Shown here: piece after piece, positions 1 through 45,561 of the stretch
Layout of the letters: each line of letters starts with the position of its first letter
How positions within the stretch are numbered: the first letter of the stretch is position 1
Source: a virus
DNA length: 45,561 bases
IMG/VR virus record: IMGVR_UViG_3300020123_000076
Span: 1 to 45,561 of that record
Direction: 5' to 3' (one strand)
Translations under genes and position numbers: made by a program
The notes under the pieces: model-generated
Database searches by the model: none
Told to the model about the DNA's origin: nothing
The model's input: only the letters and a program-made list of their open reading frames with translations

Positions 1-72
1 ATTTTGACTGCGGATTTTCGCAGTTCCAAAATTTGACAGCTTTGGAACCTGCGCGCTTGATTCCCCCGACAT
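1..72 (-). CDS. 5' end of a gene cut by the left edge
   Basis: An open frame starts at an ATG at 72 and runs for 24 codons off the left edge (starts MSGESSAQVP). A strong GGGGGAG ribosome-binding site lies seven bases upstream, which supports this start. Function cannot be read from 24 residues. If the molecule is circular, the frame continues into the right end of the window, but one base out of register with the large partial gene there, so it is either a different gene or sequence is missing at the join. Two small dyads lie inside it. Confidence 0.5.
   Translation of the reverse strand, partial: MSGESSAQVPKLSNFGTAKIRSQN
7..48. repeat. two adjacent small dyads near the left edge
   Basis: ACTGCG (7-12) pairs with CGCAGT (19-24) around GATTTT, and GTTCCAAA (23-30) pairs with TTTGGAAC (41-48) around a 10-base spacer. 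The DNA here is more AT-rich than its surroundings. The dyads lie in the first codons of the left-edge gene and could be operator, attenuator or origin elements. The pairing is visible; the role is inference. Confidence 0.4.
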
Positions 73-200
73 GCCCCAACTCCCCCAACACGACAAAATG
101 ATTTTCGCGGAGCTGATGTTCGCTCAACGCAATGTTGATTCGTCTTGCGCGCATACTCGCTTTGGGTGTGTAATCTTGCCGACATATCGGGGAGTGGCGT

Positions 201-461
201 ATGCGCGGGATCAACGAAAATGTGCCAATTCAAGACACCTTTTGCTCCGGAATTGGAGCAATCGAGAAACTCGAAGGCGGAAACTTGCGGTTCTATCTTT
301 ACGTGTCGCAGCAAAGCGACAACGGCGAAGCGGAGCGGGTGCTGGTGGCCAGGATCGTGGCGCCGGCCTCGAGCGTGCCCGATGCCATCATGAAGATGAT
401 CGCGGCGATGGGCGCGGGCGCGACCAAGACCATCCCAATGATCCCCGAGCTGGTGCACTGA
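201..461 (+). CDS. small early protein of unknown function (86 aa)
   Basis: The ATG at 201 follows GGGGAG with good spacing, which favours it over an overlapping frame starting at 145. The product is soluble and mixed alpha/beta in appearance (starts MRGINENVPI, ends IPMIPELVH), with no signal peptide, membrane segment or cysteine pattern that I recognise. It is divergent from the left-edge gene and convergent with the repressor, its stop lying six bases from the repressor's. It has its own transcription unit next to the immunity region, so it could be expressed in the lysogen, but nothing in the sequence proves this. Confidence 0.6.
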   Translation: MRGINENVPIQDTFCSGIGAIEKLEGGNLRFYLYVSQQSDNGEAERVLVARIVAPASSVPDAIMKMIAAMGAGATKTIPMIPELVH

Positions 462-466
462 CGAAT

Positions 467-742
467 TCATTCGGCGGACTCCGGCGCGGACTTTTCATCC
501 AACAGCTTGGCGAGATCAGGCCGCAGCACACCGCGCGCAATGCCGGTGCGATCCGAAACCATGGGCAGCAGATCGTCATCGATCCGCCGGCCGGTTTCCC
601 AGCGCGCGACGGTCTCGCGCGCCACGTCGAGCTGCACGGCCAAGCCCTTTTGGGTGAGACCATGCTGCTTGCGGTAGGCCACAAGCGGATGCACGACATC
701 TGGTGCCAAGGACGGTCCATCGGTCTGATTCGTCATGTCCAT
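467..742 (-). CDS. XRE-family helix-turn-helix repressor (CI-like)
   Basis: A 91-residue protein with a Cro/CI-type helix-turn-helix over about residues 20-70 (YRKQHGLTQKGLAVQLDVA, then a recognition helix around RETVARWE). The open frame reaches back to 829, but that part overlaps operator DNA; ATGs at 742 or 736 (MDMTNQTDGP) are more likely starts and sit directly beside the first operator. It is transcribed away from the Cro-like gene, the classic repressor/Cro arrangement. No peptidase or multimerisation domain is visible, so it is not a LexA/CI-type self-cleaving repressor. Likely role: lysogenic repressor acting on the dyads at 750-859 and 1422-1519. Confidence 0.75.
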   Translation of the reverse strand: MDMTNQTDGPSLAPDVVHPLVAYRKQHGLTQKGLAVQLDVARETVARWETGRRIDDDLLPMVSDRTGIARGVLRPDLAKLLDEKSAPESAE

Positions 743-749
743 GTCCGAT

Positions 750-770
750 TTGTAACCGTTCCGGTCACGA
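750..770. promoter_or_regulatory. operator site 1 (dyad)
   Basis: Half-sites TTGTAACCG (750-758) and CGGTCACGA (762-770) are inverted around three bases. This is one of three sites between the divergent regulators and ends eight bases upstream of the repressor start, so binding would probably autoregulate it. Confidence 0.7.
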
Positions 771-794
771 CTGGCAACCGTGATCAATGACGAT

Positions 795-815
795 TTGTAA
801 CCAAGTCGGTCATCA
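795..815. promoter_or_regulatory. operator site 2 (dyad)
   Basis: Half-sites TTGTAACCA (795-803) and CGGTCATCA (807-815) around AGT. The centre lies 45 bp from site 1 and 44 bp from site 3, about four helical turns, so bound dimers could lie on the same DNA face. Confidence 0.65.
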
Positions 816-838
816 ATCCACAGTTCCATTGCCTGTTA

Positions 839-859
839 GTGTGACGGGCATGGTCACAA
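839..859. promoter_or_regulatory. operator site 3 overlapping the Cro-like start codon
   Basis: Half-sites GTGTGACGG (839-847) and TGGTCACAA (851-859) around GCA. It covers the likely ATG (850) of the Cro-like gene, so bound repressor would block that gene's initiation region directly. Confidence 0.65.
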
Positions 860-1155
860 AACGGGCAAAACGAAAGCTGTTCCTGAAAGAGAACCGGGAA
901 GCCCAGGGCGTCTCGGCGTCGGTGATGGGCGAGAAGCTCGGAATCGAGCGGGAGAGCGTTTACCGGCTGGAGCGCGAGCCGTGGCGCGTTAATTCCGACA
1001 AGCAGGCCGAATATGCCAACGCGCTTGGGCTCGAACCGGAGGACCTCTGGCGGGCGCCAGGAGCCATTTCGCTCGATGCCATTGTCAAATCCAAGCCCGA
1101 TGACTTCAAGGCGATGGCCGCCGACATTTTGCGGCGCATGGTGAAGGAGCAATAA
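850..1155 (+). CDS. Cro-like helix-turn-helix regulator
   Basis: A 101-residue protein with an XRE-type helix-turn-helix at about residues 14-60 (NREAQGVSASVMGEKLGIE, then RESVYRLE). The open frame extends to 787, but that stretch contains operator sites 2 and 3; ATG 850 (MVTKRAKRKL) or GTG 841 is preferred. There is no clear Shine-Dalgarno, so the message may be leaderless, as is common for such regulators. It is divergent from the repressor and begins the rightward early unit. Its C-terminus is helical (DDFKAMAADILRRM). Which of the two regulators maintains lysogeny is inferred only from orientation. The stop shares one base with the next start. Confidence 0.7.
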   Translation: MVTKRAKRKLFLKENREAQGVSASVMGEKLGIERESVYRLEREPWRVNSDKQAEYANALGLEPEDLWRAPGAISLDAIVKSKPDDFKAMAADILRRMVKEQ

Positions 1156-1427
1156 TGTTGCTCGATCCTACAGAGAGCTGGCTATCCCGAATTGGTCGCT
1201 GGGCTTTTCTAGGTGCGATAGCTGCGGGTTGTATTGCCTATACTGCCGATTTTGATCTCAATAAGGTCGGCGGCGTCCTTCAATGGCCGACAATTGCCAT
1301 CGCCGGATATTTTGTCATCAAGGACCTGTTCGTCCGGCCGCTGCAGAATCAAATCCTCGATCTCAGCCTGAAAATCGATGCCATGCAGCGCCAGCTCGAG
1401 CGCCAGGCCAAGTCAGGGAGAATGTAA
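1155..1427 (+). CDS. small two-pass membrane protein next to the immunity genes
   Basis: The start ATG overlaps the Cro-like stop by one base, implying translational coupling. The 90-residue product has two hydrophobic segments (about 16-31 and 42-59) and a C-terminal amphipathic helix likely to form a coiled coil (LQNQILDLSLKIDAMQRQL). Coupling to an immunity regulator and membrane location would fit a superinfection-exclusion or other early membrane function, but this is inference from position. Operator site 4 overlaps its last codons. Confidence 0.65.
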   Translation: MLLDPTESWLSRIGRWAFLGAIAAGCIAYTADFDLNKVGGVLQWPTIAIAGYFVIKDLFVRPLQNQILDLSLKIDAMQRQLERQAKSGRM

Positions 1428-1442
1428 CCGATTGAGTTAACG
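1422..1442. promoter_or_regulatory. operator site 4 (degenerate dyad)
   Basis: ATGTAACCG (1422-1430) is a good half-site; the other arm, GAGTTAACG (1434-1442), is poor. It overlaps the end of the upstream membrane-protein gene. Confidence 0.45.
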
Positions 1443-1454
1443 AGACTTTCCGGA

Positions 1455-1475
1455 ATGTGACCGGATCGGATACTT
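1455..1475. promoter_or_regulatory. operator site 5 (dyad)
   Basis: ATGTGACCG (1455-1463) and CGGATACTT (1467-1475) around GAT. The centre is 44 bp from site 6, repeating the spacing of sites 1-3. Confidence 0.6.
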
Positions 1476-1498
1476 TTTTCACCCTGCCCTATTGCATG

Positions 1499-1519
1499 TT
1501 GTGACCGGATCGGTTACAA
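1499..1519. promoter_or_regulatory. operator site 6, best copy of the dyad
   Basis: TTGTGACCG (1499-1507) and CGGTTACAA (1511-1519) around GAT. This is almost a perfect dyad and the best copy in the window. It ends 30 bp before the start of the next early gene and so probably controls the main early operon. Confidence 0.75.
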
Positions 1520-1549
1520 GTGTTTCCGTTCAACCAACGGGAGCCGCCC

Positions 1550-1921
1550 ATGTCCGCCGCCGCCGACATCGCCCTTCAACTTAACCCCTCACCCAAAAAC
1601 CCCTTCGAGACCGCCCGCCGCAAGCTGATCGCGGCGCTCCTCGCCATGAAGGTCCCTAGCGCCTATCCGGCGTTTCCCTCGCCTTGCGATCACGAGGCGG
1701 TCGCTTCCCACCTCCGCGACGCTGCGCAGATTTTCGATGAATGGCTCGCCGCCGTCGGCTGTGAGGTCCGCGACAACGCGGTGACCGCGATCGGCTCGGG
1801 CCTGTTCTCAGGCTCGTTCCTCGGCGCCGTGGACGGCAACGAGACTTACTGCTGCGAGGAACAGGCAAGCGCCTTGATCGAATACGCCCAGGAACGCCGT
1901 AGCTATCGGAGGGCGTCATGA
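1550..1921 (+). CDS. first gene of the main early operon, unknown function
   Basis: A 123-residue protein (starts MSAAADIALQ). The start at 1550 follows GGGAG; the frame extends to 1520 but lacks a site there. The sequence contains helix-rich stretches (FETARRKLIAALLAM, HLRDAAQIFDEWLAAVGCEV) and a C-terminal CCEEQASALIEY segment. I do not recognise a family. It lies directly downstream of operator site 6 and overlaps the next gene by ATGA, so it should be made early and in step with the ATPase. Confidence 0.7.
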   Translation: MSAAADIALQLNPSPKNPFETARRKLIAALLAMKVPSAYPAFPSPCDHEAVASHLRDAAQIFDEWLAAVGCEVRDNAVTAIGSGLFSGSFLGAVDGNETYCCEEQASALIEYAQERRSYRRAS

Positions 1922-3537
1922 TCCAAGAACGCTGCGATCACAACAGATTCGCCGAGCAGCTGGCCGCCCGCCTGAGCGCGCCCGACCAGACTTACGTCGA
2001 TCACCGCCTGCGCGAATTGAACGCCTTCGAGGCGAGAGCGCGCGGAGATGCCCCCAAACGGACCGCGCCCGCCGCCTCGGTCGCATCACAAGGAGCAACC
2101 GCAATGACCACGCTGTTTCGACCCGCCGAGATCACAACGGCAAAACTCAAGATGACCCTGATGGTCTTTCAGGGTTCCGGCAAGACCTATACCGGAACAT
2201 CAACCGCGATCGGCCTGGTGCAGATGATGAAGCAGATGAACCTGCCCGAAGGCAGCCGCCCGATCGCGTTCGCCGACACCGAGAAGGGCAGCGACTGGAT
2301 CCTGCCGCGGGTCAGGAAAGCCGGCATCGAAATGGTGACCGCCAAGACGCGGGCCTTCTCCGACCTGGTGGGCCTGATCAACGAAGCCGAGCGCAATTCC
2401 TCGGTATTGCTGGTGGATTCCCTCACCCACTTCTGGACCGAGCTTTGCGACACCTATTGCGCCAAGAAGGCCGCCGAATTCAAGCGGCCGACCTACCGGT
2501 TGCAGTTCCAGGACTGGGCGTTCCTTAAAGGAGAATGGCGCAAGTTCACTGACCGCTTCGTCAATTCCAACCTGCACATCATCGTCTGTGGCCGCGCCGG
2601 CTACGAATACGACTACATGGAGGACGAGGACACCCACAAGAAGCAGCTGGAAAAGACCGGTATCAAGTTCAAGGCCGAAGGCGAGATGGGCTACGAGCCG
2701 GACTTTTTGGTCTTGATGGAGCGCAAGATGAACATGGCGACCAAGGCCGACGAGCATGTCGCCCACGTCGTCAAGGACCGCTCGACGCTCTTGGACGGCA
2801 AGGAATTCGCCGACCCGACCTTTGAGAACTTCCTGCCGCACATCAAGTGTCTCAACCTTGGCGGCCAGCAGATGGGCATCGATACCTCGCGAACCTCGGC
2901 GGCCTCGATCCCGGCCGACGCGCCGCGCGACAGGGGCAAGATCCAGCGCGATATCGTCATCGACGAGATCAACGATCTGTTGCTGCGCCATAACCTGTCG
3001 GGCTCAGCGGTTGCCGAAAAACAGAAGCGCTCGGACATGATCGCCCGGCATTTCCACACCACTTCGAAAACCGAGATCGAGGAACTGATGCCGCTGTCCG
3101 ATCTGCGCGCCGGTTTCGACGCGATGCATATCGAACTGGAAGGGGTGCCCTCGCGCTATGGTTCGGCGATCGCCAAGGACAGTCAGAGCAACGACCTCAA
3201 CGACAGCTTGCCGGATTTTGCGACCAACCGGCCGGTTGATACCACCACGCTTTCGCCCAATGGCATGCCGGCTTTCCTCGATCGCACGGCGAACGTCGCT
3301 CAACAGGCGCCGGCAGAAGCCTTCTTCGACGAAAGCAAGTGGCTGGCCGACCTGACGAAGGCCTTTTCCGACTGCATCGATTTTGTCGCCTTCGGCGAGA
3401 AGCAGGCGCAGATCATGCTGCCGGCGCGCAAGCAGGTCACCGAGCAGGCCTGGACCAAAGCCACCAAACTGGCGCGCAGCGCGATTGCCAGGCTCACCAA
3501 GCAGACCAGCGGCTCCTTTGCGGTAGCGGCGGAATAG
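1918..3537 (+). CDS. RecA-like phage ATPase (Sak4/AAA-type), with extra N-terminal segment
   Basis: A 539-residue open frame. Residues 63 to about 320 form a RecA-fold P-loop NTPase of the kind used in phage recombination or replication. The Walker A-like VFQGSGKT lies at about 83-90 and the Walker B VLLVDS at about 163-168, followed by HIIVCGRAGYEYDY, a typical strand of the fold. The usual first Gly of Walker A is Val here. A perfect AAGGAG (2090-2095) precedes an in-frame ATG at 2104, so the ATPase proper may start there (477 aa). The first 62 residues would then be a separate small protein fused in frame, or an N-terminal extension. The last 200 residues are helical and not recognised. 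The upstream start overlaps the previous stop by ATGA. Confidence 0.75.
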   Translation: MIQERCDHNRFAEQLAARLSAPDQTYVDHRLRELNAFEARARGDAPKRTAPAASVASQGATAMTTLFRPAEITTAKLKMTLMVFQGSGKTYTGTSTAIGLVQMMKQMNLPEGSRPIAFADTEKGSDWILPRVRKAGIEMVTAKTRAFSDLVGLINEAERNSSVLLVDSLTHFWTELCDTYCAKKAAEFKRPTYRLQFQDWAFLKGEWRKFTDRFVNSNLHIIVCGRAGYEYDYMEDEDTHKKQLEKTGIKFKAEGEMGYEPDFLVLMERKMNMATKADEHVAHVVKDRSTLLDGKEFADPTFENFLPHIKCLNLGGQQMGIDTSRTSAASIPADAPRDRGKIQRDIVIDEINDLLLRHNLSGSAVAEKQKRSDMIARHFHTTSKTEIEELMPLSDLRAGFDAMHIELEGVPSRYGSAIAKDSQSNDLNDSLPDFATNRPVDTTTLSPNGMPAFLDRTANVAQQAPAEAFFDESKWLADLTKAFSDCIDFVAFGEKQAQIMLPARKQVTEQAWTKATKLARSAIARLTKQTSGSFAVAAE

Positions 3538-3549
3538 GGGCTGCCTGCA

Positions 3550-3588
3550 GGCGGCGGCGATTGTAGCGAGGTCGCCGCCGCCGAGTTT
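3550..3588 (+). terminator. intrinsic terminator or attenuator after the ATPase gene
   Basis: GGCGGCGGCGA (3550-3560) pairs perfectly with TCGCCGCCGCC (3572-3582) across an 11-base loop, followed by GAGTTTTT. It falls between the ATPase stop and the next ribosome-binding site, so it may reduce or condition transcription of the rest of the early operon. Confidence 0.6.
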
Positions 3589-3614
3589 TTCACTTCACGC
3601 AAATAGAGGAAACC

Positions 3615-3863
3615 ATGACCGGATTCCATCGCAGCCAACAGCCATCTTCACTCGACCGCCTCGCGGTCAAGTCCGTCGTCACCCGCATTGTTGCGGACCT
3701 GTCCGCCGAAGCTTCAGCGCAGGCGGAAGAATTGGCCTTTGTCCGCCGCACCGCCGACCCGTTCGGCCTGGTGGCCGACTGCCTCAACCCCAACGGCCAC
3801 GACTTCATCGCCGCCTGCGGCGAGATCGTCTGCCAGCACTGCACGAGGATCGCATGGCGGTAA
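3615..3863 (+). CDS. small early protein with C-terminal Cys pair (82 aa)
   Basis: The start (MTGFHRSQQP) follows GAGGA with good spacing. The N-terminal half is helical; the C-terminus carries GHDFIAACGEIVCQHCTRI, with a CxxC pair that may bind a metal with the upstream Cys. It overlaps the next small gene by ten bases in another frame. Function unknown. It is the first gene after the hairpin at 3550-3588. Confidence 0.6.
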   Translation: MTGFHRSQQPSSLDRLAVKSVVTRIVADLSAEASAQAEELAFVRRTADPFGLVADCLNPNGHDFIAACGEIVCQHCTRIAWR

Positions 3864-4027
3864 CCCCAACCGATGACATGTTGCAGTGCCCCGCTTGTCA
3901 GGGACAAGGCGTCGTCAAGAAATGGCCCGGGGACCGTTCGCCGGATCGAGACTGCAAATATTGCGAAGGCGTCGGCGGTGTGACCGAAGATCAATTTCAC
4001 GCCTATTACGACCGATACAAGGGGTAA
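3854..4027 (+). CDS. 57-aa zinc-finger-like protein (DnaJ-type CxxCxGxG)
   Basis: A short gene starting MAVTPTDDML. It carries CPACQGQG near residue 12 and CKYCEGVG near residue 37, two CxxCxGxG motifs like those of the DnaJ zinc-binding region, so a single zinc site is likely. It overlaps the preceding gene by ten bases and stops three bases before the next start. Small CxxCxGxG proteins are common in phage early regions; the target is unknown. Confidence 0.65.
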   Translation: MAVTPTDDMLQCPACQGQGVVKKWPGDRSPDRDCKYCEGVGGVTEDQFHAYYDRYKG

Positions 4028-4030
4028 CAG

Positions 4031-4279
4031 ATGATGACCTATCCCCCGATCCGGCTGCTCGATGCGCCGCTGATCGACGCCCCGACCCGCCGCGCGCTAC
4101 TGGTCAAGTGCATGGCCGCCGACCTCGTCCGTTACGAAGCGGCCCATAACGAGCAGGACGCGATCCGCTCGCTCTACGGCACGGGCCGCTATGAGATGGC
4201 CGACATCGTGATGCTACTCGATGATGCCCGGCAAGCGGCAGTGCAGGAGATCGTGGCGCGGGAGATGGCGCAGTCATGA
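4031..4279 (+). CDS. small helical early protein (82 aa)
   Basis: Starts MMTYPPIRLL just after the preceding stop and overlaps the next gene by ATGA. It is predicted mostly helical (RRALLVKCMAADLVRYEAA; LLDDARQAAVQEIVAREMA) with no transmembrane segment or motif that I recognise. Tight packing and codon use support a real gene. Function unknown. Confidence 0.6.
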   Translation: MMTYPPIRLLDAPLIDAPTRRALLVKCMAADLVRYEAAHNEQDAIRSLYGTGRYEMADIVMLLDDARQAAVQEIVAREMAQS

Positions 4280-4608
4280 GCGTCACCATCAACGAGGACA
4301 ACCACTACACGGTCGAAGAAATGGCCGCGCTCGACCGCCTGGTCAAGATCGCGCTCTCCAACACCGGCCAGAGCCGGAGGGTCGCCAACTTCCTGCTTGC
4401 CTGGTGGAACGCGACCGACAACGGCGGCTTCGACTTCACCGATCTCTGGAACGTCGATCTCGCGATCGCGCAAGACATGCTGATCGTGTTCGCGCTGATC
4501 GCGAACTGCCGGCACTACGCCGATCACTACGGCTTCGAGGCTGAATTCCGCCAGTTGGTGACGCACTGGCGCCAGCCGAAGAAGTCGAAACGGGTTGGCC
4601 GGTCATGA
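4276..4608 (+). CDS. conserved phage protein (possibly DUF7673-like, 110 aa)
   Basis: Starts MSVTINEDNH and overlaps the previous stop by ATGA. The core contains the pattern SRRVANFLLAWWN followed by FDFTDLWNVD, which resembles an uncharacterised family found in phages and bacterial mobile DNA (I think DUF7673, from memory). The fold appears helical, with a basic tail (QPKKSKRVGRS) that could contact nucleic acid. It overlaps the next gene by four bases. No biochemical role is known to me. Confidence 0.6.
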   Translation: MSVTINEDNHYTVEEMAALDRLVKIALSNTGQSRRVANFLLAWWNATDNGGFDFTDLWNVDLAIAQDMLIVFALIANCRHYADHYGFEAEFRQLVTHWRQPKKSKRVGRS

Positions 4609-4874
4609 GCATTTCCGTCAAATGGATCGACCGTTTTCGCGAGCCGACGCAGCCGCCCGATCCGAAATATCCGAACGGCATCGATATCGACCTGACGAGG
4701 GAGGGTCGCAAGTCTTGTCGCGCCGATCTTCCCTACCCGGCGAAGCGTTGCGGCTATTACTCACTGCTTTGCGAGAAGTGCGGCTACACCGCGCTGGTCA
4801 CGACGGCCGGGCGACCCGATGATCCGAAGAGCGTTCGCATACCCTGCAAGTCGGCGGAGATGGCGAAGTCATGA
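4605..4874 (+). CDS. small cysteine-containing early protein (89 aa)
   Basis: Starts MSISVKWIDR in ATGA overlap with the previous gene. A compact cysteine-bearing region (CGYYSLLCEKCGYTALVT, then PCK near the end) suggests a small zinc-ribbon fold. The order is one Cys, CxxC, one Cys rather than two clean CxxC pairs, so metal binding is a guess. It overlaps the next tiny gene by four bases. Confidence 0.6.
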   Translation: MSISVKWIDRFREPTQPPDPKYPNGIDIDLTREGRKSCRADLPYPAKRCGYYSLLCEKCGYTALVTTAGRPDDPKSVRIPCKSAEMAKS

Positions 4875-5041
4875 TCACGCTCGGGCACCTGTACTACCAG
4901 ACGCCGCGCAAGCCGCTCCCCACGTGGCTTTTCTACCTGATTTTCTGGCTGATCCTCCCCCCGATGATCGTTGCGATGATGGTGTGGGAGATAACCAAGG
5001 GGACGGCGGCAACGGGAAAACAACGGAAGCGGAAGATATGA
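4871..5041 (+). CDS. 56-aa single-pass membrane protein
   Basis: A short gene overlapping its neighbours at both ends by ATGA. The product starts MITLGHLYYQ, has one clear transmembrane segment (about residues 19-40, rich in W, F, L, I and M) and ends in a basic tail (KQRKRKI). A positive C-terminus would favour that end staying in the cytoplasm. Its place between two real genes, with perfect stop-start coupling, is the main support. Confidence 0.6.
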   Translation: MITLGHLYYQTPRKPLPTWLFYLIFWLILPPMIVAMMVWEITKGTAATGKQRKRKI

Positions 5042-5478
5042 AGCTTGACCGCCCTCGCCGCCTCACCCCGCCAGCCGCACCCGGCGCGCTGCTCAAGCGC
5101 TTTGCCGCGCCAGCGCCACGGCCGCGCAAGGCGGAAGCCGAGCGGGATCCTGCCTACCTCGCGCTGGTGCGGCAATGCCCGTGCCTTTGCTGCGGAATGG
5201 AGCCCTCCGAAGCGGCCCACATCAGGTTTGCCAGCGCGGCATTCGGCAAAGCCTCCGGTCTCGGCAAGAAGCCCGAAGACCGTTGGACTTTGAGTTTGTG
5301 CGCCGGCTGTCACCGCCTGGCGCGCGATGCCCAGCACAACCGCAACGAACAGGAATTCTGGCACGCGCTCGGCATCAACCCGCTGATCACGGCTGAGAGA
5401 CTGTACGCGCAAGCGGGCGACCTCGTCGCCATGCGGGCGGTGATTTTTTCCACCATCGCAGGAAGGAGCACAACATGA
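5038..5478 (+). CDS. HNH-like phage nuclease (DUF968/Ref-like)
   Basis: The proposed start is ATG 5038 (MKLDRPRRLT), coupled by ATGA to the preceding stop; the frame is open further upstream but without a supported start. The 146-residue product carries CPCLCCG, then EAAHIRFA, then SLCAGCHRLARDAQHN and EQEFWHALGI. This is the order seen in HNH-like zinc-stabilised phage nucleases of the DUF968/Ref type, with the CxC/CxxC pairs holding a zinc ion and His residues in AAHIR and CHR near the active site. Such proteins take part in phage recombination or DNA processing. It sits in the early operon downstream of the RecA-like ATPase. Confidence 0.7.
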   Translation: MKLDRPRRLTPPAAPGALLKRFAAPAPRPRKAEAERDPAYLALVRQCPCLCCGMEPSEAAHIRFASAAFGKASGLGKKPEDRWTLSLCAGCHRLARDAQHNRNEQEFWHALGINPLITAERLYAQAGDLVAMRAVIFSTIAGRSTT

Positions 5479-5681
5479 GCGAAGGCAAACTGGAATCCCG
5501 CGACTTCGACCGCTACCTCACCGCTTCCGAAAAAGAACAGCGCGCCGCGGCGATTGCATCCAACGACGCCTTCATTCTGGCGATGGCGAAAGCGGTTCGA
5601 GCCGGTCAAGAGCGCGCCATCCCCGGCACCTTCAAGGATCACAGCCCGACGCAGGCGCGGCGGATCAGGGAGACTGTGTGA
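5475..5681 (+). CDS. small early protein (68 aa)
   Basis: Starts MSEGKLESRD after a strong AGGAAGGAG and overlaps the nuclease stop by ATGA. It is charged and probably all helical (ASEKEQRAAAIASNDAFILA), ending ARRIRETV. No family recognised. Coupling and the strong ribosome-binding site support expression. Confidence 0.6.
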   Translation: MSEGKLESRDFDRYLTASEKEQRAAAIASNDAFILAMAKAVRAGQERAIPGTFKDHSPTQARRIRETV

Positions 5682-5887
5682 TGCCCTTTATTTTTCTTCA
5701 AGCTTGGATTGGCTGTTGGATACCGATCGGAACGACAACGATCCATTGCCCTGACGGCGCGGTCATTCCCGTCACAAGATACTGCGACGACGATGACACG
5801 ATCAAGCACAGCTATCCATACGGCCAATGCATCATGACGCGCCAACAGATGCTTGAGGAGATTAAGAGGAAAGAGAACAAGCGATGA
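5681..5887 (+). CDS. small early protein with hydrophobic N-terminus (68 aa)
   Basis: The ATG at 5681 overlaps the preceding TGA (TGATG). The first 18 residues (MPFIFLQAWIGCWIPIG) are hydrophobic but short, so a weak membrane anchor or signal is possible. The rest contains HCPDGAVIPVTRYCDDDD and a charged tail. It is somewhat less GC-rich than its neighbours. It overlaps the next gene by ATGA. Function unknown. Confidence 0.5.
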   Translation: MPFIFLQAWIGCWIPIGTTTIHCPDGAVIPVTRYCDDDDTIKHSYPYGQCIMTRQQMLEEIKRKENKR

Positions 5888-6093
5888 AGCCGCATTCCGC
5901 CCGCACCGCGCCAACAAAGGCCGCGATCGTCTGCATGGTCGCGCTGTCGCGCGGCAACCTCCGATGCATCGGGCGGCATTGGCTGTTCGAAGACGGCGGC
6001 AAGCATCGGCTGTTCAGCACGGCTACCGTCAACGGGCTGATCGCGCTCGGGATGGTGGAGCGATACGGCGACCTGGTGACGGCGGCGTGGTGA
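5884..6093 (+). CDS. small early protein, possible winged-helix-like (69 aa)
   Basis: Starts MKPHSARTAP in ATGA overlap with the previous gene. The sequence reads like a short wing-type DNA-binding module (KAAIVCMVALSRGNLRC, then STATVNGLIALGMVERYGD), in which the second helix could act as a recognition helix and GMVERYGD as the start of a wing. This is a pattern judgement only. It ends just before the tiny gene at 6104. Confidence 0.5.
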   Translation: MKPHSARTAPTKAAIVCMVALSRGNLRCIGRHWLFEDGGKHRLFSTATVNGLIALGMVERYGDLVTAAW

Positions 6094-6103
6094 GGCTTGA
6101 CCG

Positions 6104-6232
6104 ATGAAACTTAAGTTCGGCGGAGGGCGCGAGGCGCATCTTCTTATCGCTAAAGCGGCGAGGGAAGATGCGCCGGTCCGCGCCGAGGCAGCGCAAATTT
6201 GCGCAGGCTTGAGCGAGCGGCGAGACCGGTAA
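6104..6232 (+). CDS. 42-aa protein upstream of the excisionase gene
   Basis: Starts MKLKFGGGRE ten bases after the previous stop and shares its last base with the excisionase start (TAATG). It is basic and helical. Codons for AQICAG fall on a 16-bp palindrome that recurs at 35433-35448. It may be a leader that couples translation to the excisionase. Support is mainly positional. Confidence 0.4.
   Translation: MKLKFGGGREAHLLIAKAAREDAPVRAEAAQICAGLSERRDR
6191..6209 (+). repeat. 19-bp repeat with palindromic core (copy 1)
   Basis: GCGCAAATTTGCGCAGGCT occurs here and, on the opposite strand, at 35429-35447. The core GCGCAAATTTGCGC is a perfect palindrome. Role unknown; a protein-binding site or a trace of shared ancestry. 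Confidence 0.5.
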
Positions 6233-6576
6233 TGGACGGCATCCTGCCCGAAAAAACCACCCCCGAAGCGCTGGCCGAGCATCTCGGCTGGTCGGAAAGA
6301 CGTGTGCGCTGCCTTGCAAGGCGGCTTGGCGCCTGCCGGATTTTGGGCAATCGTATGGTTCTGCTCAGGGAAGACGTGCAAACCATTCTGGAGGCTGCCA
6401 AATGCCCCTCAAGCTCTACCAGCGCGGCAAGGTCTGGCACTACCGCGGCACGGTTGCCGGAAGGCGGCTTCGAGGATCTTGTAAAACTGCGGACAAAGCC
6501 ATTGCGGCGCGTCAGATTGCCGAGATCGAGGCGCGTCAGTGGCGAGGTAATTTCGATGGACCGGCGGCGGTCCTGA
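6232..6576 (+). CDS. xis: excisionase-like helix-turn-helix protein
   Basis: A 114-residue frame starting MDGILPEKTT. Residues about 8-55 form a MerR/excisionase-type helix-turn-helix (TPEALAEHLGWSERRVRC, then ILGNRMVLLREDVQTILEA), the usual form of small recombination directionality factors. It lies immediately upstream of the integrase and overlaps it by 175 bp in another frame; that overlapping C-terminal half (from about residue 57) is low-complexity and basic. Known role of the family: bending attachment-site DNA and steering integrase toward excision. The start was chosen for its one-base overlap with the preceding stop. Confidence 0.7.
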   Translation: MDGILPEKTTPEALAEHLGWSERRVRCLARRLGACRILGNRMVLLREDVQTILEAAKCPSSSTSAARSGTTAARLPEGGFEDLVKLRTKPLRRVRLPRSRRVSGEVISMDRRRS

Positions 6577-7403
6577 CATTCACGCAGGCGGCTATTTTGT
6601 ACCGCAAGGCCGGCAAGTCGCCCCGCTATCTCGCGCCGGTCGAGGACTATCTAAAAGACATGCTCGTCAAGGACATCAACGCGGGCACGATCAAGCAAAT
6701 GGCGATCGAACTGTTCCCGAATTGCAGCGGGGCCAGCCGCAACCGGCTGGCGATAGTCCCGGCGCAAGCCATCATCAATCACGCCGCCGAATTGCAATTG
6801 TGCCCGCCGATCCGGGTCAAGCGATTTGACGAGGAAACCAAAGAGAAAATTCCGGCCACGCTGGAATGGGTCCGCGCCTTCATGGCGGCGTCGTCCCCGA
6901 ACCTCGGGGCGTTCGCGATGTTCATGTATTTTACGGGAGCCAGGCCGAGCGAAGCAATCGCCGTTCAATTGGGTGACATCGATCTAAAGGCCAAAACGGC
7001 GCTGATCCGGGAGACAAAAGGCGGCACTGAGCGAACGGCCCATCTGCCGGATCCGCTCATCGTGGCGCTTGCCAATGTGCCGAAGGTGCGCGGGCGCGGC
7101 GTGTTCGTCTATCGGGCCTATGGAGACTTTCAGAACGCCTGGGATGCGGCGATCGAGCGAGCGGGCATCAAGCGCCTCACGCCGCATTGTATGCGCCACG
7201 GGTTCGCTACGGGCCTCCTGCGGCGTGGTCTGGACGTGCTGACCGTCGCACATCTCGGCGGATGGAAAGACGCCGGCCAAGTGCTGCGAACCTACGGACA
7301 CGCGAACAAAAACCGCAAGCTGACCGATCTGCTTATTGACGCGCCAGAGACACAGCCAGCAACCAAGAATGCAAGAAAGCCATATAAAACGGGCACAACT
7401 TGA
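6402..7403 (+). CDS. int: tyrosine-family site-specific integrase
   Basis: A 333-residue tyrosine recombinase that would join phage attP to a host attB. The N-terminus (MPLKLYQRGKVWHYRG) is an arm-binding-like module, followed by a core-binding domain (about 55-140) and the catalytic domain. Visible catalytic residues are Arg181 in TGARPSE, Lys about 206 in RETKGG, His262 and Arg265 in HCMRHGFAT, Trp288 in HLGGWKD and nucleophile Tyr298 in RTYGHA, so all key positions are present. It overlaps the excisionase gene. It is the last gene of the plus-strand early operon, with the likely attP region just downstream. Confidence 0.9.
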   Translation: MPLKLYQRGKVWHYRGTVAGRRLRGSCKTADKAIAARQIAEIEARQWRGNFDGPAAVLTFTQAAILYRKAGKSPRYLAPVEDYLKDMLVKDINAGTIKQMAIELFPNCSGASRNRLAIVPAQAIINHAAELQLCPPIRVKRFDEETKEKIPATLEWVRAFMAASSPNLGAFAMFMYFTGARPSEAIAVQLGDIDLKAKTALIRETKGGTERTAHLPDPLIVALANVPKVRGRGVFVYRAYGDFQNAWDAAIERAGIKRLTPHCMRHGFATGLLRRGLDVLTVAHLGGWKDAGQVLRTYGHANKNRKLTDLLIDAPETQPATKNARKPYKTGTT

Positions 7404-7598
7404 ATTTAAGCTTTACTCGGGGTAGGAAACGACCTTAAAGTGAAAACTTCAATGTTTCAAAGGGATAAGCATTGATCGCCATGTCAGATCGGGTAAGAAA
7501 ATGCAGAACATCGTAGGAACAAGTCCGGGAAGTGACACGCTATTGACACAAGTTCGTTCACCGGGTGTTCGCTACAAAAAGGGACGGCCACGTTTCAG
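7404..7598. other. non-coding region after integrase, likely attP
   Basis: No gene is supported here. The stretch is AT-richer than its flanks and directly follows int, the usual place for attP and its arm sites. I could not recognise a tRNA 3' end or other known attachment core. A TTGACA hexamer at 7543-7548 could be a -35 element for the next gene, but no good -10 is present at the right spacing. Confidence 0.4.
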
Positions 7599-7640
7599 AT
7601 GGAAGCGGCCCCGTCCGCAGTCCTGAGCAGCGAGGGCCAC

Positions 7641-7976
7641 ATGGGCGAGATCATAAATCACGACTTCGGAAAAGAAGACCGCGAACATGCTCGCCGGCTG
7701 GCCGGGTTGCTGCAATTGCTCAAGGAACGCGACGAGGACTTGCTCGCAAATCCCGGCAAGTATTTCGCCATTGCCTCGGATAGGATAGCTGAGCAGGAAC
7801 GGCTACTGCGGGCGTTATCGGACGCCATCAAGATACCATGGTCCGTGAGCTCACAGTCGATCACCAATGAGCCGCCGAACTTCATGCCGCCCGATATAGT
7901 CAGAATTGACCGGCGCGACTACGAAGCTCTACGGGCGGTAAAGACGCTGATCCACGAATGGGATCGGCGGTTTTAA
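7641..7976 (+). CDS. hypothetical helical protein (111 aa)
   Basis: ATG 7641 (MGEIINHDFG) is preferred over the in-frame ATG at 7599 because a purine-rich stretch (GCGAGGG) precedes it. The product is mostly helical and charged (EDREHARRLAGLLQLLKER; DRIAEQERLLRALSDAIK), with a linker and a C-terminal helix. No motif recognised. It is alone on the plus strand after the attP region and convergent with the HNH gene, so it may be an independently expressed accessory gene. Confidence 0.55.
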   Translation: MGEIINHDFGKEDREHARRLAGLLQLLKERDEDLLANPGKYFAIASDRIAEQERLLRALSDAIKIPWSVSSQSITNEPPNFMPPDIVRIDRRDYEALRAVKTLIHEWDRRF

Positions 7977-7991
7977 GCGAAAAAAGCACGG

Positions 7992-8402
7992 CTAAAACGG
8001 AATATCCGACAGCGCCGAGCGATACGCCTGGACGGCAGGCACCGCCCGGATGCCGCGCCGGTTGGCCATGTTTTCCTTGTTGGTCAGCCAGCGCAACTGC
8101 GGCAAGCCGCGGTCATTGACCCGGCGGTTGTCGAGTGAATCCCCGTTCTCGTGATCGACGAAGTGTTTTTCGCTTGGCCGCAAAAGACCCATGCGCTCGG
8201 TGATGATGACCCGGTGCATCAGGACCGTGACGTTGCGCCCGCCCTCGCAGATCGAGCGCCTTGCATAGACCAGCCCGCCGTGGCGCGGGTGCGACACGGC
8301 GAAGGTCCACTTCCATTGCATCAGGAAGTCGTAGTCTTCGAGAGAGACTTTTACGATGTACTGGGTGCGGGCGCCGACGATGATCGTCGCGTGAGGCAGC
8401 AT
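7992..8402 (-). CDS. HNH endonuclease
   Basis: A 136-residue protein with a strand-helix-strand lead-in (VSLEDYDFLMQWKW, YARRS, LMHRVI) of the kind often placed before HNH modules, then the core FVDHENGDSLDNRR followed by LRWLTNKENMANR. The motif matches the HNH family: catalytic His84 in DHENGD, Asn92 and the late Asn/His position. Such nucleases act as homing or phage-exclusion enzymes or in packaging. This copy is far from the terminase genes and lies at the end of the leftward lysis-side cassette, so a homing-type role is more likely. No intron is evident. Confidence 0.75.
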   Translation of the reverse strand: MLPHATIIVGARTQYIVKVSLEDYDFLMQWKWTFAVSHPRHGGLVYARRSICEGGRNVTVLMHRVIITERMGLLRPSEKHFVDHENGDSLDNRRVNDRGLPQLRWLTNKENMANRRGIRAVPAVQAYRSALSDIPF

Positions 8403-8423
8403 CGGCGCGGCGCAGTTCGATTG

Positions 8424-8576
8424 TCAGTGACCGTTCATCGGGCCGGGACCCCACGGACCCCCGAGCAATGGGTAGCCCTTCCAATGGCGCGTTTTCCAGA
8501 ACCAGCGGGCGGTGAGGAATATGGGAAACGCTACCGTGACGGCGCCGATCAGGGCGAGGGGGTAGAGGAGGGTCAT
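8424..8576 (-). CDS. 50-aa membrane protein
   Basis: A short minus-strand gene with GGAG eight bases upstream of its ATG. The product starts MTLLYPLALI, has one transmembrane helix (about 5-22), a W-rich juxtamembrane stretch (RWFWKTRHWKGY) and a Gly/Pro-rich tail. It lies between the anti-defence candidate and the HNH gene, in the same direction. Possible lysis-related or host-membrane-directed small protein; function unknown. Confidence 0.55.
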   Translation of the reverse strand: MTLLYPLALIGAVTVAFPIFLTARWFWKTRHWKGYPLLGGPWGPGPMNGH

Positions 8577-8616
8577 GGGGTCTCCGGCTCCTGCGAAGTG
8601 AATCGACGGTCACTCG

Positions 8617-8973
8617 CTAGACCTTGTGTGTTCCTTCGACGCCCCGCGCCATCCGCGCGCGGGTCCGGTGCAAAAGCCAATGCTGGGCTTCCTCGATTTT
8701 CGTGAGCGCGAGAGCGTTTTCGCGACAGGAAAACGGACCGGCTTGGAAGGCGCGCAGCCGATCAATGACGATTGCCAAAAGCGCTTCTTGCGTGACGCCG
8801 TTAACGCCGTTTTCGGCGATCGGCCCATTCTGAAAGCTGATCCGGCACGTTAGCCCCTTCGGGCTTTCGATCATATATTCGTGGTTAGCGCCGCCCGCGC
8901 CGGGTTCATCGAGAACAGTGATTTCGAGCAGATCGTTTGCCGGGTTGACCTTGTGGCCGTCGATCGTTCGCAT
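8617..8973 (-). CDS. putative Acb2/Tad1-like cyclic-nucleotide sponge (anti-CBASS/anti-Thoeris)
   Basis: A 118-residue protein. Residues 1-50 are beta-rich (MRTIDGHKVNPANDLLEITV; FQNGPIAENGVNG). Residues about 62-118 form a helical hairpin with the pattern EALLAIVIDRLRAFQAGPFS, CRENALALTKIEEAQHWL, HRTRARMARGVEGTH. From memory this ENAxAxxxxEEAxxWLxxRTxxRxxRGVxGT block is the hallmark of a widespread phage family now annotated as carrying an Acb2/Tad1 hairpin domain; characterised members are hexamers that bind and sequester cyclic di- or trinucleotides or gcADPR made by CBASS and Thoeris. The assignment is by recalled pattern only, and many members are untested. Alternative: a conserved structural small protein unrelated to defence. 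Confidence 0.55.
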   Translation of the reverse strand: MRTIDGHKVNPANDLLEITVLDEPGAGGANHEYMIESPKGLTCRISFQNGPIAENGVNGVTQEALLAIVIDRLRAFQAGPFSCRENALALTKIEEAQHWLLHRTRARMARGVEGTHKV

Positions 8974-9155
8974 ATTAGCTTCTCCTTTTGAGAAAGCTTG
9001 GATTTGCCGGCGGCCGGCCGGCGCGGGTTTTGGTTTTGAGGAATCAAGTGAAGCTGTGGACTATTCACAGCGAGCGCTCGGCTTCTTCCATCCGTGCGCT
9101 GGCTTGGGTGTATCGGGCGTGCTAGTTTGTTGGACTCTTCAAGTGGAGCCCGCCG
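8974..9155. other. divergent intergenic region
   Basis: This separates the leftward Acb2/Tad1-like gene from the rightward zinc-ribbon gene. It contains a GC-rich palindromic patch (GCCGGCCGGC) and probably promoters for both genes; I could not define their -10/-35 elements. The leftward gene has GAGAAGC before its ATG. Confidence 0.3.
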
Positions 9156-9386
9156 ATGATCAGAAAAGAGGGCGTGCGGATCGTCATCACCTGCGACGGC
9201 TGCGGTCAGGTCCGCATGGATCAGGAAGGCCAGCGCGCCAGGTGGCGGCCCTACCCTGCGGTCTGGAAAGAAGCGCAGGCTGCGGGATGGAGCGCGAAGA
9301 AAAAGCCGCAGGTCAGCGATTACGACCACTTCTGCGCGGACTGCAACGCAGGCGCAGACCACGTTAAGAAAATCGATTTTAATTAA
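9156..9386 (+). CDS. zinc-ribbon-like small protein (76 aa)
   Basis: Starts MIRKEGVRIV after GTGGAG. CDGCG near residue 13 and CADCN near residue 60 form two CxxC pairs separated by about 45 residues, consistent with one zinc ribbon. The middle is W-rich (ARWRPYPAVWKEAQAAGW). Similar short two-knuckle proteins are common in phages and are usually of unknown role. It is alone on the plus strand, convergent with the 9404-9613 gene. Confidence 0.6.
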   Translation: MIRKEGVRIVITCDGCGQVRMDQEGQRARWRPYPAVWKEAQAAGWSAKKKPQVSDYDHFCADCNAGADHVKKIDFN

Positions 9387-9403
9387 TTGCTGAAAACGTT
9401 ACG

Positions 9404-9613
9404 TCATGCTGCCCGGCCGATTGAGCGATGCGACCCGTCAAGCTGCCACAGCCACGCGTAAGGACCGTCTTCCGTATCAAAGCAGGCGTGATGGGTTTTC
9501 GGCAGATCAAACACGCGAAACGAGAGGTCGGGACGATCAAGCTCAACCATGCGCCGCGCGCCCAACGCGCGCGCAAGAGCGGCGCTGCACGTCACCTTGA
9601 ACAGAGACTCCAT
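9404..9613 (-). CDS. small conserved-looking protein (69 aa)
   Basis: Starts MESLFKVTCS with AGGA a few bases upstream, five bases after the previous gene's stop. The sequence (ARALGARRMVELDRPDLSFRVFDLPKTHH) is protein-like, with good codon use, and contains no membrane segment. It is the last member of the tightly packed leftward cassette beginning at 13557. Function unknown. Confidence 0.55.
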   Translation of the reverse strand: MESLFKVTCSAALARALGARRMVELDRPDLSFRVFDLPKTHHACFDTEDGPYAWLWQLDGSHRSIGRAA

Positions 9614-9617
9614 GATC

Positions 9618-9998
9618 CTACGTCATGCTCCCCGGCATGAAGCAGCGGATTGCGGTTGCGCCATAGAGCTTGAACGGCCACACCATGGTGCGCCCGGCCC
9701 GGTTCGGCTCGGTGATCACGGCATCGTCGGGCACGTCGATCCAGCCTTCCTCGAGCCGGACCCGATAGTGCCCGTCCTTGGTTTCCCAGTCGGGATCGGC
9801 GACCGCGACGCCATCGGCGAACGAGCAGCACAGTCCCTTGCCGCTTGCGAGATGATCGAACCAGCTATTCAATTCGGGATGGCTTAAGTCATGGGCCTTG
9901 GCCCTGGTGCTGACCGCTGCCAAAAAAACGGCAAACGCCAGCGCCATGACGAGCAGGATCAGTGCGAAGGTCGCGGCGTCGCCGGGTTTCATCTTCAT
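9618..9998 (-). CDS. membrane-anchored or secreted protein of the lysis cassette (126 aa)
   Basis: ATG 9998 (MKMKPGDAAT) follows AAGGAAAAGAAG and overlaps the previous stop by ATGA; the long upstream extension of the frame is not protein-like. Residues about 9-32 form a hydrophobic segment ending STRAKAHD, either a signal peptide or an anchor. The exported part (GLCCSFADGVAVADPDWETK, then RVRLEEGWIDVPDDAVI) looks like a small beta domain with a Cys pair. Conserved-looking, but I know of no function. Location suggests action in the periplasm during lysis or on the lysogen. Confidence 0.65.
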   Translation of the reverse strand: MKMKPGDAATFALILLVMALAFAVFLAAVSTRAKAHDLSHPELNSWFDHLASGKGLCCSFADGVAVADPDWETKDGHYRVRLEEGWIDVPDDAVITEPNRAGRTMVWPFKLYGATAIRCFMPGSMT

Positions 9999-10120
9999 TT
10001 CTTCTTTTCCTTGTCCCGTTGCCGCCGTTGCCACCAATCCTCGATACCGGCCGCCATCCCAGCGATCACGATCAGGATCGTGAAGATGCCGATGAAATAC
10101 TCCCAGTGGGCCAGGATCAA
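9995..10120 (-). CDS. 41-aa single-pass membrane protein with TTG start
   Basis: It begins at TTG 10120, overlapping the preceding TGA (TTGA), with GAGGA seven bases upstream, and ends by ATGA overlap with the next gene. The product (fMet, then LILAHWEYFIG) has one transmembrane helix (about 8-24) and a highly basic tail (DWWQRRQRDKEKKK). Double stop-start coupling is the main support. A small lysis-cassette membrane protein is likely. Confidence 0.55.
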   Translation of the reverse strand: MILAHWEYFIGIFTILIVIAGMAAGIEDWWQRRQRDKEKKK

Positions 10121-10476
10121 TGTGTCCTCGAAATCTCCGCGATGCTCTTTTTGAGGTCACGCATGTCCTCGCGGTATTCGTTGCGGAAGTCGTCGAAGTC
10201 GCCCTTGGGCAGGAAGCGCCGCTCGGTCTCAAGCTCGACGTCGTTGATCTTCTGACGCAGGCCCTTCAGCGTTTCATCGAACTGGTTTGCGAGCTCGCTC
10301 AACTTTTCTCCCACCTCATGGGTTGCCTCGGCGATGTCCTGCCCGAAGTCCCTGCGAAGGTCCTGTTCGATGTGGGCCACTTTCCAGACGCCTGCGATCA
10401 GTCCGCCGACAGCGCCGACGATCGCCCCGCCTCCCGCAAAGATGACGTGAGCCCATTCAAGGTTGATCACCGGCAT
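10117..10476 (-). CDS. membrane-anchored coiled-coil protein (119 aa)
   Basis: Starts MPVINLEWAH. Residues about 10-32 form a Gly/Ala-rich transmembrane helix (FAGGGAIVGAVGGLIAGVW), followed by about 80 residues of charged heptad-like helix (LSELANQFDETLKGLRQKIN). It lies among lysis genes, so a holin-like, pinholin-regulator or spanin-like role is possible. There is no lipobox partner, so a classical i/o-spanin pair is not shown. Alternative: membrane scaffold of unknown role. Confidence 0.6.
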   Translation of the reverse strand: MPVINLEWAHVIFAGGGAIVGAVGGLIAGVWKVAHIEQDLRRDFGQDIAEATHEVGEKLSELANQFDETLKGLRQKINDVELETERRFLPKGDFDDFRNEYREDMRDLKKSIAEISRTH

Positions 10477-10484
10477 TTCCAGTT

Positions 10485-10982
10485 CTAGCTGACGACGCCC
10501 ATCACTTGCCCGATCGCGGCAAGCGTTTTCTGATGTAGCGCCTCGTCGTAATCGACGGCCAGATGCGAGGTCTGAATGTCGCTGCGCTCGACCATGGATC
10601 CTGCAAAGATCGCATGCCCGATCGGCTCGGGCGAGAGGTTGTGATAGAGCAACAGCCGCTTGATGTTTGGTCCCGGCTGCTCGACCACGCCAGCGACCGA
10701 AGGATCGTAACAGACCGCGAGATCGACCATGCGCGGCATGACCCGGTTGCCGATCATCGTCACGTCATTGGCGCCGAGCGAATAGCCGATCAGGATCACG
10801 GCTTGATCCTGCGGCAGCCGCATGATGTCGGGCACGATCGCGGCAATCCCGGTGCGCCAGACATGCTCGGTCACGTTGGCCTTCGGCCACCACTCTTGCC
10901 GGATGCGCGAGGCGAGCTGCACCATGCCGCCGGAGGTGAAGGCATCGCCCTGGCCGTAGATCACATAGATGCGCGCGGTCAT
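10485..10982 (-). CDS. alpha/beta-hydrolase (serine esterase/lipase-like)
   Basis: A 165-residue protein. It carries the nucleophile elbow GYSLG (Ser68) after the hydrophobic strand AVILI, with Asp93 (CYDPS) and His140 (QTSHLAVDY) in the expected order for a catalytic triad. Length and fold resemble small lipases. In the middle of a lysis cassette this suggests an enzyme that breaks ester bonds in the envelope, by analogy with LysB of mycobacteriophages, though no mycolate exists in this host. It overlaps the upstream gene by four bases. No signal peptide is visible, so it would need holin release. Confidence 0.65.
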   Translation of the reverse strand: MTARIYVIYGQGDAFTSGGMVQLASRIRQEWWPKANVTEHVWRTGIAAIVPDIMRLPQDQAVILIGYSLGANDVTMIGNRVMPRMVDLAVCYDPSVAGVVEQPGPNIKRLLLYHNLSPEPIGHAIFAGSMVERSDIQTSHLAVDYDEALHQKTLAAIGQVMGVVS

Positions 10983-11269
10983 GGCGCGGCCGTGTAGCCT
11001 TCGAGGAAGGCTTTGCGCGGCGATAACGATTTGTAGCCGTCTGCGTAGACGACATAGAAATCACCTTGAATTGGCGCGTATCGAGCAAACAACAAATCGT
11101 TATCGTCGAATGTTAAGGGGGCGTAGCCCTTCTCCTTAAACGACAAAATAACCTTGCCAGGTGTCATCCGGTTTATTGTTGAAATTTGCAGCGCCCACAC
11201 TTTCTTGTGGCTCACGTAGCGCGGCATTTCGACTTGCGGGGCGTCAGCACCTTCGGATGAATCATGCAT
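10979..11269 (-). CDS. conserved phage protein (96 aa)
   Basis: Starts MHDSSEGADA and contains PRYVSHKKVWALQI, YAPLTFDDNDLLFARYAP and FYVVYADGYKSLSPRKAFLEGY. I recognise this pattern as a small conserved protein common in phages and prophages, with no known function. It overlaps the hydrolase start by four bases. Soluble; no export signal. It is less GC-rich than its neighbours. Confidence 0.65.
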   Translation of the reverse strand: MHDSSEGADAPQVEMPRYVSHKKVWALQISTINRMTPGKVILSFKEKGYAPLTFDDNDLLFARYAPIQGDFYVVYADGYKSLSPRKAFLEGYTAAP

Positions 11270-11310
11270 AGCTCAACCTTTCCTCGTTAAGTTACGGAAA
11301 TCGCATGGCG

Positions 11311-12312
11311 TCACAGCCCCAGCGGCGCGAGAAGGCCCGCCCCGGTTATCAGACTCGTTATCTTGCCGACCAGGCTTTGCGCGTTCTTCACTTCATCCTG
11401 CACCAGCGCGCCGCAGGCGTCGTTCAATGCCGGGCTTTGAATGGCAAGACGGAGAATGCGAATCTTTTCGATCACCACGATCGCGCCATCCGGCTCGCCG
11501 GCGTTGGAGGCAAGCGTCTGTTCGTCCGCAGTTAGCGCCATCGCGTCCCCTGCGGGAATGGTCCCCGACTTCGGTCCGTTGACGACCAGATCGACGATCG
11601 GCACCAGCGCTTTCGTGCACATCGCCGAGGTGTTGTCGGTCGTGGTCCCGGCCGTCGCACCGGGCGCGGAGGCCAGCGCATAGCTCTGCTTGAGATGAAG
11701 GATCAGCTTGGCGCCGCCGGCCTTGAGTACACAATGCAGATCGGCAATCGCGTCTCCCGTCGCCTTGCAGCCGCTGTCTCCAAGCTTGGCCCCGGAGCTC
11801 GGCGTTGCGGTCTCGTCGGATTGCTTCGCGGCCGCGATGTCGTTGACGATATTGCCGGTCAGCGGTTTCAGCTTGACCTGAGCCTGCGCCGGATCGCCTG
11901 CCACAAGAAAGGACAGCACGAAGGCTGCGAGCAGGATTTTCGCAACGGTTGCCTGCACCGCCGGCGGCAAGGTCGCGACCGTTTTTGCGACTTCCGCCGG
12001 CGTCAGCGTCGGGCTTTGCGCGGCAATCTGCCCCGTGGTGACCGGCGCAATGCCAGCCTGATTGAGTTTTGCGGCCTGCGCCAGAGATTTGGCTTTCAAG
12101 ACCTCGAGCTGCGACAGCACGATGGCACGGCCGTAATCGTTCCAGAACGACCAGGCAAGCCCAACCAGCACCATGCCGACCGAGACGAAAGTTTCGGTCT
12201 GGTTGGAATTGATGATGCCGTGGCCAGCCAGACTCGTGCCCGCCACCAGGAGGCCCTTTTTTATGACCCCGGTTGCCAGCGTCAGCATCATCGTCTTGGT
12301 TTTGTCGTCCAT
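11311..12312 (-). CDS. holin-like domain fused to an exported domain (333 aa)
   Basis: Residues 1 to about 85 resemble small phage holins of the Pam3-gp28 type: a helix with GVIKKGLLVAGTSLAGHG, then a transmembrane helix around FVSVGMVLVGLAW, then a charged helix. Residues about 125-145 (ILLAAFVLSFLVAGDPAQAQ) read as a second hydrophobic segment with a signal-peptidase-like AQA site. The remaining 190 residues contain several Cys and look periplasmic. The gene thus appears to be a holin joined in frame to a secreted protein. It sits between lysozyme/NlpC genes and the hydrolase. Holin identity is moderate; the fusion is read directly from one uninterrupted frame. Confidence 0.6.
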   Translation of the reverse strand: MDDKTKTMMLTLATGVIKKGLLVAGTSLAGHGIINSNQTETFVSVGMVLVGLAWSFWNDYGRAIVLSQLEVLKAKSLAQAAKLNQAGIAPVTTGQIAAQSPTLTPAEVAKTVATLPPAVQATVAKILLAAFVLSFLVAGDPAQAQVKLKPLTGNIVNDIAAAKQSDETATPSSGAKLGDSGCKATGDAIADLHCVLKAGGAKLILHLKQSYALASAPGATAGTTTDNTSAMCTKALVPIVDLVVNGPKSGTIPAGDAMALTADEQTLASNAGEPDGAIVVIEKIRILRLAIQSPALNDACGALVQDEVKNAQSLVGKITSLITGAGLLAPLGL

Positions 12313-12322
12313 GGGAAGTCTC

Positions 12323-12802
12323 CTAATGATCGATTTGAACGTGGCTGCTCAAAATCAAGAGCAGGTCGCGCGGCGAGATGTGGTGGAACGGGACCACGAG
12401 CGGCATCGGGAAATAGCCGCAGGCGCGAAGTGCTGCCGTCATCTCGGCCGAGCAGATCAGGTGATCGAACTCGTGCAGGTTGATGTCGGGAGCGGCAAAG
12501 CTGATGATCGATTTCCAGTCATAGGGCTTGCCGATGCGCTTTTCGACGTAGGCATAGAACATGTCCTCCTGCTCCGCCGTGCAGGGCAGCGGCACTAGCT
12601 TTTCCTTCAGCCCCTTCTCATTCGCATCATAGCCGATGTCGCGCGCCTGCATGCCGCCGTCCATGTGCTGGCCGATGTAGCTCTTGCCGTCGCGCGACAG
12701 GCATTCGACGTGGCTCGGCGTGAACGGCATGCAGATGCCGGCTTGGGTGCGGATCAGGCGCGACAGCGGATGGTCTGAGGTGACGAAGCGCAGCGTGATC
12801 AT
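12323..12802 (-). CDS. NlpC/P60-like (YiiX-type) cysteine hydrolase
   Basis: ATG 12802 (MITLRFVTSD) overlaps the lysozyme stop by ATGA; the longer frame to 12865 is a shadow of that gene. The 159-residue product has His31 in PFTPSHVECLSRDGKSYIG and a later Cys117 in FDHLICSAEMTAALRACGY, the order of a permuted NlpC/P60 (YiiX/BtrH) papain-like fold, with KPYDWKSIISF between. Such proteins cut peptide or amide bonds in peptidoglycan, or act on lipids. Coupling to the lysozyme gene suggests a second cell-wall or envelope activity. Confidence 0.65.
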   Translation of the reverse strand: MITLRFVTSDHPLSRLIRTQAGICMPFTPSHVECLSRDGKSYIGQHMDGGMQARDIGYDANEKGLKEKLVPLPCTAEQEDMFYAYVEKRIGKPYDWKSIISFAAPDINLHEFDHLICSAEMTAALRACGYFPMPLVVPFHHISPRDLLLILSSHVQIDH

Positions 12803-13377
12803 GGATGCCACTCGCCCGGGATCGATGGATCGATCAGCGACATCCGCGCCAGCAGCGCCGCGCATCCGATCTGATGGTCGATTGCGTGCGGGTCGTAATG
12901 GCCGTCAGCGACATATTTGCCGCTGTGATACTGGTCGGTGCTTGCCCAGACGTAAGGCGATGGCCGCCCCATATTGGCGTAGCCGAGGCCGTTGTACTGC
13001 TCGAGCAGCGTCAGCGCGCCGCCGATGGTCCAATCATTCCAGTGCGCGGCGTGCGGCGGACAGACGACAAGAGCGTCTTCGGCCGCCGCTTCCCATGACG
13101 GGAACGGGCCCCTGCCCCTCGGAACGTGGATCGAGACGTGATTCCACGGGTCACCCTGCGCCAGCGAGCCCAGCCAGCTTTGCGAGGATTCGCGCTCGTG
13201 GATCACAGCGACGACGGCCCAGGGAACGCCGGTCTTGCTCTCTACGGTCTGATAGCGGTCCTTGGCGGCAACGAGCCTGTGGGAAACACCGTCGATCAGG
13301 TGGATCAGCCCCGGTATCACCGAGGCGGCATTCCAGCGCGCCAGGTTGGCGGCTTTCAGCCTTGCGAGGTCGGTCAC
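12799..13377 (-). CDS. endolysin (lysozyme-like)
   Basis: A 192-residue protein starting MTDLARLKAA. The segment KTGVPWAVVAVIHERESSQSW contains a catalytic-type Glu (61 or 63) at the end of a helix, as in lysozyme-like and transglycosylase-like phage endolysins; NGLGYANMGRPSPYVWAS further on matches the substrate-groove region of this group. No signal peptide, so release would depend on a holin. It is followed in the same direction by the NlpC-like and holin-like genes: a complete lysis cassette. Confidence 0.8.
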   Translation of the reverse strand: MTDLARLKAANLARWNAASVIPGLIHLIDGVSHRLVAAKDRYQTVESKTGVPWAVVAVIHERESSQSWLGSLAQGDPWNHVSIHVPRGRGPFPSWEAAAEDALVVCPPHAAHWNDWTIGGALTLLEQYNGLGYANMGRPSPYVWASTDQYHSGKYVADGHYDPHAIDHQIGCAALLARMSLIDPSIPGEWHP

Positions 13378-13380
13378 GGC

Positions 13381-13557
13381 TCAACCCCCCGCGATCAAAA
13401 GGTCGATCTCTTCGATACTTTCCTTAACGGCCTGGTGCTCGCCCTGGATCAAGAGCACCGTCTTGGCCGAGGCCGCATAGTCGCCGTCGTTCTGGCGCAT
13501 CGAGGCGATCGCCTTGGGATCGATCTCTTCGCCGTTCGGTGCAGTCAGTTTGATCAT
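13381..13557 (-). CDS. 58-aa protein, first gene of the lysis cassette
   Basis: ATG 13557 follows GGGAGA at good spacing, and the stop is four bases before the endolysin start. The product (MIKLTAPNGE, then DPKAIASMRQNDGDYAASAK and a helix ending LLIAGG) is acidic and soluble. It is probably the first gene after a promoter downstream of the terminator at 13597-13624. Function unknown. Confidence 0.6.
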   Translation of the reverse strand: MIKLTAPNGEEIDPKAIASMRQNDGDYAASAKTVLLIQGEHQAVKESIEEIDLLIAGG

Positions 13558-13596
13558 GGTTTTCTCCCGATTTTTTAAGAGGGCCCTTACCCTTTG

Positions 13597-13624
13597 AAAG
13601 CGAAAAGCCGCCCGGAAGGCGGCT
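13597..13624 (-). terminator. intrinsic terminator, minus strand
   Basis: A perfect 7-bp stem AGCCGCC (13606-13612)/GGCGGCT (13618-13624) with a 5-base loop is followed on the minus strand by TTTTCGCTTT. It lies between the end of the late tail genes and the lysis cassette, so it would stop late transcription before lysis unless antiterminated. Confidence 0.7.
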
Positions 13625-13712
13625 GGCAGGCCCGAAACCCTCCGGTTGTCAAGCCGGATTATTTCGCGTTGGCGACTAGGCGGGGCGAGTCAACGTGGGG
13701 TAGCGTGGGGGG

Positions 13713-13817
13713 ATGTCCATTTACATCCACAATACTCTGATCATGGCTGCCATCGGATTGCCTATAGTGATCGGGCTACTCGGCTTCATTTGGTACAAAG
13801 TAGAAATAACGGAGTAA
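13713..13817 (+). CDS. 34-aa membrane peptide
   Basis: ATG 13713 directly follows a GGGG-rich Shine-Dalgarno-like stretch. The product (starts MSIYIHNTLI) is one transmembrane helix (about 9-27) with a short charged tail (KVEITE). It is the first of four tiny plus-strand frames opposite the surrounding late genes. The support is the ribosome-binding site and hydrophobic pattern. Confidence 0.45.
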   Translation: MSIYIHNTLIMAAIGLPIVIGLLGFIWYKVEITE

Positions 13818-13820
13818 CCC

Positions 13821-13943
13821 GTGCAACAATTCATTCGAGCTGTGAGTAACGCCGATAGCGCGGAGCGTGATCTGCTCACGCTGATGGAGTTGTGCGTCTC
13901 TGAGTGTGTGGAGCTTTTGAACCGGCGCGGCGTGGCCCTATAA
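13821..13943 (+). CDS. 40-aa peptide with GTG start
   Basis: Starts at GTG 13821, three bases after the previous stop, with CGGAG eight bases upstream. The product is helical and acidic (NADSAERDLLTLMELCVSE). The spacing implies coupling to the membrane peptide before it. Function unknown. Confidence 0.4.
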   Translation: MQQFIRAVSNADSAERDLLTLMELCVSECVELLNRRGVAL

Positions 13944-13962
13944 CGATCCGATCCACTTCAAA

Positions 13963-14100
13963 ATGAGCAGCCTGTCTCGTATCGCCACACAAGCGCTGTT
14001 GGATGCAGATGGCGAGTTTGTGCGTGCTCAGCGCGTGATGCGAATGGGCAAGGAGATGGAAAGGCTGTTTGGAGCAACGTCTGATATCGAATCACGTTGA
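13963..14100 (+). CDS. 45-aa helical peptide
   Basis: Starts MSSLSRIATQ, contains a basic helix (RAQRVMRMGKEMERLFG) and ends DIESR. No strong ribosome-binding site is visible. It belongs to the same run of tiny plus-strand frames. Real status uncertain. Confidence 0.35.
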   Translation: MSSLSRIATQALLDADGEFVRAQRVMRMGKEMERLFGATSDIESR

Positions 14101-14117
14101 TCCTCGGGAGAGAGGAA

Positions 14118-14234
14118 ATGATGAACTATTTCATTCTCGGCTGCGTTGCAGCCCCCTTGGCGATTTTGGTTGGCCTATTCGCTTGTGCTCTGTTCATGAC
14201 CGCGCCACGCCGTCACGTCCCGCCGTTGCAGTAG
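14118..14234 (+). CDS. 38-aa membrane peptide overlapping the tail gene end
   Basis: A strong GAGAGGAA precedes ATG 14118. The product (MMNYFILGCV) is a transmembrane helix (about 4-27) with a basic Pro-containing tail (APRRHVPPLQ). Its last 22 bases overlap the end of the convergent tail gene. Plausible as a small membrane protein like others in phage accessory regions. Confidence 0.45.
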   Translation: MMNYFILGCVAAPLAILVGLFACALFMTAPRRHVPPLQ

Positions 14235-16792
14235 CTCGTACTCGGCGCTGAGCAGAAAACGCCACTGTTGGTCGAATAATAGAACACGTTCGGAATAACC
14301 TTGTCCCCGTCCACATCCTCAACAGTCACGGACCAGTTAAGAGGGTGGGTTCCGATCTTTTGCCAAGTCTTGGCACCGTCCCAGTCTATCGACTGCCAGA
14401 TTCCGTAGACGCTGTTGCGCCAGCCCACAACGACGATGGCCGGATAGGTATGCCCAGGAAACGGAGCACCAAACCCGAATGACATGATCGAGCCGAAGTT
14501 GGTGTCAGAGGTAAAGTTCTGACCGCCATCGATCGACCAAGTAAGGAATCCGTTTGTTGAAGAAACATTCCAATCGCCGGTTGCTAGGAAGATGTGATCG
14601 GCGTTGCCAGGAACAGTCTTGATAATCCCGCCGAACTGCTTGTCCACTGACAGATTCGGGTTGCCCTTGATAACACAAGATGCGCCGCCACTGGTGCATT
14701 TGACCACGCCTTGAGCACCTGTTGAAGCCAATCCAGAATTAAAGAAAAAGAACGTGTTGGCGTTGACGCGATCGGCGGCGCATATCTTGGAGCGGTTGAC
14801 TGTTCTGAAAGGCCAGCCGCCGCCCGAAAATAGGATCGTGTCGCCACTATTTACGATTTGAGCCGCGTTGTTTTGCACGGTGACGGTTGTAGCGGTTTTG
14901 CCGGTGACAAGGGTGTGCTGGGGCAGCGCAGCGTTGTTACTCTGATCGTGTGCCGACATCACGCTGCCGATCACAATCCAGGACGGCACGGACGCAAAGT
15001 TCAAAACATTGCTTCCGGCTGCGGTTGATCCATTTGTAACCAGCGTGCCGACTTCATTGGTGATTGCAATGTTGTTCCAAGTCGTGCCGCCGTCAGTCGT
15101 ATAGTAAGGAGGCACATTGCCGCTGTTGCCGTCATTCGGAGCCCACATAAAGTTCGTTGAACTCGCCGCCGCCATGCAGCCTGCGTTGAGGTTTTGCGCG
15201 CTAATCCGAGATGGGACCGCAGGCATTGCGCTCCACGTCACGCCTTTGTCGCTGCTCGTGCCGGAATAACCTGTGTAGGAGCCGCTTTGGTTATCTGTCA
15301 GGGCGACGAAAAAATCGGTGTTGGCTGATGCCCAATCGATCGCGTAGGTGTGCTGAAGCGTCGCGCCATTCGTTGAGAAGCAACCGCGATTAGCGTCCAC
15401 TGGATAAGACGAATAAGGCATCGCCAAATTGACGAAACAGTTGATGTCCCAGGTGCCGACACTCAACTTCCCGCTCGTTGATGGAGAGGTAGCGAGAGCG
15501 CTTCCCAGCGATTCCTCGATGCCGGCCGTTTGCGAGGTGATGGTTAATGCGACGCCTGCTGTGGGGGGCGTCGCAAAGAAAACACCTTCCGCCCCGGTAT
15601 AGAGATGCCCTGAGTTATCGAACGCCGCCCCGCCGGGGAACATTCCCGATCCTAGTTGCTGATTAGCGATATACGGGACATCCGTTGAAATGAATGAAGG
15701 AGTCCCCGCAGTACCACTAGCTTTATTCCAAGTCACACCGCCATCGGTCGATATATTCGTTCCGGTATCCCCGCCAAAGCCGCCGCCTTCCCAAACGCCG
15801 ATATGACAAGTAATTGCTGCAGAACAGGCATTAGGATCAATGTCCAGGCCGACGCCGAATGTCGGGCCACTTGCAGGAGTTGACCAAGTAGTGCCGTTGA
15901 ATTTTCGTAGAACCCCAAGACCATTATTATTCGAATTATCGATGAAGAACAGATTGCCGAAACCATCGGCCTTCATCGCGTGGTGCGTGGTGGGGGTCGA
16001 AGTTGTCAGCGCCCAAGTCAATCCGCCGTCAGTGGACTTGTAGACCCCCGTTCCGTAGGACGAAACGTAGATGTTCTTGGTACAAACGCTTGCACTGTGC
16101 GGACATGTGACCGTCGTCCCCCCGCTGCTATCGAATGCGATGAGGTAGCCGCCGCCGCTGGAGGTGCCTGAAATAAGCCCTGGTGCGGAAACGGTGCCGA
16201 CTGCGAAGCAAGTGGAGCCCTTATCGAATGTCGCATACAGACTCGAAGCCAACGTCGCCATGTAGACAATGCTGGAGTTGGCCGGATCAACTGCAATGAA
16301 ATGCCCGTAGGATTTTGTGACTGTAGCCGCGTTCTGGGTCTGCGATGGCCCGCTATCGGATTGATGGGTGTAGCAGGTGGTGCCGAAGGATGCGGCCTGA
16401 TTGGAAGAATAAAAAACGCTGCCGTTGGTCTCGATCCAGATATTGTTAGCGTTGCTCGGGTCCGCAATTGCCTCACCGCAGCCGAGACCCAGCGGCCCTC
16501 CGGTGGTCGTATCGACGGTCGCCACGCCGATCGGCATGTTGTCGGTGCGATCGATCTGCGTCCATGGCGCATTCGAGATGCTGATGTAGCAGCCGTACTG
16601 ATCTGTACGCGCGAGCAGCAAGTTGGCCGATGGCAGGCTACTAACGCCGATCGCCGCGCCTGCGCCGCCGATCTTCACATGGGTAAATGTAACAGCGCCG
16701 CCCCCCACCTGAAAGATCGCGAAGTTTGCGGAAGCCGGGCCAAGAAGCAAACACGCGAGAAGAATTGCGAACCGCACAAACCACATTACCAA
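14213..16792 (-). CDS. secreted beta-propeller tail protein (sialidase/BNR-like)
   Basis: An 859-residue protein with a clean signal peptide (hydrophobic FAILLACLLLG, then ASA). The body carries repeated motifs of the BNR/Asp-box and YVTN-like type: VYKSTDGGLTWALTTS, NISTDGGVTWNKASG, GTSSDKGVTWSAMP, YYTTDGGTTWNNI, LTWSIDGGQNFTSD and SIDWDGAKTWQKIG. That is at least six S-x-D-x-G-x-T-W-like boxes, so a beta-propeller of sialidase or photosynthesis-factor type. As the last gene of the tail operon it is probably a host-glycan binding or cleaving tail component. A signal peptide on a virion protein is odd. Catalytic residues for sialidase are not evident. Confidence 0.7.
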   Translation of the reverse strand: MVMWFVRFAILLACLLLGPASANFAIFQVGGGAVTFTHVKIGGAGAAIGVSSLPSANLLLARTDQYGCYISISNAPWTQIDRTDNMPIGVATVDTTTGGPLGLGCGEAIADPSNANNIWIETNGSVFYSSNQAASFGTTCYTHQSDSGPSQTQNAATVTKSYGHFIAVDPANSSIVYMATLASSLYATFDKGSTCFAVGTVSAPGLISGTSSGGGYLIAFDSSGGTTVTCPHSASVCTKNIYVSSYGTGVYKSTDGGLTWALTTSTPTTHHAMKADGFGNLFFIDNSNNNGLGVLRKFNGTTWSTPASGPTFGVGLDIDPNACSAAITCHIGVWEGGGFGGDTGTNISTDGGVTWNKASGTAGTPSFISTDVPYIANQQLGSGMFPGGAAFDNSGHLYTGAEGVFFATPPTAGVALTITSQTAGIEESLGSALATSPSTSGKLSVGTWDINCFVNLAMPYSSYPVDANRGCFSTNGATLQHTYAIDWASANTDFFVALTDNQSGSYTGYSGTSSDKGVTWSAMPAVPSRISAQNLNAGCMAAASSTNFMWAPNDGNSGNVPPYYTTDGGTTWNNIAITNEVGTLVTNGSTAAGSNVLNFASVPSWIVIGSVMSAHDQSNNAALPQHTLVTGKTATTVTVQNNAAQIVNSGDTILFSGGGWPFRTVNRSKICAADRVNANTFFFFNSGLASTGAQGVVKCTSGGASCVIKGNPNLSVDKQFGGIIKTVPGNADHIFLATGDWNVSSTNGFLTWSIDGGQNFTSDTNFGSIMSFGFGAPFPGHTYPAIVVVGWRNSVYGIWQSIDWDGAKTWQKIGTHPLNWSVTVEDVDGDKVIPNVFYYSTNSGVFCSAPSTSYCNGGT

Positions 16793-17451
16793 TTCCCAAA
16801 GCCGGAAGGCAGAGAGCTTATTGTTGTTATCGTGTTGGCGTCGTTTTGCGCAGCGAACATCCCCATTGCAAAGAACGGTCCAGAGGCGAGAGCTACTGAG
16901 GTAAGGGCTATTCCGCCCACACCAGTTGCTGGGTTGGCACTACCGCCAGCGTTCCAGTTTCCTCCGTTGACCTGAATCCATACCAGCGCGTTCGTGATAT
17001 CGACGCACTCAATGACCGTATTGCCTGTTACAAATGAGGGATTGGTGGTTGTCGGGTTGGCGCCGTTGTACCAAATCTTGCCGTCTGAGGTGGCGCCAAA
17101 GCCATTGTTGTCGTTGCCGGGAAAGTTGGTGAGACTTTCCGTAGCGTTGCCCATGCCGATCATCCAAGTGGATGTCACCACATCGGCGTGGACTTGAAAA
17201 CAAAATTTTCCGGATGAATGGGATGCGACGCTCTTCACGGAATTGAAGCCGCCGCTTGCCCCCGTTTGGGTCGCGGTCAAACCCGCCCCATTCGATACCG
17301 TTATCTTGGCGGCGGCATTGCTGCTATCCCATGTCGTAGTGGACGGAGCGGCCGCTGGCACAGGCAGCGGGTCTCTCAACAATAAGCTTTTCTGCGCATG
17401 CGCTGGCGCGAAGCAAACAAGCGCGAACAGAACGGCTATGATCTTACGCAT
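16786..17451 (-). CDS. secreted lectin-like (SPRY/jelly-roll) protein
   Basis: ATG 17451 (MRKIIAVLFALVCFAPAHAQ) gives a textbook signal peptide; the frame upstream to 17712 is a shadow of the preceding gene. The 221-residue product contains TTTWDSSNAAAKITVSNGA, SGKFCFQVHADV, TSTWMIGMGNATESL and NDNNGFGATSDGKIWYNGA. This is the strand order of SPRY/concanavalin-like domains found in phage tail fibres. It overlaps the next tail gene by seven bases. Likely host-surface binding. No catalytic motif. Confidence 0.65.
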   Translation of the reverse strand: MRKIIAVLFALVCFAPAHAQKSLLLRDPLPVPAAAPSTTTWDSSNAAAKITVSNGAGLTATQTGASGGFNSVKSVASHSSGKFCFQVHADVVTSTWMIGMGNATESLTNFPGNDNNGFGATSDGKIWYNGANPTTTNPSFVTGNTVIECVDITNALVWIQVNGGNWNAGGSANPATGVGGIALTSVALASGPFFAMGMFAAQNDANTITTISSLPSGFGNW

Positions 17452-17458
17452 CGCCGCC

Positions 17459-18736
17459 TCAGTTCTGATGGATTTCAGGAATGACGGTGATCGTCTCGCC
17501 GCTCGCTGGCACGTAAGCCGCGCGGGCCTCAACCAGCGCGAACAGCGTCTGCGTCGAGGCCACCACGTTGCATTCGTTGCCATCGCCCGAAGTCGGCAGG
17601 CCAAAGCCGATCGACACGTCGGTTCCTGCTTCCCATGAGGCAACGGGAACGTCCATCTTGCAGACATAGTTGGCAAGCGTCGTTGACCACGCTGCGCCGT
17701 CGCCGTTCGCAATCGTCGGCGTCACGGTATAGAAGTGGATGCGGAACGAGGTCAGCGTGACCGACTTGCTCGAAAGCGTCATGCGGACACGGCGGATGTA
17801 GAAATTGCCGCCGCTCACTCGGGCCGCCGAGGTCCAGGATAGCGGAACGACCGAACCGGCAACTGTGTTGTTCGCTACAAGCTGACCGGAAGCATAGGCC
17901 GTGGTGTTGGCGGGCCGGGTGAAGGAATTCGACGGTGTGACGATTGCATCGACCGGGACTTGCGACTGGTTGCTCGCGATGACGACCGGCGAGGAGCTCG
18001 CCATTACCGCCTGACCGTTGGGATTGGAATTGTCGACGGTCGTATGCAACGAGCCTGCGTTAGTGCACGACAAGACGCCGACATGTCCCGTGGTGATCGC
18101 GGTATAGGAGTTGATGAACAGGCAGCCGATCGGCGTGATCGGAGTGGTGCCTTGGGTGAACAACGCCTCGTCGGCCAGAACCGCGAGCGCATTCGCAATC
18201 TGCGCCACATCGCAGCTCGCCGCATTGATCGGCGTGATGGTGACCGAGACCGTGCCGGCGGAATAGCTCGCCACATTGGCCCGCATGTTGGTGTAGCCCA
18301 TGTTGGGCACACAGAAGAACGCCGCGCCAGACTGGTTGACGACGGATGTGACCATGGCGCTGCCGCCCGCGACCGGCATCGCGCCGACCGACTGGAAGCC
18401 GACCACGTCGCTCGCCTGGAACTGGATCGTGGTGCCGCCGGTGCAATTGACCGAGCAGTTGACGTTGAACAGCGCCGCGCCATAGCCGGTCACCGGGACC
18501 GAGGTGCCGGTGGTGTTGGCGACGACGGCGTTGAGCGTGTTGCCGGCGGCGACGGTGGCTTGAGCCGCAGCCGCCGTGACGTTCGATGCGCAATTGCCGT
18601 CGCCCGTATTTGTCGCAAGGCTCATGCTGAACGCCGTGCCCGGGAAATCGTGCATCACCGCCGGACCCGTGCAGGTGGCCGCCGCGCTGACGACGCTTCC
18701 GATCAGGAACGCTAGAACGAGGGCAAGCTTTTTCAT
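17459..18736 (-). CDS. secreted beta-rich tail-associated protein (425 aa)
   Basis: ATG 18736 (MKKLALVLAFLIGSVVSAAA) starts a signal peptide and overlaps the small preceding gene by ATGA. The mature protein is rich in Ala, Thr, Ser and Val with paired Cys (FNVNCSVNCTGGTTIQF) and long beta-type stretches (NFYIRRVRMTLSSKSVTLTS). It resembles phage fibre or decoration proteins in composition but belongs to no family I can name. One of a run of four consecutive exported products from 14213 to 18736 and beyond. Confidence 0.6.
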   Translation of the reverse strand: MKKLALVLAFLIGSVVSAAATCTGPAVMHDFPGTAFSMSLATNTGDGNCASNVTAAAAQATVAAGNTLNAVVANTTGTSVPVTGYGAALFNVNCSVNCTGGTTIQFQASDVVGFQSVGAMPVAGGSAMVTSVVNQSGAAFFCVPNMGYTNMRANVASYSAGTVSVTITPINAASCDVAQIANALAVLADEALFTQGTTPITPIGCLFINSYTAITTGHVGVLSCTNAGSLHTTVDNSNPNGQAVMASSSPVVIASNQSQVPVDAIVTPSNSFTRPANTTAYASGQLVANNTVAGSVVPLSWTSAARVSGGNFYIRRVRMTLSSKSVTLTSFRIHFYTVTPTIANGDGAAWSTTLANYVCKMDVPVASWEAGTDVSIGFGLPTSGDGNECNVVASTQTLFALVEARAAYVPASGETITVIPEIHQN

Positions 18737-18921
18737 TTCAGCGCTCCGATGAAATAGATGTCGTTGCAGGTGTTGCTGAGGTCGTAGACGCCGGTCGATG
18801 TGCATGGCGCGGCGGCGCCAAACGGCTTGTTCGGCGGCCAGGATGGAATCTGTCCGACTTGAGCCAAGGCAACCGAGCAGAGCGCCAGCCAGGCGAATAT
18901 CGCGATCCGAAACAGTGTCAT
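18733..18921 (-). CDS. small secreted protein (62 aa)
   Basis: ATG 18921 (MTLFRIAIFAWLALCSVALAQ) gives a signal peptide followed by a mature part of about 40 residues with two Cys (AAPCTSTGVYDLSNTCNDIYF), suggesting one disulfide in the periplasm or outside. It overlaps both neighbours by ATGA, so it is made in step with two larger exported proteins. Possible chaperone or cement for them; function unknown. Confidence 0.6.
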   Translation of the reverse strand: MTLFRIAIFAWLALCSVALAQVGQIPSWPPNKPFGAAAPCTSTGVYDLSNTCNDIYFIGALK

Positions 18922-20870
18922 GCGCCGTCCCCCGTCAGGATCGCGACATTGGAGCTCTCGGTAAAAATCCCGATCACCGCCCATTGCCCGAATGTCTTGG
19001 TAAAGGAATGCGCGCTATGCAGGGTTGCCGGCGTCACCGCCGAGCCGTTGACGGCAACCTGCCCGGTGCCGGCCTGTTCAACCGCGATCGAGCATCCAAC
19101 CGACAGCCCTTGCGGAATCGTCGCGGTGACCGCGGCCGCGTTCGTAAAGCGCACCGTCGTGCCGCAATCGGCCGCGGCAAAGGTGTAGGTGGTACCCGAT
19201 TGTGTGGTGACGGTTCCGACTACCGTGCCGAAGGTATTCGTGCCGGACCAGATATTGGTGCCGCTCAACAATCCGCCGCAGGTGATGACGCCGGTTGAAA
19301 ACGTGCAGGCGCCGGTCACGGTGCGGAACAGCGGCGTGCCTCCGGTAAGCCCGAAAAAGATTTGATCATTAGTGGCAATGTTGGTCGTGAATGGTGCTGC
19401 ACCGGCGCCGCCACCGATCAGGACGCCATTGGCGTTGAGCAGGCCAGAAGTCGCCTGCTTGCCGTTTGCATTGAAGAACGGCACACCGCCGCTGGTGCCG
19501 AGCGGCACGGTCGATGGAATATTGTATTCGGTATTGGTGCCGGCATCGGTGACGGTCGACGAATTGGTCGGAACCGTTGCGCCAGCCTGAATAAAGACGT
19601 TGTTCGAACCGATCTTGGTGTTGGTGGAGGACGCGCCGACGGTCAGCCCGGCATAGGCCGACGGCGTGACGATCGTATTATTGTTGATCTGCGCGCCGTT
19701 GGCGTTGGTGATGCAGACCGGCGTCGGATTTCCGGTGCCGGCCAGGGTCGTGATACGATTGCCCATGATCACGGAGGTATCGACCTGGCGCGTCGATCCG
19801 CGAATGTCCACCAGACAATTGTTGCTTTCGGTGTTGGTGCCGTGCTGCTCCAAGATATTGTCGAAAAGCACGGGGGATGCGCCGCCATCCCACACCAGCA
19901 TCCCGCCGCTGCAGGACATGTTGTTGGCGCCGTCGACCAGGACACCGCTTGCGCCGATCACCAATTGGCCTTCGATGCAGGCACCGGTACCGGCCAGGGT
20001 GTTTTTGGTGACACGCATGGTGTCGCCGCCGAAATTGAACGTGATCGGATTCTGAAACGAGTTGAGCGGCCCGATCATGCCATTGGTGGTGCCGCCGGTT
20101 GCGTTGGCGGCAATGGCGGTGCCGCCCGACGTGTAAGCGTTGACAAAATTCGTGCCGGTCAAATCGATATGGGTGCTATCGACAACGGTCAGCGTCCAGG
20201 TGCCGTTGGCCTCCGTGGTGCCGCCGACGCCAGCCACGAACGCCTTCATGCCGGTGATCATGCCGGTCGTGGAAGAGACCGTCAGCCGCACCACGCCGCC
20301 AGCGCCGGCACCCGTGCCGCTGACGTTGACCGATGGCAGCGCATTGTTAAACCGGACCGCCTTGCCGTTCAGCGCCAAAACGACGTTATGATCGACCTGC
20401 GGGAATACGATGATCCCGGTGTTGGTGCCGGAGGTGTCGAAGTTGATGAAGTCTCGCGCGTGCGTACCAGCAGCCGAGAAAACCTTGAACCCGGAAACCC
20501 GCCATCCGTAGGGATTAGTGACGGCATTGGGCGTGAAGCGGAAGATATCGGTCGAATTTCCAACACCATCGACGATCAGCGCGACACAATTTTCCGCCGC
20601 GTGCAAATAGATCGGCTTGGTGCGGAGAAAGACTTCGGTACCGGAACCGGAGATCGCGTAGTTGCCGCAGGGGAAATCGAGTTCGCCGCCTTCGGGTGTG
20701 GCCGTAATCGCATTGCGGATCTGTGTGGTCTGATCGGAACCGTCGCCGAACGCTCCAAAGGAGCCCACGTTCGGAACCGATACGGACGTGCCAGGCGTGA
20801 CCTGGGCAAGGACCGGCGCAACCACAAGGGCAAGCGCCAGCGCCAGCGCAACAAGGCTGCGAAGCTTCAT
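18918..20870 (-). CDS. tailspike-like right-handed beta-helix protein with signal peptide
   Basis: A 650-residue protein. Signal peptide (residues 1-22, ending PVLAQ). Then VPNVGSFGAFGDGSDQTTQIR, the typical start of pectate-lyase-like phage tailspikes, followed by beta-helix coils (for example INNNTIVTPSAYAGLTVG). Residues about 187-255 hold an inserted module (GGVVRLTVSS, ANGTWTLTVVDSTHIDLTGT) also present in the gp10-like protein. The C-terminal third is Gly/Thr-rich and trimer-like (AAAVTATIPQGLSVGCSIAV). Probable role: depolymerase or adhesin. No catalytic residues identified. The signal peptide is unusual for a tailspike. Confidence 0.7.
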   Translation of the reverse strand: MKLRSLVALALALALVVAPVLAQVTPGTSVSVPNVGSFGAFGDGSDQTTQIRNAITATPEGGELDFPCGNYAISGSGTEVFLRTKPIYLHAAENCVALIVDGVGNSTDIFRFTPNAVTNPYGWRVSGFKVFSAAGTHARDFINFDTSGTNTGIIVFPQVDHNVVLALNGKAVRFNNALPSVNVSGTGAGAGGVVRLTVSSTTGMITGMKAFVAGVGGTTEANGTWTLTVVDSTHIDLTGTNFVNAYTSGGTAIAANATGGTTNGMIGPLNSFQNPITFNFGGDTMRVTKNTLAGTGACIEGQLVIGASGVLVDGANNMSCSGGMLVWDGGASPVLFDNILEQHGTNTESNNCLVDIRGSTRQVDTSVIMGNRITTLAGTGNPTPVCITNANGAQINNNTIVTPSAYAGLTVGASSTNTKIGSNNVFIQAGATVPTNSSTVTDAGTNTEYNIPSTVPLGTSGGVPFFNANGKQATSGLLNANGVLIGGGAGAAPFTTNIATNDQIFFGLTGGTPLFRTVTGACTFSTGVITCGGLLSGTNIWSGTNTFGTVVGTVTTQSGTTYTFAAADCGTTVRFTNAAAVTATIPQGLSVGCSIAVEQAGTGQVAVNGSAVTPATLHSAHSFTKTFGQWAVIGIFTESSNVAILTGDGA

Positions 20871-20892
20871 TTTGGAATTTTCCGTTGAGGCT

Positions 20893-21423
20893 TTAGTAAG
20901 CGCCGGTGCCGTCCGGCAGCGGCGTCAAGATGATCGAGCCGCCGTTTTGATTGATCACATAGGAGTAGTTCACAACCGCGAGCTGCGTTTGCCCGGCCTT
21001 CGGCGTGATGGTGATGTTGTTGACCGCTGCATCGCCCTTGCCGTCGACGATGCGCAAGGGTCGTGCGCGCTGCGACCAGTCGACGGTTACCTGAAACGCT
21101 GCGCCGACGATCTGTTTCACGATCAGCACATCATCGGTCGGCAACGCGGCATAAGGCCCTGGAGCGGTGAGCACCTTAACGACCTTGCCGGCATTGACGA
21201 CCGCACCGATCGCAAGGTTTACGAAAACCCCCGTCAACGCATTCCAGGTCAGCACATAGCTGTTGGCCGGATCCGGTAGCACCTGCACCAGCGCCACGGC
21301 GGCGGGATTGAGCGAAACTGTCCATATCCCGTTCTGCTTCGAGATCGCGATCGGGCCGGCGCCTTTCGTCAGCGCCGGGAACGGCGCCGAGGCATTGATC
21401 CGGATATTGGCGGGCGTCGTCAT
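20893..21423 (-). CDS. conserved structural protein, unknown (176 aa)
   Basis: Starts MTTPANIRIN in ATGA overlap with the preceding gene. Beta-rich, with no signal peptide, in contrast to its neighbours. It includes KQNGIWTVSLNPAAVALVQ, YVLTWNALTGVFVNL and NNITITPKAGQTQLAVVN. This looks like the conserved phage-structure proteins that precede tailspikes in rhizobial phages, possibly a fibre anchor. Function inferred from place only. Confidence 0.55.
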   Translation of the reverse strand: MTTPANIRINASAPFPALTKGAGPIAISKQNGIWTVSLNPAAVALVQVLPDPANSYVLTWNALTGVFVNLAIGAVVNAGKVVKVLTAPGPYAALPTDDVLIVKQIVGAAFQVTVDWSQRARPLRIVDGKGDAAVNNITITPKAGQTQLAVVNYSYVINQNGGSIILTPLPDGTGAY

Positions 21424-22136
21424 GGCAGGCCGAAGGGGTTCGAGGTTGACGGTGCTGCGATCGGCATGGCGGTGACGCCGCCGTGCAGTACCGGCAATTT
21501 TCCGATCATGAGCTGCCGCGTATCGGCGCCATCGAACATCGTCATGCCGGCGCGATAGGTCTTGTGATGCAGTTTCGCGAAGGTCGAGACCGGAATCCTG
21601 ACCTGAATCCTGCCGAGATCGACCACGCTGATGCCGTTGCCGAGTTGCGCCGAGATGATCGGCGTGCCCTCATCGGTGCCGATAAAGGACGATGATCCGT
21701 AGTCGCACGGTCCAAAACCGTCGCCATGGTGATGTCCCCGGATTTCCAACAGAAAGGCTACCCCGATCTGGCACACCAGCTTGCCGGTCGACGGCGCGTA
21801 GCTCGTCACATAACCGAACATGGTGTTCTTGCCGGTCGGATCGGAAATGACGGCCAGACTGCCGGCTGTGATCGCAAGGTTCAAACCGACTGTCAGCGCC
21901 AAGGCCTGCATCTCGTTGCCGAACGGATAATCCTTGATCGTGAGCTGGGTGACCGAGGCGGTGATGATGGTGCCGATCGTCACCGTCCAGTTGGCGCCGA
22001 CAAAGTCCCCGGGCGCGGCCAGCGTCCGCCCCGAGACGTCGATCGCCTGGCCGGTGTCGTCATCGAACAGGCTCAGCGTCTGAAGAAAATCCTCCCGATT
22101 GGAGAATGGCGGCAACAGGACCGGGTTTTGGTACAT
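21420..22136 (-). CDS. structural or baseplate-type protein, unknown (238 aa)
   Basis: Starts MYQNPVLLPP. Contains NREDFLQTLSLFDDDTGQAIDVSGR, a motif of phage tail-adaptor-type beta-sandwich domains, and later VDLGRIQVRIPVSTFAKLHHKTY, a similar repeat of the domain. Together they suggest a two-domain beta protein that binds tail fibres. No signal peptide. It is followed by the 20893-21423 gene with four-base overlap. Confidence 0.55.
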   Translation of the reverse strand: MYQNPVLLPPFSNREDFLQTLSLFDDDTGQAIDVSGRTLAAPGDFVGANWTVTIGTIITASVTQLTIKDYPFGNEMQALALTVGLNLAITAGSLAVISDPTGKNTMFGYVTSYAPSTGKLVCQIGVAFLLEIRGHHHGDGFGPCDYGSSSFIGTDEGTPIISAQLGNGISVVDLGRIQVRIPVSTFAKLHHKTYRAGMTMFDGADTRQLMIGKLPVLHGGVTAMPIAAPSTSNPFGLP

Positions 22137-22145
22137 CGTCTCAGC

Positions 22146-23165
22146 TCACAACTTGATGTAGATGGTTGCGAGCATCAACGGCTGCGTGATGGAAAACGGC
22201 GTGCCGCTGCCACCGGAGGCCACGCTGATGCCGGTCGTTGCCGGATTGATCGTCAGAGGTGTAGTCGCATTGATGACCGTACCTCCCGCTATTCCTGCCT
22301 GCGCCGTGCCTGATTGGCTAAATGGAATTGTCCCCGTATGCGTGTGACCGGGATCGGTGACAGGGAAATTCAACGCCGGCAGATTGGCTTGCAGGAATGT
22401 TTGACTTTGCGACCCGCCCGCCGCGCCCAGCACCGTCGCCGCCGTGCCGAAATAGGTTGCCGTCAATCGCCCGGCCGCGCTGTTTCCCATGTCGTCGAGC
22501 GCCGCGATCGCCCGCCCGCGCCAGTCGGGCAACGTCAGCTGTTTTGACGCGTTGTAGTCGTTGAGCGCGTTGCCGGTGCGGCCGCCGGAGACCGCGAGAT
22601 TTGGATCGGTCGTGTAGAGATAGACGAACAGCGCCTGGGTGTCGGCGTTGGCGCGTTCCGAGCAGCCGCACGTCGCGTTGCCGATCGTCAGCCCATTGGC
22701 GCGGACAAAACCGGACAAGGGCCCGGTGCCGTATTTGACCTTGAGATCGCCGGACGCGAGGATCGTGGTCGGATCGACGGTGGAGCCGCCGCCTCCGCCG
22801 CCGGACGACGGGCCCAGCACCTGCATGGTGGTGTCGATGATCGAGACGCCGGTGGAATCCGTCAGGCGGACGTGAACCAGGCCGTCGGCGAGCCAGAACA
22901 TCGGGACTCTCCCGGCCTGGTCGCATTGCAGGATCGGGTTGGGATTTTGCGATAATCCGAAGTCGGAAAACGAATTCTGTGGGGTTGCGACCGTGCCGGC
23001 GACGAAGAAATTGACCAGGCAGCCGGCCAAGGGCTTGCCGTTGATGTCGACCTGCTGGGCCATGGCCAGCGGCAGGGTGCCGGCGGCAAGCGCGGGCGCC
23101 GTCCACAGGACTGAGGCCGTCGCCAGAGCGTAGGCAAGCGTTTTCAATCGCTTAAGCAGGTTCAT
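22146..23165 (-). CDS. secreted tail-collar-like fibre protein (339 aa)
   Basis: A signal peptide ends near ALAAG (residues 1-28). Residues about 30-125 form a beta domain (QQVDINGKPLAGCLVNFFVAG), then a Gly linker (GPSSGGGGGGS), then a collar-type region: GFVRANGLTIGNA, QLTLPDWRGRAIAALDDMGN, GGSQSQTFLQANLPALNFPVTD and HTHTG. The last block matches the phage tail-collar family. Its presence on an exported product is strange. Probably a receptor-binding or collar fibre. It is divergent from the plus-strand membrane gene at 23239. Confidence 0.65.
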   Translation of the reverse strand: MNLLKRLKTLAYALATASVLWTAPALAAGTLPLAMAQQVDINGKPLAGCLVNFFVAGTVATPQNSFSDFGLSQNPNPILQCDQAGRVPMFWLADGLVHVRLTDSTGVSIIDTTMQVLGPSSGGGGGGSTVDPTTILASGDLKVKYGTGPLSGFVRANGLTIGNATCGCSERANADTQALFVYLYTTDPNLAVSGGRTGNALNDYNASKQLTLPDWRGRAIAALDDMGNSAAGRLTATYFGTAATVLGAAGGSQSQTFLQANLPALNFPVTDPGHTHTGTIPFSQSGTAQAGIAGGTVINATTPLTINPATTGISVASGGSGTPFSITQPLMLATIYIKL

Positions 23166-23238
23166 TGAATGAGATTTCCGGTTGAATTCTTAACCAGGCA
23201 TGGTTGCCGGGGTGCCGCGACGCAGGTACTTTTGTCAG

Positions 23239-23586
23239 ATGACGCCAGTCCAGAATCAGCTTGCCAAAGAGGCCCGTTACGACGTGATCGTCGCACTCAC
23301 AGGCCTTGCCCTGTTCTTCCTGTGCATGCTGGCGCTGCCGCGCTCTTTCTTCTGGTTCTACTTCGTGCCGATGGTGGCGTTCTGGATCCGTTACCTCATC
23401 GTGCGCGATCGCCGCGACGAGGCGCTACTGCGCGCCGAGCTCGCGGCTTCCGGTCGGAGCAGCACCCCGGGCTGCTATCGCAGCGAGGCCGGCATCTGCA
23501 TTACGGATGGCACCCAGCATGTTCTGGTTCTTCGAGATAATCCGCAAGCCACGCTGCAGTTGCCCCACATTGTCGGAAACGAGTAG
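23239..23586 (+). CDS. two-pass membrane protein overlapping the ejection gene (115 aa)
   Basis: Starts MTPVQNQLAK; two hydrophobic segments (about 17-30 and 34-50) are followed by a basic loop (YLIVRDRRDEALLRAELAAS). There is no strong ribosome-binding site. Its last 162 bases are antisense to the end of the 25404-23425 gene, and both frames look protein-like there. It could be an independently expressed membrane protein (moron-like), or its tail may be a fortuitous frame. Confidence 0.45.
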   Translation: MTPVQNQLAKEARYDVIVALTGLALFFLCMLALPRSFFWFYFVPMVAFWIRYLIVRDRRDEALLRAELAASGRSSTPGCYRSEAGICITDGTQHVLVLRDNPQATLQLPHIVGNE

Positions 23587-25404
23587 CTTCGCAACTTCTT
23601 TGGCGACCCTCTCGTCGATCATCCGATGGCCGCGGGCGGCGCCATAGACCAGCGCCGCCTTCATGAGCGCCTGCGGATCGCCCTGATAGCCCTCATAGCC
23701 GCCGACGCCGCCGGCCAGGCCGAGCTCCACAAGCTGCCGCGCCGTGGTCGAATTGCCCTGCACGGCCGGCCGCGCCAAGTCCATGATCCCCTCAACGCGC
23801 AATCGGGCTTCGACCTCTGCGGCGCGCTCGCGTCCGAGCGCCACGTTCATTTCCTCGCGCGCCGCGGGCGATGAACTGATCTTGTTCAGGATGGTGCGGC
23901 GGTCGCCGGTTTTTTCGATGGTCTCGACCAGGCGGGAGACATAGCCGTCCTGAAACAGTTGCCGCTCGTCGGCTGACATTTTTGCAAGCTGCTTGCGAGC
24001 CGCCGGGATGCCGAACTTTTGGCTGGCGCCGACAAAATTCTGTCCGGCTTCCAGCGCGTCGCCGGCGCCGAAGAATTTTGCCGCTCCCGCGCGCGCCGTC
24101 TCATAGCTCGGCACCAGCTCATCGAGCCGGCCCCGCAACACCCGCGCCCAGTCGCGGGATTCCTGTGTACCCAGCTTGTCGAGGTTGCGCTTGACGATGT
24201 CCCAGAACTGCAGGTTCGGCTCCATGCGGCTGCCGTCCGCATTGGTCTTGAGCCGCAGGCGGCCGGCCTCATCGAACTGGAACGGGTTTTTCGGCGGCGT
24301 AAATCCGAGTTTTGCGGCATCGTTCTTTGCCGACACCATCGCTTTGCGGATCGCATCCTGCACGACCGGCGCCTGCGAAATCTGCTCAAACGTTTCGTCC
24401 CATTTGAGGTTTGAGCCTTCGCTGTAGGCTTTCGCGTAGTTCGGCCGGTTGACCGTGCGAGCGATCTTGTCGAGCGCATCCTGTTGCGCATCGGCGTTCG
24501 GATAGTGAAACGTGGTCTCCAGCCATTCGGCAAGCCGCGGCGACTGCGAGGCGAAGCGCTCGTCGATCGCGCGGTTGAGCGTGGCGCGGCCTTCCGGCGA
24601 GGTGTTCGCGCTACTGCGCGCCAATGCCCGCGTGGTCTCCCCGCCGGCATCCATCAGCATCGCCGGCTGGCCCTCGGCGCGCGCCGTCGTCATTTCCTGT
24701 AACGTCAACCCGCGATCGTTGTTGCGGATATCGCGGTCGATCGCGCCAGCGACGCGGCGCTCCGCTTCGGCCGCGGGATCTCTGATACCGCGGAGCGTAT
24801 TGGCGATCGGCTGCACCACTTTCGAATTGACCAGGCGGCCGACCGGCGGCGCTACCGCGCCAACGCCGCCGCCGACGGCCGCGGCTGTGACCGGGTTTTC
24901 CCCGCGTACCGCAGCGTCAGCGGCAGAGACCGCAGCGCCACTGGCCGCGCCTCGCGTCATCAGCTGCGGCAGCGTCTTGCCGGTGAGGCCGAGCAGTTTT
25001 GCGCCCGTCGCGGTCGCAGCCGCCGCACCGGTCGATGCAACGCCGCCCGCGACTTCGGCAACCGCATCCGCGATCGGATGCTCTGTCGCAAAGCCCTTGT
25101 CCTTGCCCTGCTGAATGTCGAGGGCCTGTTGGTAGCGCTCGCCAAAGGTCTTGCCCGGCAGCTTCTCGAAGGTGTCAGGCAACAAGGGATCGATGACCGG
25201 CGCCAGCGCCGCATTGGTGGCCGCATCGACCTTGTTCAACACGCCGCCCAGCACCGGCACGCCGCGGGCCGCGGCGCGGCCGAGGCCCTCCGGCATGCTC
25301 GGCACCTTTCCGGTGTGGGCATGCAGCGAGGCGGATGCCGTGTCCATGTCGGGCGCGTCGACCTCGAACGTCTTGCCATCGACCTGCATCTCGAAGACCG
25401 GCAT
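23425..25404 (-). CDS. large internal virion/ejection protein (659 aa)
   Basis: The start at ATG 25404 overlaps the preceding stop (TGATG); an in-frame GTG at 25407 is also possible. The N-terminus carries FEMQVDGKTFEVDAPDMDTA, a short motif common at the start of phage internal proteins. Residues about 115-190 are Ala/Gly-rich and could span a membrane (VAGGVASTGAAAATATGAKL; TAAAVGGGVGAVAPPV). Long charged helices follow, then a Gly-rich C-terminus. Position after the hub and S74-type proteins fits an ejection protein that forms a channel across the host envelope, as gp14-gp16 do in T7. No lytic-transglycosylase motif is seen. Confidence 0.6.
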   Translation of the reverse strand: MPVFEMQVDGKTFEVDAPDMDTASASLHAHTGKVPSMPEGLGRAAARGVPVLGGVLNKVDAATNAALAPVIDPLLPDTFEKLPGKTFGERYQQALDIQQGKDKGFATEHPIADAVAEVAGGVASTGAAAATATGAKLLGLTGKTLPQLMTRGAASGAAVSAADAAVRGENPVTAAAVGGGVGAVAPPVGRLVNSKVVQPIANTLRGIRDPAAEAERRVAGAIDRDIRNNDRGLTLQEMTTARAEGQPAMLMDAGGETTRALARSSANTSPEGRATLNRAIDERFASQSPRLAEWLETTFHYPNADAQQDALDKIARTVNRPNYAKAYSEGSNLKWDETFEQISQAPVVQDAIRKAMVSAKNDAAKLGFTPPKNPFQFDEAGRLRLKTNADGSRMEPNLQFWDIVKRNLDKLGTQESRDWARVLRGRLDELVPSYETARAGAAKFFGAGDALEAGQNFVGASQKFGIPAARKQLAKMSADERQLFQDGYVSRLVETIEKTGDRRTILNKISSSPAAREEMNVALGRERAAEVEARLRVEGIMDLARPAVQGNSTTARQLVELGLAGGVGGYEGYQGDPQALMKAALVYGAARGHRMIDERVAKEVAKLLVSDNVGQLQRGLRIISKNQNMLGAIRNADAGLAAIAARGAAPTGSRELGAQ

Positions 25405-27149
25405 CACTCACCCGCCTTCTTTTCGCGGATGCGCGCGCCGTTCGGCAGCGTCACCCAGCCTTCGGCATCGGGTTTGGTTTTGGACGCGCCGCCAGCGTTT
25501 CTTTTCGCTCCCGGTATGCCATACTCTTCTAGCGTTTTATCGAGCGCGGTCCGGGCCGAGCCTAGTTCGACTTCCATCTGGTCGAGCGCGGCGCCGATCT
25601 GGCCGTCGCTCCATGCCTTATCGAGCAACTCATGAGCGCGGTTCGTATCGGTTACCCCGATCTGTCCTACAGGTTTCAGGACGCGCGCATAAACCGGAAC
25701 CAGCGATTCAATGGCGATGCCAAGCTTGATGACATCCTTTCCGCCGGTTTTCTTCTTCGCGGCGTTGATCAGGCTGTTGATATCCGGATATTCCGTGCGC
25801 GAAACCCGAGCGGAAGCCTCTCGAACGCGAGGTATGAGTGTAGTCGCTTCGTTTTCCGCCAATTCGAGACCCGCCGCGCGGTTCTCAAGAGCCCGCCTAC
25901 CTGTCGCTTGCGCCTGAAATTTTTGCCATCGCGTCGGCCATTGATTTACGTCTCCACCTTCCGCGATTTCCTGTTCGGCTGCGCGGGTTCGGATTGCGGT
26001 TGCCTGTTGTTGTCCCTGTATTCCACGACCCATGTTCGGCGGGAGTTTTCCAGTTAATCGATACTGGTTTGCGTCGGCATCAAGCGTCGCACCCGCCTCG
26101 CCGCCTGCGTTGCCATAGGCCGCGGCCGCCGGCCCTTGATAGAGCGTTTTTCCGGTACGCGGGTCGACAAGCGTGGTTTGCGCTCCCACGGACAGCGGCG
26201 CGATCGACGCCTCAATGCGGTCCGCCCAGGCCCGCAGCTCGTCCGCCTTCGGTTTTGTCCGCGGGTTGGCCGCTTCGATTTGAGCGGCACGCTGGCGCAG
26301 CGCCATTGCCGCCTGTTGCGGATCATTGAACCCTGGCGGCAGTGGCACCTGCGGCACGATCGGGCCTTGCGCCTGCTGCTGCGGCGCCTGTCCGGCGGGC
26401 GCGGCAGGCGCGCCCTGCGGCTGCTGCGCCTGCGGCCGGGGTGATACGGCGTTCGCCGAAGGCGGCAGGCTCGGCGCGCCGCTGCCGTCGGCTGCGGCAA
26501 ACCGGCTTGCGAACGTGGACGGCGCCTCGGTTGACCCATCGCCCGGCGCATAGCGGTCGATCAAGACTTTGGCGCGGCGCTGCTGGCCAGGTGTCAGCAC
26601 CGCGTTCGGATCGACGCCCAAGAGCTGCGCGACCTTGCCGATCGTCTGGCCTGTGACAGCATCCTGTTGCGGCAATCGGTCGGTGACCATCGAGGCGATC
26701 GTGCCCTGCCCTGCATCGCCCTGCGGCGAGTTTTGGGCTGGCGGCGGCAGCGGGCGCGCCGGGATCGACGCGGGTGCAGCTCCGCCGCCCTGCCCGCCTG
26801 GCGCGGCAGGAAAGAGCGGCGTATTTCCCGCCTGCTGCTGTTGCAGCAACGGTGCCAGTTGCGTCAAGGCGTTGATATCGCCCTTCTGCGCCAGCATCGC
26901 GGCGATCCGGCCATAGTCGGGCTGGCCGGTTTGCGGATCGACAGGAAGGCCTCCCCTGAAGGTGCCGGCGATGTCGAGCCCCTGCTGGCCTGCGGCAATG
27001 CGCTGCTGGTTCAGCTTCTGCTGCTGCTCGTTGAAAATCTTCTGGTACGGATCATCCGCTGCCCAGTTGGAAAAATTGGCAAAGTTCATCAGCGGAGCGG
27101 CATAGCTCATGCCGCCCGGAGGTGAGACCCCTGAATCAAATCCGACCAT
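25404..27149 (-). CDS. internal virion protein with Pro/Gln-rich linkers (581 aa)
   Basis: Starts MVGFDSGVSP in TGATG overlap with the previous gene. The N-terminus has a helix (DPYQKIFNEQQQKLNQQRIA) then repeats of Gln, Pro and Ala (residues about 100-275, e.g. PQAQQPQGAPAAPAGQAPQQ) as flexible linkers. The second half is charged helix. Low complexity and place between two ejection candidates suggest a DNA-ejection or internal scaffold component. No catalytic motif. Confidence 0.55.
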   Translation of the reverse strand: MVGFDSGVSPPGGMSYAAPLMNFANFSNWAADDPYQKIFNEQQQKLNQQRIAAGQQGLDIAGTFRGGLPVDPQTGQPDYGRIAAMLAQKGDINALTQLAPLLQQQQAGNTPLFPAAPGGQGGGAAPASIPARPLPPPAQNSPQGDAGQGTIASMVTDRLPQQDAVTGQTIGKVAQLLGVDPNAVLTPGQQRRAKVLIDRYAPGDGSTEAPSTFASRFAAADGSGAPSLPPSANAVSPRPQAQQPQGAPAAPAGQAPQQQAQGPIVPQVPLPPGFNDPQQAAMALRQRAAQIEAANPRTKPKADELRAWADRIEASIAPLSVGAQTTLVDPRTGKTLYQGPAAAAYGNAGGEAGATLDADANQYRLTGKLPPNMGRGIQGQQQATAIRTRAAEQEIAEGGDVNQWPTRWQKFQAQATGRRALENRAAGLELAENEATTLIPRVREASARVSRTEYPDINSLINAAKKKTGGKDVIKLGIAIESLVPVYARVLKPVGQIGVTDTNRAHELLDKAWSDGQIGAALDQMEVELGSARTALDKTLEEYGIPGAKRNAGGASKTKPDAEGWVTLPNGARIREKKAGE

Positions 27150-28165
27150 CAGGCAGCCTCGAGGAAGCGCGCCAGATCAGCGGCATATCGGGTTGCCTTG
27201 TCGTACCGTACTGCCTTGTAGCCGCCGATTTCGACGACGGCCTCGGGATGGGTCTTCTCGACGTCTTGCGCCATCAGGCCAATCCGAAAGACGTTGTCGC
27301 CGATGTAGCGATACTTATAGACCGGCTGTCCATCGAACAACTCGCCGACCTGATCGACATCTTCCTTGAGACGTTCGTCGGAGAGCATCGGCAAGAACGA
27401 CATCAACGCCGAGCCGATGCCCGATACGGCGTTGCCGCCGACCGAGCCGCCGCCCGCGGTCTTCATGCCGCCGATGCCGCCGATCGCGTTCCAGATATTG
27501 CCCGATGCGTTATAGCGCGCCAGATCGGCGTTGGCGTTGGCATTGCCGATGCCGGTCTGCGTGGCGTAGCCGAGCTGGCCCAGCTGATTGTATTGATTGG
27601 CGGTCGCGTTGCCGAGCCCGGTATCGACATTGGCGATACCGCCGGCCGCCGCGTTGGAGGCGTTGAGAAACGGCATCAGATTCTGCACCGCCTGCTGATA
27701 CGTCGTGCCCGCGAGACCCTGGTTGAATTTCGACAGCGCCAGCGCCTGATTGCCGGACGCATTCATGCCGGTCGCTGCGGCCTGCGCGTTGATCGCGTTG
27801 TCACCCTGCTCGAGCTGGAACTGGTAGCCTGGCGTTGCCTGCAGCGCCTGCAGAATCGAGCTCGGTACGCTCGGCCCGACGCCGCCGCCCCCCGACGATA
27901 CGGGAGCACCTGTCGGCGACGATCCGACTGTTCCGGCCGAAGGCGCGGTGATGCCGAGCAGGTTCGTCAGTTGCCCGACGCCACCTTGCGCCGTGCCGTA
28001 GTTCTGCAGGTACGGCTGCAGCGCCTTGGTATAGTTGGTCTGAAGCGCGCCGATGCCCTGATTGATGTCGCCGGAGGCCAGGCTATAGCCGCTGTTGAGA
28101 CCGGCGATCTGCGCCTGCGCCGCATCCTTTGCGGGCTGGTCGGAGAAGATATCGAAGATGCCCAT
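27149..28165 (-). CDS. ejection/tail protein with C-terminal S74-like chaperone domain
   Basis: A 338-residue protein starting MGIFDIFSDQ in TGATG overlap. The middle is Gly/Ala/Asn/Gln-rich (GNATANQYNQLGQLG, NANANADLARYNASGN), like P22 gp7-type ejection proteins. The last 75 residues contain SDERLKEDVDQVGELFDG, YKYRYIGDN and GLMAQDVEKTHPEAV, the hallmark of peptidase-S74 intramolecular chaperone domains, which normally trim off a fibre after trimerisation. Ser/Asp at SDERLKED fits the cleavage site. S74 on an ejection-type protein is uncommon but is seen in rhizobial phages, as far as I recall. Confidence 0.65.
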   Translation of the reverse strand: MGIFDIFSDQPAKDAAQAQIAGLNSGYSLASGDINQGIGALQTNYTKALQPYLQNYGTAQGGVGQLTNLLGITAPSAGTVGSSPTGAPVSSGGGGVGPSVPSSILQALQATPGYQFQLEQGDNAINAQAAATGMNASGNQALALSKFNQGLAGTTYQQAVQNLMPFLNASNAAAGGIANVDTGLGNATANQYNQLGQLGYATQTGIGNANANADLARYNASGNIWNAIGGIGGMKTAGGGSVGGNAVSGIGSALMSFLPMLSDERLKEDVDQVGELFDGQPVYKYRYIGDNVFRIGLMAQDVEKTHPEAVVEIGGYKAVRYDKATRYAADLARFLEAA

Positions 28166-28407
28166 CAGACGACCCTCACCATCATGACCGATCCGTTGCG
28201 ATAAAATTGAAACAGCTGCACGCCTGCGGCTGCGGCCGCGGCGTCGTTGGCGGCGTTGACCAGGTTGGACGGCGCGTTGCCGGCGGAGATCGCGGCAACC
28301 AGCGCGTCCAGCTTGGCCATGTAGTCGCGAAACAACTGCGTCGGCTTGCCGTCGCGATCGGTGATTGGAAACGACGGATCGAATCTATTTTTGACCGGCA
28401 GCGTCAC
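28165..28407 (-). CDS. small conserved virion-associated protein (80 aa)
   Basis: GTG start at 28407 overlaps the preceding stop (GTGA). The product begins MTLPVKNRFDPSFPITDRDG with PTQLFRDYMAKLDALVAAIS, a pattern often found in small phage proteins next to tail hubs. Mostly helical, with an Ala-rich centre. Ends FQFYRNGSVMMVRVV. Likely structural; exact role unknown. Confidence 0.55.
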   Translation of the reverse strand: MTLPVKNRFDPSFPITDRDGKPTQLFRDYMAKLDALVAAISAGNAPSNLVNAANDAAAAAAGVQLFQFYRNGSVMMVRVV

Positions 28408-30110
28408 GGCGTGACCTCGCGCGGATCGGCCGACATGGTGGCTCCCATTAAGCCGCGATACACCGGATCGGTGATATCGACCCGCCAGCGCACGCCGCTC
28501 GGACCGGACTGGCCGCGGTTCTTGACGGATGCGCGCGAGCGCTTGGTCTTGCCCTGCGGCGCCAGCGATCGGATCGAGGGATTGTCAAACGTTACCCCGC
28601 CATCCTTCGAGCAGGAGATCGCGCATTGCGGATTGACGGCACCCACGGGTGCCGTGATGTCGGTCGCAACCCCGCCACTGACATAGGCATGAACGAACAC
28701 CGTTCCCTGCAGCTCGATGTGGGTTGCGTCCACGACTGTCATTCCGAACACCCCGTTGGCCTCGACCGTGCCCAAGACTCCCGCGACCTGCACCTGGTCT
28801 CCGGTTTTCGCCTGTGCCGTCAGGTTGACCGTGAGCCGCACCACGCCGCCGGTCCCGGCCCCAGCCCCCAGCACAATCATCTGGTAGTTGCCGACCGCTT
28901 GCCCCACGCCGAAGTCGAAATCGAAGTCTGCGCGCGCGATGCGCAGCTGATTCGGAAAATCCTTCACCGGTCCGGATTCGATTCGGAACAATTGGAACGC
29001 GCCGTCTTCGGAAAAATTCGTCAGGTCGTGGAACAGGAGGTTGCCACTCTGCTGGTCACCCACGATCCACTTGTTGAAAGCGGGATGGCCGCCTGTCGCG
29101 CGCCAGCGCCCGTACACCCCGCCATTGAGCGAGGAGCGCTCGTTCCACTTTTTCGTGGCGAGGTTGAATTCCCAGCTCCACGCCGGCGAGGAGATGTGCC
29201 ATAACTTCTTGCCGCCTTCCGAATAGCAGCCCGCCTCGAGCAGGTTGCCGGCCTTGACCTGCACCTCGATCAGGCGGTCGAGATCGGGCGGCGATACCTT
29301 TGTCGGCGCCAGCGAGCCCGGCGACATCCACCACACGCCAAAGTCGGAAGCCGCCCATAACAGCTCGGAAAATCCGGTTTCCCAGCCCGCGATGGCTGCC
29401 GACTGCGCAAGGCTCGTTTCCAGCGTGGTGAGCCGCGCATAGGGAAACGCGGGCGCCGCGTTGGCCGCGTCCTGCCATACCTCGCAGGATCCTGTGGTGA
29501 AAAACAGCATCACGTTCGAAAACGGGATGCCTCGGAGCAGCGTCACGTCGGCCTTGGCCTGCACGGTGATGAACGTCAGCGCATTCTGTGTCAGCGCATT
29601 CAAGCCGGAAGCAAACACCCGGCAGTCGGCGATGGTGAAGAAGAAATAGCCGTCCTGGTTACTGACCGAGTTCGGCTGCGGCAGCACCCCGCCTCCGGTA
29701 TAGTTGACCGGCGCGCCGCCGCCGGAGAGCTGATAGGCGCCGTTGTCGACGTCGACCGCGACCACGTCCGGATTGGCCGCCTGGTCGCGCGCGATCGAGA
29801 CCTTCTTGGCACCGGGAAACGCGCCTAGCACGTTGATGTTGCCGGCAGCGTCGACCGTCAGCGCGGTATTGAGAAACACCTCGTAAGACAGGTTCTTGAC
29901 CAAGAGCCCGCCGCGGTAGCCGGCTTGCGCGGTGTTGGCAAACCGTGTCAGGCCAGAAGAGCCGCGCCACACCTGCGGTGCCGGAGCAGATGGCTTTGAG
30001 GCTTCGCCCAGCGGCTCGGCATAGCAGTTGATCAGCCGCCCCGATCCTTCCTGCGGATTGGCGCCGGGGAAGGACGACAGCGGAAACGGGATGGTTGCAG
30101 GACGGCTCAT
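28404..30110 (-). CDS. P22 gp10-like packaged-DNA stabilisation/tail hub protein
   Basis: A 568-residue protein. The family pattern includes SFPGANPQEGSGRLINCYAE at the N-terminus, then repeated beta motifs such as NTAQAGYRGGLLVKNLSYEV, NGAYQLSGGG, YFFFTIADCRVFASG, LFFTTGSCEVWQDA and DFGVWWMSPG. This matches P22 gp10-type hub/plug proteins, which close the portal channel after packaging. Residues about 416-482 hold an inserted module (GGVVRLTVNLTAQAKTG, ANGVFGMTVVDATHIELQGT) shared with the tailspike at 18918-20870. The start is TGATG-coupled to the gp4-like gene, as in P22-like tails. Confidence 0.7.
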   Translation of the reverse strand: MSRPATIPFPLSSFPGANPQEGSGRLINCYAEPLGEASKPSAPAPQVWRGSSGLTRFANTAQAGYRGGLLVKNLSYEVFLNTALTVDAAGNINVLGAFPGAKKVSIARDQAANPDVVAVDVDNGAYQLSGGGAPVNYTGGGVLPQPNSVSNQDGYFFFTIADCRVFASGLNALTQNALTFITVQAKADVTLLRGIPFSNVMLFFTTGSCEVWQDAANAAPAFPYARLTTLETSLAQSAAIAGWETGFSELLWAASDFGVWWMSPGSLAPTKVSPPDLDRLIEVQVKAGNLLEAGCYSEGGKKLWHISSPAWSWEFNLATKKWNERSSLNGGVYGRWRATGGHPAFNKWIVGDQQSGNLLFHDLTNFSEDGAFQLFRIESGPVKDFPNQLRIARADFDFDFGVGQAVGNYQMIVLGAGAGTGGVVRLTVNLTAQAKTGDQVQVAGVLGTVEANGVFGMTVVDATHIELQGTVFVHAYVSGGVATDITAPVGAVNPQCAISCSKDGGVTFDNPSIRSLAPQGKTKRSRASVKNRGQSGPSGVRWRVDITDPVYRGLMGATMSADPREVTP

Positions 30111-30511
30111 CAGAAGTTTAGGATCCGCAGCGGTTCATAGGTCGGCCGGCCGCGCGTCATGATCTTCAGCGACTTCGCCGCAGTCCCTGCGCCGACTTCG
30201 ACGCCGGCCGCGCCGCCAAGGCCCTTGTTCACCAGCGTCACATACTCATCGCCCCGCACGCCGAATTTTGTCGCGCACTCGCCGGCGACGATGTCGGCGA
30301 GATCGGAGAAGTAAGCGCCCGGGATGTTGTCGGGATCGGCGATAAAGACGACCTCGAGGCCCGCGAGTTTTCGGAACGTCGGATCGAGCTTTTCGTTGAC
30401 ATAGGCGAAATCCTCGACGTCGACCGGCTGCCCCGCCGCGAGCACGCCGAGATTCTTCAGCGCCTCGAGCACGAGGTCGCTTGAGGTGCGATAGGGAGAA
30501 TTGATCGCCAT
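30110..30511 (-). CDS. P22 gp4-like head-tail adaptor (tail accessory factor)
   Basis: Starts MAINSPYRTS; a 133-residue helical protein with SSDLVLEALKNLGVLAAGQ, VNEKLDPTFRKLAGLEV and YFSDLADIVAGECATKFG, the layout of the P22 tail accessory factor family, which forms a ring below the portal. It sits directly upstream of the gp10-like gene, with stop and start overlapping, the gene order expected for P22-type necks. Size is close to family norm. Confidence 0.65.
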   Translation of the reverse strand: MAINSPYRTSSDLVLEALKNLGVLAAGQPVDVEDFAYVNEKLDPTFRKLAGLEVVFIADPDNIPGAYFSDLADIVAGECATKFGVRGDEYVTLVNKGLGGAAGVEVGAGTAAKSLKIMTRGRPTYEPLRILNF

Positions 30512-30522
30512 GGGGTCTTACT

Positions 30523-31050
30523 TCACCAGGGCAATTGATTGATGCCGGCATTGATCCAGATCGAGGCGACCTGGCCTTCGGTGAGCTCGTCTCCCTTGGC
30601 GAGATCGTGCAGCCGCGGCATGAACAGGGTCGCCAGATACGCATAGTCGTCGGCCCCGACCTCGCAAGAACCCTGCAGCTCGCGGTCGCGGGCAAAGCGC
30701 GCGATCAGTTGATCGGTGTGCTCGATCGCGGGATCCTTGATCCAGTCGATCATGTGGGCGCGGTATTCTTCGGCCGTCTTCGGCATCGACTTTTCCTCGC
30801 GCCGGCCGCGGCCAGAGCCTACCCTGAAATGCTTGTTTTCGCGCGCCCGCTCGATCAGGTGGAAATTGAGCTTGTCGCGCTCGCCCCCCTCGGCGTGCCC
30901 GGTGATCTCCTTTGGCACATTGGCCTGAAAGGTGTGGCCGCACCATTTGGTGATGGGAGGATCGCCAACGCCGGGGATATAGGTGATCGTTTCGGTGACC
31001 GGCTCGACGACGGCTGCAGAATCTTCAATCGCTCGTGGTTGTCTCGCCAT
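30523..31050 (-). CDS. conserved late protein of unknown role (175 aa)
   Basis: ATG 31050 (MARQPRAIED) follows AGGAG; the upstream extension is not protein-like. It contains DPPITKWCGHTFQANVPKEI, ENKHFRVGSGRGRREEKSMP and a helical C-terminus (YLATLFMPRLHDLAKGDEL). This resembles small structural proteins near portal and neck genes, but I cannot name it. A loop rich in R/G/E might contact DNA. Likely a virion or assembly component. Confidence 0.55.
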   Translation of the reverse strand: MARQPRAIEDSAAVVEPVTETITYIPGVGDPPITKWCGHTFQANVPKEITGHAEGGERDKLNFHLIERARENKHFRVGSGRGRREEKSMPKTAEEYRAHMIDWIKDPAIEHTDQLIARFARDRELQGSCEVGADDYAYLATLFMPRLHDLAKGDELTEGQVASIWINAGINQLPW

Positions 31051-31121
31051 GATGGCTCCTGGTTTAAGGTTTAAGATTGTCAGACAATGACCGGCGGCGT
31101 TTCTAGCACTCACCTGTCAGG

Positions 31122-31358
31122 TTATTTTCCGCTGTCGGTGCCGGATGCAATTGAATGGATCGCGATCAGCGTCACCAGCTCATTGCCTTCAACGGGATGC
31201 CAGTGCTTGCAATTCCGCCCCCGCCATCCGGTCTTGAGGCATCCGTTCTCGCGGCCAGCATTCTTGCCCCAATAGCAATCATTTTGCTGGCCATTATCGC
31301 GGTCGCACCGGCCGTAGTTCTCCAACACGTATTCGAGAACATCGCTTCGCGCTAACAT
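31122..31358 (-). CDS. small Cys-rich protein, uncertain (78 aa)
   Basis: Begins MLARSDVLEY and overlaps the previous stop by seven bases. Four Cys (positions about 18, 28, 40 and 50) and LKTGWRGRNCKHWHPVEGNE suggest a metal site. A competing plus-strand frame (31155-31355, one long hydrophobic stretch) covers the same DNA; I prefer the minus frame because it is coupled to the operon and its third-codon GC is high. Confidence 0.45.
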   Translation of the reverse strand: MLARSDVLEYVLENYGRCDRDNGQQNDCYWGKNAGRENGCLKTGWRGRNCKHWHPVEGNELVTLIAIHSIASGTDSGK

Positions 31359-31588
31359 TGCTTCGCGGCCGGATTCTTCTTGATCGCGTTGCGGCTGGTC
31401 ACCATCCGGTAGCCATCGGAAAATTCAACGAGGCAGCTGTTCATGGTGCCGCGCGCCAGCACATCGCACGGCTGTCCCTTGCGGCCCTGTCGGTCCCATC
31501 GATAGAGATACGGCAGCGCTAGCGAAACATCGCCCGCGGCGGGGTGACCGATGATTGCCGACGCGGATGCAGTGGCGCCTTGATTCAT
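31352..31588 (-). CDS. conserved small phage protein (78 aa)
   Basis: ATG 31588 (MNQGATASAS) is preferred to ATG 31606. The C-terminal block YRWDRQGRKGQPCDVLARGT, MNSCLVEFSDGYRMVTSRNAI is a compact beta module that I recognise from rhizobial phages and prophages without a known role; it recalls small translation- or RNA-linked beta barrels. It lies in the late operon after a non-coding gap. Confidence 0.55.
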   Translation of the reverse strand: MNQGATASASAIIGHPAAGDVSLALPYLYRWDRQGRKGQPCDVLARGTMNSCLVEFSDGYRMVTSRNAIKKNPAAKQC

Positions 31589-31606
31589 ATTCGCCTCGCA
31601 AAACAA

Positions 31607-31776
31607 ACGACGGCTTCACCCGATTAACGCCCTTATGTCTTCGGCCTCTCGGCCGCCGTCCTGCCCGGCGCGGCATCGGATGCGTGTTTGACCTGAGGGC
31701 CGTCAGCCTCGCAGGCGGAGTTTGGGCAAGCCGGAGTTTGGGCGATGCCCGGGACAAGCCCGGGCATCGATGTTCG
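31607..31776. other. non-coding gap in the late operon
   Basis: About 170 bases with no supported gene, unlike the rest of the tightly packed operon. It contains a near-direct repeat (GGAGTTTGGGC twice, about 31717-31742) and the 11-bp palindrome at 31743-31769. Possible processing or regulatory region, or trace of a past insertion. Confidence 0.4.
31743..31769. repeat. REP-like palindrome of host type
   Basis: CGATGCCCGGG (31743-31753) and CCCGGGCATCG (31759-31769) are a perfect 11-bp inverted repeat around ACAAG. I recall very similar palindromes (CCGGG-ACAAG-CCCGG core) scattered between genes of Bradyrhizobium and Rhodopseudomonas. It could act as a stem-loop in the transcript. The link to host elements is from memory. 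Confidence 0.55.
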
Positions 31777-32397
31777 TCAGCAAGCCGCGGCGGTCGCACC
31801 CAGCGGAATGCCGCCCGGCAGGCACGAGCCATCATTCGGCGCGATGTACTGAATGATGAAGATCACCTGGCCTTGCGTGCCTTGCGATCCTGCGGCGCCG
31901 ACGGTGTAGGTCGCATAGATGTCGAAGCCGCCGTCCGCGCCGGTTGCGGTTGCACCCGCACCGGTCACCAGTTCGCCCGCGCCGGCAAAGGCCGTGTTGT
32001 AGACGGCTGCGGTCGATGCACCGGTGAAGACGCTCAAGCCGGCCATCACGTTGGCGGATTGCCCGGAAGTGCCGAGCGCAACCGTTGCCGAGGTGGTCGG
32101 ATTGAACGTGGTGATGATCTGGCTCGAGATCGCCACCAAGAACGCATTGTACGGCACGTTGGCCACCCGCTTCGAGCACGCCGTATCGGCGGCGCGAAGC
32201 AGGCAATCGTTGAAGTTGAACGTGAAGCGGATGTACTGAACTTGCTGGTCGAGCGGCATACGCGGCGATAGCGATTGCGTCGGCGTCAGCGTCAGCGTGG
32301 TAGCAAAGAGTGGTCCGATGGCAAGCGATGCTACGCCAAGGGCGGCGAGCACGTTGACAACAATGCCAGCGAGCGCGCGCAAGAGTTTCTGTTTCAT
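31777..32397 (-). CDS. secreted late protein next to the capsid gene (206 aa)
   Basis: A signal peptide spans about residues 1-32 (MKQKLLRALAGIVVNVLAAL, then IGPLFA). The mature part is beta-rich with two Cys (NDCLLRAADTACSK) and many Thr/Ala/Gly residues (TTSATVALGTSGQSANV). It ends SCLPGGIPLGATAAAC, so a second disulfide is possible. One of eight late products with a Sec signal. Role unknown; a decoration or surface protein is a guess. Confidence 0.6.
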   Translation of the reverse strand: MKQKLLRALAGIVVNVLAALGVASLAIGPLFATTLTLTPTQSLSPRMPLDQQVQYIRFTFNFNDCLLRAADTACSKRVANVPYNAFLVAISSQIITTFNPTTSATVALGTSGQSANVMAGLSVFTGASTAAVYNTAFAGAGELVTGAGATATGADGGFDIYATYTVGAAGSQGTQGQVIFIIQYIAPNDGSCLPGGIPLGATAAAC

Positions 32398-32446
32398 GGT
32401 TGACCTCTTTAATCCGCGCGTTTTTAATGACGCGGGAGATGGGTTG

Positions 32447-33001
32447 ATGGCTGAAGAGTGGAGACCTTGCGCCGGTTACGAAGATTGCTACGCAATCTCC
32501 GATCTTGGCCGGCTTGCCCGGACTGCAACCTACGGACGCAATCCCAAGCGCTGTTGGAAACTGAGGGCACCCGCACTCAAGAGGGGTTACCGCGCCTATC
32601 ACATGAGCAAGGACGGCATTAACGAATATCGCCTTGCACACATTCTGGTCTGGTCCACCTTCAAGGGACCAATTCCAGATGGCCTCGAAGTCAACCACAT
32701 GAATGGAAATCGAGACGATCCGGCGCTTACGAACCTTGAGCTACTGACACGATCGGGAAACGCTGCTCACTCGTTCCGGGTACTCGGACGGGCGAACTTC
32801 AATGTGCCGCAACTCGGCTCAAGAAACGGAAGTGCCAGACTGACCGAAAAAGACATTCCGGAAATCTTCCGGCTTTCAGCCACTGGACTGCACCAATGGC
32901 AGATTGCCGAACGCTTCGGCGTGTCCCAACGGACCATTGGAATGGTGTTGAGCGGTGAGACGTGGCGCCATATTTCAGGCGCCACGCTCAAGACTGACTA
33001 G
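32447..33001 (+). CDS. free-standing HNH homing-type endonuclease (NUMOD4-HNH)
   Basis: ATG 32447 (MAEEWRPCAG); the frame is open upstream but only as a shadow. The 184-residue protein has a NUMOD4-like N-terminus (EEWRPCAGYEDCYAISDLGR), an HNH core EVNHMNGNRDDPALTNLELLT (about residues 81-101) and a C-terminal helix-turn-helix (LTEKDIPEIFRL, QIAERFGVSQRTIG). It lies on the opposite strand to the late operon, with its stop three bases from the capsid stop and its start 50 bases from the start of the secreted gene. This is typical of a mobile homing gene, here next to a conserved gene. No intron is seen. Confidence 0.85.
   Translation: MAEEWRPCAGYEDCYAISDLGRLARTATYGRNPKRCWKLRAPALKRGYRAYHMSKDGINEYRLAHILVWSTFKGPIPDGLEVNHMNGNRDDPALTNLELLTRSGNAAHSFRVLGRANFNVPQLGSRNGSARLTEKDIPEIFRLSATGLHQWQIAERFGVSQRTIGMVLSGETWRHISGATLKTD
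32961..32986. promoter_or_regulatory. hairpin just past the capsid stop
   Basis: A perfect 9-bp stem CGTGGCGCC (32961-32969)/GGCGCCACG (32978-32986) with an 8-base loop lies about 20 bases beyond the capsid stop on the minus strand. There is no U-run, so it is more likely a transcript-stabilising structure than a strong terminator. It overlaps the end of the HNH gene. Confidence 0.45.
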
Positions 33002-33003
33002 GA

Positions 33004-34167
33004 TCAATTGTCGGCAACGGCCGCAAAAAATCCTGTATAAACCCCCCAATCTTTAAAATTGCCGGTAGCGTTGAGCTTGGCGATCTTGCCGACGCCGTAG
33101 GCCATCTTGATGCCCGCGCCGCGGAGGAACTGATAATCGTCCTCCTTCAGGAAGGTCGGCGTCGGCATCTTGCCCCAGCACCAGGCGACCGCGCCCTGCC
33201 CGCAGAGATGGGCGGGAGCGATCTGGATGCCGGCAGCGCCCGCGGTCTGATAAAACACCGGCAGACGCAGCGAGAGCTCCGGCACTTCGCGGATGATCAC
33301 GCCGTTGTACAACAGATCGCCGTCGACGAAGATCGGGTTCTTCAAATAGCCCTGATTTTCCCTTGCTCGCGAGTTCTGGTTCGCGGTCTTGATGTCGGCG
33401 TCGTTTTGCGCGTCGCGGAACTGCTCCTGGCCGACGAACAGCACGAACCACTCGGTGCCGTTTTCCTTCAGCTTGAAGGGCCGGATGCGCGGGTTGGCTT
33501 TCTTGGCCGACCGCTTCATGCGGTTGACCAAGGCGCCCGACAGCGTCATGCCGGCGGTGATGTTGGCCATCGATCCGGCGAAGTTGCCGGCGATCAGGTT
33601 GGCGGTATTGCCACTTCCGATCAGGAGACGATCGGCATTGTCCGTGATCCAGGTGTTGCGCTGGGCGGCGGTTGCGAGATCGAACAGCACGCCGTTGACG
33701 CGCTGGCCGTTGGCGGAGCCAAGACCAGCAGGAGCTGCCTGTGACGGGACTGCGTAGAAGCCGTCGACGATCTCGTCGCGCTGCTTCTCCTGTCCCCAAT
33801 CGACCAGTGCGGGTTTGACTTCGCCCCACAGGTCGACCGAAGACTTTTGCTCTTCGGCGTTGTTGATGGTGACGGCGTTGCGGGCCCAGTCGATCCAGAA
33901 CCGCGTGCCCTGGTTGTCGAGCTGTTCCTCGTTGCCGCGCAGCGTGCCGGAGGCAACGCCTTGCGAATTGAGACGAGCACGCAACGGGATGTTGATCTGC
34001 TCGCCGCCGTTTTTGCCGCCCTTGTCGAGATCGGTGATCACCCGGATGATCGAGTTGATCGCGGTTCCCATGTAGGGCGAGAACAGGTTTTCGCGGACGT
34101 ATTCGCGATAGACCTCTTTTCGAAAGAAGATGAGTTTGTTGTTTGCAGCAGTAGTCGTCAGCGCCAT
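33004..34167 (-). CDS. major capsid protein
   Basis: A 387-residue protein (MALTTTAANN, KLIFFRKEVYREYVRENLFS) matching the DUF4043/phage-capsid-family type, with RVITDLDKGGKNGGEQINIPLRARLN, NNAEEQKSSVDLWGEV and GVYTGFFAAVADN at the C-terminus. The order scaffold-capsid-tail adaptor in the same operon supports the call. No cleavage site for a head protease is obvious. Size is usual. It shares a convergent junction with the homing nuclease. Confidence 0.8.
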   Translation of the reverse strand: MALTTTAANNKLIFFRKEVYREYVRENLFSPYMGTAINSIIRVITDLDKGGKNGGEQINIPLRARLNSQGVASGTLRGNEEQLDNQGTRFWIDWARNAVTINNAEEQKSSVDLWGEVKPALVDWGQEKQRDEIVDGFYAVPSQAAPAGLGSANGQRVNGVLFDLATAAQRNTWITDNADRLLIGSGNTANLIAGNFAGSMANITAGMTLSGALVNRMKRSAKKANPRIRPFKLKENGTEWFVLFVGQEQFRDAQNDADIKTANQNSRARENQGYLKNPIFVDGDLLYNGVIIREVPELSLRLPVFYQTAGAAGIQIAPAHLCGQGAVAWCWGKMPTPTFLKEDDYQFLRGAGIKMAYGVGKIAKLNATGNFKDWGVYTGFFAAVADN

Positions 34168-34290
34168 GGCTGAATTCCTTTTTGAAAAGGCTCAGCGCCA
34201 AGACGGGGCGTTAGATTGCAAACCGGCCTTACTGCGCAGCGTTAATCAGCCGCACGCAGGCTTCGTCATTTTGGAAAATCGCTTTGGGTC

Positions 34291-35370
34291 CTAGCGCCAG
34301 GCGGCGTCAGCGACCGCCTGCTCGGAATCATCACTGACGCGCGGATCGCTCCGCTCGGCCCCGAGATTGGAGCCCGGTGCGCCGTTCAATGATTTCGGCA
34401 GGCGGGTTGTGGTACGCGGTCGGCCATCATCACCATGAGCAGCTTCGCCTCTAAGATCGGCGATCAGCTGCTTGCGAAATTCAGGGTCTTTCAGGAGGGT
34501 TTGTCGGGTCTCCTCGCGGATGCGCTCTTTGTAGGCTGTCGGGTCATCGCCGACTTCTGCGAGCGTTTGATTCCGCTTGTGCCAGCTAACCAAAGCATCG
34601 CCCGGATTGGGCGAGTTGTAGATGCGCTGCACGATTGCCCGGTCATCGGGATTGTTCGCATCCAGACGGTTGATCGCTTCCATCGCCTTCGGAAATGCTT
34701 CGCCGTGCTTGACGTGCGCAAGCTCGAAGCTTGTCGCAACGCTATTGTGGCGAACCACGCCTAAGACTTTGTTGACCTCGTTCTGAATGGTCCTTTTGAT
34801 ACCGGTCGTGAACCCTTTGGGGTCTTCGAAGATGTCGGGCTCCGCCTCCTCGGCTTTCACCTCGGTGGCAGGCTTCGGCGGCTCGGTACGCGGAGCGCGG
34901 GTCAGATCGTCGATCCGCCGCATCGCAGCGTCGAGCTTATCGCTGAAGGTCTTGGTGACCTCGTCGATCTTGGCCTTGACCGTATCGCGCTCCGCTTCAG
35001 CGGCCCGCGCCCGTTCATTGGCCTCCCGCAGCTTGCCCGACGGCACGCGACCTTCCGGCTGCTCGGCGGGTTTGGCTTCAGGTTTCCCCTTGCCGTCTTC
35101 CGCCGCGAGCGGCTTCTTGTCGCCTTCCGTCTCGCCTTCGCCTTCATCCTCGCCTTCGGATTCCGTCTCGCCGTCGGCGTCTTCACCTTCGGTTTCGTCT
35201 TCGTCCTCCGGCTCCTGCTGGCCTTCGAGGCCCTCGCCGATATCTTCCAGCGAGCGGTCACCCGTCTCGTCCAGCGCGGACGTGTCTTCGTTACCCCACG
35301 CCTCTCCTGCGATTTCTTTCTCCGTTTCAATGATCGCGTCGGAAATGGCGTCGACTTCCCTGATGGCCAT
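34291..35370 (-). CDS. scaffolding protein
   Basis: ATG 35370 (MAIREVDAIS) is chosen; the longer frame to 35676 is a shadow of other genes. The 359-residue product has a very acidic N-terminal half (EDEDETEGEDADGETESEGE), a long coiled-coil-like helix (VKAKIDEVTKTFSDKL) and a C-terminal helical part ending in a short charged region. Acidic, helical and directly upstream of the capsid gene is the standard scaffold profile. Confidence 0.7.
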   Translation of the reverse strand: MAIREVDAISDAIIETEKEIAGEAWGNEDTSALDETGDRSLEDIGEGLEGQQEPEDEDETEGEDADGETESEGEDEGEGETEGDKKPLAAEDGKGKPEAKPAEQPEGRVPSGKLREANERARAAEAERDTVKAKIDEVTKTFSDKLDAAMRRIDDLTRAPRTEPPKPATEVKAEEAEPDIFEDPKGFTTGIKRTIQNEVNKVLGVVRHNSVATSFELAHVKHGEAFPKAMEAINRLDANNPDDRAIVQRIYNSPNPGDALVSWHKRNQTLAEVGDDPTAYKERIREETRQTLLKDPEFRKQLIADLRGEAAHGDDGRPRTTTRLPKSLNGAPGSNLGAERSDPRVSDDSEQAVADAAWR

Positions 35371-35570
35371 GATGGCAAACCTTTGACTGTTTCGCGTTTC
35401 GTCGCGATGACGGCAGTCCATATTCGAGAGCCTGCGCAAATTTGCGCAAGCCTCAACGCCAGGACCGAAGAAGAAGCGTTGCGCCGTATGGAGGACGCCT
35501 GCCGCCGGGTTTTGTAGTTCGGCAACCCGTAAACTGCCGCGCGCCGTCTGGTGGCGCCGACCGAACTTTT
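35371..35570. other. non-coding gap upstream of the scaffold gene
   Basis: Two hundred bases without a supported gene. It holds the palindrome at 35429-35448 and probably a ribosome-binding region for the scaffold; no promoter could be defined. A change in dosage between portal and scaffold/capsid genes may be set here. Confidence 0.35.
35429..35448 (-). repeat. 19-bp repeat with palindromic core (copy 2)
   Basis: The complement of the 19-mer at 6191-6209 occupies 35429-35447. The palindrome TGCGCAAATTTGCGCA lies at 35433-35448, in a non-coding stretch here. Confidence 0.5.
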
Positions 35571-35876
35571 CTAGCTGTCGAGCACGTCGCCCTTCGGCGC
35601 CTGCGCTTGCTTGGAATGCATCTCGACCGCTTTCGTTAGCGCGTCGGCGAGGATCAGCGCCGCGGCCGGTGAACATCGCAGGTGAGCCGTGCAGGCCATG
35701 TCAGCAGAAACCATGCCGTCGGACTTCGGCATCAGCACCCGCGCTGCGAGCTCGACCTCGATGTTGCCGGAATAGGTGCCGAATACGGGCGCGTTGTCGA
35801 AATAGACGATCGGCGCCGCGGCCGCGTTCTTTAAAAGCGGCGGCGGGCCTGAGACGGGTTTTCCCTTGATCGACAT
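35571..35876 (-). CDS. conserved small structural-region protein (101 aa)
   Basis: Starts MSIKGKPVSG in TGATG overlap with the previous gene. Contains IVYFDNAPVFGTYSGNIEVE and CSPAAALILADALTKAVEMHSKQ, a beta part followed by a helix. I recall similar small proteins in rhizobial phages between portal and scaffold, without known function. No export signal. Confidence 0.55.
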   Translation of the reverse strand: MSIKGKPVSGPPPLLKNAAAAPIVYFDNAPVFGTYSGNIEVELAARVLMPKSDGMVSADMACTAHLRCSPAAALILADALTKAVEMHSKQAQAPKGDVLDS

Positions 35877-36466
35877 CAGAGCTGGAACCCCCAGGCGTTG
35901 ACGGTTGCATTGGTTGATCCGGCGCCGAGCGAGGGCAGCGCAACGGGAATGGTGGTGTTGACGGCATTCGCCGGAACGCAGGGAGAAAACGGCACCACCA
36001 GCGACTGGTTGGCAAGCGTCACGCCAGCAACCGAAGCATAGGTGAACGTCAGGGTGCCCGTGATGGTGTTGGTGACCGTCGGCGAGACCACAGCGGCAGC
36101 GGTAGAGCCGGTCGAGGTGATCGCAAAGCCGCAGATGTAGGTGGTCTTACTGGCAGTAGCGGCGAGAGTTGCGGTTGCGGTTGCAGCCGCCACGTTGCCC
36201 GACGCTGCCGTGATCGGCGTTGCCGCAACACCCGTGGTGGTGTTCGACGGATACGGCGGAAACGACACGGGCGACGGCACCACGCCGGCGGCACTGCAAG
36301 GCACCGCCTTGTTGGAGGTGTTGAGGCACATGCCGAGCGCGCCGTTCACGCCGCCGTTGTTTGGCGTGTAGAAATACGTGTCGGTATTGGGCGACTGCGC
36401 CTGCGCCGGAAGAGCGGCGAGCGACAATAGGATGCAGGCGAATAGTCGCAAGAGCAGCGTTCGCAT
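35876..36466 (-). CDS. secreted late protein after portal (196 aa)
   Basis: Signal peptide (MRTLLLRLFACILLSLAALP, AQAQ at 21-24). The mature domain is Thr/Ala/Val-rich and beta-type (TNTITGTLTFTYASVAGVTL), with paired Cys (LGMCLNTSNKAVPCSAAG). It lies between portal and scaffold genes, where secreted products are not expected. Possibly an outer-surface or capsid-decoration protein. Confidence 0.6.
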   Translation of the reverse strand: MRTLLLRLFACILLSLAALPAQAQSPNTDTYFYTPNNGGVNGALGMCLNTSNKAVPCSAAGVVPSPVSFPPYPSNTTTGVAATPITAASGNVAAATATATLAATASKTTYICGFAITSTGSTAAAVVSPTVTNTITGTLTFTYASVAGVTLANQSLVVPFSPCVPANAVNTTIPVALPSLGAGSTNATVNAWGFQL

Positions 36467-36484
36467 GTCAGAACCTCTCGATTG

Positions 36485-38473
36485 TCAGATCGGCGGCGCG
36501 GCGGGCGGCGTGCCCTGTTGCTGCGCGCCTTGCGGCGGATTGAGGAACGGCGCCATCACCTTGTGCGCCTCGAACAGCGTGTCGCGCACGAATTCGCGGC
36601 CGTCGAGATCGATCGACGCCGCAGCATGTCCGACTTTTGCCCGTTTTTCTTCCGCTGTCGCTGCTGCCTGGTCGGCGGAAGCAAGCAGCTTGCGCGTCTC
36701 GGCCGCGGTCTTGGCGTTCCGTCCGACCAGCGCTTCGAGACCGAGCCGGGCTTGCGTCTGCTGCACCTGCAGCTGCTCCGGCTTCGGCGCCATCATCTTC
36801 AACAGCCGGTCTTTTTCCGAGCGCGGCAGGTTCGGATTCATCTCGATCAAGACCTGCGGCGGGAAGGTGCCGGGCGGATAGCCCTTCAGCATGTCGTAGG
36901 TTTCCTGCATCATCGACATGATGTCGGGACCCTCATCCAGCGCGATATTGACATCGAGCGCGCCGACGGCGTTCACGATCACCGGACGGCCCCACTGATC
37001 GAGATCGACGCCGTTCAACTGGATGAACTGCGCGAGCTTGTCGTTGGTGTTGACCCTGATCCAGCGCTCCGCGGTCCAGTGCCGCTGCACCGTGGTCCAG
37101 ATTTTCCGGTATAGGTTGATCTTGAACATCCGGTGCGCCAGCACGAACGGCCCGAGCTCGGCCATGCCGGGCTCGCGCAATATTTCCAGCGCCCGCCCGG
37201 ACAGATTGCCAAGGCCGCCAGGCCCGGTAATCGCCGCAATGTTGGAATTGGCAAAACCGTCGAGCTCGGCCTTGGCGTCATCGGTGAAGGCGGCAAATGT
37301 CGCGATGTCCGGATGGGTATCGTCGACCTTGAAGTCCTTGCCAGGATTGCGCTCGACATAACCGTCGTGCCGGGCCACTTCGCGCCGCGCGATCTCGACG
37401 TCGTCGACCGCGCCCTTTTCCGCAATCACCCGCCGCGAGTTCGCCAGCGCCAGCGTCTTCGACTTGCCCTGGTTGAGCGCGTCCTGCGGACCCTTGAAGG
37501 TGCGCACGAACGAATAGCGGTCGCCATCCTGGTCGATCGCGGCGCAGAACATCTCAAACGATGACGCGCTGTTGCCGGTCTCGTCGAAGAACGGCGAGAC
37601 GCCCTGGTCCAACAAAACGTTGGCGACATAGAACGCCCAGCACCAGCGCCCCTTGTACTTGTACCAGTGCTCGACCATGCGCAGTCGTCGCGTGGTGGAG
37701 ATGATCCACTTGATTTCGCGGTCGGAGTTGGTGGTTAAGTCGCTGTCGCCCTGGAACAGGCCTTCCATCTCCTCGCGCTTGTCGGGGAAGATTTCAGCCG
37801 CCGCATCGATGTCCATCCACTTGGCGATGCCCTCGTAGCGGCAGTCCTTGAAGTCGAAGCGATAGGATCGCGGATCGTAGAAATACTCGTCTCCAATCAC
37901 CCAGTGCACGCCGCAGTCGGGATCGCCCTTGTCGCCCTTCTTCAAAACCAGCTGCACCCCGCCGATGGCATCGACCGCGGTCTGCAGGATGCACCAGTAG
38001 TTGATCGAGTTCTTGAACTGGCTGCCATCGAGGACGCTGCGGATCGATTGGGTCGCGATCTCGGCGCCCTCCTCGCTCTTCGGGTTTTTTCCCTCCGCCT
38101 TCGGATCGCAGCGCGTCCGCTCGACGCCGCCGACGATGCCGTTGATCTTGCGCCCGACCCGGTTCCAGATTTGCACCGGCTGATGGCGGGCCTGTAGTAC
38201 GCGCAGCTGTTCGGCGGTGAGCTGCGCGCCGTGATAGTAGCGCCGGGAGTCCTTCTGTTCCTCGATCTCCTCGACCTTGCTATCGAGATAGTCGAGATAT
38301 TGCTGGCGCAGCGTGCGCACCGGCAAAAACATCTCGCTGTCTTCGAGGTCGACGTCGCGGTCGCGCTTGTCCTCATCCGGGTTGTTGTGGTCGCGCGCGC
38401 CGATTAGCGGAGCGAGCCGCGCGGCGTCGGCGCGGTCCATCGCGTCGAGAGGTGAGAATTCAGTCAGCGGCAT
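36485..38473 (-). CDS. portal protein
   Basis: ATG 38473 (MPLTEFSPLD) is preferred over 38500 because it follows the tiny upstream gene's stop with GGTGA before it. The 662-residue product matches P22-type portals in size and pattern: DSEMFLPVRTLRQQYLDYLD, HQPVQIWNRVGRKINGIVGG, CILQTAVDAIGGVQLVLKKG, DEYFYDPRSYRFDFKDCRYEGI and a helical C-terminus with a Pro/Gln tail. It forms the dodecameric DNA entry ring. It is followed by a secreted gene and the scaffold, and preceded by three small genes and the ATP-grasp gene. Confidence 0.8.
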   Translation of the reverse strand: MPLTEFSPLDAMDRADAARLAPLIGARDHNNPDEDKRDRDVDLEDSEMFLPVRTLRQQYLDYLDSKVEEIEEQKDSRRYYHGAQLTAEQLRVLQARHQPVQIWNRVGRKINGIVGGVERTRCDPKAEGKNPKSEEGAEIATQSIRSVLDGSQFKNSINYWCILQTAVDAIGGVQLVLKKGDKGDPDCGVHWVIGDEYFYDPRSYRFDFKDCRYEGIAKWMDIDAAAEIFPDKREEMEGLFQGDSDLTTNSDREIKWIISTTRRLRMVEHWYKYKGRWCWAFYVANVLLDQGVSPFFDETGNSASSFEMFCAAIDQDGDRYSFVRTFKGPQDALNQGKSKTLALANSRRVIAEKGAVDDVEIARREVARHDGYVERNPGKDFKVDDTHPDIATFAAFTDDAKAELDGFANSNIAAITGPGGLGNLSGRALEILREPGMAELGPFVLAHRMFKINLYRKIWTTVQRHWTAERWIRVNTNDKLAQFIQLNGVDLDQWGRPVIVNAVGALDVNIALDEGPDIMSMMQETYDMLKGYPPGTFPPQVLIEMNPNLPRSEKDRLLKMMAPKPEQLQVQQTQARLGLEALVGRNAKTAAETRKLLASADQAAATAEEKRAKVGHAAASIDLDGREFVRDTLFEAHKVMAPFLNPPQGAQQQGTPPAAPPI

Positions 38474-38474
38474 T

Positions 38475-38567
38475 TCACCAACACTTATGGATATTGACAA
38501 CGATGATGGTTATGACCGCGGTCGAGATTAACAACCCCAACACGGCGACTATGCAAGGCACGTCCAT
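38475..38567 (-). CDS. 30-aa membrane peptide between small gene and portal
   Basis: ATG 38567 overlaps the preceding stop (TGATG) and the stop lies one base before the portal start. The product (MDVPCIVAVL) is almost entirely one transmembrane helix ending NIHKCW. Short, but perfectly coupled on both sides. Role unknown. Confidence 0.5.
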   Translation of the reverse strand: MDVPCIVAVLGLLISTAVITIIVVNIHKCW

Positions 38568-38827
38568 CAGCGCGCACTCAACTTTGCCATCTGCTTCGGC
38601 GAGATGCGGCCCATTTTTGCCAGTTGCCCGGCTTGCGCTGCGGTCTGCTTCAGCTCTTCGGCGTGGCGCGTCGCCTCTTTCCGCACCAGTTCGAGCAGCT
38701 TCTTGTTCCGGGTGATCTCGCCGGCGCGCAGCAGCGTATGCATGGCGTCGCGGACTTCCCATTCGTCATACTTTTTGGTTTTGGTCTTCGCGTTCGCCGT
38801 TGCTAGCATCGGTGCGTCTTTCGCCAT
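38567..38827 (-). CDS. small basic helical protein (86 aa)
   Basis: Starts MAKDAPMLAT. Rich in Lys, with helices (WEVRDAMHTLLRAGEITR, LLELVRKEATRHAEELKQTA) and a basic C-terminus (KMGRISPKQMAKLSAR). Could bind nucleic acid or help assemble the portal. Close to neighbours on both sides in the late operon. Confidence 0.6.
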   Translation of the reverse strand: MAKDAPMLATANAKTKTKKYDEWEVRDAMHTLLRAGEITRNKKLLELVRKEATRHAEELKQTAAQAGQLAKMGRISPKQMAKLSAR

Positions 38828-38830
38828 GAT

Positions 38831-39112
38831 CTAAAAACTCCCTTGCGCCAGTTGCTGTTGCCGCATTTCGTGCCGGGCTTGCAGCATCCGCCTGGCGAGA
38901 TCGAGGTTCGCCGTCTCGCGCCACACCTTGACCACGGCGGTAAACCCGTGTTCATTGACGAGGTCGCGCCAGCCGCGATCGAGCATGTCGACCGCGATCA
39001 TCATGCTGTCGCGGTCGTAGTCGGGATCCTCGTCCGGCTCTTCCGGAATGTCGGACCAGCGCGGACGGTGATCCTCGAAACGCCGCCGCCGGTTTAACCG
39101 GACCGACGTCAT
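38831..39112 (-). CDS. small late protein (93 aa)
   Basis: Starts MTSVRLNRRR, with an acidic stretch (PEEPDEDPDYDRDSMMIA) followed by two helices (VKVWRETANLDLARRMLQA). Three bases separate it from the following gene and four from the ATP-grasp gene stop. Unknown role, probably in packaging or portal assembly. Confidence 0.6.
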   Translation of the reverse strand: MTSVRLNRRRRFEDHRPRWSDIPEEPDEDPDYDRDSMMIAVDMLDRGWRDLVNEHGFTAVVKVWRETANLDLARRMLQARHEMRQQQLAQGSF

Positions 39113-39116
39113 CGGA

Positions 39117-40460
39117 TCAGACCTTCGCCATCACCTTGTCGAGCTGACGATCGGAAATCTTGCCCTGCTTGTGCAACGCTTCCGCCTGCCGCTGCTCTTT
39201 GGAAAGCTTCTTGTCCGGTCCCAGCACTTCCTCGAGCTGCTCGCGCGCGATGTCGAGCGCGTCGACTGGCTTCGACAGAAGATGCCCTTCGACCATTGCC
39301 GCGATCCGTTTGCATTCCTCGATCGCCTGGTCCGGCGTATCGCCGAGGGCCACGACAGCGCCGATCTCCGCCGAGCCGGTCCATTGCGGGATCACGTAAT
39401 ACTCGCCCTCGATGCAGCAGAAGTTCCGAAGCTTGACGTTCTCTCGGATGTCTTCCGGGAACGAAACATGCATCCAGTTCTGGTCGGCCCATTCGGAAAT
39501 CAGCAAGACCTCCGCGCCCCACTTCGCCTTGAACTCGGGCTCGATGACAAACCCTTCGGCGCCGTACCAGATGGCTTCCGCCATGTTGGCCATCATGACC
39601 TGGTAGAGTTCGTTCGGCGGGGATCCGGCTCTACAGCAGGGATCGATCAGATAGGCCTTGCCGTCGTTGGTGCAGCGGACTTCGGTCGAGATGAAGCCGC
39701 GATAGCCGTAACGCTTCAAGGCGGGCGAAAGTTTTTCGTTGACGGAACGGACCTGCACCGGCAGTTCATTCCAGCGCGTGGTCTTCATCAGATAGGCTTC
39801 GTCCTTGACCTCCACGCCGGTCATCGCGCCCTTGGGGAACTTGCCGTCGATCGTAAAACCGTCGTAACCGGTCTCGACGGCATCGTTGATGCCTTCCTCG
39901 ACCGTGAATTTGATCACCTTCTTGAGCGCGCCGAGATTGTGCTCCAGCTCGTCGAGCCGCGTCTCGACCTTCTCGTAGGTCTTGGCGCCAAAGGTTTCCA
40001 TGTCGCCGCGGGTGCCGGAAATCTTGACCCACTGATCGTCATTGGCCTTGAGATGCTTGCGCAGCGCCTCAAGACCTTTGATCACCTTGTAGGGACCGAT
40101 ATCGATGCCGAGCTTTTTCGATGCCTCCTTCGAGGTCGGCCGGTCGATCTCCAATTCCGCCCCGAGGCGGCATCCCCACACCCGCTTGCCTTGGGCTGCC
40201 AAGAATTCCTGCAGGTCGCCCTCGTAGACGTCGGGGAAAATCCAGATATCGATGTCGTCGAAGAACGACCAGGGCGAAGCGACCCGCTCGACGCCGTCGA
40301 TGCCCTCGCCGATCATGAGCGCGTTGGACTTCGGCATGCCGGACGTCCAGGGCACGTAGTACAGCACGCGGCCGAACGACTTGGCGAGCGTGACCGCCAC
40401 TTCGCAAAATATCCCGTTATCCCAGATCAGACAGGTCTTGGATTTGAGATTGACGGGCAT
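39117..40460 (-). CDS. ATP-grasp ligase-like protein (447 aa)
   Basis: The N-terminal 100 residues form an alpha/beta domain (CLIWDNGIFCEVAVTLAKSF; IDIWIFPDVYEGDLQEFLAA) like the pre-ATP-grasp domain of GARS/biotin-carboxylase-type enzymes. Residues about 108-290 read as ATP-grasp: RPTSKEASKKLGIDIGPYKV, QWVKISGTRGDMETF (Lys about 146 as ATP contact), GYDGFTIDGKF, and FISTEVRCTNDGKAYLIDPC with Glu260/Asp273 and GSPPNELYQVM as metal-binding elements. A charged helix ends the protein. These enzymes join a carboxylate to an amine or thiol through an acyl phosphate. The substrate is unknown. It is encoded between terminase and portal, with an upstream SpeD-like gene. Confidence 0.65.
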   Translation of the reverse strand: MPVNLKSKTCLIWDNGIFCEVAVTLAKSFGRVLYYVPWTSGMPKSNALMIGEGIDGVERVASPWSFFDDIDIWIFPDVYEGDLQEFLAAQGKRVWGCRLGAELEIDRPTSKEASKKLGIDIGPYKVIKGLEALRKHLKANDDQWVKISGTRGDMETFGAKTYEKVETRLDELEHNLGALKKVIKFTVEEGINDAVETGYDGFTIDGKFPKGAMTGVEVKDEAYLMKTTRWNELPVQVRSVNEKLSPALKRYGYRGFISTEVRCTNDGKAYLIDPCCRAGSPPNELYQVMMANMAEAIWYGAEGFVIEPEFKAKWGAEVLLISEWADQNWMHVSFPEDIRENVKLRNFCCIEGEYYVIPQWTGSAEIGAVVALGDTPDQAIEECKRIAAMVEGHLLSKPVDALDIAREQLEEVLGPDKKLSKEQRQAEALHKQGKISDRQLDKVMAKV

Positions 40461-40465
40461 TTGCG

Positions 40466-40819
40466 TCAGGCTGCCCTGACCGATCTGGTTGCGTCGTACA
40501 GCGCTTTCCCCTCATCGGACCGCAGGTCGATGAATTTCAATCCAGTCCAGATCGACGGGATTTTCTCGCCCGTTTTCTTGTAGAGATTGACCGTATGTCC
40601 GACTGGCAATTGTTCTTTGGGAACCGTCGGCTCGAAATACCAGCGGCCGTTTTCGAGAAAGGCGGTCACGTTGTGGCCGCCGCGAAGGATTCCCTTCACC
40701 CATTCGGGGCGCTCGTCCGCGGCAAACTTGTCTGAATTCCAGATGGTTTCGTGTGACAATTCGACCTCCAATTGACTGCGCAGCGCCATCGCGCCGAAGT
40801 GGAACGCTAGCCGGGTCAT
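40466..40819 (-). CDS. small protein between SpeD-like and ATP-grasp genes (117 aa)
   Basis: ATG 40819 (MTRLAFHFGA) overlaps the SpeD-like stop by ATGA. A beta-type domain is visible (GHNVTAFLENGRWYFEPTVP, VGHTVNLYKKTGEKIPSI) with a long charged C-terminal helix. Five bases separate it from the ATP-grasp gene. It may be a partner or substrate of that enzyme, a guess based on operon order. No family recognised. Confidence 0.55.
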   Translation of the reverse strand: MTRLAFHFGAMALRSQLEVELSHETIWNSDKFAADERPEWVKGILRGGHNVTAFLENGRWYFEPTVPKEQLPVGHTVNLYKKTGEKIPSIWTGLKFIDLRSDEGKALYDATRSVRAA

Positions 40820-41193
40820 TTCAGATTGAGTTCGGCATAGAAGCGCTTGCCGCTGCCGAGCGATACTTTCAGCCCGAAGGCGGCGGCCGCGGCATCGATG
40901 TCGGCTGAAAAATAATCCCGGCACGAGCAGACGAACAGGTAGGCGCCCTCGTGATCGGACCAGGTATCGAGCGCGAGAAAGGATTCGGTGATCGGCAGCA
41001 CGATCGTCTGTCCCGTGCCGCCCTTGCCGTTGATCGGATAGCTCCACACCGCAGGCTCCGCGACCGCCGTCATGCCGATCGCTTTCGCGACCTCGTGCAG
41101 GAACGCGATCCAGTTCTGATCGGTGAGCTTGCCAACCAGCACCACGCCGAACGAGTGCATCCGGCTTCCAAGCACAGGCTCGACAAAGCCCAT
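40816..41193 (-). CDS. SpeD (S-adenosylmethionine decarboxylase)-like protein, possibly degenerate
   Basis: A 125-residue protein close to bacterial SpeD size. The core IVLPITESFLALDTWSDHEG aligns by eye with the SpeD core VVISESHLTIHTWPE. The Glu70-Ser71 pair corresponds to the self-cleavage site that makes the pyruvoyl group; the following His is Phe here. FVCSCRDYF follows in place of the TCG that carries the catalytic Cys. SpeD proteins decarboxylate S-adenosylmethionine for spermidine synthesis; divergent phage members may use other substrates. The missing His argues for altered or lost activity. It is coupled to the next gene and lies two genes from an ATP-grasp ligase. Confidence 0.55.
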   Translation of the reverse strand: MGFVEPVLGSRMHSFGVVLVGKLTDQNWIAFLHEVAKAIGMTAVAEPAVWSYPINGKGGTGQTIVLPITESFLALDTWSDHEGAYLFVCSCRDYFSADIDAAAAAFGLKVSLGSGKRFYAELNLK

Positions 41194-41194
41194 C

Positions 41195-41386
41195 TCAGTA
41201 GTTGCCCAGATGCCGCTTGGCGGCCTTTTCCGAGATCATGCCGCGCTTGATCGCGCGCTTTGCGGTCTTGCGCTTGGCCTTTGGCGGCTTCATCGGCGCT
41301 GTGTTTTGCACGCCCGCCGGCTCGCGCTCCGGTTTGCCCTTATAGGCGAGCGCCTTGTTGTTCGGTGCAGCCGTTGTGTCAGCCAT
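41195..41386 (-). CDS. small highly basic protein (63 aa)
   Basis: ATG 41386 (MADTTAAPNN) overlaps the acidic mini-protein gene. About one third of the residues are Lys/Arg (PPKAKRKTAKRAIKRGMISE, KAAKRHLGNY), so it probably binds DNA or RNA. Together with the adjacent acidic peptide it forms an oppositely charged pair. Could condense DNA or serve as a packaging or internal head protein. Confidence 0.6.
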   Translation of the reverse strand: MADTTAAPNNKALAYKGKPEREPAGVQNTAPMKPPKAKRKTAKRAIKRGMISEKAAKRHLGNY

Positions 41387-41504
41387 CTTGTTCTTCCTCA
41401 TGCGGATCGGCGGTTTCATCGTCGCAGACGTCGCGCCACTCGTCGGGATCGTCGTACTCGAAGCCGTCGGCGAGCGGGAGCTCGCCGTTTTCGTCTTCGG
41501 GCAT
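41379..41504 (-). CDS. 41-aa acidic peptide
   Basis: Begins at ATG 41504, overlapping the previous TGA by one base (TGATG), and overlaps the following basic-protein gene by eight bases. The product (MPEDENGELP, then GFEYDDPDEWRDVCDDETAD) has a net charge of about -18. It may interact with the basic protein encoded just after it or mimic DNA. Confidence 0.5.
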   Translation of the reverse strand: MPEDENGELPLADGFEYDDPDEWRDVCDDETADPHEEEQDG

Positions 41505-41707
41505 CAGCTGGGATGCGTATCTTCGTTCGGCTCGGCATGCCCCAAGACCGCCTTGAGCTCGGTGAGCATCGAGGGCGTCACCGGGGCGTTGTGCTTGTGG
41601 GCGTGCTCGAAGTCGGCGACCAGCGTCTTGGCGCGCTCTTCCATGGTCGGGTCGTGCGCATCGGCGTGGGCGTGCAGAGGCGCGGCGGCGTTCACTTCGT
41701 CGGTCAT
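41504..41707 (-). CDS. 67-aa His-rich small protein after terminase
   Basis: ATG 41707 (MTDEVNAAAP) follows GGAGAGA. The composition is His- and Glu-rich (LHAHADAHDPTMEERAKTL; DFEHAHKHNAPVTPS). It is soluble and probably helical. The first gene after large terminase. Function unknown. Confidence 0.5.
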   Translation of the reverse strand: MTDEVNAAAPLHAHADAHDPTMEERAKTLVADFEHAHKHNAPVTPSMLTELKAVLGHAEPNEDTHPS

Positions 41708-41723
41708 GGCTCTCTCCTTCTGT

Positions 41724-43361
41724 TCAGAGCGTTGCGGTTGATTCCGAGTAGCGGTCGCCGCCGGCTTCGCGGAAGGCATCGCGTTTCTCGGCTGTGTCCT
41801 TTGGCAGTGTCTTGATCCACGGCCGCGACATGCAGGCGTAGCGCCAGTCATCAGCCGCGTGGTCTTCCGAGTGCGTGTCCAGATCCTCGGCGCGGTGCGG
41901 ATCGTGCTGCAGCACCGGGATGGTGCGGATCGAATCCAGGCACGTCGAAAAGCAGTAGATCATCGGGCGCCCCGCGGCCCAGTCGACCGAGCCATCAGCC
42001 TGCTTGCGGGCGGTGCCGATCAAGCGCCCCCGCATCTGGTCCCAGCCGCCCATCGGGCCGCCGCGGTCGTTGCCGTCAGTCTTCGAGACGCGGGAGTTGT
42101 CGGCCTCGTGGAACGTGATCAGCTTCTTTTTCAACAACTCGTCGTTGATGCGCTCGCCGATCGACGGCCCGCCGTCTTCCTTAAAGGCATTGGGATCGAG
42201 CACGCCGAACGACAGTTTCGGGTCACGCTCTTCAGCCTTAGCGATCCGCATGCCGAGCGCGGTTGCCGTCAGCTTGCCGCCGACTTTTCCGTAGTCCTCG
42301 CGGTATCGAACAAGCGCACCGCGTGGTAAAATACGTTGCTTTCCGGATACTCCTTGAAGCTGAAAAGATAGCCTTCCGGATGATCCCGTACGTTGACGAT
42401 CTTCCCATCGATCCATGCCTGTTGCATGCGCGGCGACATCTTGAGCCAAACCGCCCAGCGCAAAGTCATCGCTGACGACGGCCCACCAGCCAATGCTGTA
42501 CGGCGAGGCCGAACCCCAGTCGCCAGAGCGGAAGCGCAGCCAATGAGTTGGAAGAGTGAACGGCGCGAGTACATGCTGCTCGTTGCTCCATTCGGAAAAG
42601 AACGCGCCTTCGACCACGTCCCAGTCGCCGTGACGCATGGCGGCAACAAGCGTCGCCGAGCCGAGGCCGAAAAGCTTGTCTTCGTAATCCGGATCGTCCT
42701 GCAGAGCGGTCGGATTATCTTCGAGCCTGGCCGGGATAAACAGCCGCAACATGCCGCCTTCGGATCGTGGCATGCGGCGAATTTCCAACGGCACGCAGCC
42801 GTTGATGAAAGTTCGCTTGACCCAGAGATGACCGATATTTCCGGGATTGGCGCCGCACAGGATGCGCGGGAACTTGCCGATGTATTCCGGCGGCAGCTTG
42901 ATACCGATTAACCGAACACGGCCGCGCAGGAAGCGGTACATCTTCTCGGTGAAGTGCGTCAGCTCGTCGATCAGAAGGACGTGGATTTCCGCGCCCTGGT
43001 ACTTGTAGACGTCGTTTTCGCTCTTGCAGTGGCACAGGTAGATGACACTGCCGTTCCAGAAGCGGATTTCATCGCCGACGATCCGGCACCAGCCAGTAAA
43101 ACTCCAGACCGCGAGCAGCGCGCGGAAGCCCTTCGGCCCTTCGAGATGGTTCTTGTAGAGGTCTTCGCGGACGCGGCGGAACAGGTAGACCTGCAGGCCC
43201 GGAATGTTGGAGCACCACACGATCGCGGCGATCCGCATCAGATGCGACTTGCCCGGACCGGCCGCCCCGCCGAACAGGACTTCCGTGGCCTCAGTTAGGA
43301 ACGCGATCCACTGTTTCGGATGCAGATGGATCCGCAGCGCATCCGGGCGGGCTTCATGCAC
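41724..43361 (-). CDS. terL: terminase large subunit
   Basis: A 545-residue DNA-packaging motor. Walker A GAAGPGKS (about 32-39), Walker B VLLIDE (about 128-133), the coupling motif GANPGN (about 170-175) and RNase H-like nuclease acidic residues (GDWG with Asp281, later VLDPNAF) are visible. The protein starts MHEARPDALR, overlapping the small subunit by eight bases. Residues about 301-344 are odd: GC at third positions drops to about one third in this frame, while another frame looks more coding there (see findings). The C-terminal nuclease region (RYREDYGK and beyond) is back in good register. Confidence 0.85.
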   Translation of the reverse strand: MHEARPDALRIHLHPKQWIAFLTEATEVLFGGAAGPGKSHLMRIAAIVWCSNIPGLQVYLFRRVREDLYKNHLEGPKGFRALLAVWSFTGWCRIVGDEIRFWNGSVIYLCHCKSENDVYKYQGAEIHVLLIDELTHFTEKMYRFLRGRVRLIGIKLPPEYIGKFPRILCGANPGNIGHLWVKRTFINGCVPLEIRRMPRSEGGMLRLFIPARLEDNPTALQDDPDYEDKLFGLGSATLVAAMRHGDWDVVEGAFFSEWSNEQHVLAPFTLPTHWLRFRSGDWGSASPYSIGWWAVVSDDFALGGLAQDVAAHATGMDRWEDRQRTGSSGRLSFQLQGVSGKQRILPRGALVRYREDYGKVGGKLTATALGMRIAKAEERDPKLSFGVLDPNAFKEDGGPSIGERINDELLKKKLITFHEADNSRVSKTDGNDRGGPMGGWDQMRGRLIGTARKQADGSVDWAAGRPMIYCFSTCLDSIRTIPVLQHDPHRAEDLDTHSEDHAADDWRYACMSRPWIKTLPKDTAEKRDAFREAGGDRYSESTATL

Positions 43362-43839
43362 TTGCGTTCTGTGAGGACTGCGGCGCGCCGGTCATGATGA
43401 TGGTCGGACCAACGGCTGCAACCGGCAACGGGGCACCATCCTTGCCGGTCGCCTCAACGCGGTCGCGCCAGATGCCGGCGAGTTTTGCCTTGGTCTGCAC
43501 GCCGGTCAGGGCTGCGGAAAAATCCTTCTTTTTCATCGCCCCGTCGCGCGCGGCTTCCGCTTCCACGATCAGGGATCCTACCGAGGTCGAGGCGAGCGCC
43601 GCGCCTGCGTACTGGATCTCGGCAACCCGCTCGCGCACCGCCTTGCGCTGGCAGAATTTGCGCGCATTGGCCTTGAACGAGGAGGCAAAAGGATCGAGCC
43701 CTCCGATCGCGGCGGCCTCTTCCTTCAGCGAAGCGTCAGCCTTCAGCCCGCGCTTGTCGCGCTCTTCCGGCGTCAGCGCAAAGCCTGCCGCCAAATGCTG
43801 GCAGGCGCGCTCGAGCTGGGGATCACGTAACGCGACCAT
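43354..43839 (-). CDS. terS: terminase small subunit
   Basis: ATG 43839 (MVALRDPQLE) preferred; the frame extends to 43863. A helix-turn-helix-like N-terminus (ALRDPQLERACQHLAAGFAL, SFKANARKFCQRKAVRERVA) is followed by helices (RDGAMKKKDFSAALTGVQTK) and a flexible tail ending PQSSQNASA, which fits small terminase subunits that recognise packaging DNA. It overlaps the large-subunit gene by eight bases and is the first gene of the late operon after the terminator. Confidence 0.75.
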   Translation of the reverse strand: MVALRDPQLERACQHLAAGFALTPEERDKRGLKADASLKEEAAAIGGLDPFASSFKANARKFCQRKAVRERVAEIQYAGAALASTSVGSLIVEAEAARDGAMKKKDFSAALTGVQTKAKLAGIWRDRVEATGKDGAPLPVAAVGPTIIMTGAPQSSQNASA

Positions 43840-43991
43840 TTTCTGATTCCAAATGAGTCCCAACTGACTCAGTTTTGCCGTAAATGCGGGCCGCTCGCGC
43901 GGAGGGCAACCCCGACAAGCGGCCCGAAGTCATAGGGAGGAAACGCCCAAGGAGGGCAGCGACCGCGCGCATGCGAGGCCGCCTATACAAA

Positions 43992-44025
43992 GCAAAAAGC
44001 CCCGGACTATGCCGGGGCTTTTTGC
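43992..44025. terminator. strong bidirectional intrinsic terminator
   Basis: GCAAAAAGCCCCGG (43992-44005) and CCGGGGCTTTTTGC (44012-44025) form a perfect 14-bp stem with a 6-base loop and runs of five A and five T, so it can terminate in both directions. It lies between the NusG-like gene and the late operon. Confidence 0.85.
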
Positions 44026-44084
44026 AGGCTTCGCACTTCGCGTGACTTGCGCGTGACGTTGCCGTGATCCGTTCGTGACGTAGG

Positions 44085-44768
44085 CTAAGTGAGCTTTTCG
44101 ATAGAACTGAGCGGAAGCTCGGCGGGGGTTGAACGTCCGAAGATGTTGATAGCTATGGTCGCGCACATTGATTCGTCAAGTTCCGAAAGTACGCCTTCGT
44201 TGATCTGCTGTTGAAGCTTGGCGGGCAGTTCTTCGACTACGCCGTTGAAACCGCGGAACGGTCCGGCTTTGATCAATACGTTTTCGCCGATGGCAAACAG
44301 TTGCTTCAGCGTTGTGGTCGCTGGGATCACGCCATCGCTTTCCAGCGACTTCAGGTGGTTGATCCATGCATTATCGGCCACGACCGGCTTGCCCGATGTA
44401 CAATGCAGGCCATACACGCCCGTAAAATCAAACAGCTTGTGGCAGCGGGAGTCCTCCATATCGAAGCGGATGAACGGATAACTTGGAAAGATCGCCGTGA
44501 GTTGCGGGCGGCTGATCATAGCGCCCGCGCCGCGCTGGGATGGCGTCAATTGTCGCTTCGGCACCGCCCGCAGCACCAGCGTTTTCGGATAGTAGACCTC
44601 GTAGCCGAAGGGCCTCAGGAAATCCTTGATCCGCTCCTCTGCGCCCGACCTTGCCTGAAGCAGGTACCAAGCGTTGCCCTTACGGGTCCCGACTTGCGGT
44701 TGGCGCGGCCACTGGCACGCCGCGCCGTCGATTACCTCGATCTGTTCGTTTTTCGCCGCCATCAGCAT
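44085..44768 (-). CDS. phage NusG/RfaH-like antitermination factor
   Basis: The start is ATG 44768 (MLMAAKNEQI) or 44762, after GGAGAGG. Residues about 33-110 form a NusG N-terminal domain: WYLLQARSGAEERIKDFLRP, EVYYPKTLVLRAVPK and LTAIFPSYPFIRFD. Residues about 158-185 form a KOW-type segment (FAIGENVLIKAGPFRGFNGVV). This is the organisation of the RfaH/UpxY/LoaP subfamily, which binds RNA polymerase and makes it read through terminators. A strong terminator and then the late operon follow immediately, so it probably lets transcription enter the late genes. The recruitment sequence (ops or put site) was not found. Confidence 0.8.
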   Translation of the reverse strand: MLMAAKNEQIEVIDGAACQWPRQPQVGTRKGNAWYLLQARSGAEERIKDFLRPFGYEVYYPKTLVLRAVPKRQLTPSQRGAGAMISRPQLTAIFPSYPFIRFDMEDSRCHKLFDFTGVYGLHCTSGKPVVADNAWINHLKSLESDGVIPATTTLKQLFAIGENVLIKAGPFRGFNGVVEELPAKLQQQINEGVLSELDESMCATIAINIFGRSTPAELPLSSIEKLT

Positions 44769-44780
44769 GTGCCTCTCCGT

Positions 44781-45561
44781 TCACTTGAAATCCGCAAAAT
44801 CCTGATCGCTCATCAGAGCCTCCGGCGGCCCCGTGGTGTAGATTTTACCCTCCGAGGACGGCGGCCACGGCCAGGGGGCGCGGTCGCCTTCGCGCAGATG
44901 CTTGCGGACGCTGATCGTGATGGTTTCGCGGAGCAGCCCCTCCCACGCGCCAGCCTGTTTGTGATCGAGCGTTACCCATTCGGGTGGCGCCTGCGCCAGC
45001 GCCACAAGCTGCGGCGTCATCGGCTTGCGGTAGCTGATCGAGCCGTCGCCGGCGCGGTAGATTTTCCGAAAGCCCTCGCTGACAGCGGCGATGTCGTGCA
45101 GCACGATCAGCGCCTTGGCCTCAGCGCTGTCGCGGGGATAGGAAACCGACACCGTCTCGGCGGCTTTTTGCGCCTCCAGCAGCGTCCAGCGTTTTTCCTC
45201 GAGGTAGCGCCAGCCGGCCGGAACGTTCTTGCGGCCCAGCCGTTTCAGGTGCTCCAAAAACGGCGCGATCCCGGCAAGCGCCGGCTCCACTTCGGCCTCG
45301 GTCAGGCCTTCGGCGGCGTAGGCTGTGCGTTGCCGGTCATCGGCTGCAGCGGTTGGCCATCGCGCCTCGAATGAAACCAGAAATCTTGCTTTTCGATCCC
45401 GCGCGCGCGCATCTCTCTCACGTTCAATAGGGGTACGTTCTAAGGGGGCGTTCTTGGTGCCCACGTATGGCTGGGCACCCGTGCCCACGTATGGCTGGGC
45501 ACCCGGGTGCCCATCTTGTTGGGCACCATCGGCTGCAGTTTCGTCCTCGCATAGGGTGCCC
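44781..45561 (-). CDS. replication-type protein, 3' part, cut by right edge
   Basis: The frame is open through the right edge, so the N-terminus is missing. The visible part has an Arg/Glu-rich helix (RTPIERERDARARDRKARF), a helical stretch with KRLGRKNVPAGWRYLEEKRW and a C-terminus with RKPMTPQLVALAQAPPEWV. This looks like the C-terminal part of phage DNA-replication initiation proteins, but no conserved motif confirms it. A 24-bp tandem repeat within it encodes GAQPYVGT twice. It lies upstream of the NusG-like gene on the same strand. A start at GTG 45488 would give a complete 235-residue protein as an alternative. Confidence 0.5.
   Translation of the reverse strand, partial: GTLCEDETAADGAQQDGHPGAQPYVGTGAQPYVGTKNAPLERTPIERERDARARDRKARFLVSFEARWPTAAADDRQRTAYAAEGLTEAEVEPALAGIAPFLEHLKRLGRKNVPAGWRYLEEKRWTLLEAQKAAETVSVSYPRDSAEAKALIVLHDIAAVSEGFRKIYRAGDGSISYRKPMTPQLVALAQAPPEWVTLDHKQAGAWEGLLRETITISVRKHLREGDRAPWPWPPSSEGKIYTTGPPEALMSDQDFADFK
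45457..45561. repeat. tandem 24-bp repeats with GTGCCCA/TGGGCAC dyads
   Basis: Two perfect 24-bp copies lie at 45457-45480 and 45481-45504. Each contains GTGCCCA, eight bases, TGGGCAC. A variant dyad with a 6-base spacer lies at 45507-45526 and a half-site (GTGCCC) ends at 45561. They fall inside the partial replication-type gene, as iterons do in lambdoid O genes, and the next copies would be beyond the edge. Confidence 0.75.

Follow-up and report, generated by a model that had tools for sequence, protein, structure and literature searches.

The virus recorded as IMGVR_UViG_3300020123_000076 probably builds its virion in two compartments, with the core assembled in the cytoplasm and outer parts that are exported, disulfide-bonded and joined to the core at lysis. 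To our knowledge, tailed-phage assembly is taken as wholly cytoplasmic up to lysis. The window, by which we mean the whole stretch of DNA analysed (one IMG/VR virus record of 45.6 kb, 45,561 nt), has a long minus-strand late operon, and it is strongly supported that eight products of this operon bear Sec signal peptides and are exported.

Signal peptides were called with a purpose-written log-odds model of the n-, h- and c-regions and the −3/−1 cut site (not SignalP), on which eleven well-known exported proteins of E. coli score 4.9–16.9 bits. Among 46 annotated genes of E. coli K-12, the 11 that scored above 4 bits were outer-membrane, periplasmic, fimbrial or lipoprotein genes together with GfcA, annotated as inner-membrane; cytoplasmic and multi-pass membrane proteins all stayed at −4 bits or below. 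The eight late proteins scored 6.0–18.1 bits and none of the window's 31 remaining proteins reached −3.3 bits, which bears out the preliminary description, where eight late products with Sec-type signals had been claimed. By the model, all eight combine a basic start, a hydrophobic core and small residues at −3/−1, as expected for Sec and signal peptidase I. When the first 40 residues were shuffled (500 trials), the observed score was reached 0–1 times in seven proteins and in 12/500 trials in the weakest, the product of 31777–32397. Seven of the starts listed earlier were kept as given; the eighth, a TTG at 16792, is better moved to the ATG at 16786, which overlaps the stop of the preceding gene (TAATG). 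The genes starting at 18921 and 18736 likewise share bases with the stop codon before them (ATGA), and these three starts are therefore not arbitrary. With such overlaps, and with the signal retained in every case after the start review, it is unlikely that the true starts sit downstream of the hydrophobic segments. A further positive of the model, 9618–9998 in the lysis region (11.6 bits), has the appearance of a single membrane span and was left out of the eight.

All eight genes lie on the minus strand. The most upstream product, encoded in the interval between portal and scaffold (35876..36466; signal 36398–36466, cut ALPAQA/QSPN, 15.9 bits), is probably a virion decoration. In its family, 12 of 13 distinct homologues are signal-bearing and four Cys are conserved in close relatives; the structure model was too poor to name a fold, and the fold search gave nothing at E ≤ 0.001. 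In L012 (6012–8225), L137 (6215–8227) and L138 (6660–8703) the same slot is occupied by signal-bearing proteins too, encoded by one or two genes and differing from one relative to another, which makes it an exchangeable exported cassette. Next among the eight come the capsid cement protein (31777..32397; signal about 32302–32397, mature from TTLTL, 6.0 bits) and the tail-collar fibre (22146..23165; signal 23085–23165, mature from AGTLPL, 12.2 bits), the latter matched over residues 24–338 by the tail protein profile phrog_8763 (E 9e-42). A beta-helix-like tail spike (18918..20870; signal 20805–20870, mature from QVTPGTS, 18.1 bits, 10 Cys) shares the mature start QVxPGT with loci L129, L082 and L168. 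The remaining four are a small protein of 42 aa when mature (18733..18921; signal 18862–18921, 10.5 bits, 2 Cys), a protein with a weak H-type lectin match (17459..18736; signal 18683–18736, 15.5 bits, 10 Cys; Pfam E 0.046, below cut-off), one with a weak SPRY match (16786..17451; signal 17395–17451, 17.6 bits, 2 Cys; phrog_10080 E 5e-14) and a beta-propeller-like protein (14213..16786; signal 16727–16786, 16 Cys; sortilin-like E 1.5e-4, below cut-off), which scored 12.1–12.7 bits (12.1 bits for the gene as listed here). The earlier domain guesses were thus fair, with the collar confirmed by its profile and the propeller (BNR/sortilin-like), SPRY and H-lectin assignments remaining weak matches. 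For the spike-like proteins, position and family point to a location on the virion. Paired Cys had been noted in several products, and the pattern proved stronger: from 36466 to 16786 the mature proteins contain 4, 4, 4, 10, 2, 10, 2 and 16 Cys, all even numbers.

As a whole, the genome is best explained as that of a temperate podovirus of the P22/Pam1 type that infects Bradyrhizobium-type bacteria. An integrase gene is present (Pfam E 6e-25), and terminase, portal, major capsid protein (MCP), head closure (Hc3) and further structural genes can be identified. The late genes are arranged as in the P22-like cyanophage Pam1, with the MCP (33004..34167, minus strand; phrog_334, E 1e-73), portal (36485..38500, minus strand; phrog_156, E 2e-81) and Hc3 or needle-head (28404..30110, minus strand; phrog_578, E 1e-49) families in Pam1 order. 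These three served as core references; they have no signal, nor was one found in 107, 55 and 97 homologues, respectively. The MCP has relatives at 89–91% in Bradyrhizobium sp. YR681 and a bacterial MAG, and more distant ones (38–53%) mostly in Rhizobium, Sinorhizobium, Neorhizobium, Chelatococcus, Methylobacterium and Devosia; a Bradyrhizobium-type alphaproteobacterium is therefore the most likely host.

Several other minus-strand genes of the window deserve mention. The late operon is headed by a gene for a phage-encoded NusG-like transcription factor (44085–44768; PF02357, E 2e-10), possibly its antiterminator. A conserved 447-aa protein (39117–40460), ATP-grasp-like by eye, occupies the terminase/portal interval in most close relatives and had no match in Pfam or PHROG searches. 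The product of 27149–28165, among the head and ejection genes, ends in a Peptidase_S74 (endosialidase chaperone) domain (E 4e-8) and has neither signal nor Cys. Finally, the 11311–12312 product has an N-terminal match to the Pam3 gp28 holin family (PF23987, E 5e-7); as another hydrophobic stretch, around residue 145, ends in AQAQ, it may be a holin fused to an exported domain.

By fold, position and sequence, the 31777–32397 product is a cement protein of the Pam1/KHP30/GP4 type, with a predicted Ig-like beta-sandwich. Its structure model is of good confidence (pLDDT 83.8), and in a search of 350,542 PDB chains ranks 1–4 were the cement proteins of Pam1, KHP30, GP4 and KHP40 (Z 10.1–8.8), the next row having a Z of 7.2. 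The gene lies directly downstream of the MCP gene in the window and its relatives, as in Pam1. A profile of the family matches gene 74 of RHph_Y1_10 (E 2e-15), a signal-less gene that also follows the MCP; comparison with Pam1 gp6 gave E 0.16 by sequence (hhalign) and Z 10.1 by fold.

Mechanical gene calls in about 240 related loci, many of them metagenome contigs, were then scored with the signal model. Conserved signals in related phages had been proposed as a check, and they were found across these loci: 50 of 61 distinct cement homologues, 48 of 105 collars and, as above, nearly all members of the portal-adjacent family are signal-bearing. No signal was called in 804 distinct core and other non-outer proteins of the same loci, a set made up of terminase, the 39117 protein, portal, scaffold, MCP, adaptor, needle head, ejection-type proteins, tail adaptor and lysozyme-like proteins. 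Judged from sequence, export signals are limited to outer virion proteins and the core is without them. The high Ala content and the purpose-written predictor could suggest that Ala/Leu-rich starts of a GC-rich genome mimic signals by chance, but this is extremely improbable given that 0/804 core proteins of the same genomes score as signals, that shuffled starts rarely reach the observed scores, that conservation of the pattern extends over about 240 loci and that overlaps with preceding stops support several starts.

Comparison of signal-bearing and signal-less homologues located the cut. In the window cement protein the homologues put it at GPLFA/TTLTL, and five signal-less members of the family begin where the signal-bearing ones are cut. 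Signal-less collars mostly start with M-AGTI or M-AGSI, and signal-bearing ones read A/AGTI, A/AGTV, A/AGTL or A/AGSI. A Met before Ala is normally removed, and both collar routes should therefore give the same mature end. The preliminary description had also suggested that the hydrophobic starts stay uncut, as anchors or as membrane-active virion segments during ejection, a process that does need membrane-active proteins. We consider this very unlikely, since signal-less homologues start at the cut site, the signal diverges more (23–33% identical) than the mature part (35–53%) with the AxA pattern kept, and true ejection-type proteins have no signal. Moreover, the N-terminus of Pam1 cement contacts the capsid (PMC9698820), where a hydrophobic tail would obstruct.

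In a collar tree of 82 members, the signal label switches state 15 times or more, with five or more of these changes on well-supported branches. The signal goes with a pair of cysteines, Cys22/Cys54 in mature numbering, which the window collar has. Among signal-bearing collars the pair is complete in 38/48 and absent in 10/48, a single Cys never being seen, whereas among signal-less collars it is complete in 0/39, with neither Cys in 34 and one in five (Fisher 1e-15, kinship ignored). Independent pairs on the starred branches of the tree gave three for and none against the link between signal and Cys pair, too few for significance. The signal-less collars L126, L201, L222 and L109 keep one of the two Cys, and some of them sit among signal-bearing relatives on the tree; such one-Cys forms are possible relics of recent export loss. 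In signal-bearing cement, several different Cys pairs occur in different sublineages, the two Cys of a pair co-occurring and being gained or lost together, and signal-less cement has almost none. The contrast extends to all proteins. Among those of at least 120 aa with any Cys, the number is even in 88% of signal-bearing proteins vs 43% of the others, and this is unchanged by clustering at 30–70% identity (86–88% vs 42%). Cys density in proteins of at least 120 aa is threefold higher in the signal-bearing class (1.40 vs 0.48 per 100 aa). Oxidation of the exported parts, with formation of disulfides, is thus strongly supported by sequence.

The tail spikes provide a further comparison. In phages with signal-less spikes, the tail-adaptor domain, which in the window is a stand-alone minus-strand gene (20893..21423; no signal, nor one in any of 39 homologues), is fused to the spike in one chain of 305–949 aa, and an exported spike followed in 0/43 cases. 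In phages with an exported collar and a separate adaptor of 154–185 aa, the adaptor is signal-less and the next gene or genes encode exported spikes in 26/26 cases (25 by script, L167 by eye). The chain is therefore divided between what stays inside and what leaves. We rejected the idea that all outer parts switch together, as 11 phages keep a fused signal-less spike beside an exported collar; the parts therefore switch one by one, and the system is not all-or-none. The start at the cut site, the Cys pairs and the split spikes are three natural experiments that support a cleaved and functional signal. On balance we favor, for the lineage as a whole, a core made in the reducing cytoplasm and Sec-exported, oxidised cement, fibre and spikes that would be joined only at lysis, the lineage having moved repeatedly between the two routes as a signal was added or lost precisely at the mature N-terminus.

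Several observations bear on where the virion obtains its outer parts. No second, signal-less copy of cement or collar was present in nine loci (seven contigs or records) checked, and a good second start near the cut was found in 1 of 50 collars and 6 of 54 cement proteins. Dual starts yielding exported and cytoplasmic forms were rejected for this scarcity of good internal starts. With cement and collar single-copy in the nine loci and second starts few, there is no evident alternative from which the virion could obtain these proteins. Export of a protein is seldom complete, and an escaped share might assemble in the cytoplasm with the exported share in a second role; such dual roles would explain why the collar is retained. 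That the virions are finished in this or some other way despite export nevertheless appears improbable to us, given the rarity of second starts and a Cys pairing that is almost universal in signal-bearing forms. A somewhat different possibility is that the exported proteins are not meant for the virion at all and remain periplasmic or surface-bound in the infected cell or lysogen, blocking receptors or superinfection. Phages do encode exported superinfection-exclusion proteins, export is indicated by sequence also here, and some of the proteins are carbohydrate-binding or adhesin-like. This explanation is unlikely, though, in that the eight include a cement protein without reason to act on the cell surface, that a virion with single-copy cement and collar would have none, and that all eight genes belong to the late structural operon. 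Among the three readings offered in the preliminary description, addition of virion parts after export is by far a better fit than display on the cell or membrane anchoring.

In the two-compartment model, the filled head and short tail would be built in the cytoplasm. The outer proteins (cement, collar fibre, spikes and other decorations) would pass SecYEG and lose their signals to signal peptidase I; in the periplasm they would fold, form disulfide bonds and be stored. At lysis the holin would open the inner membrane, so that particles meet the stored proteins and are decorated, cement going onto the capsid surface and collar and spikes onto the tail. The phage would thereby gain outer proteins that are oxidised and hardy. 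Joining at lysis is a step that we infer. P22 tailspike, T4 Soc and lambda gpD show that outer proteins can bind finished particles in vitro, and this uptake by finished heads makes late joining feasible and the lysis step plausible; unlike the proteins described here, those three are cytoplasmic and have no signal peptide. It counts against the lysis model that, once the cell has lysed, dilution outside it would work against the joining of parts unless this is fast.

Among the nearest known systems, Pseudanabaena phage Pam1, a P22-like podovirus with a cryo-EM structure and cement gp6, has the same terminase-portal-scaffold-MCP-cement-adaptor-needle head order, an MCP 33% identical and the cement of closest fold, but neither its cement nor its tailspike bears a signal peptide. 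The cultured Rhizobium phage RHph_Y1_10 (MCP 28% identical) likewise has a cement homologue after the MCP, but without a signal. The cement proteins of Helicobacter KHP30/KHP40 and Ralstonia GP4 are Ig-like trimeric capsid-surface proteins (Z 8.8–9.5; PMC9698820), and the trimeric state and surface location of the window protein are predicted. In the GP4 structure paper, cement is traced from Ala2 and a signal peptide is unmentioned, whereas most homologues of the window cement are signal-bearing. Signal-bearing forms of cement, collar, adaptor or portal-adjacent protein were absent among the matches in 50,697 cultured-phage records, and the literature searched, outside which most subscription journals fall, held no direct report of signal peptides on outer virion proteins of tailed phages. 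Filamentous phages have virion proteins with Sec signal peptides (pIII, pVIII), some with disulfides made in the periplasm, but their particles are unrelated and leave an unlysed cell by extrusion through the membrane.

Of 266 genomes of the genus to which Bradyrhizobium sp. YR681 belongs, about 19 contain a full-length collar homologue, and 12 of 18 loci examined are signal-bearing; the system is therefore accessible in bacterial isolates. Because the signal is a clean N-terminal unit, present in some homologues and missing from others, the idea is directly testable in Bradyrhizobium prophages. If it is true, phage particles would have a second place of assembly, periplasmic disulfide chemistry would have a part in making them, and the rule by which a protein with a signal peptide is taken not to be a virion protein would be a wrong filter in phage annotation.

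Follow-up and report, generated by a model that had tools for sequence, protein, structure and literature searches.

What an ATP-grasp ligase might do in the middle of the packaging and head genes of a bacteriophage is the question raised by the DNA described here. The window, by which is meant the whole stretch of 45,561 nucleotides that was analyzed, is a 45.6-kb record that is classed as a virus and comes from a phage of a soil bacterium. Since the record contains genes for a tyrosine-type integrase (6402-7403) and a major head protein (33004-34167; phrog_334), its source is probably a temperate tailed phage. The initial annotation had reported a 447-residue protein encoded between terminase and portal, an arrangement that is confirmed. 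The open reading frame (ORF) at 39117-40460 on the minus strand begins with ATG, encodes 447 amino acids and lies between the genes for the large terminase subunit (TerL; 41724..43361, minus strand; phrog_979, E 3.7e-27) and a P22-type portal protein (36485..38500, minus strand; PF16510, E 9.8e-73; phrog_156, E 1.9e-81).

Several small genes on the minus strand accompany the ligase gene. A 74-aa basic protein whose position is conserved is encoded (41195..41419) just upstream of the gene for a 125-aa protein of the SpeD (pyruvoyl decarboxylase-like) family (40816..41193), and a 117-aa protein of unassigned function (40466..40819) is encoded between the SpeD-like gene, the stop codon of which it overlaps, and the ligase gene. 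Directly after the ligase gene come genes for a 93-aa protein of unassigned function (38831..39112), recognized as an ORF with tblastn matches in seven loci (L001, L002, L011, L012, L013, L023 and L034), and an 86-aa protein (38567..38827) that is conserved in many loci and gave no tblastn match among named phages. The packaging genes are immediately preceded, in the same orientation, by a gene for a transcription-antiterminator-like protein (44085-44768; phrog_6386, E 1.8e-17), which may control the late operon that bears the ligase gene.

The ligase ORF is a real gene under purifying selection as judged by comparison with its relatives. Its coding status is clear because codon position 3 holds most of the differences from relatives (49/29/145 at positions 1/2/3 in the comparison with L001) and its GC3 is 0.82. 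An ORF of 470 aa on the plus strand (39171-40583), antisense to the ligase gene, was considered and rejected as a by-product of high GC content because the same frame is interrupted by stop codons in most of the relatives tested.

A structural model of the ligase predicted with AlphaFold2 from a 62-member alignment has a pLDDT of 94.4 and the full-length architecture of a PurD/GARS-like ATP-grasp enzyme, which bears out the fold proposed from the sequence. GAR synthetases are the top Foldseek matches for the model (2yw2, E 8e-20), and VIA-align superimposes it on 2yw2 with a Z score of 29.9 and an rmsd of 3.2 over 376 residues, with PurK and PurT next at Z scores near 23. Biotin carboxylase is also among the matches, and glutathionylspermidine synthetase (GspS) is absent among the Foldseek and VIA-align matches listed (PurD, PurK, PurT and biotin carboxylases). 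A profile search with the ligase family matches the GAR synthetase 1vkz (E 3.3e-5), and the purD model TIGR00877 matches 28 of the 62 family members (best E 9.1e-8). The window ligase compared with TIGR00877 returned 0 families at E 0.5 and is below the 288-bit cut-off, and single-sequence scans of the protein gave nothing in Pfam and nothing significant in PHROGs.

The active-site residues named in the initial annotation are located as described, with K146 in QWVKIS, E260, D273, and GSPPNELY at residues 279-286. By analogy with other ATP-grasp enzymes, E260 and D273 would be the metal ligands and K146 the ATP-binding lysine. Retention of these residues in homologues had been proposed as a test of the assignment, and all three are invariant in 85 homologues, as are R151, E155, D200, E217, K219, R277, P281 and P282. 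Given this invariance of the catalytic residues, the reading of the ligase as a pseudoenzyme was rejected. The predicted fold together with the putative ATP-binding lysine and acidic metal ligands places it in the ATP-grasp superfamily, and an ATP-dependent amide-forming ligase activity is supported by both the model and the conserved residues. The likely reaction class is that of a carboxylate-amine ligase, given that the nearest folds are those of PurD, followed by PurK and PurT.

Successive scans of IMG/VR for relatives of the ligase recovered 23 close relatives, then 157, and then 218 with broader alignments, and a scan of GTDB species genomes with a peptide pattern found three contigs, namely a prophage of Bradyrhizobium sp. 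YR681 (L097), a Rhizobiales MAG (L098) and an Acidobacteriaceae MAG (L099). The scans of both databases were seeded with short conserved peptides, so the counts are lower bounds and the number of IMG/VR relatives is at least 218. Within the genus Bradyrhizobium the ligase occurs in 2 of 195 genomes. No tblastn match to the ligase was found among 50,697 named phage records, and the GTDB peptide-pattern scan, with its three contigs in all, yielded no cellular ancestor. The ligase belongs to a new, previously unnamed family that is almost exclusively viral.

The most useful hint in the initial annotation was the SpeD-like gene upstream of the ligase. Among 71 loci with at least 1.3 kb of upstream sequence, 48 have a SpeD-family gene in the same orientation no more than about 2 kb upstream of the ligase gene, and in most cases it abuts or overlaps the ligase start. 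Some of these contigs are near-duplicates (e.g., L051-L053 and L086/L087), so that independent loci are fewer than the counts indicate. A second set of 23 further loci, not all of which have enough upstream sequence, includes five with a SpeD-family gene. Conservation of both small neighbors on this side of the ligase had been raised as a check, and it holds for the SpeD-like gene and not for the 117-aa gene, which tblastn recognized in few loci (L006, L010, L012 and L031, the last being a wider copy of L012). The other 23 of the 71 loci have no SpeD anywhere in the whole record, many of these records being fragments, which indicates that the ligase can do without SpeD in at least some phages; no common replacement partner was seen in the loci that lack it.

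The SpeD-family proteins that occupy this position are of two types. Type A, found in the window, carries the sequence ESFLALDTW, and type B carries ESGIQIHT and matches PF02675 with E values down to 5.7e-16; the two types are 16-20% identical when identity is calculated by the row of the window protein. When the types are mapped on the ligase tree, type A extends into deep clades, type B is confined to the interior of a single branch, and the type labels cluster more strongly than in shuffles. The use of two remote representatives of a single enzyme family in one slot is good evidence that the ligase and the SpeD-like protein are functionally coupled.

In 16 loci, some of which are duplicates and one of which (L008) belongs to the clade of the window, the SpeD-like gene or the ligase gene adjoins a gene for a small protein of a family that has an H-E-x-x-E core and in which D..H and APYR..H residues are conserved. 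Examples are found at L162:3537-3998, L169:3630-4001, L142:1438-1836, L073:6284-6646, L075:929-1288 and L008:5514-5990, among others. The family has no clear match in Pfam or PHROGs. Its conserved residues have the look of a metal-binding site, and it is possible that these proteins are a third member of the module.

The SpeD-like protein of the window matches PF02675 (E 1e-6), and its model (pLDDT 94.8) has the SpeD fold, aligning with Thermotoga maritima SpeD (1vr7) with a Z score of 12.7 and an rmsd of 2.9 over 109 residues. In T. maritima SpeD, S63 becomes the pyruvoyl serine, H68 is the processing histidine and C83 is the catalytic cysteine (PMC10407285). The equivalents of the first and last of these, S71 and C91, have the same spacing and are invariant in all 34 aligned SpeD-like proteins. 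The position of H68 is occupied by Asp in 27 of the 34, Glu in one and His in six, all of the latter being type B. Because the window protein has D76 in place of the processing histidine, it is referred to here as a SpeD-family protein and not as an AdoMet decarboxylase (AdoMetDC). Decarboxylase activity of the window type is uncertain since the processing histidine is replaced by Asp or Glu in 28 of the 34 proteins, the window protein included. The window type gave no tblastn match among named phages. Among characterized phage SpeD homologues, those of 117-122 aa are ornithine decarboxylases, one of which also accepts arginine, and a pelagiphage homologue decarboxylates arginine (PMC9992855).

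The preferred reading, to which about even confidence is given, is that the ligase is an active PurD-like ATP-grasp carboxylate-amine ligase that works with the upstream SpeD-family protein. The SpeD-like protein would cleave itself at S71 to generate the pyruvoyl cofactor and decarboxylate an amino-acid-type substrate (ornithine, arginine, AdoMet or another) to give an amine, a step suggested by the fold, the invariant S71 and C91, and the characterized phage relatives. Based on its fold and invariant residues, the ligase would use Mg-ATP, with E260 and D273 as metal ligands and K146 as the ATP-binding residue, to convert a carboxylate to an acyl phosphate. An amine, most simply the product of the SpeD-like protein or a derivative of it as the conserved gene pair implies, would then attack the acyl phosphate to form an amide. 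A soluble polyamine-type amide is slightly the more likely product when weighed against a modified protein. The amine could also feed host polyamines, as spermidine-synthase-like matches are present in one of two host genomes.

The timing of this reaction is suggested by the surroundings of the ligase gene. In the group that includes the window the gene adjoins genes for the P22-like portal and head proteins, while elsewhere it is near Mu gp45/gp46 genes (L020 and L091), a Phage_capsid_2 gene (L078), terminase genes (L073, recognized by Pfam, and L076, recognized by its sequence) or a tailspike-like gene (L081). These phage types are unrelated, and late structural genes are near the ligase gene in every type looked at; what loci with identifiable neighbors have in common is the late structural region and not the type of phage. 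Given this position, ligation may occur late, during assembly. The usual arrangement, in which the ligase gene directly follows a decarboxylase-like gene that could supply its amine substrate, suggests that an amide or amine conjugate is made by diverse phages late in infection. In some distant loci, very large ORFs encoding 1274-2264 aa directly precede the ligase gene (L093:205-6999, L094:421-6999 and L095:3065-6889); that of L093 matches an RIIA-like profile, and part of that of L095 matches a DarB-like antirestriction profile.

The ligase also shares a short C-terminal motif with its small neighbors. Residues 417-447 of the window ligase (39120..39212, minus strand) form a tail with the motif KxGxISxKQ, and such a tail is present in 35 of the 62 family members, while shorter, distant ligases of about 415-435 aa do not have it. 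The tail looks SHOCT-like (PF09851), but three tails gave no Pfam match even at E 10. The 35 ligase tails were made into a profile, which was searched against 9383 ORFs of the window and the loci at E 0.05 or better. All 48 matches outside recognized ligases lie in the interval from about 1.1 kb ahead of the ligase start to 1.9 kb past it, 41 of them stop no more than 15 residues from the C-terminus, and none comes from reversed ORFs. One of these matches (L023, E 3.8e-17) represents the end of a truncated ligase and not a separate gene. The proteins that share the motif are small and basic and flank the SpeD/ligase pair on both sides in many loci. In the window these are the 86-aa protein, which ends in the motif (LAKMGRISPKQMAKLSAR; profile E 1e-4), and the 74-aa protein, whose C-terminus (IKRGMISEKAAKRH) resembles the motif and was assigned by eye, its orthologues in L029, L031 and L090 reaching the profile with E 0.02-0.04. 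In the P22-portal branch, the shared motif is probably a peptide that docks the ligase together with the small neighboring proteins.

It is possible that the ligase modifies a protein. The C-terminal motif would recruit it to a virion or packaging protein, a carboxylate (or amine) of which would receive an amino acid or amine. This explanation is entertained tentatively. It would account for the constant proximity to late structural genes in unrelated phage types and for the restriction of the motif to neighbors of the ligase, but the nearest folds are those of the small-molecule enzymes PurD, PurK and PurT, and the absence of the motif from the shorter, distant ligases means that docking is not general. 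In addition, the neighboring structural genes differ between phage types, so no common protein target is in view. That the enzyme modifies a virion protein or DNA, both of which the initial annotation had raised, is one of several possibilities. A bolder and rather unlikely version combines the two ideas into a two-enzyme late module of unrelated tailed phages, in which the ligase, docked at the packaging/portal site through the motif, would couple a dedicated amine to a component of the virion or of packaging, or else to a conjugate that is packaged along with the DNA. If true, such a module would be a new kind of virion or packaged-DNA modification.

Alternatively, the SpeD-like protein could be a non-catalytic subunit that regulates or scaffolds the ligase, which alone would act on host metabolites. 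The loss of the processing histidine in the window type and the 23 loci without SpeD fit this idea, for which there is precedent in the SpeD fold, spermine synthase and Trypanosoma brucei AdoMetDC/prozyme entries being among the structure matches of the SpeD-like model. It is nevertheless decidedly unlikely, as S71 and C91 are retained in 34 of 34 proteins and the same slot is occupied in other phages by the type with the canonical histidine, of which there are six aligned members.

A further alternative is that the SpeD-like decarboxylase serves only to feed host polyamines and that the ligase is an unrelated passenger. Phage SpeD homologues have been proposed to change polyamine levels (PMC9992855), but the tight linkage to the ligase recurs in unrelated phages and with two SpeD types. 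Moreover, the host genomes examined lack a SpeD gene of their own that a phage copy could supplement; in both G001 and G002, the hosts of L097 and L098, the phage-borne SpeD-like gene is the sole PF02675 match, which makes boosting of a host SpeD route unlikely there. Polyamine supply alone is accordingly regarded as highly improbable.

Comparison of the ligase with PurD bears on the last alternative. The two proteins are alike in whole-length architecture, with the structural alignment to GAR synthetase described above, and a profile alignment with the PurD of the host matches the metal-site region, LIDPCCRAGSPPNE of the ligase with LFEFNVRFGDPECQ. They differ in that identity is 17-18%, the PurD loop GPNTGGMGAYSP has no counterpart in the ligase family, the PurD signature RFGDPE at the metal site is replaced by RAGSPPNE with its invariant P281 and P282, and E260 aligns with a Gly of PurD. 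Because of these replacements, the alignments identify the ligase as a PurD-like ATP-grasp protein and not a PurD. That the gene encodes a divergent GAR synthetase which raises nucleotide supply is exceedingly improbable. Although PurD is both the closest fold and the closest profile, a purine-metabolism gene was rejected on the missing signatures and low TIGR00877 scores (best family member E 9.1e-8 versus E 2.4e-162 for the host's own PurD), and the neighbor is SpeD-like and no purine gene.

The ligase and its relatives define a widespread, unnamed family of phage enzymes in which the active site is intact and a decarboxylase-type partner is strongly conserved. The pairing with a SpeD-family protein gives a concrete and testable biochemical prediction, and the location among the late structural genes of unrelated phages points to a chemical step during the assembly of virions or at a late stage of infection. 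Some phage SpeD homologues, which so far have been considered solely as a source of polyamines, are in this way connected with a particular enzyme that acts downstream of them.

The initial annotation had held that no system of this kind was described, a statement which is too strong in light of the LUZ24-like phages and certain bacterial operons. A search of the open-access literature found no description of a PurD-like ATP-grasp protein paired with SpeD in a phage late region. LUZ24-like phages have a set of ATP-grasp, amidoligase and GATase genes (PMC3890496), which resembles the present case in that the ATP-grasp protein is phage-encoded and predicted to form amides. The LUZ24-like protein, however, has 291 aa and is encoded in an early module with an amidoligase and a GATase and without SpeD, whereas the window ligase has 447 aa and is encoded in the late region. 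For the amidoligase and GATase of OM43 phages, a role in cell-wall modification or in the production of metabolites has been suggested (PMC10580990), and jumbo phages encode ATP-grasp peptide ligases of the R2K family (PMC7824862). The phage SpeD homologues with ornithine or arginine decarboxylase activity (ODC/ADC) resemble the SpeD-like protein of the window in their small size (117-122 aa compared with 125 aa) and conserved pyruvoyl serine, but they differ in that their description makes no mention of ATP-grasp proteins and the window type has Asp for the processing histidine (PMC9992855). In bacteria, operons that combine an AdoMet decarboxylase with a glutathionylspermidine-synthetase-like ATP-grasp protein are reported in a passage of PMC11237479 that cites Li et al. 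2019. They share with the phage pair a SpeD-family enzyme encoded together with an ATP-grasp ligase, and they differ from it in their cellular and membrane-stress context, in other operon members and probably in the family of the ATP-grasp protein, which is GspS-like in the operons and PurD-like in the phages. Phage ATP-grasp ligases and bacterial AdoMetDC/ATP-grasp operons are already known, and what appears to be new is the PurD-like family and its pairing with SpeD in phages.
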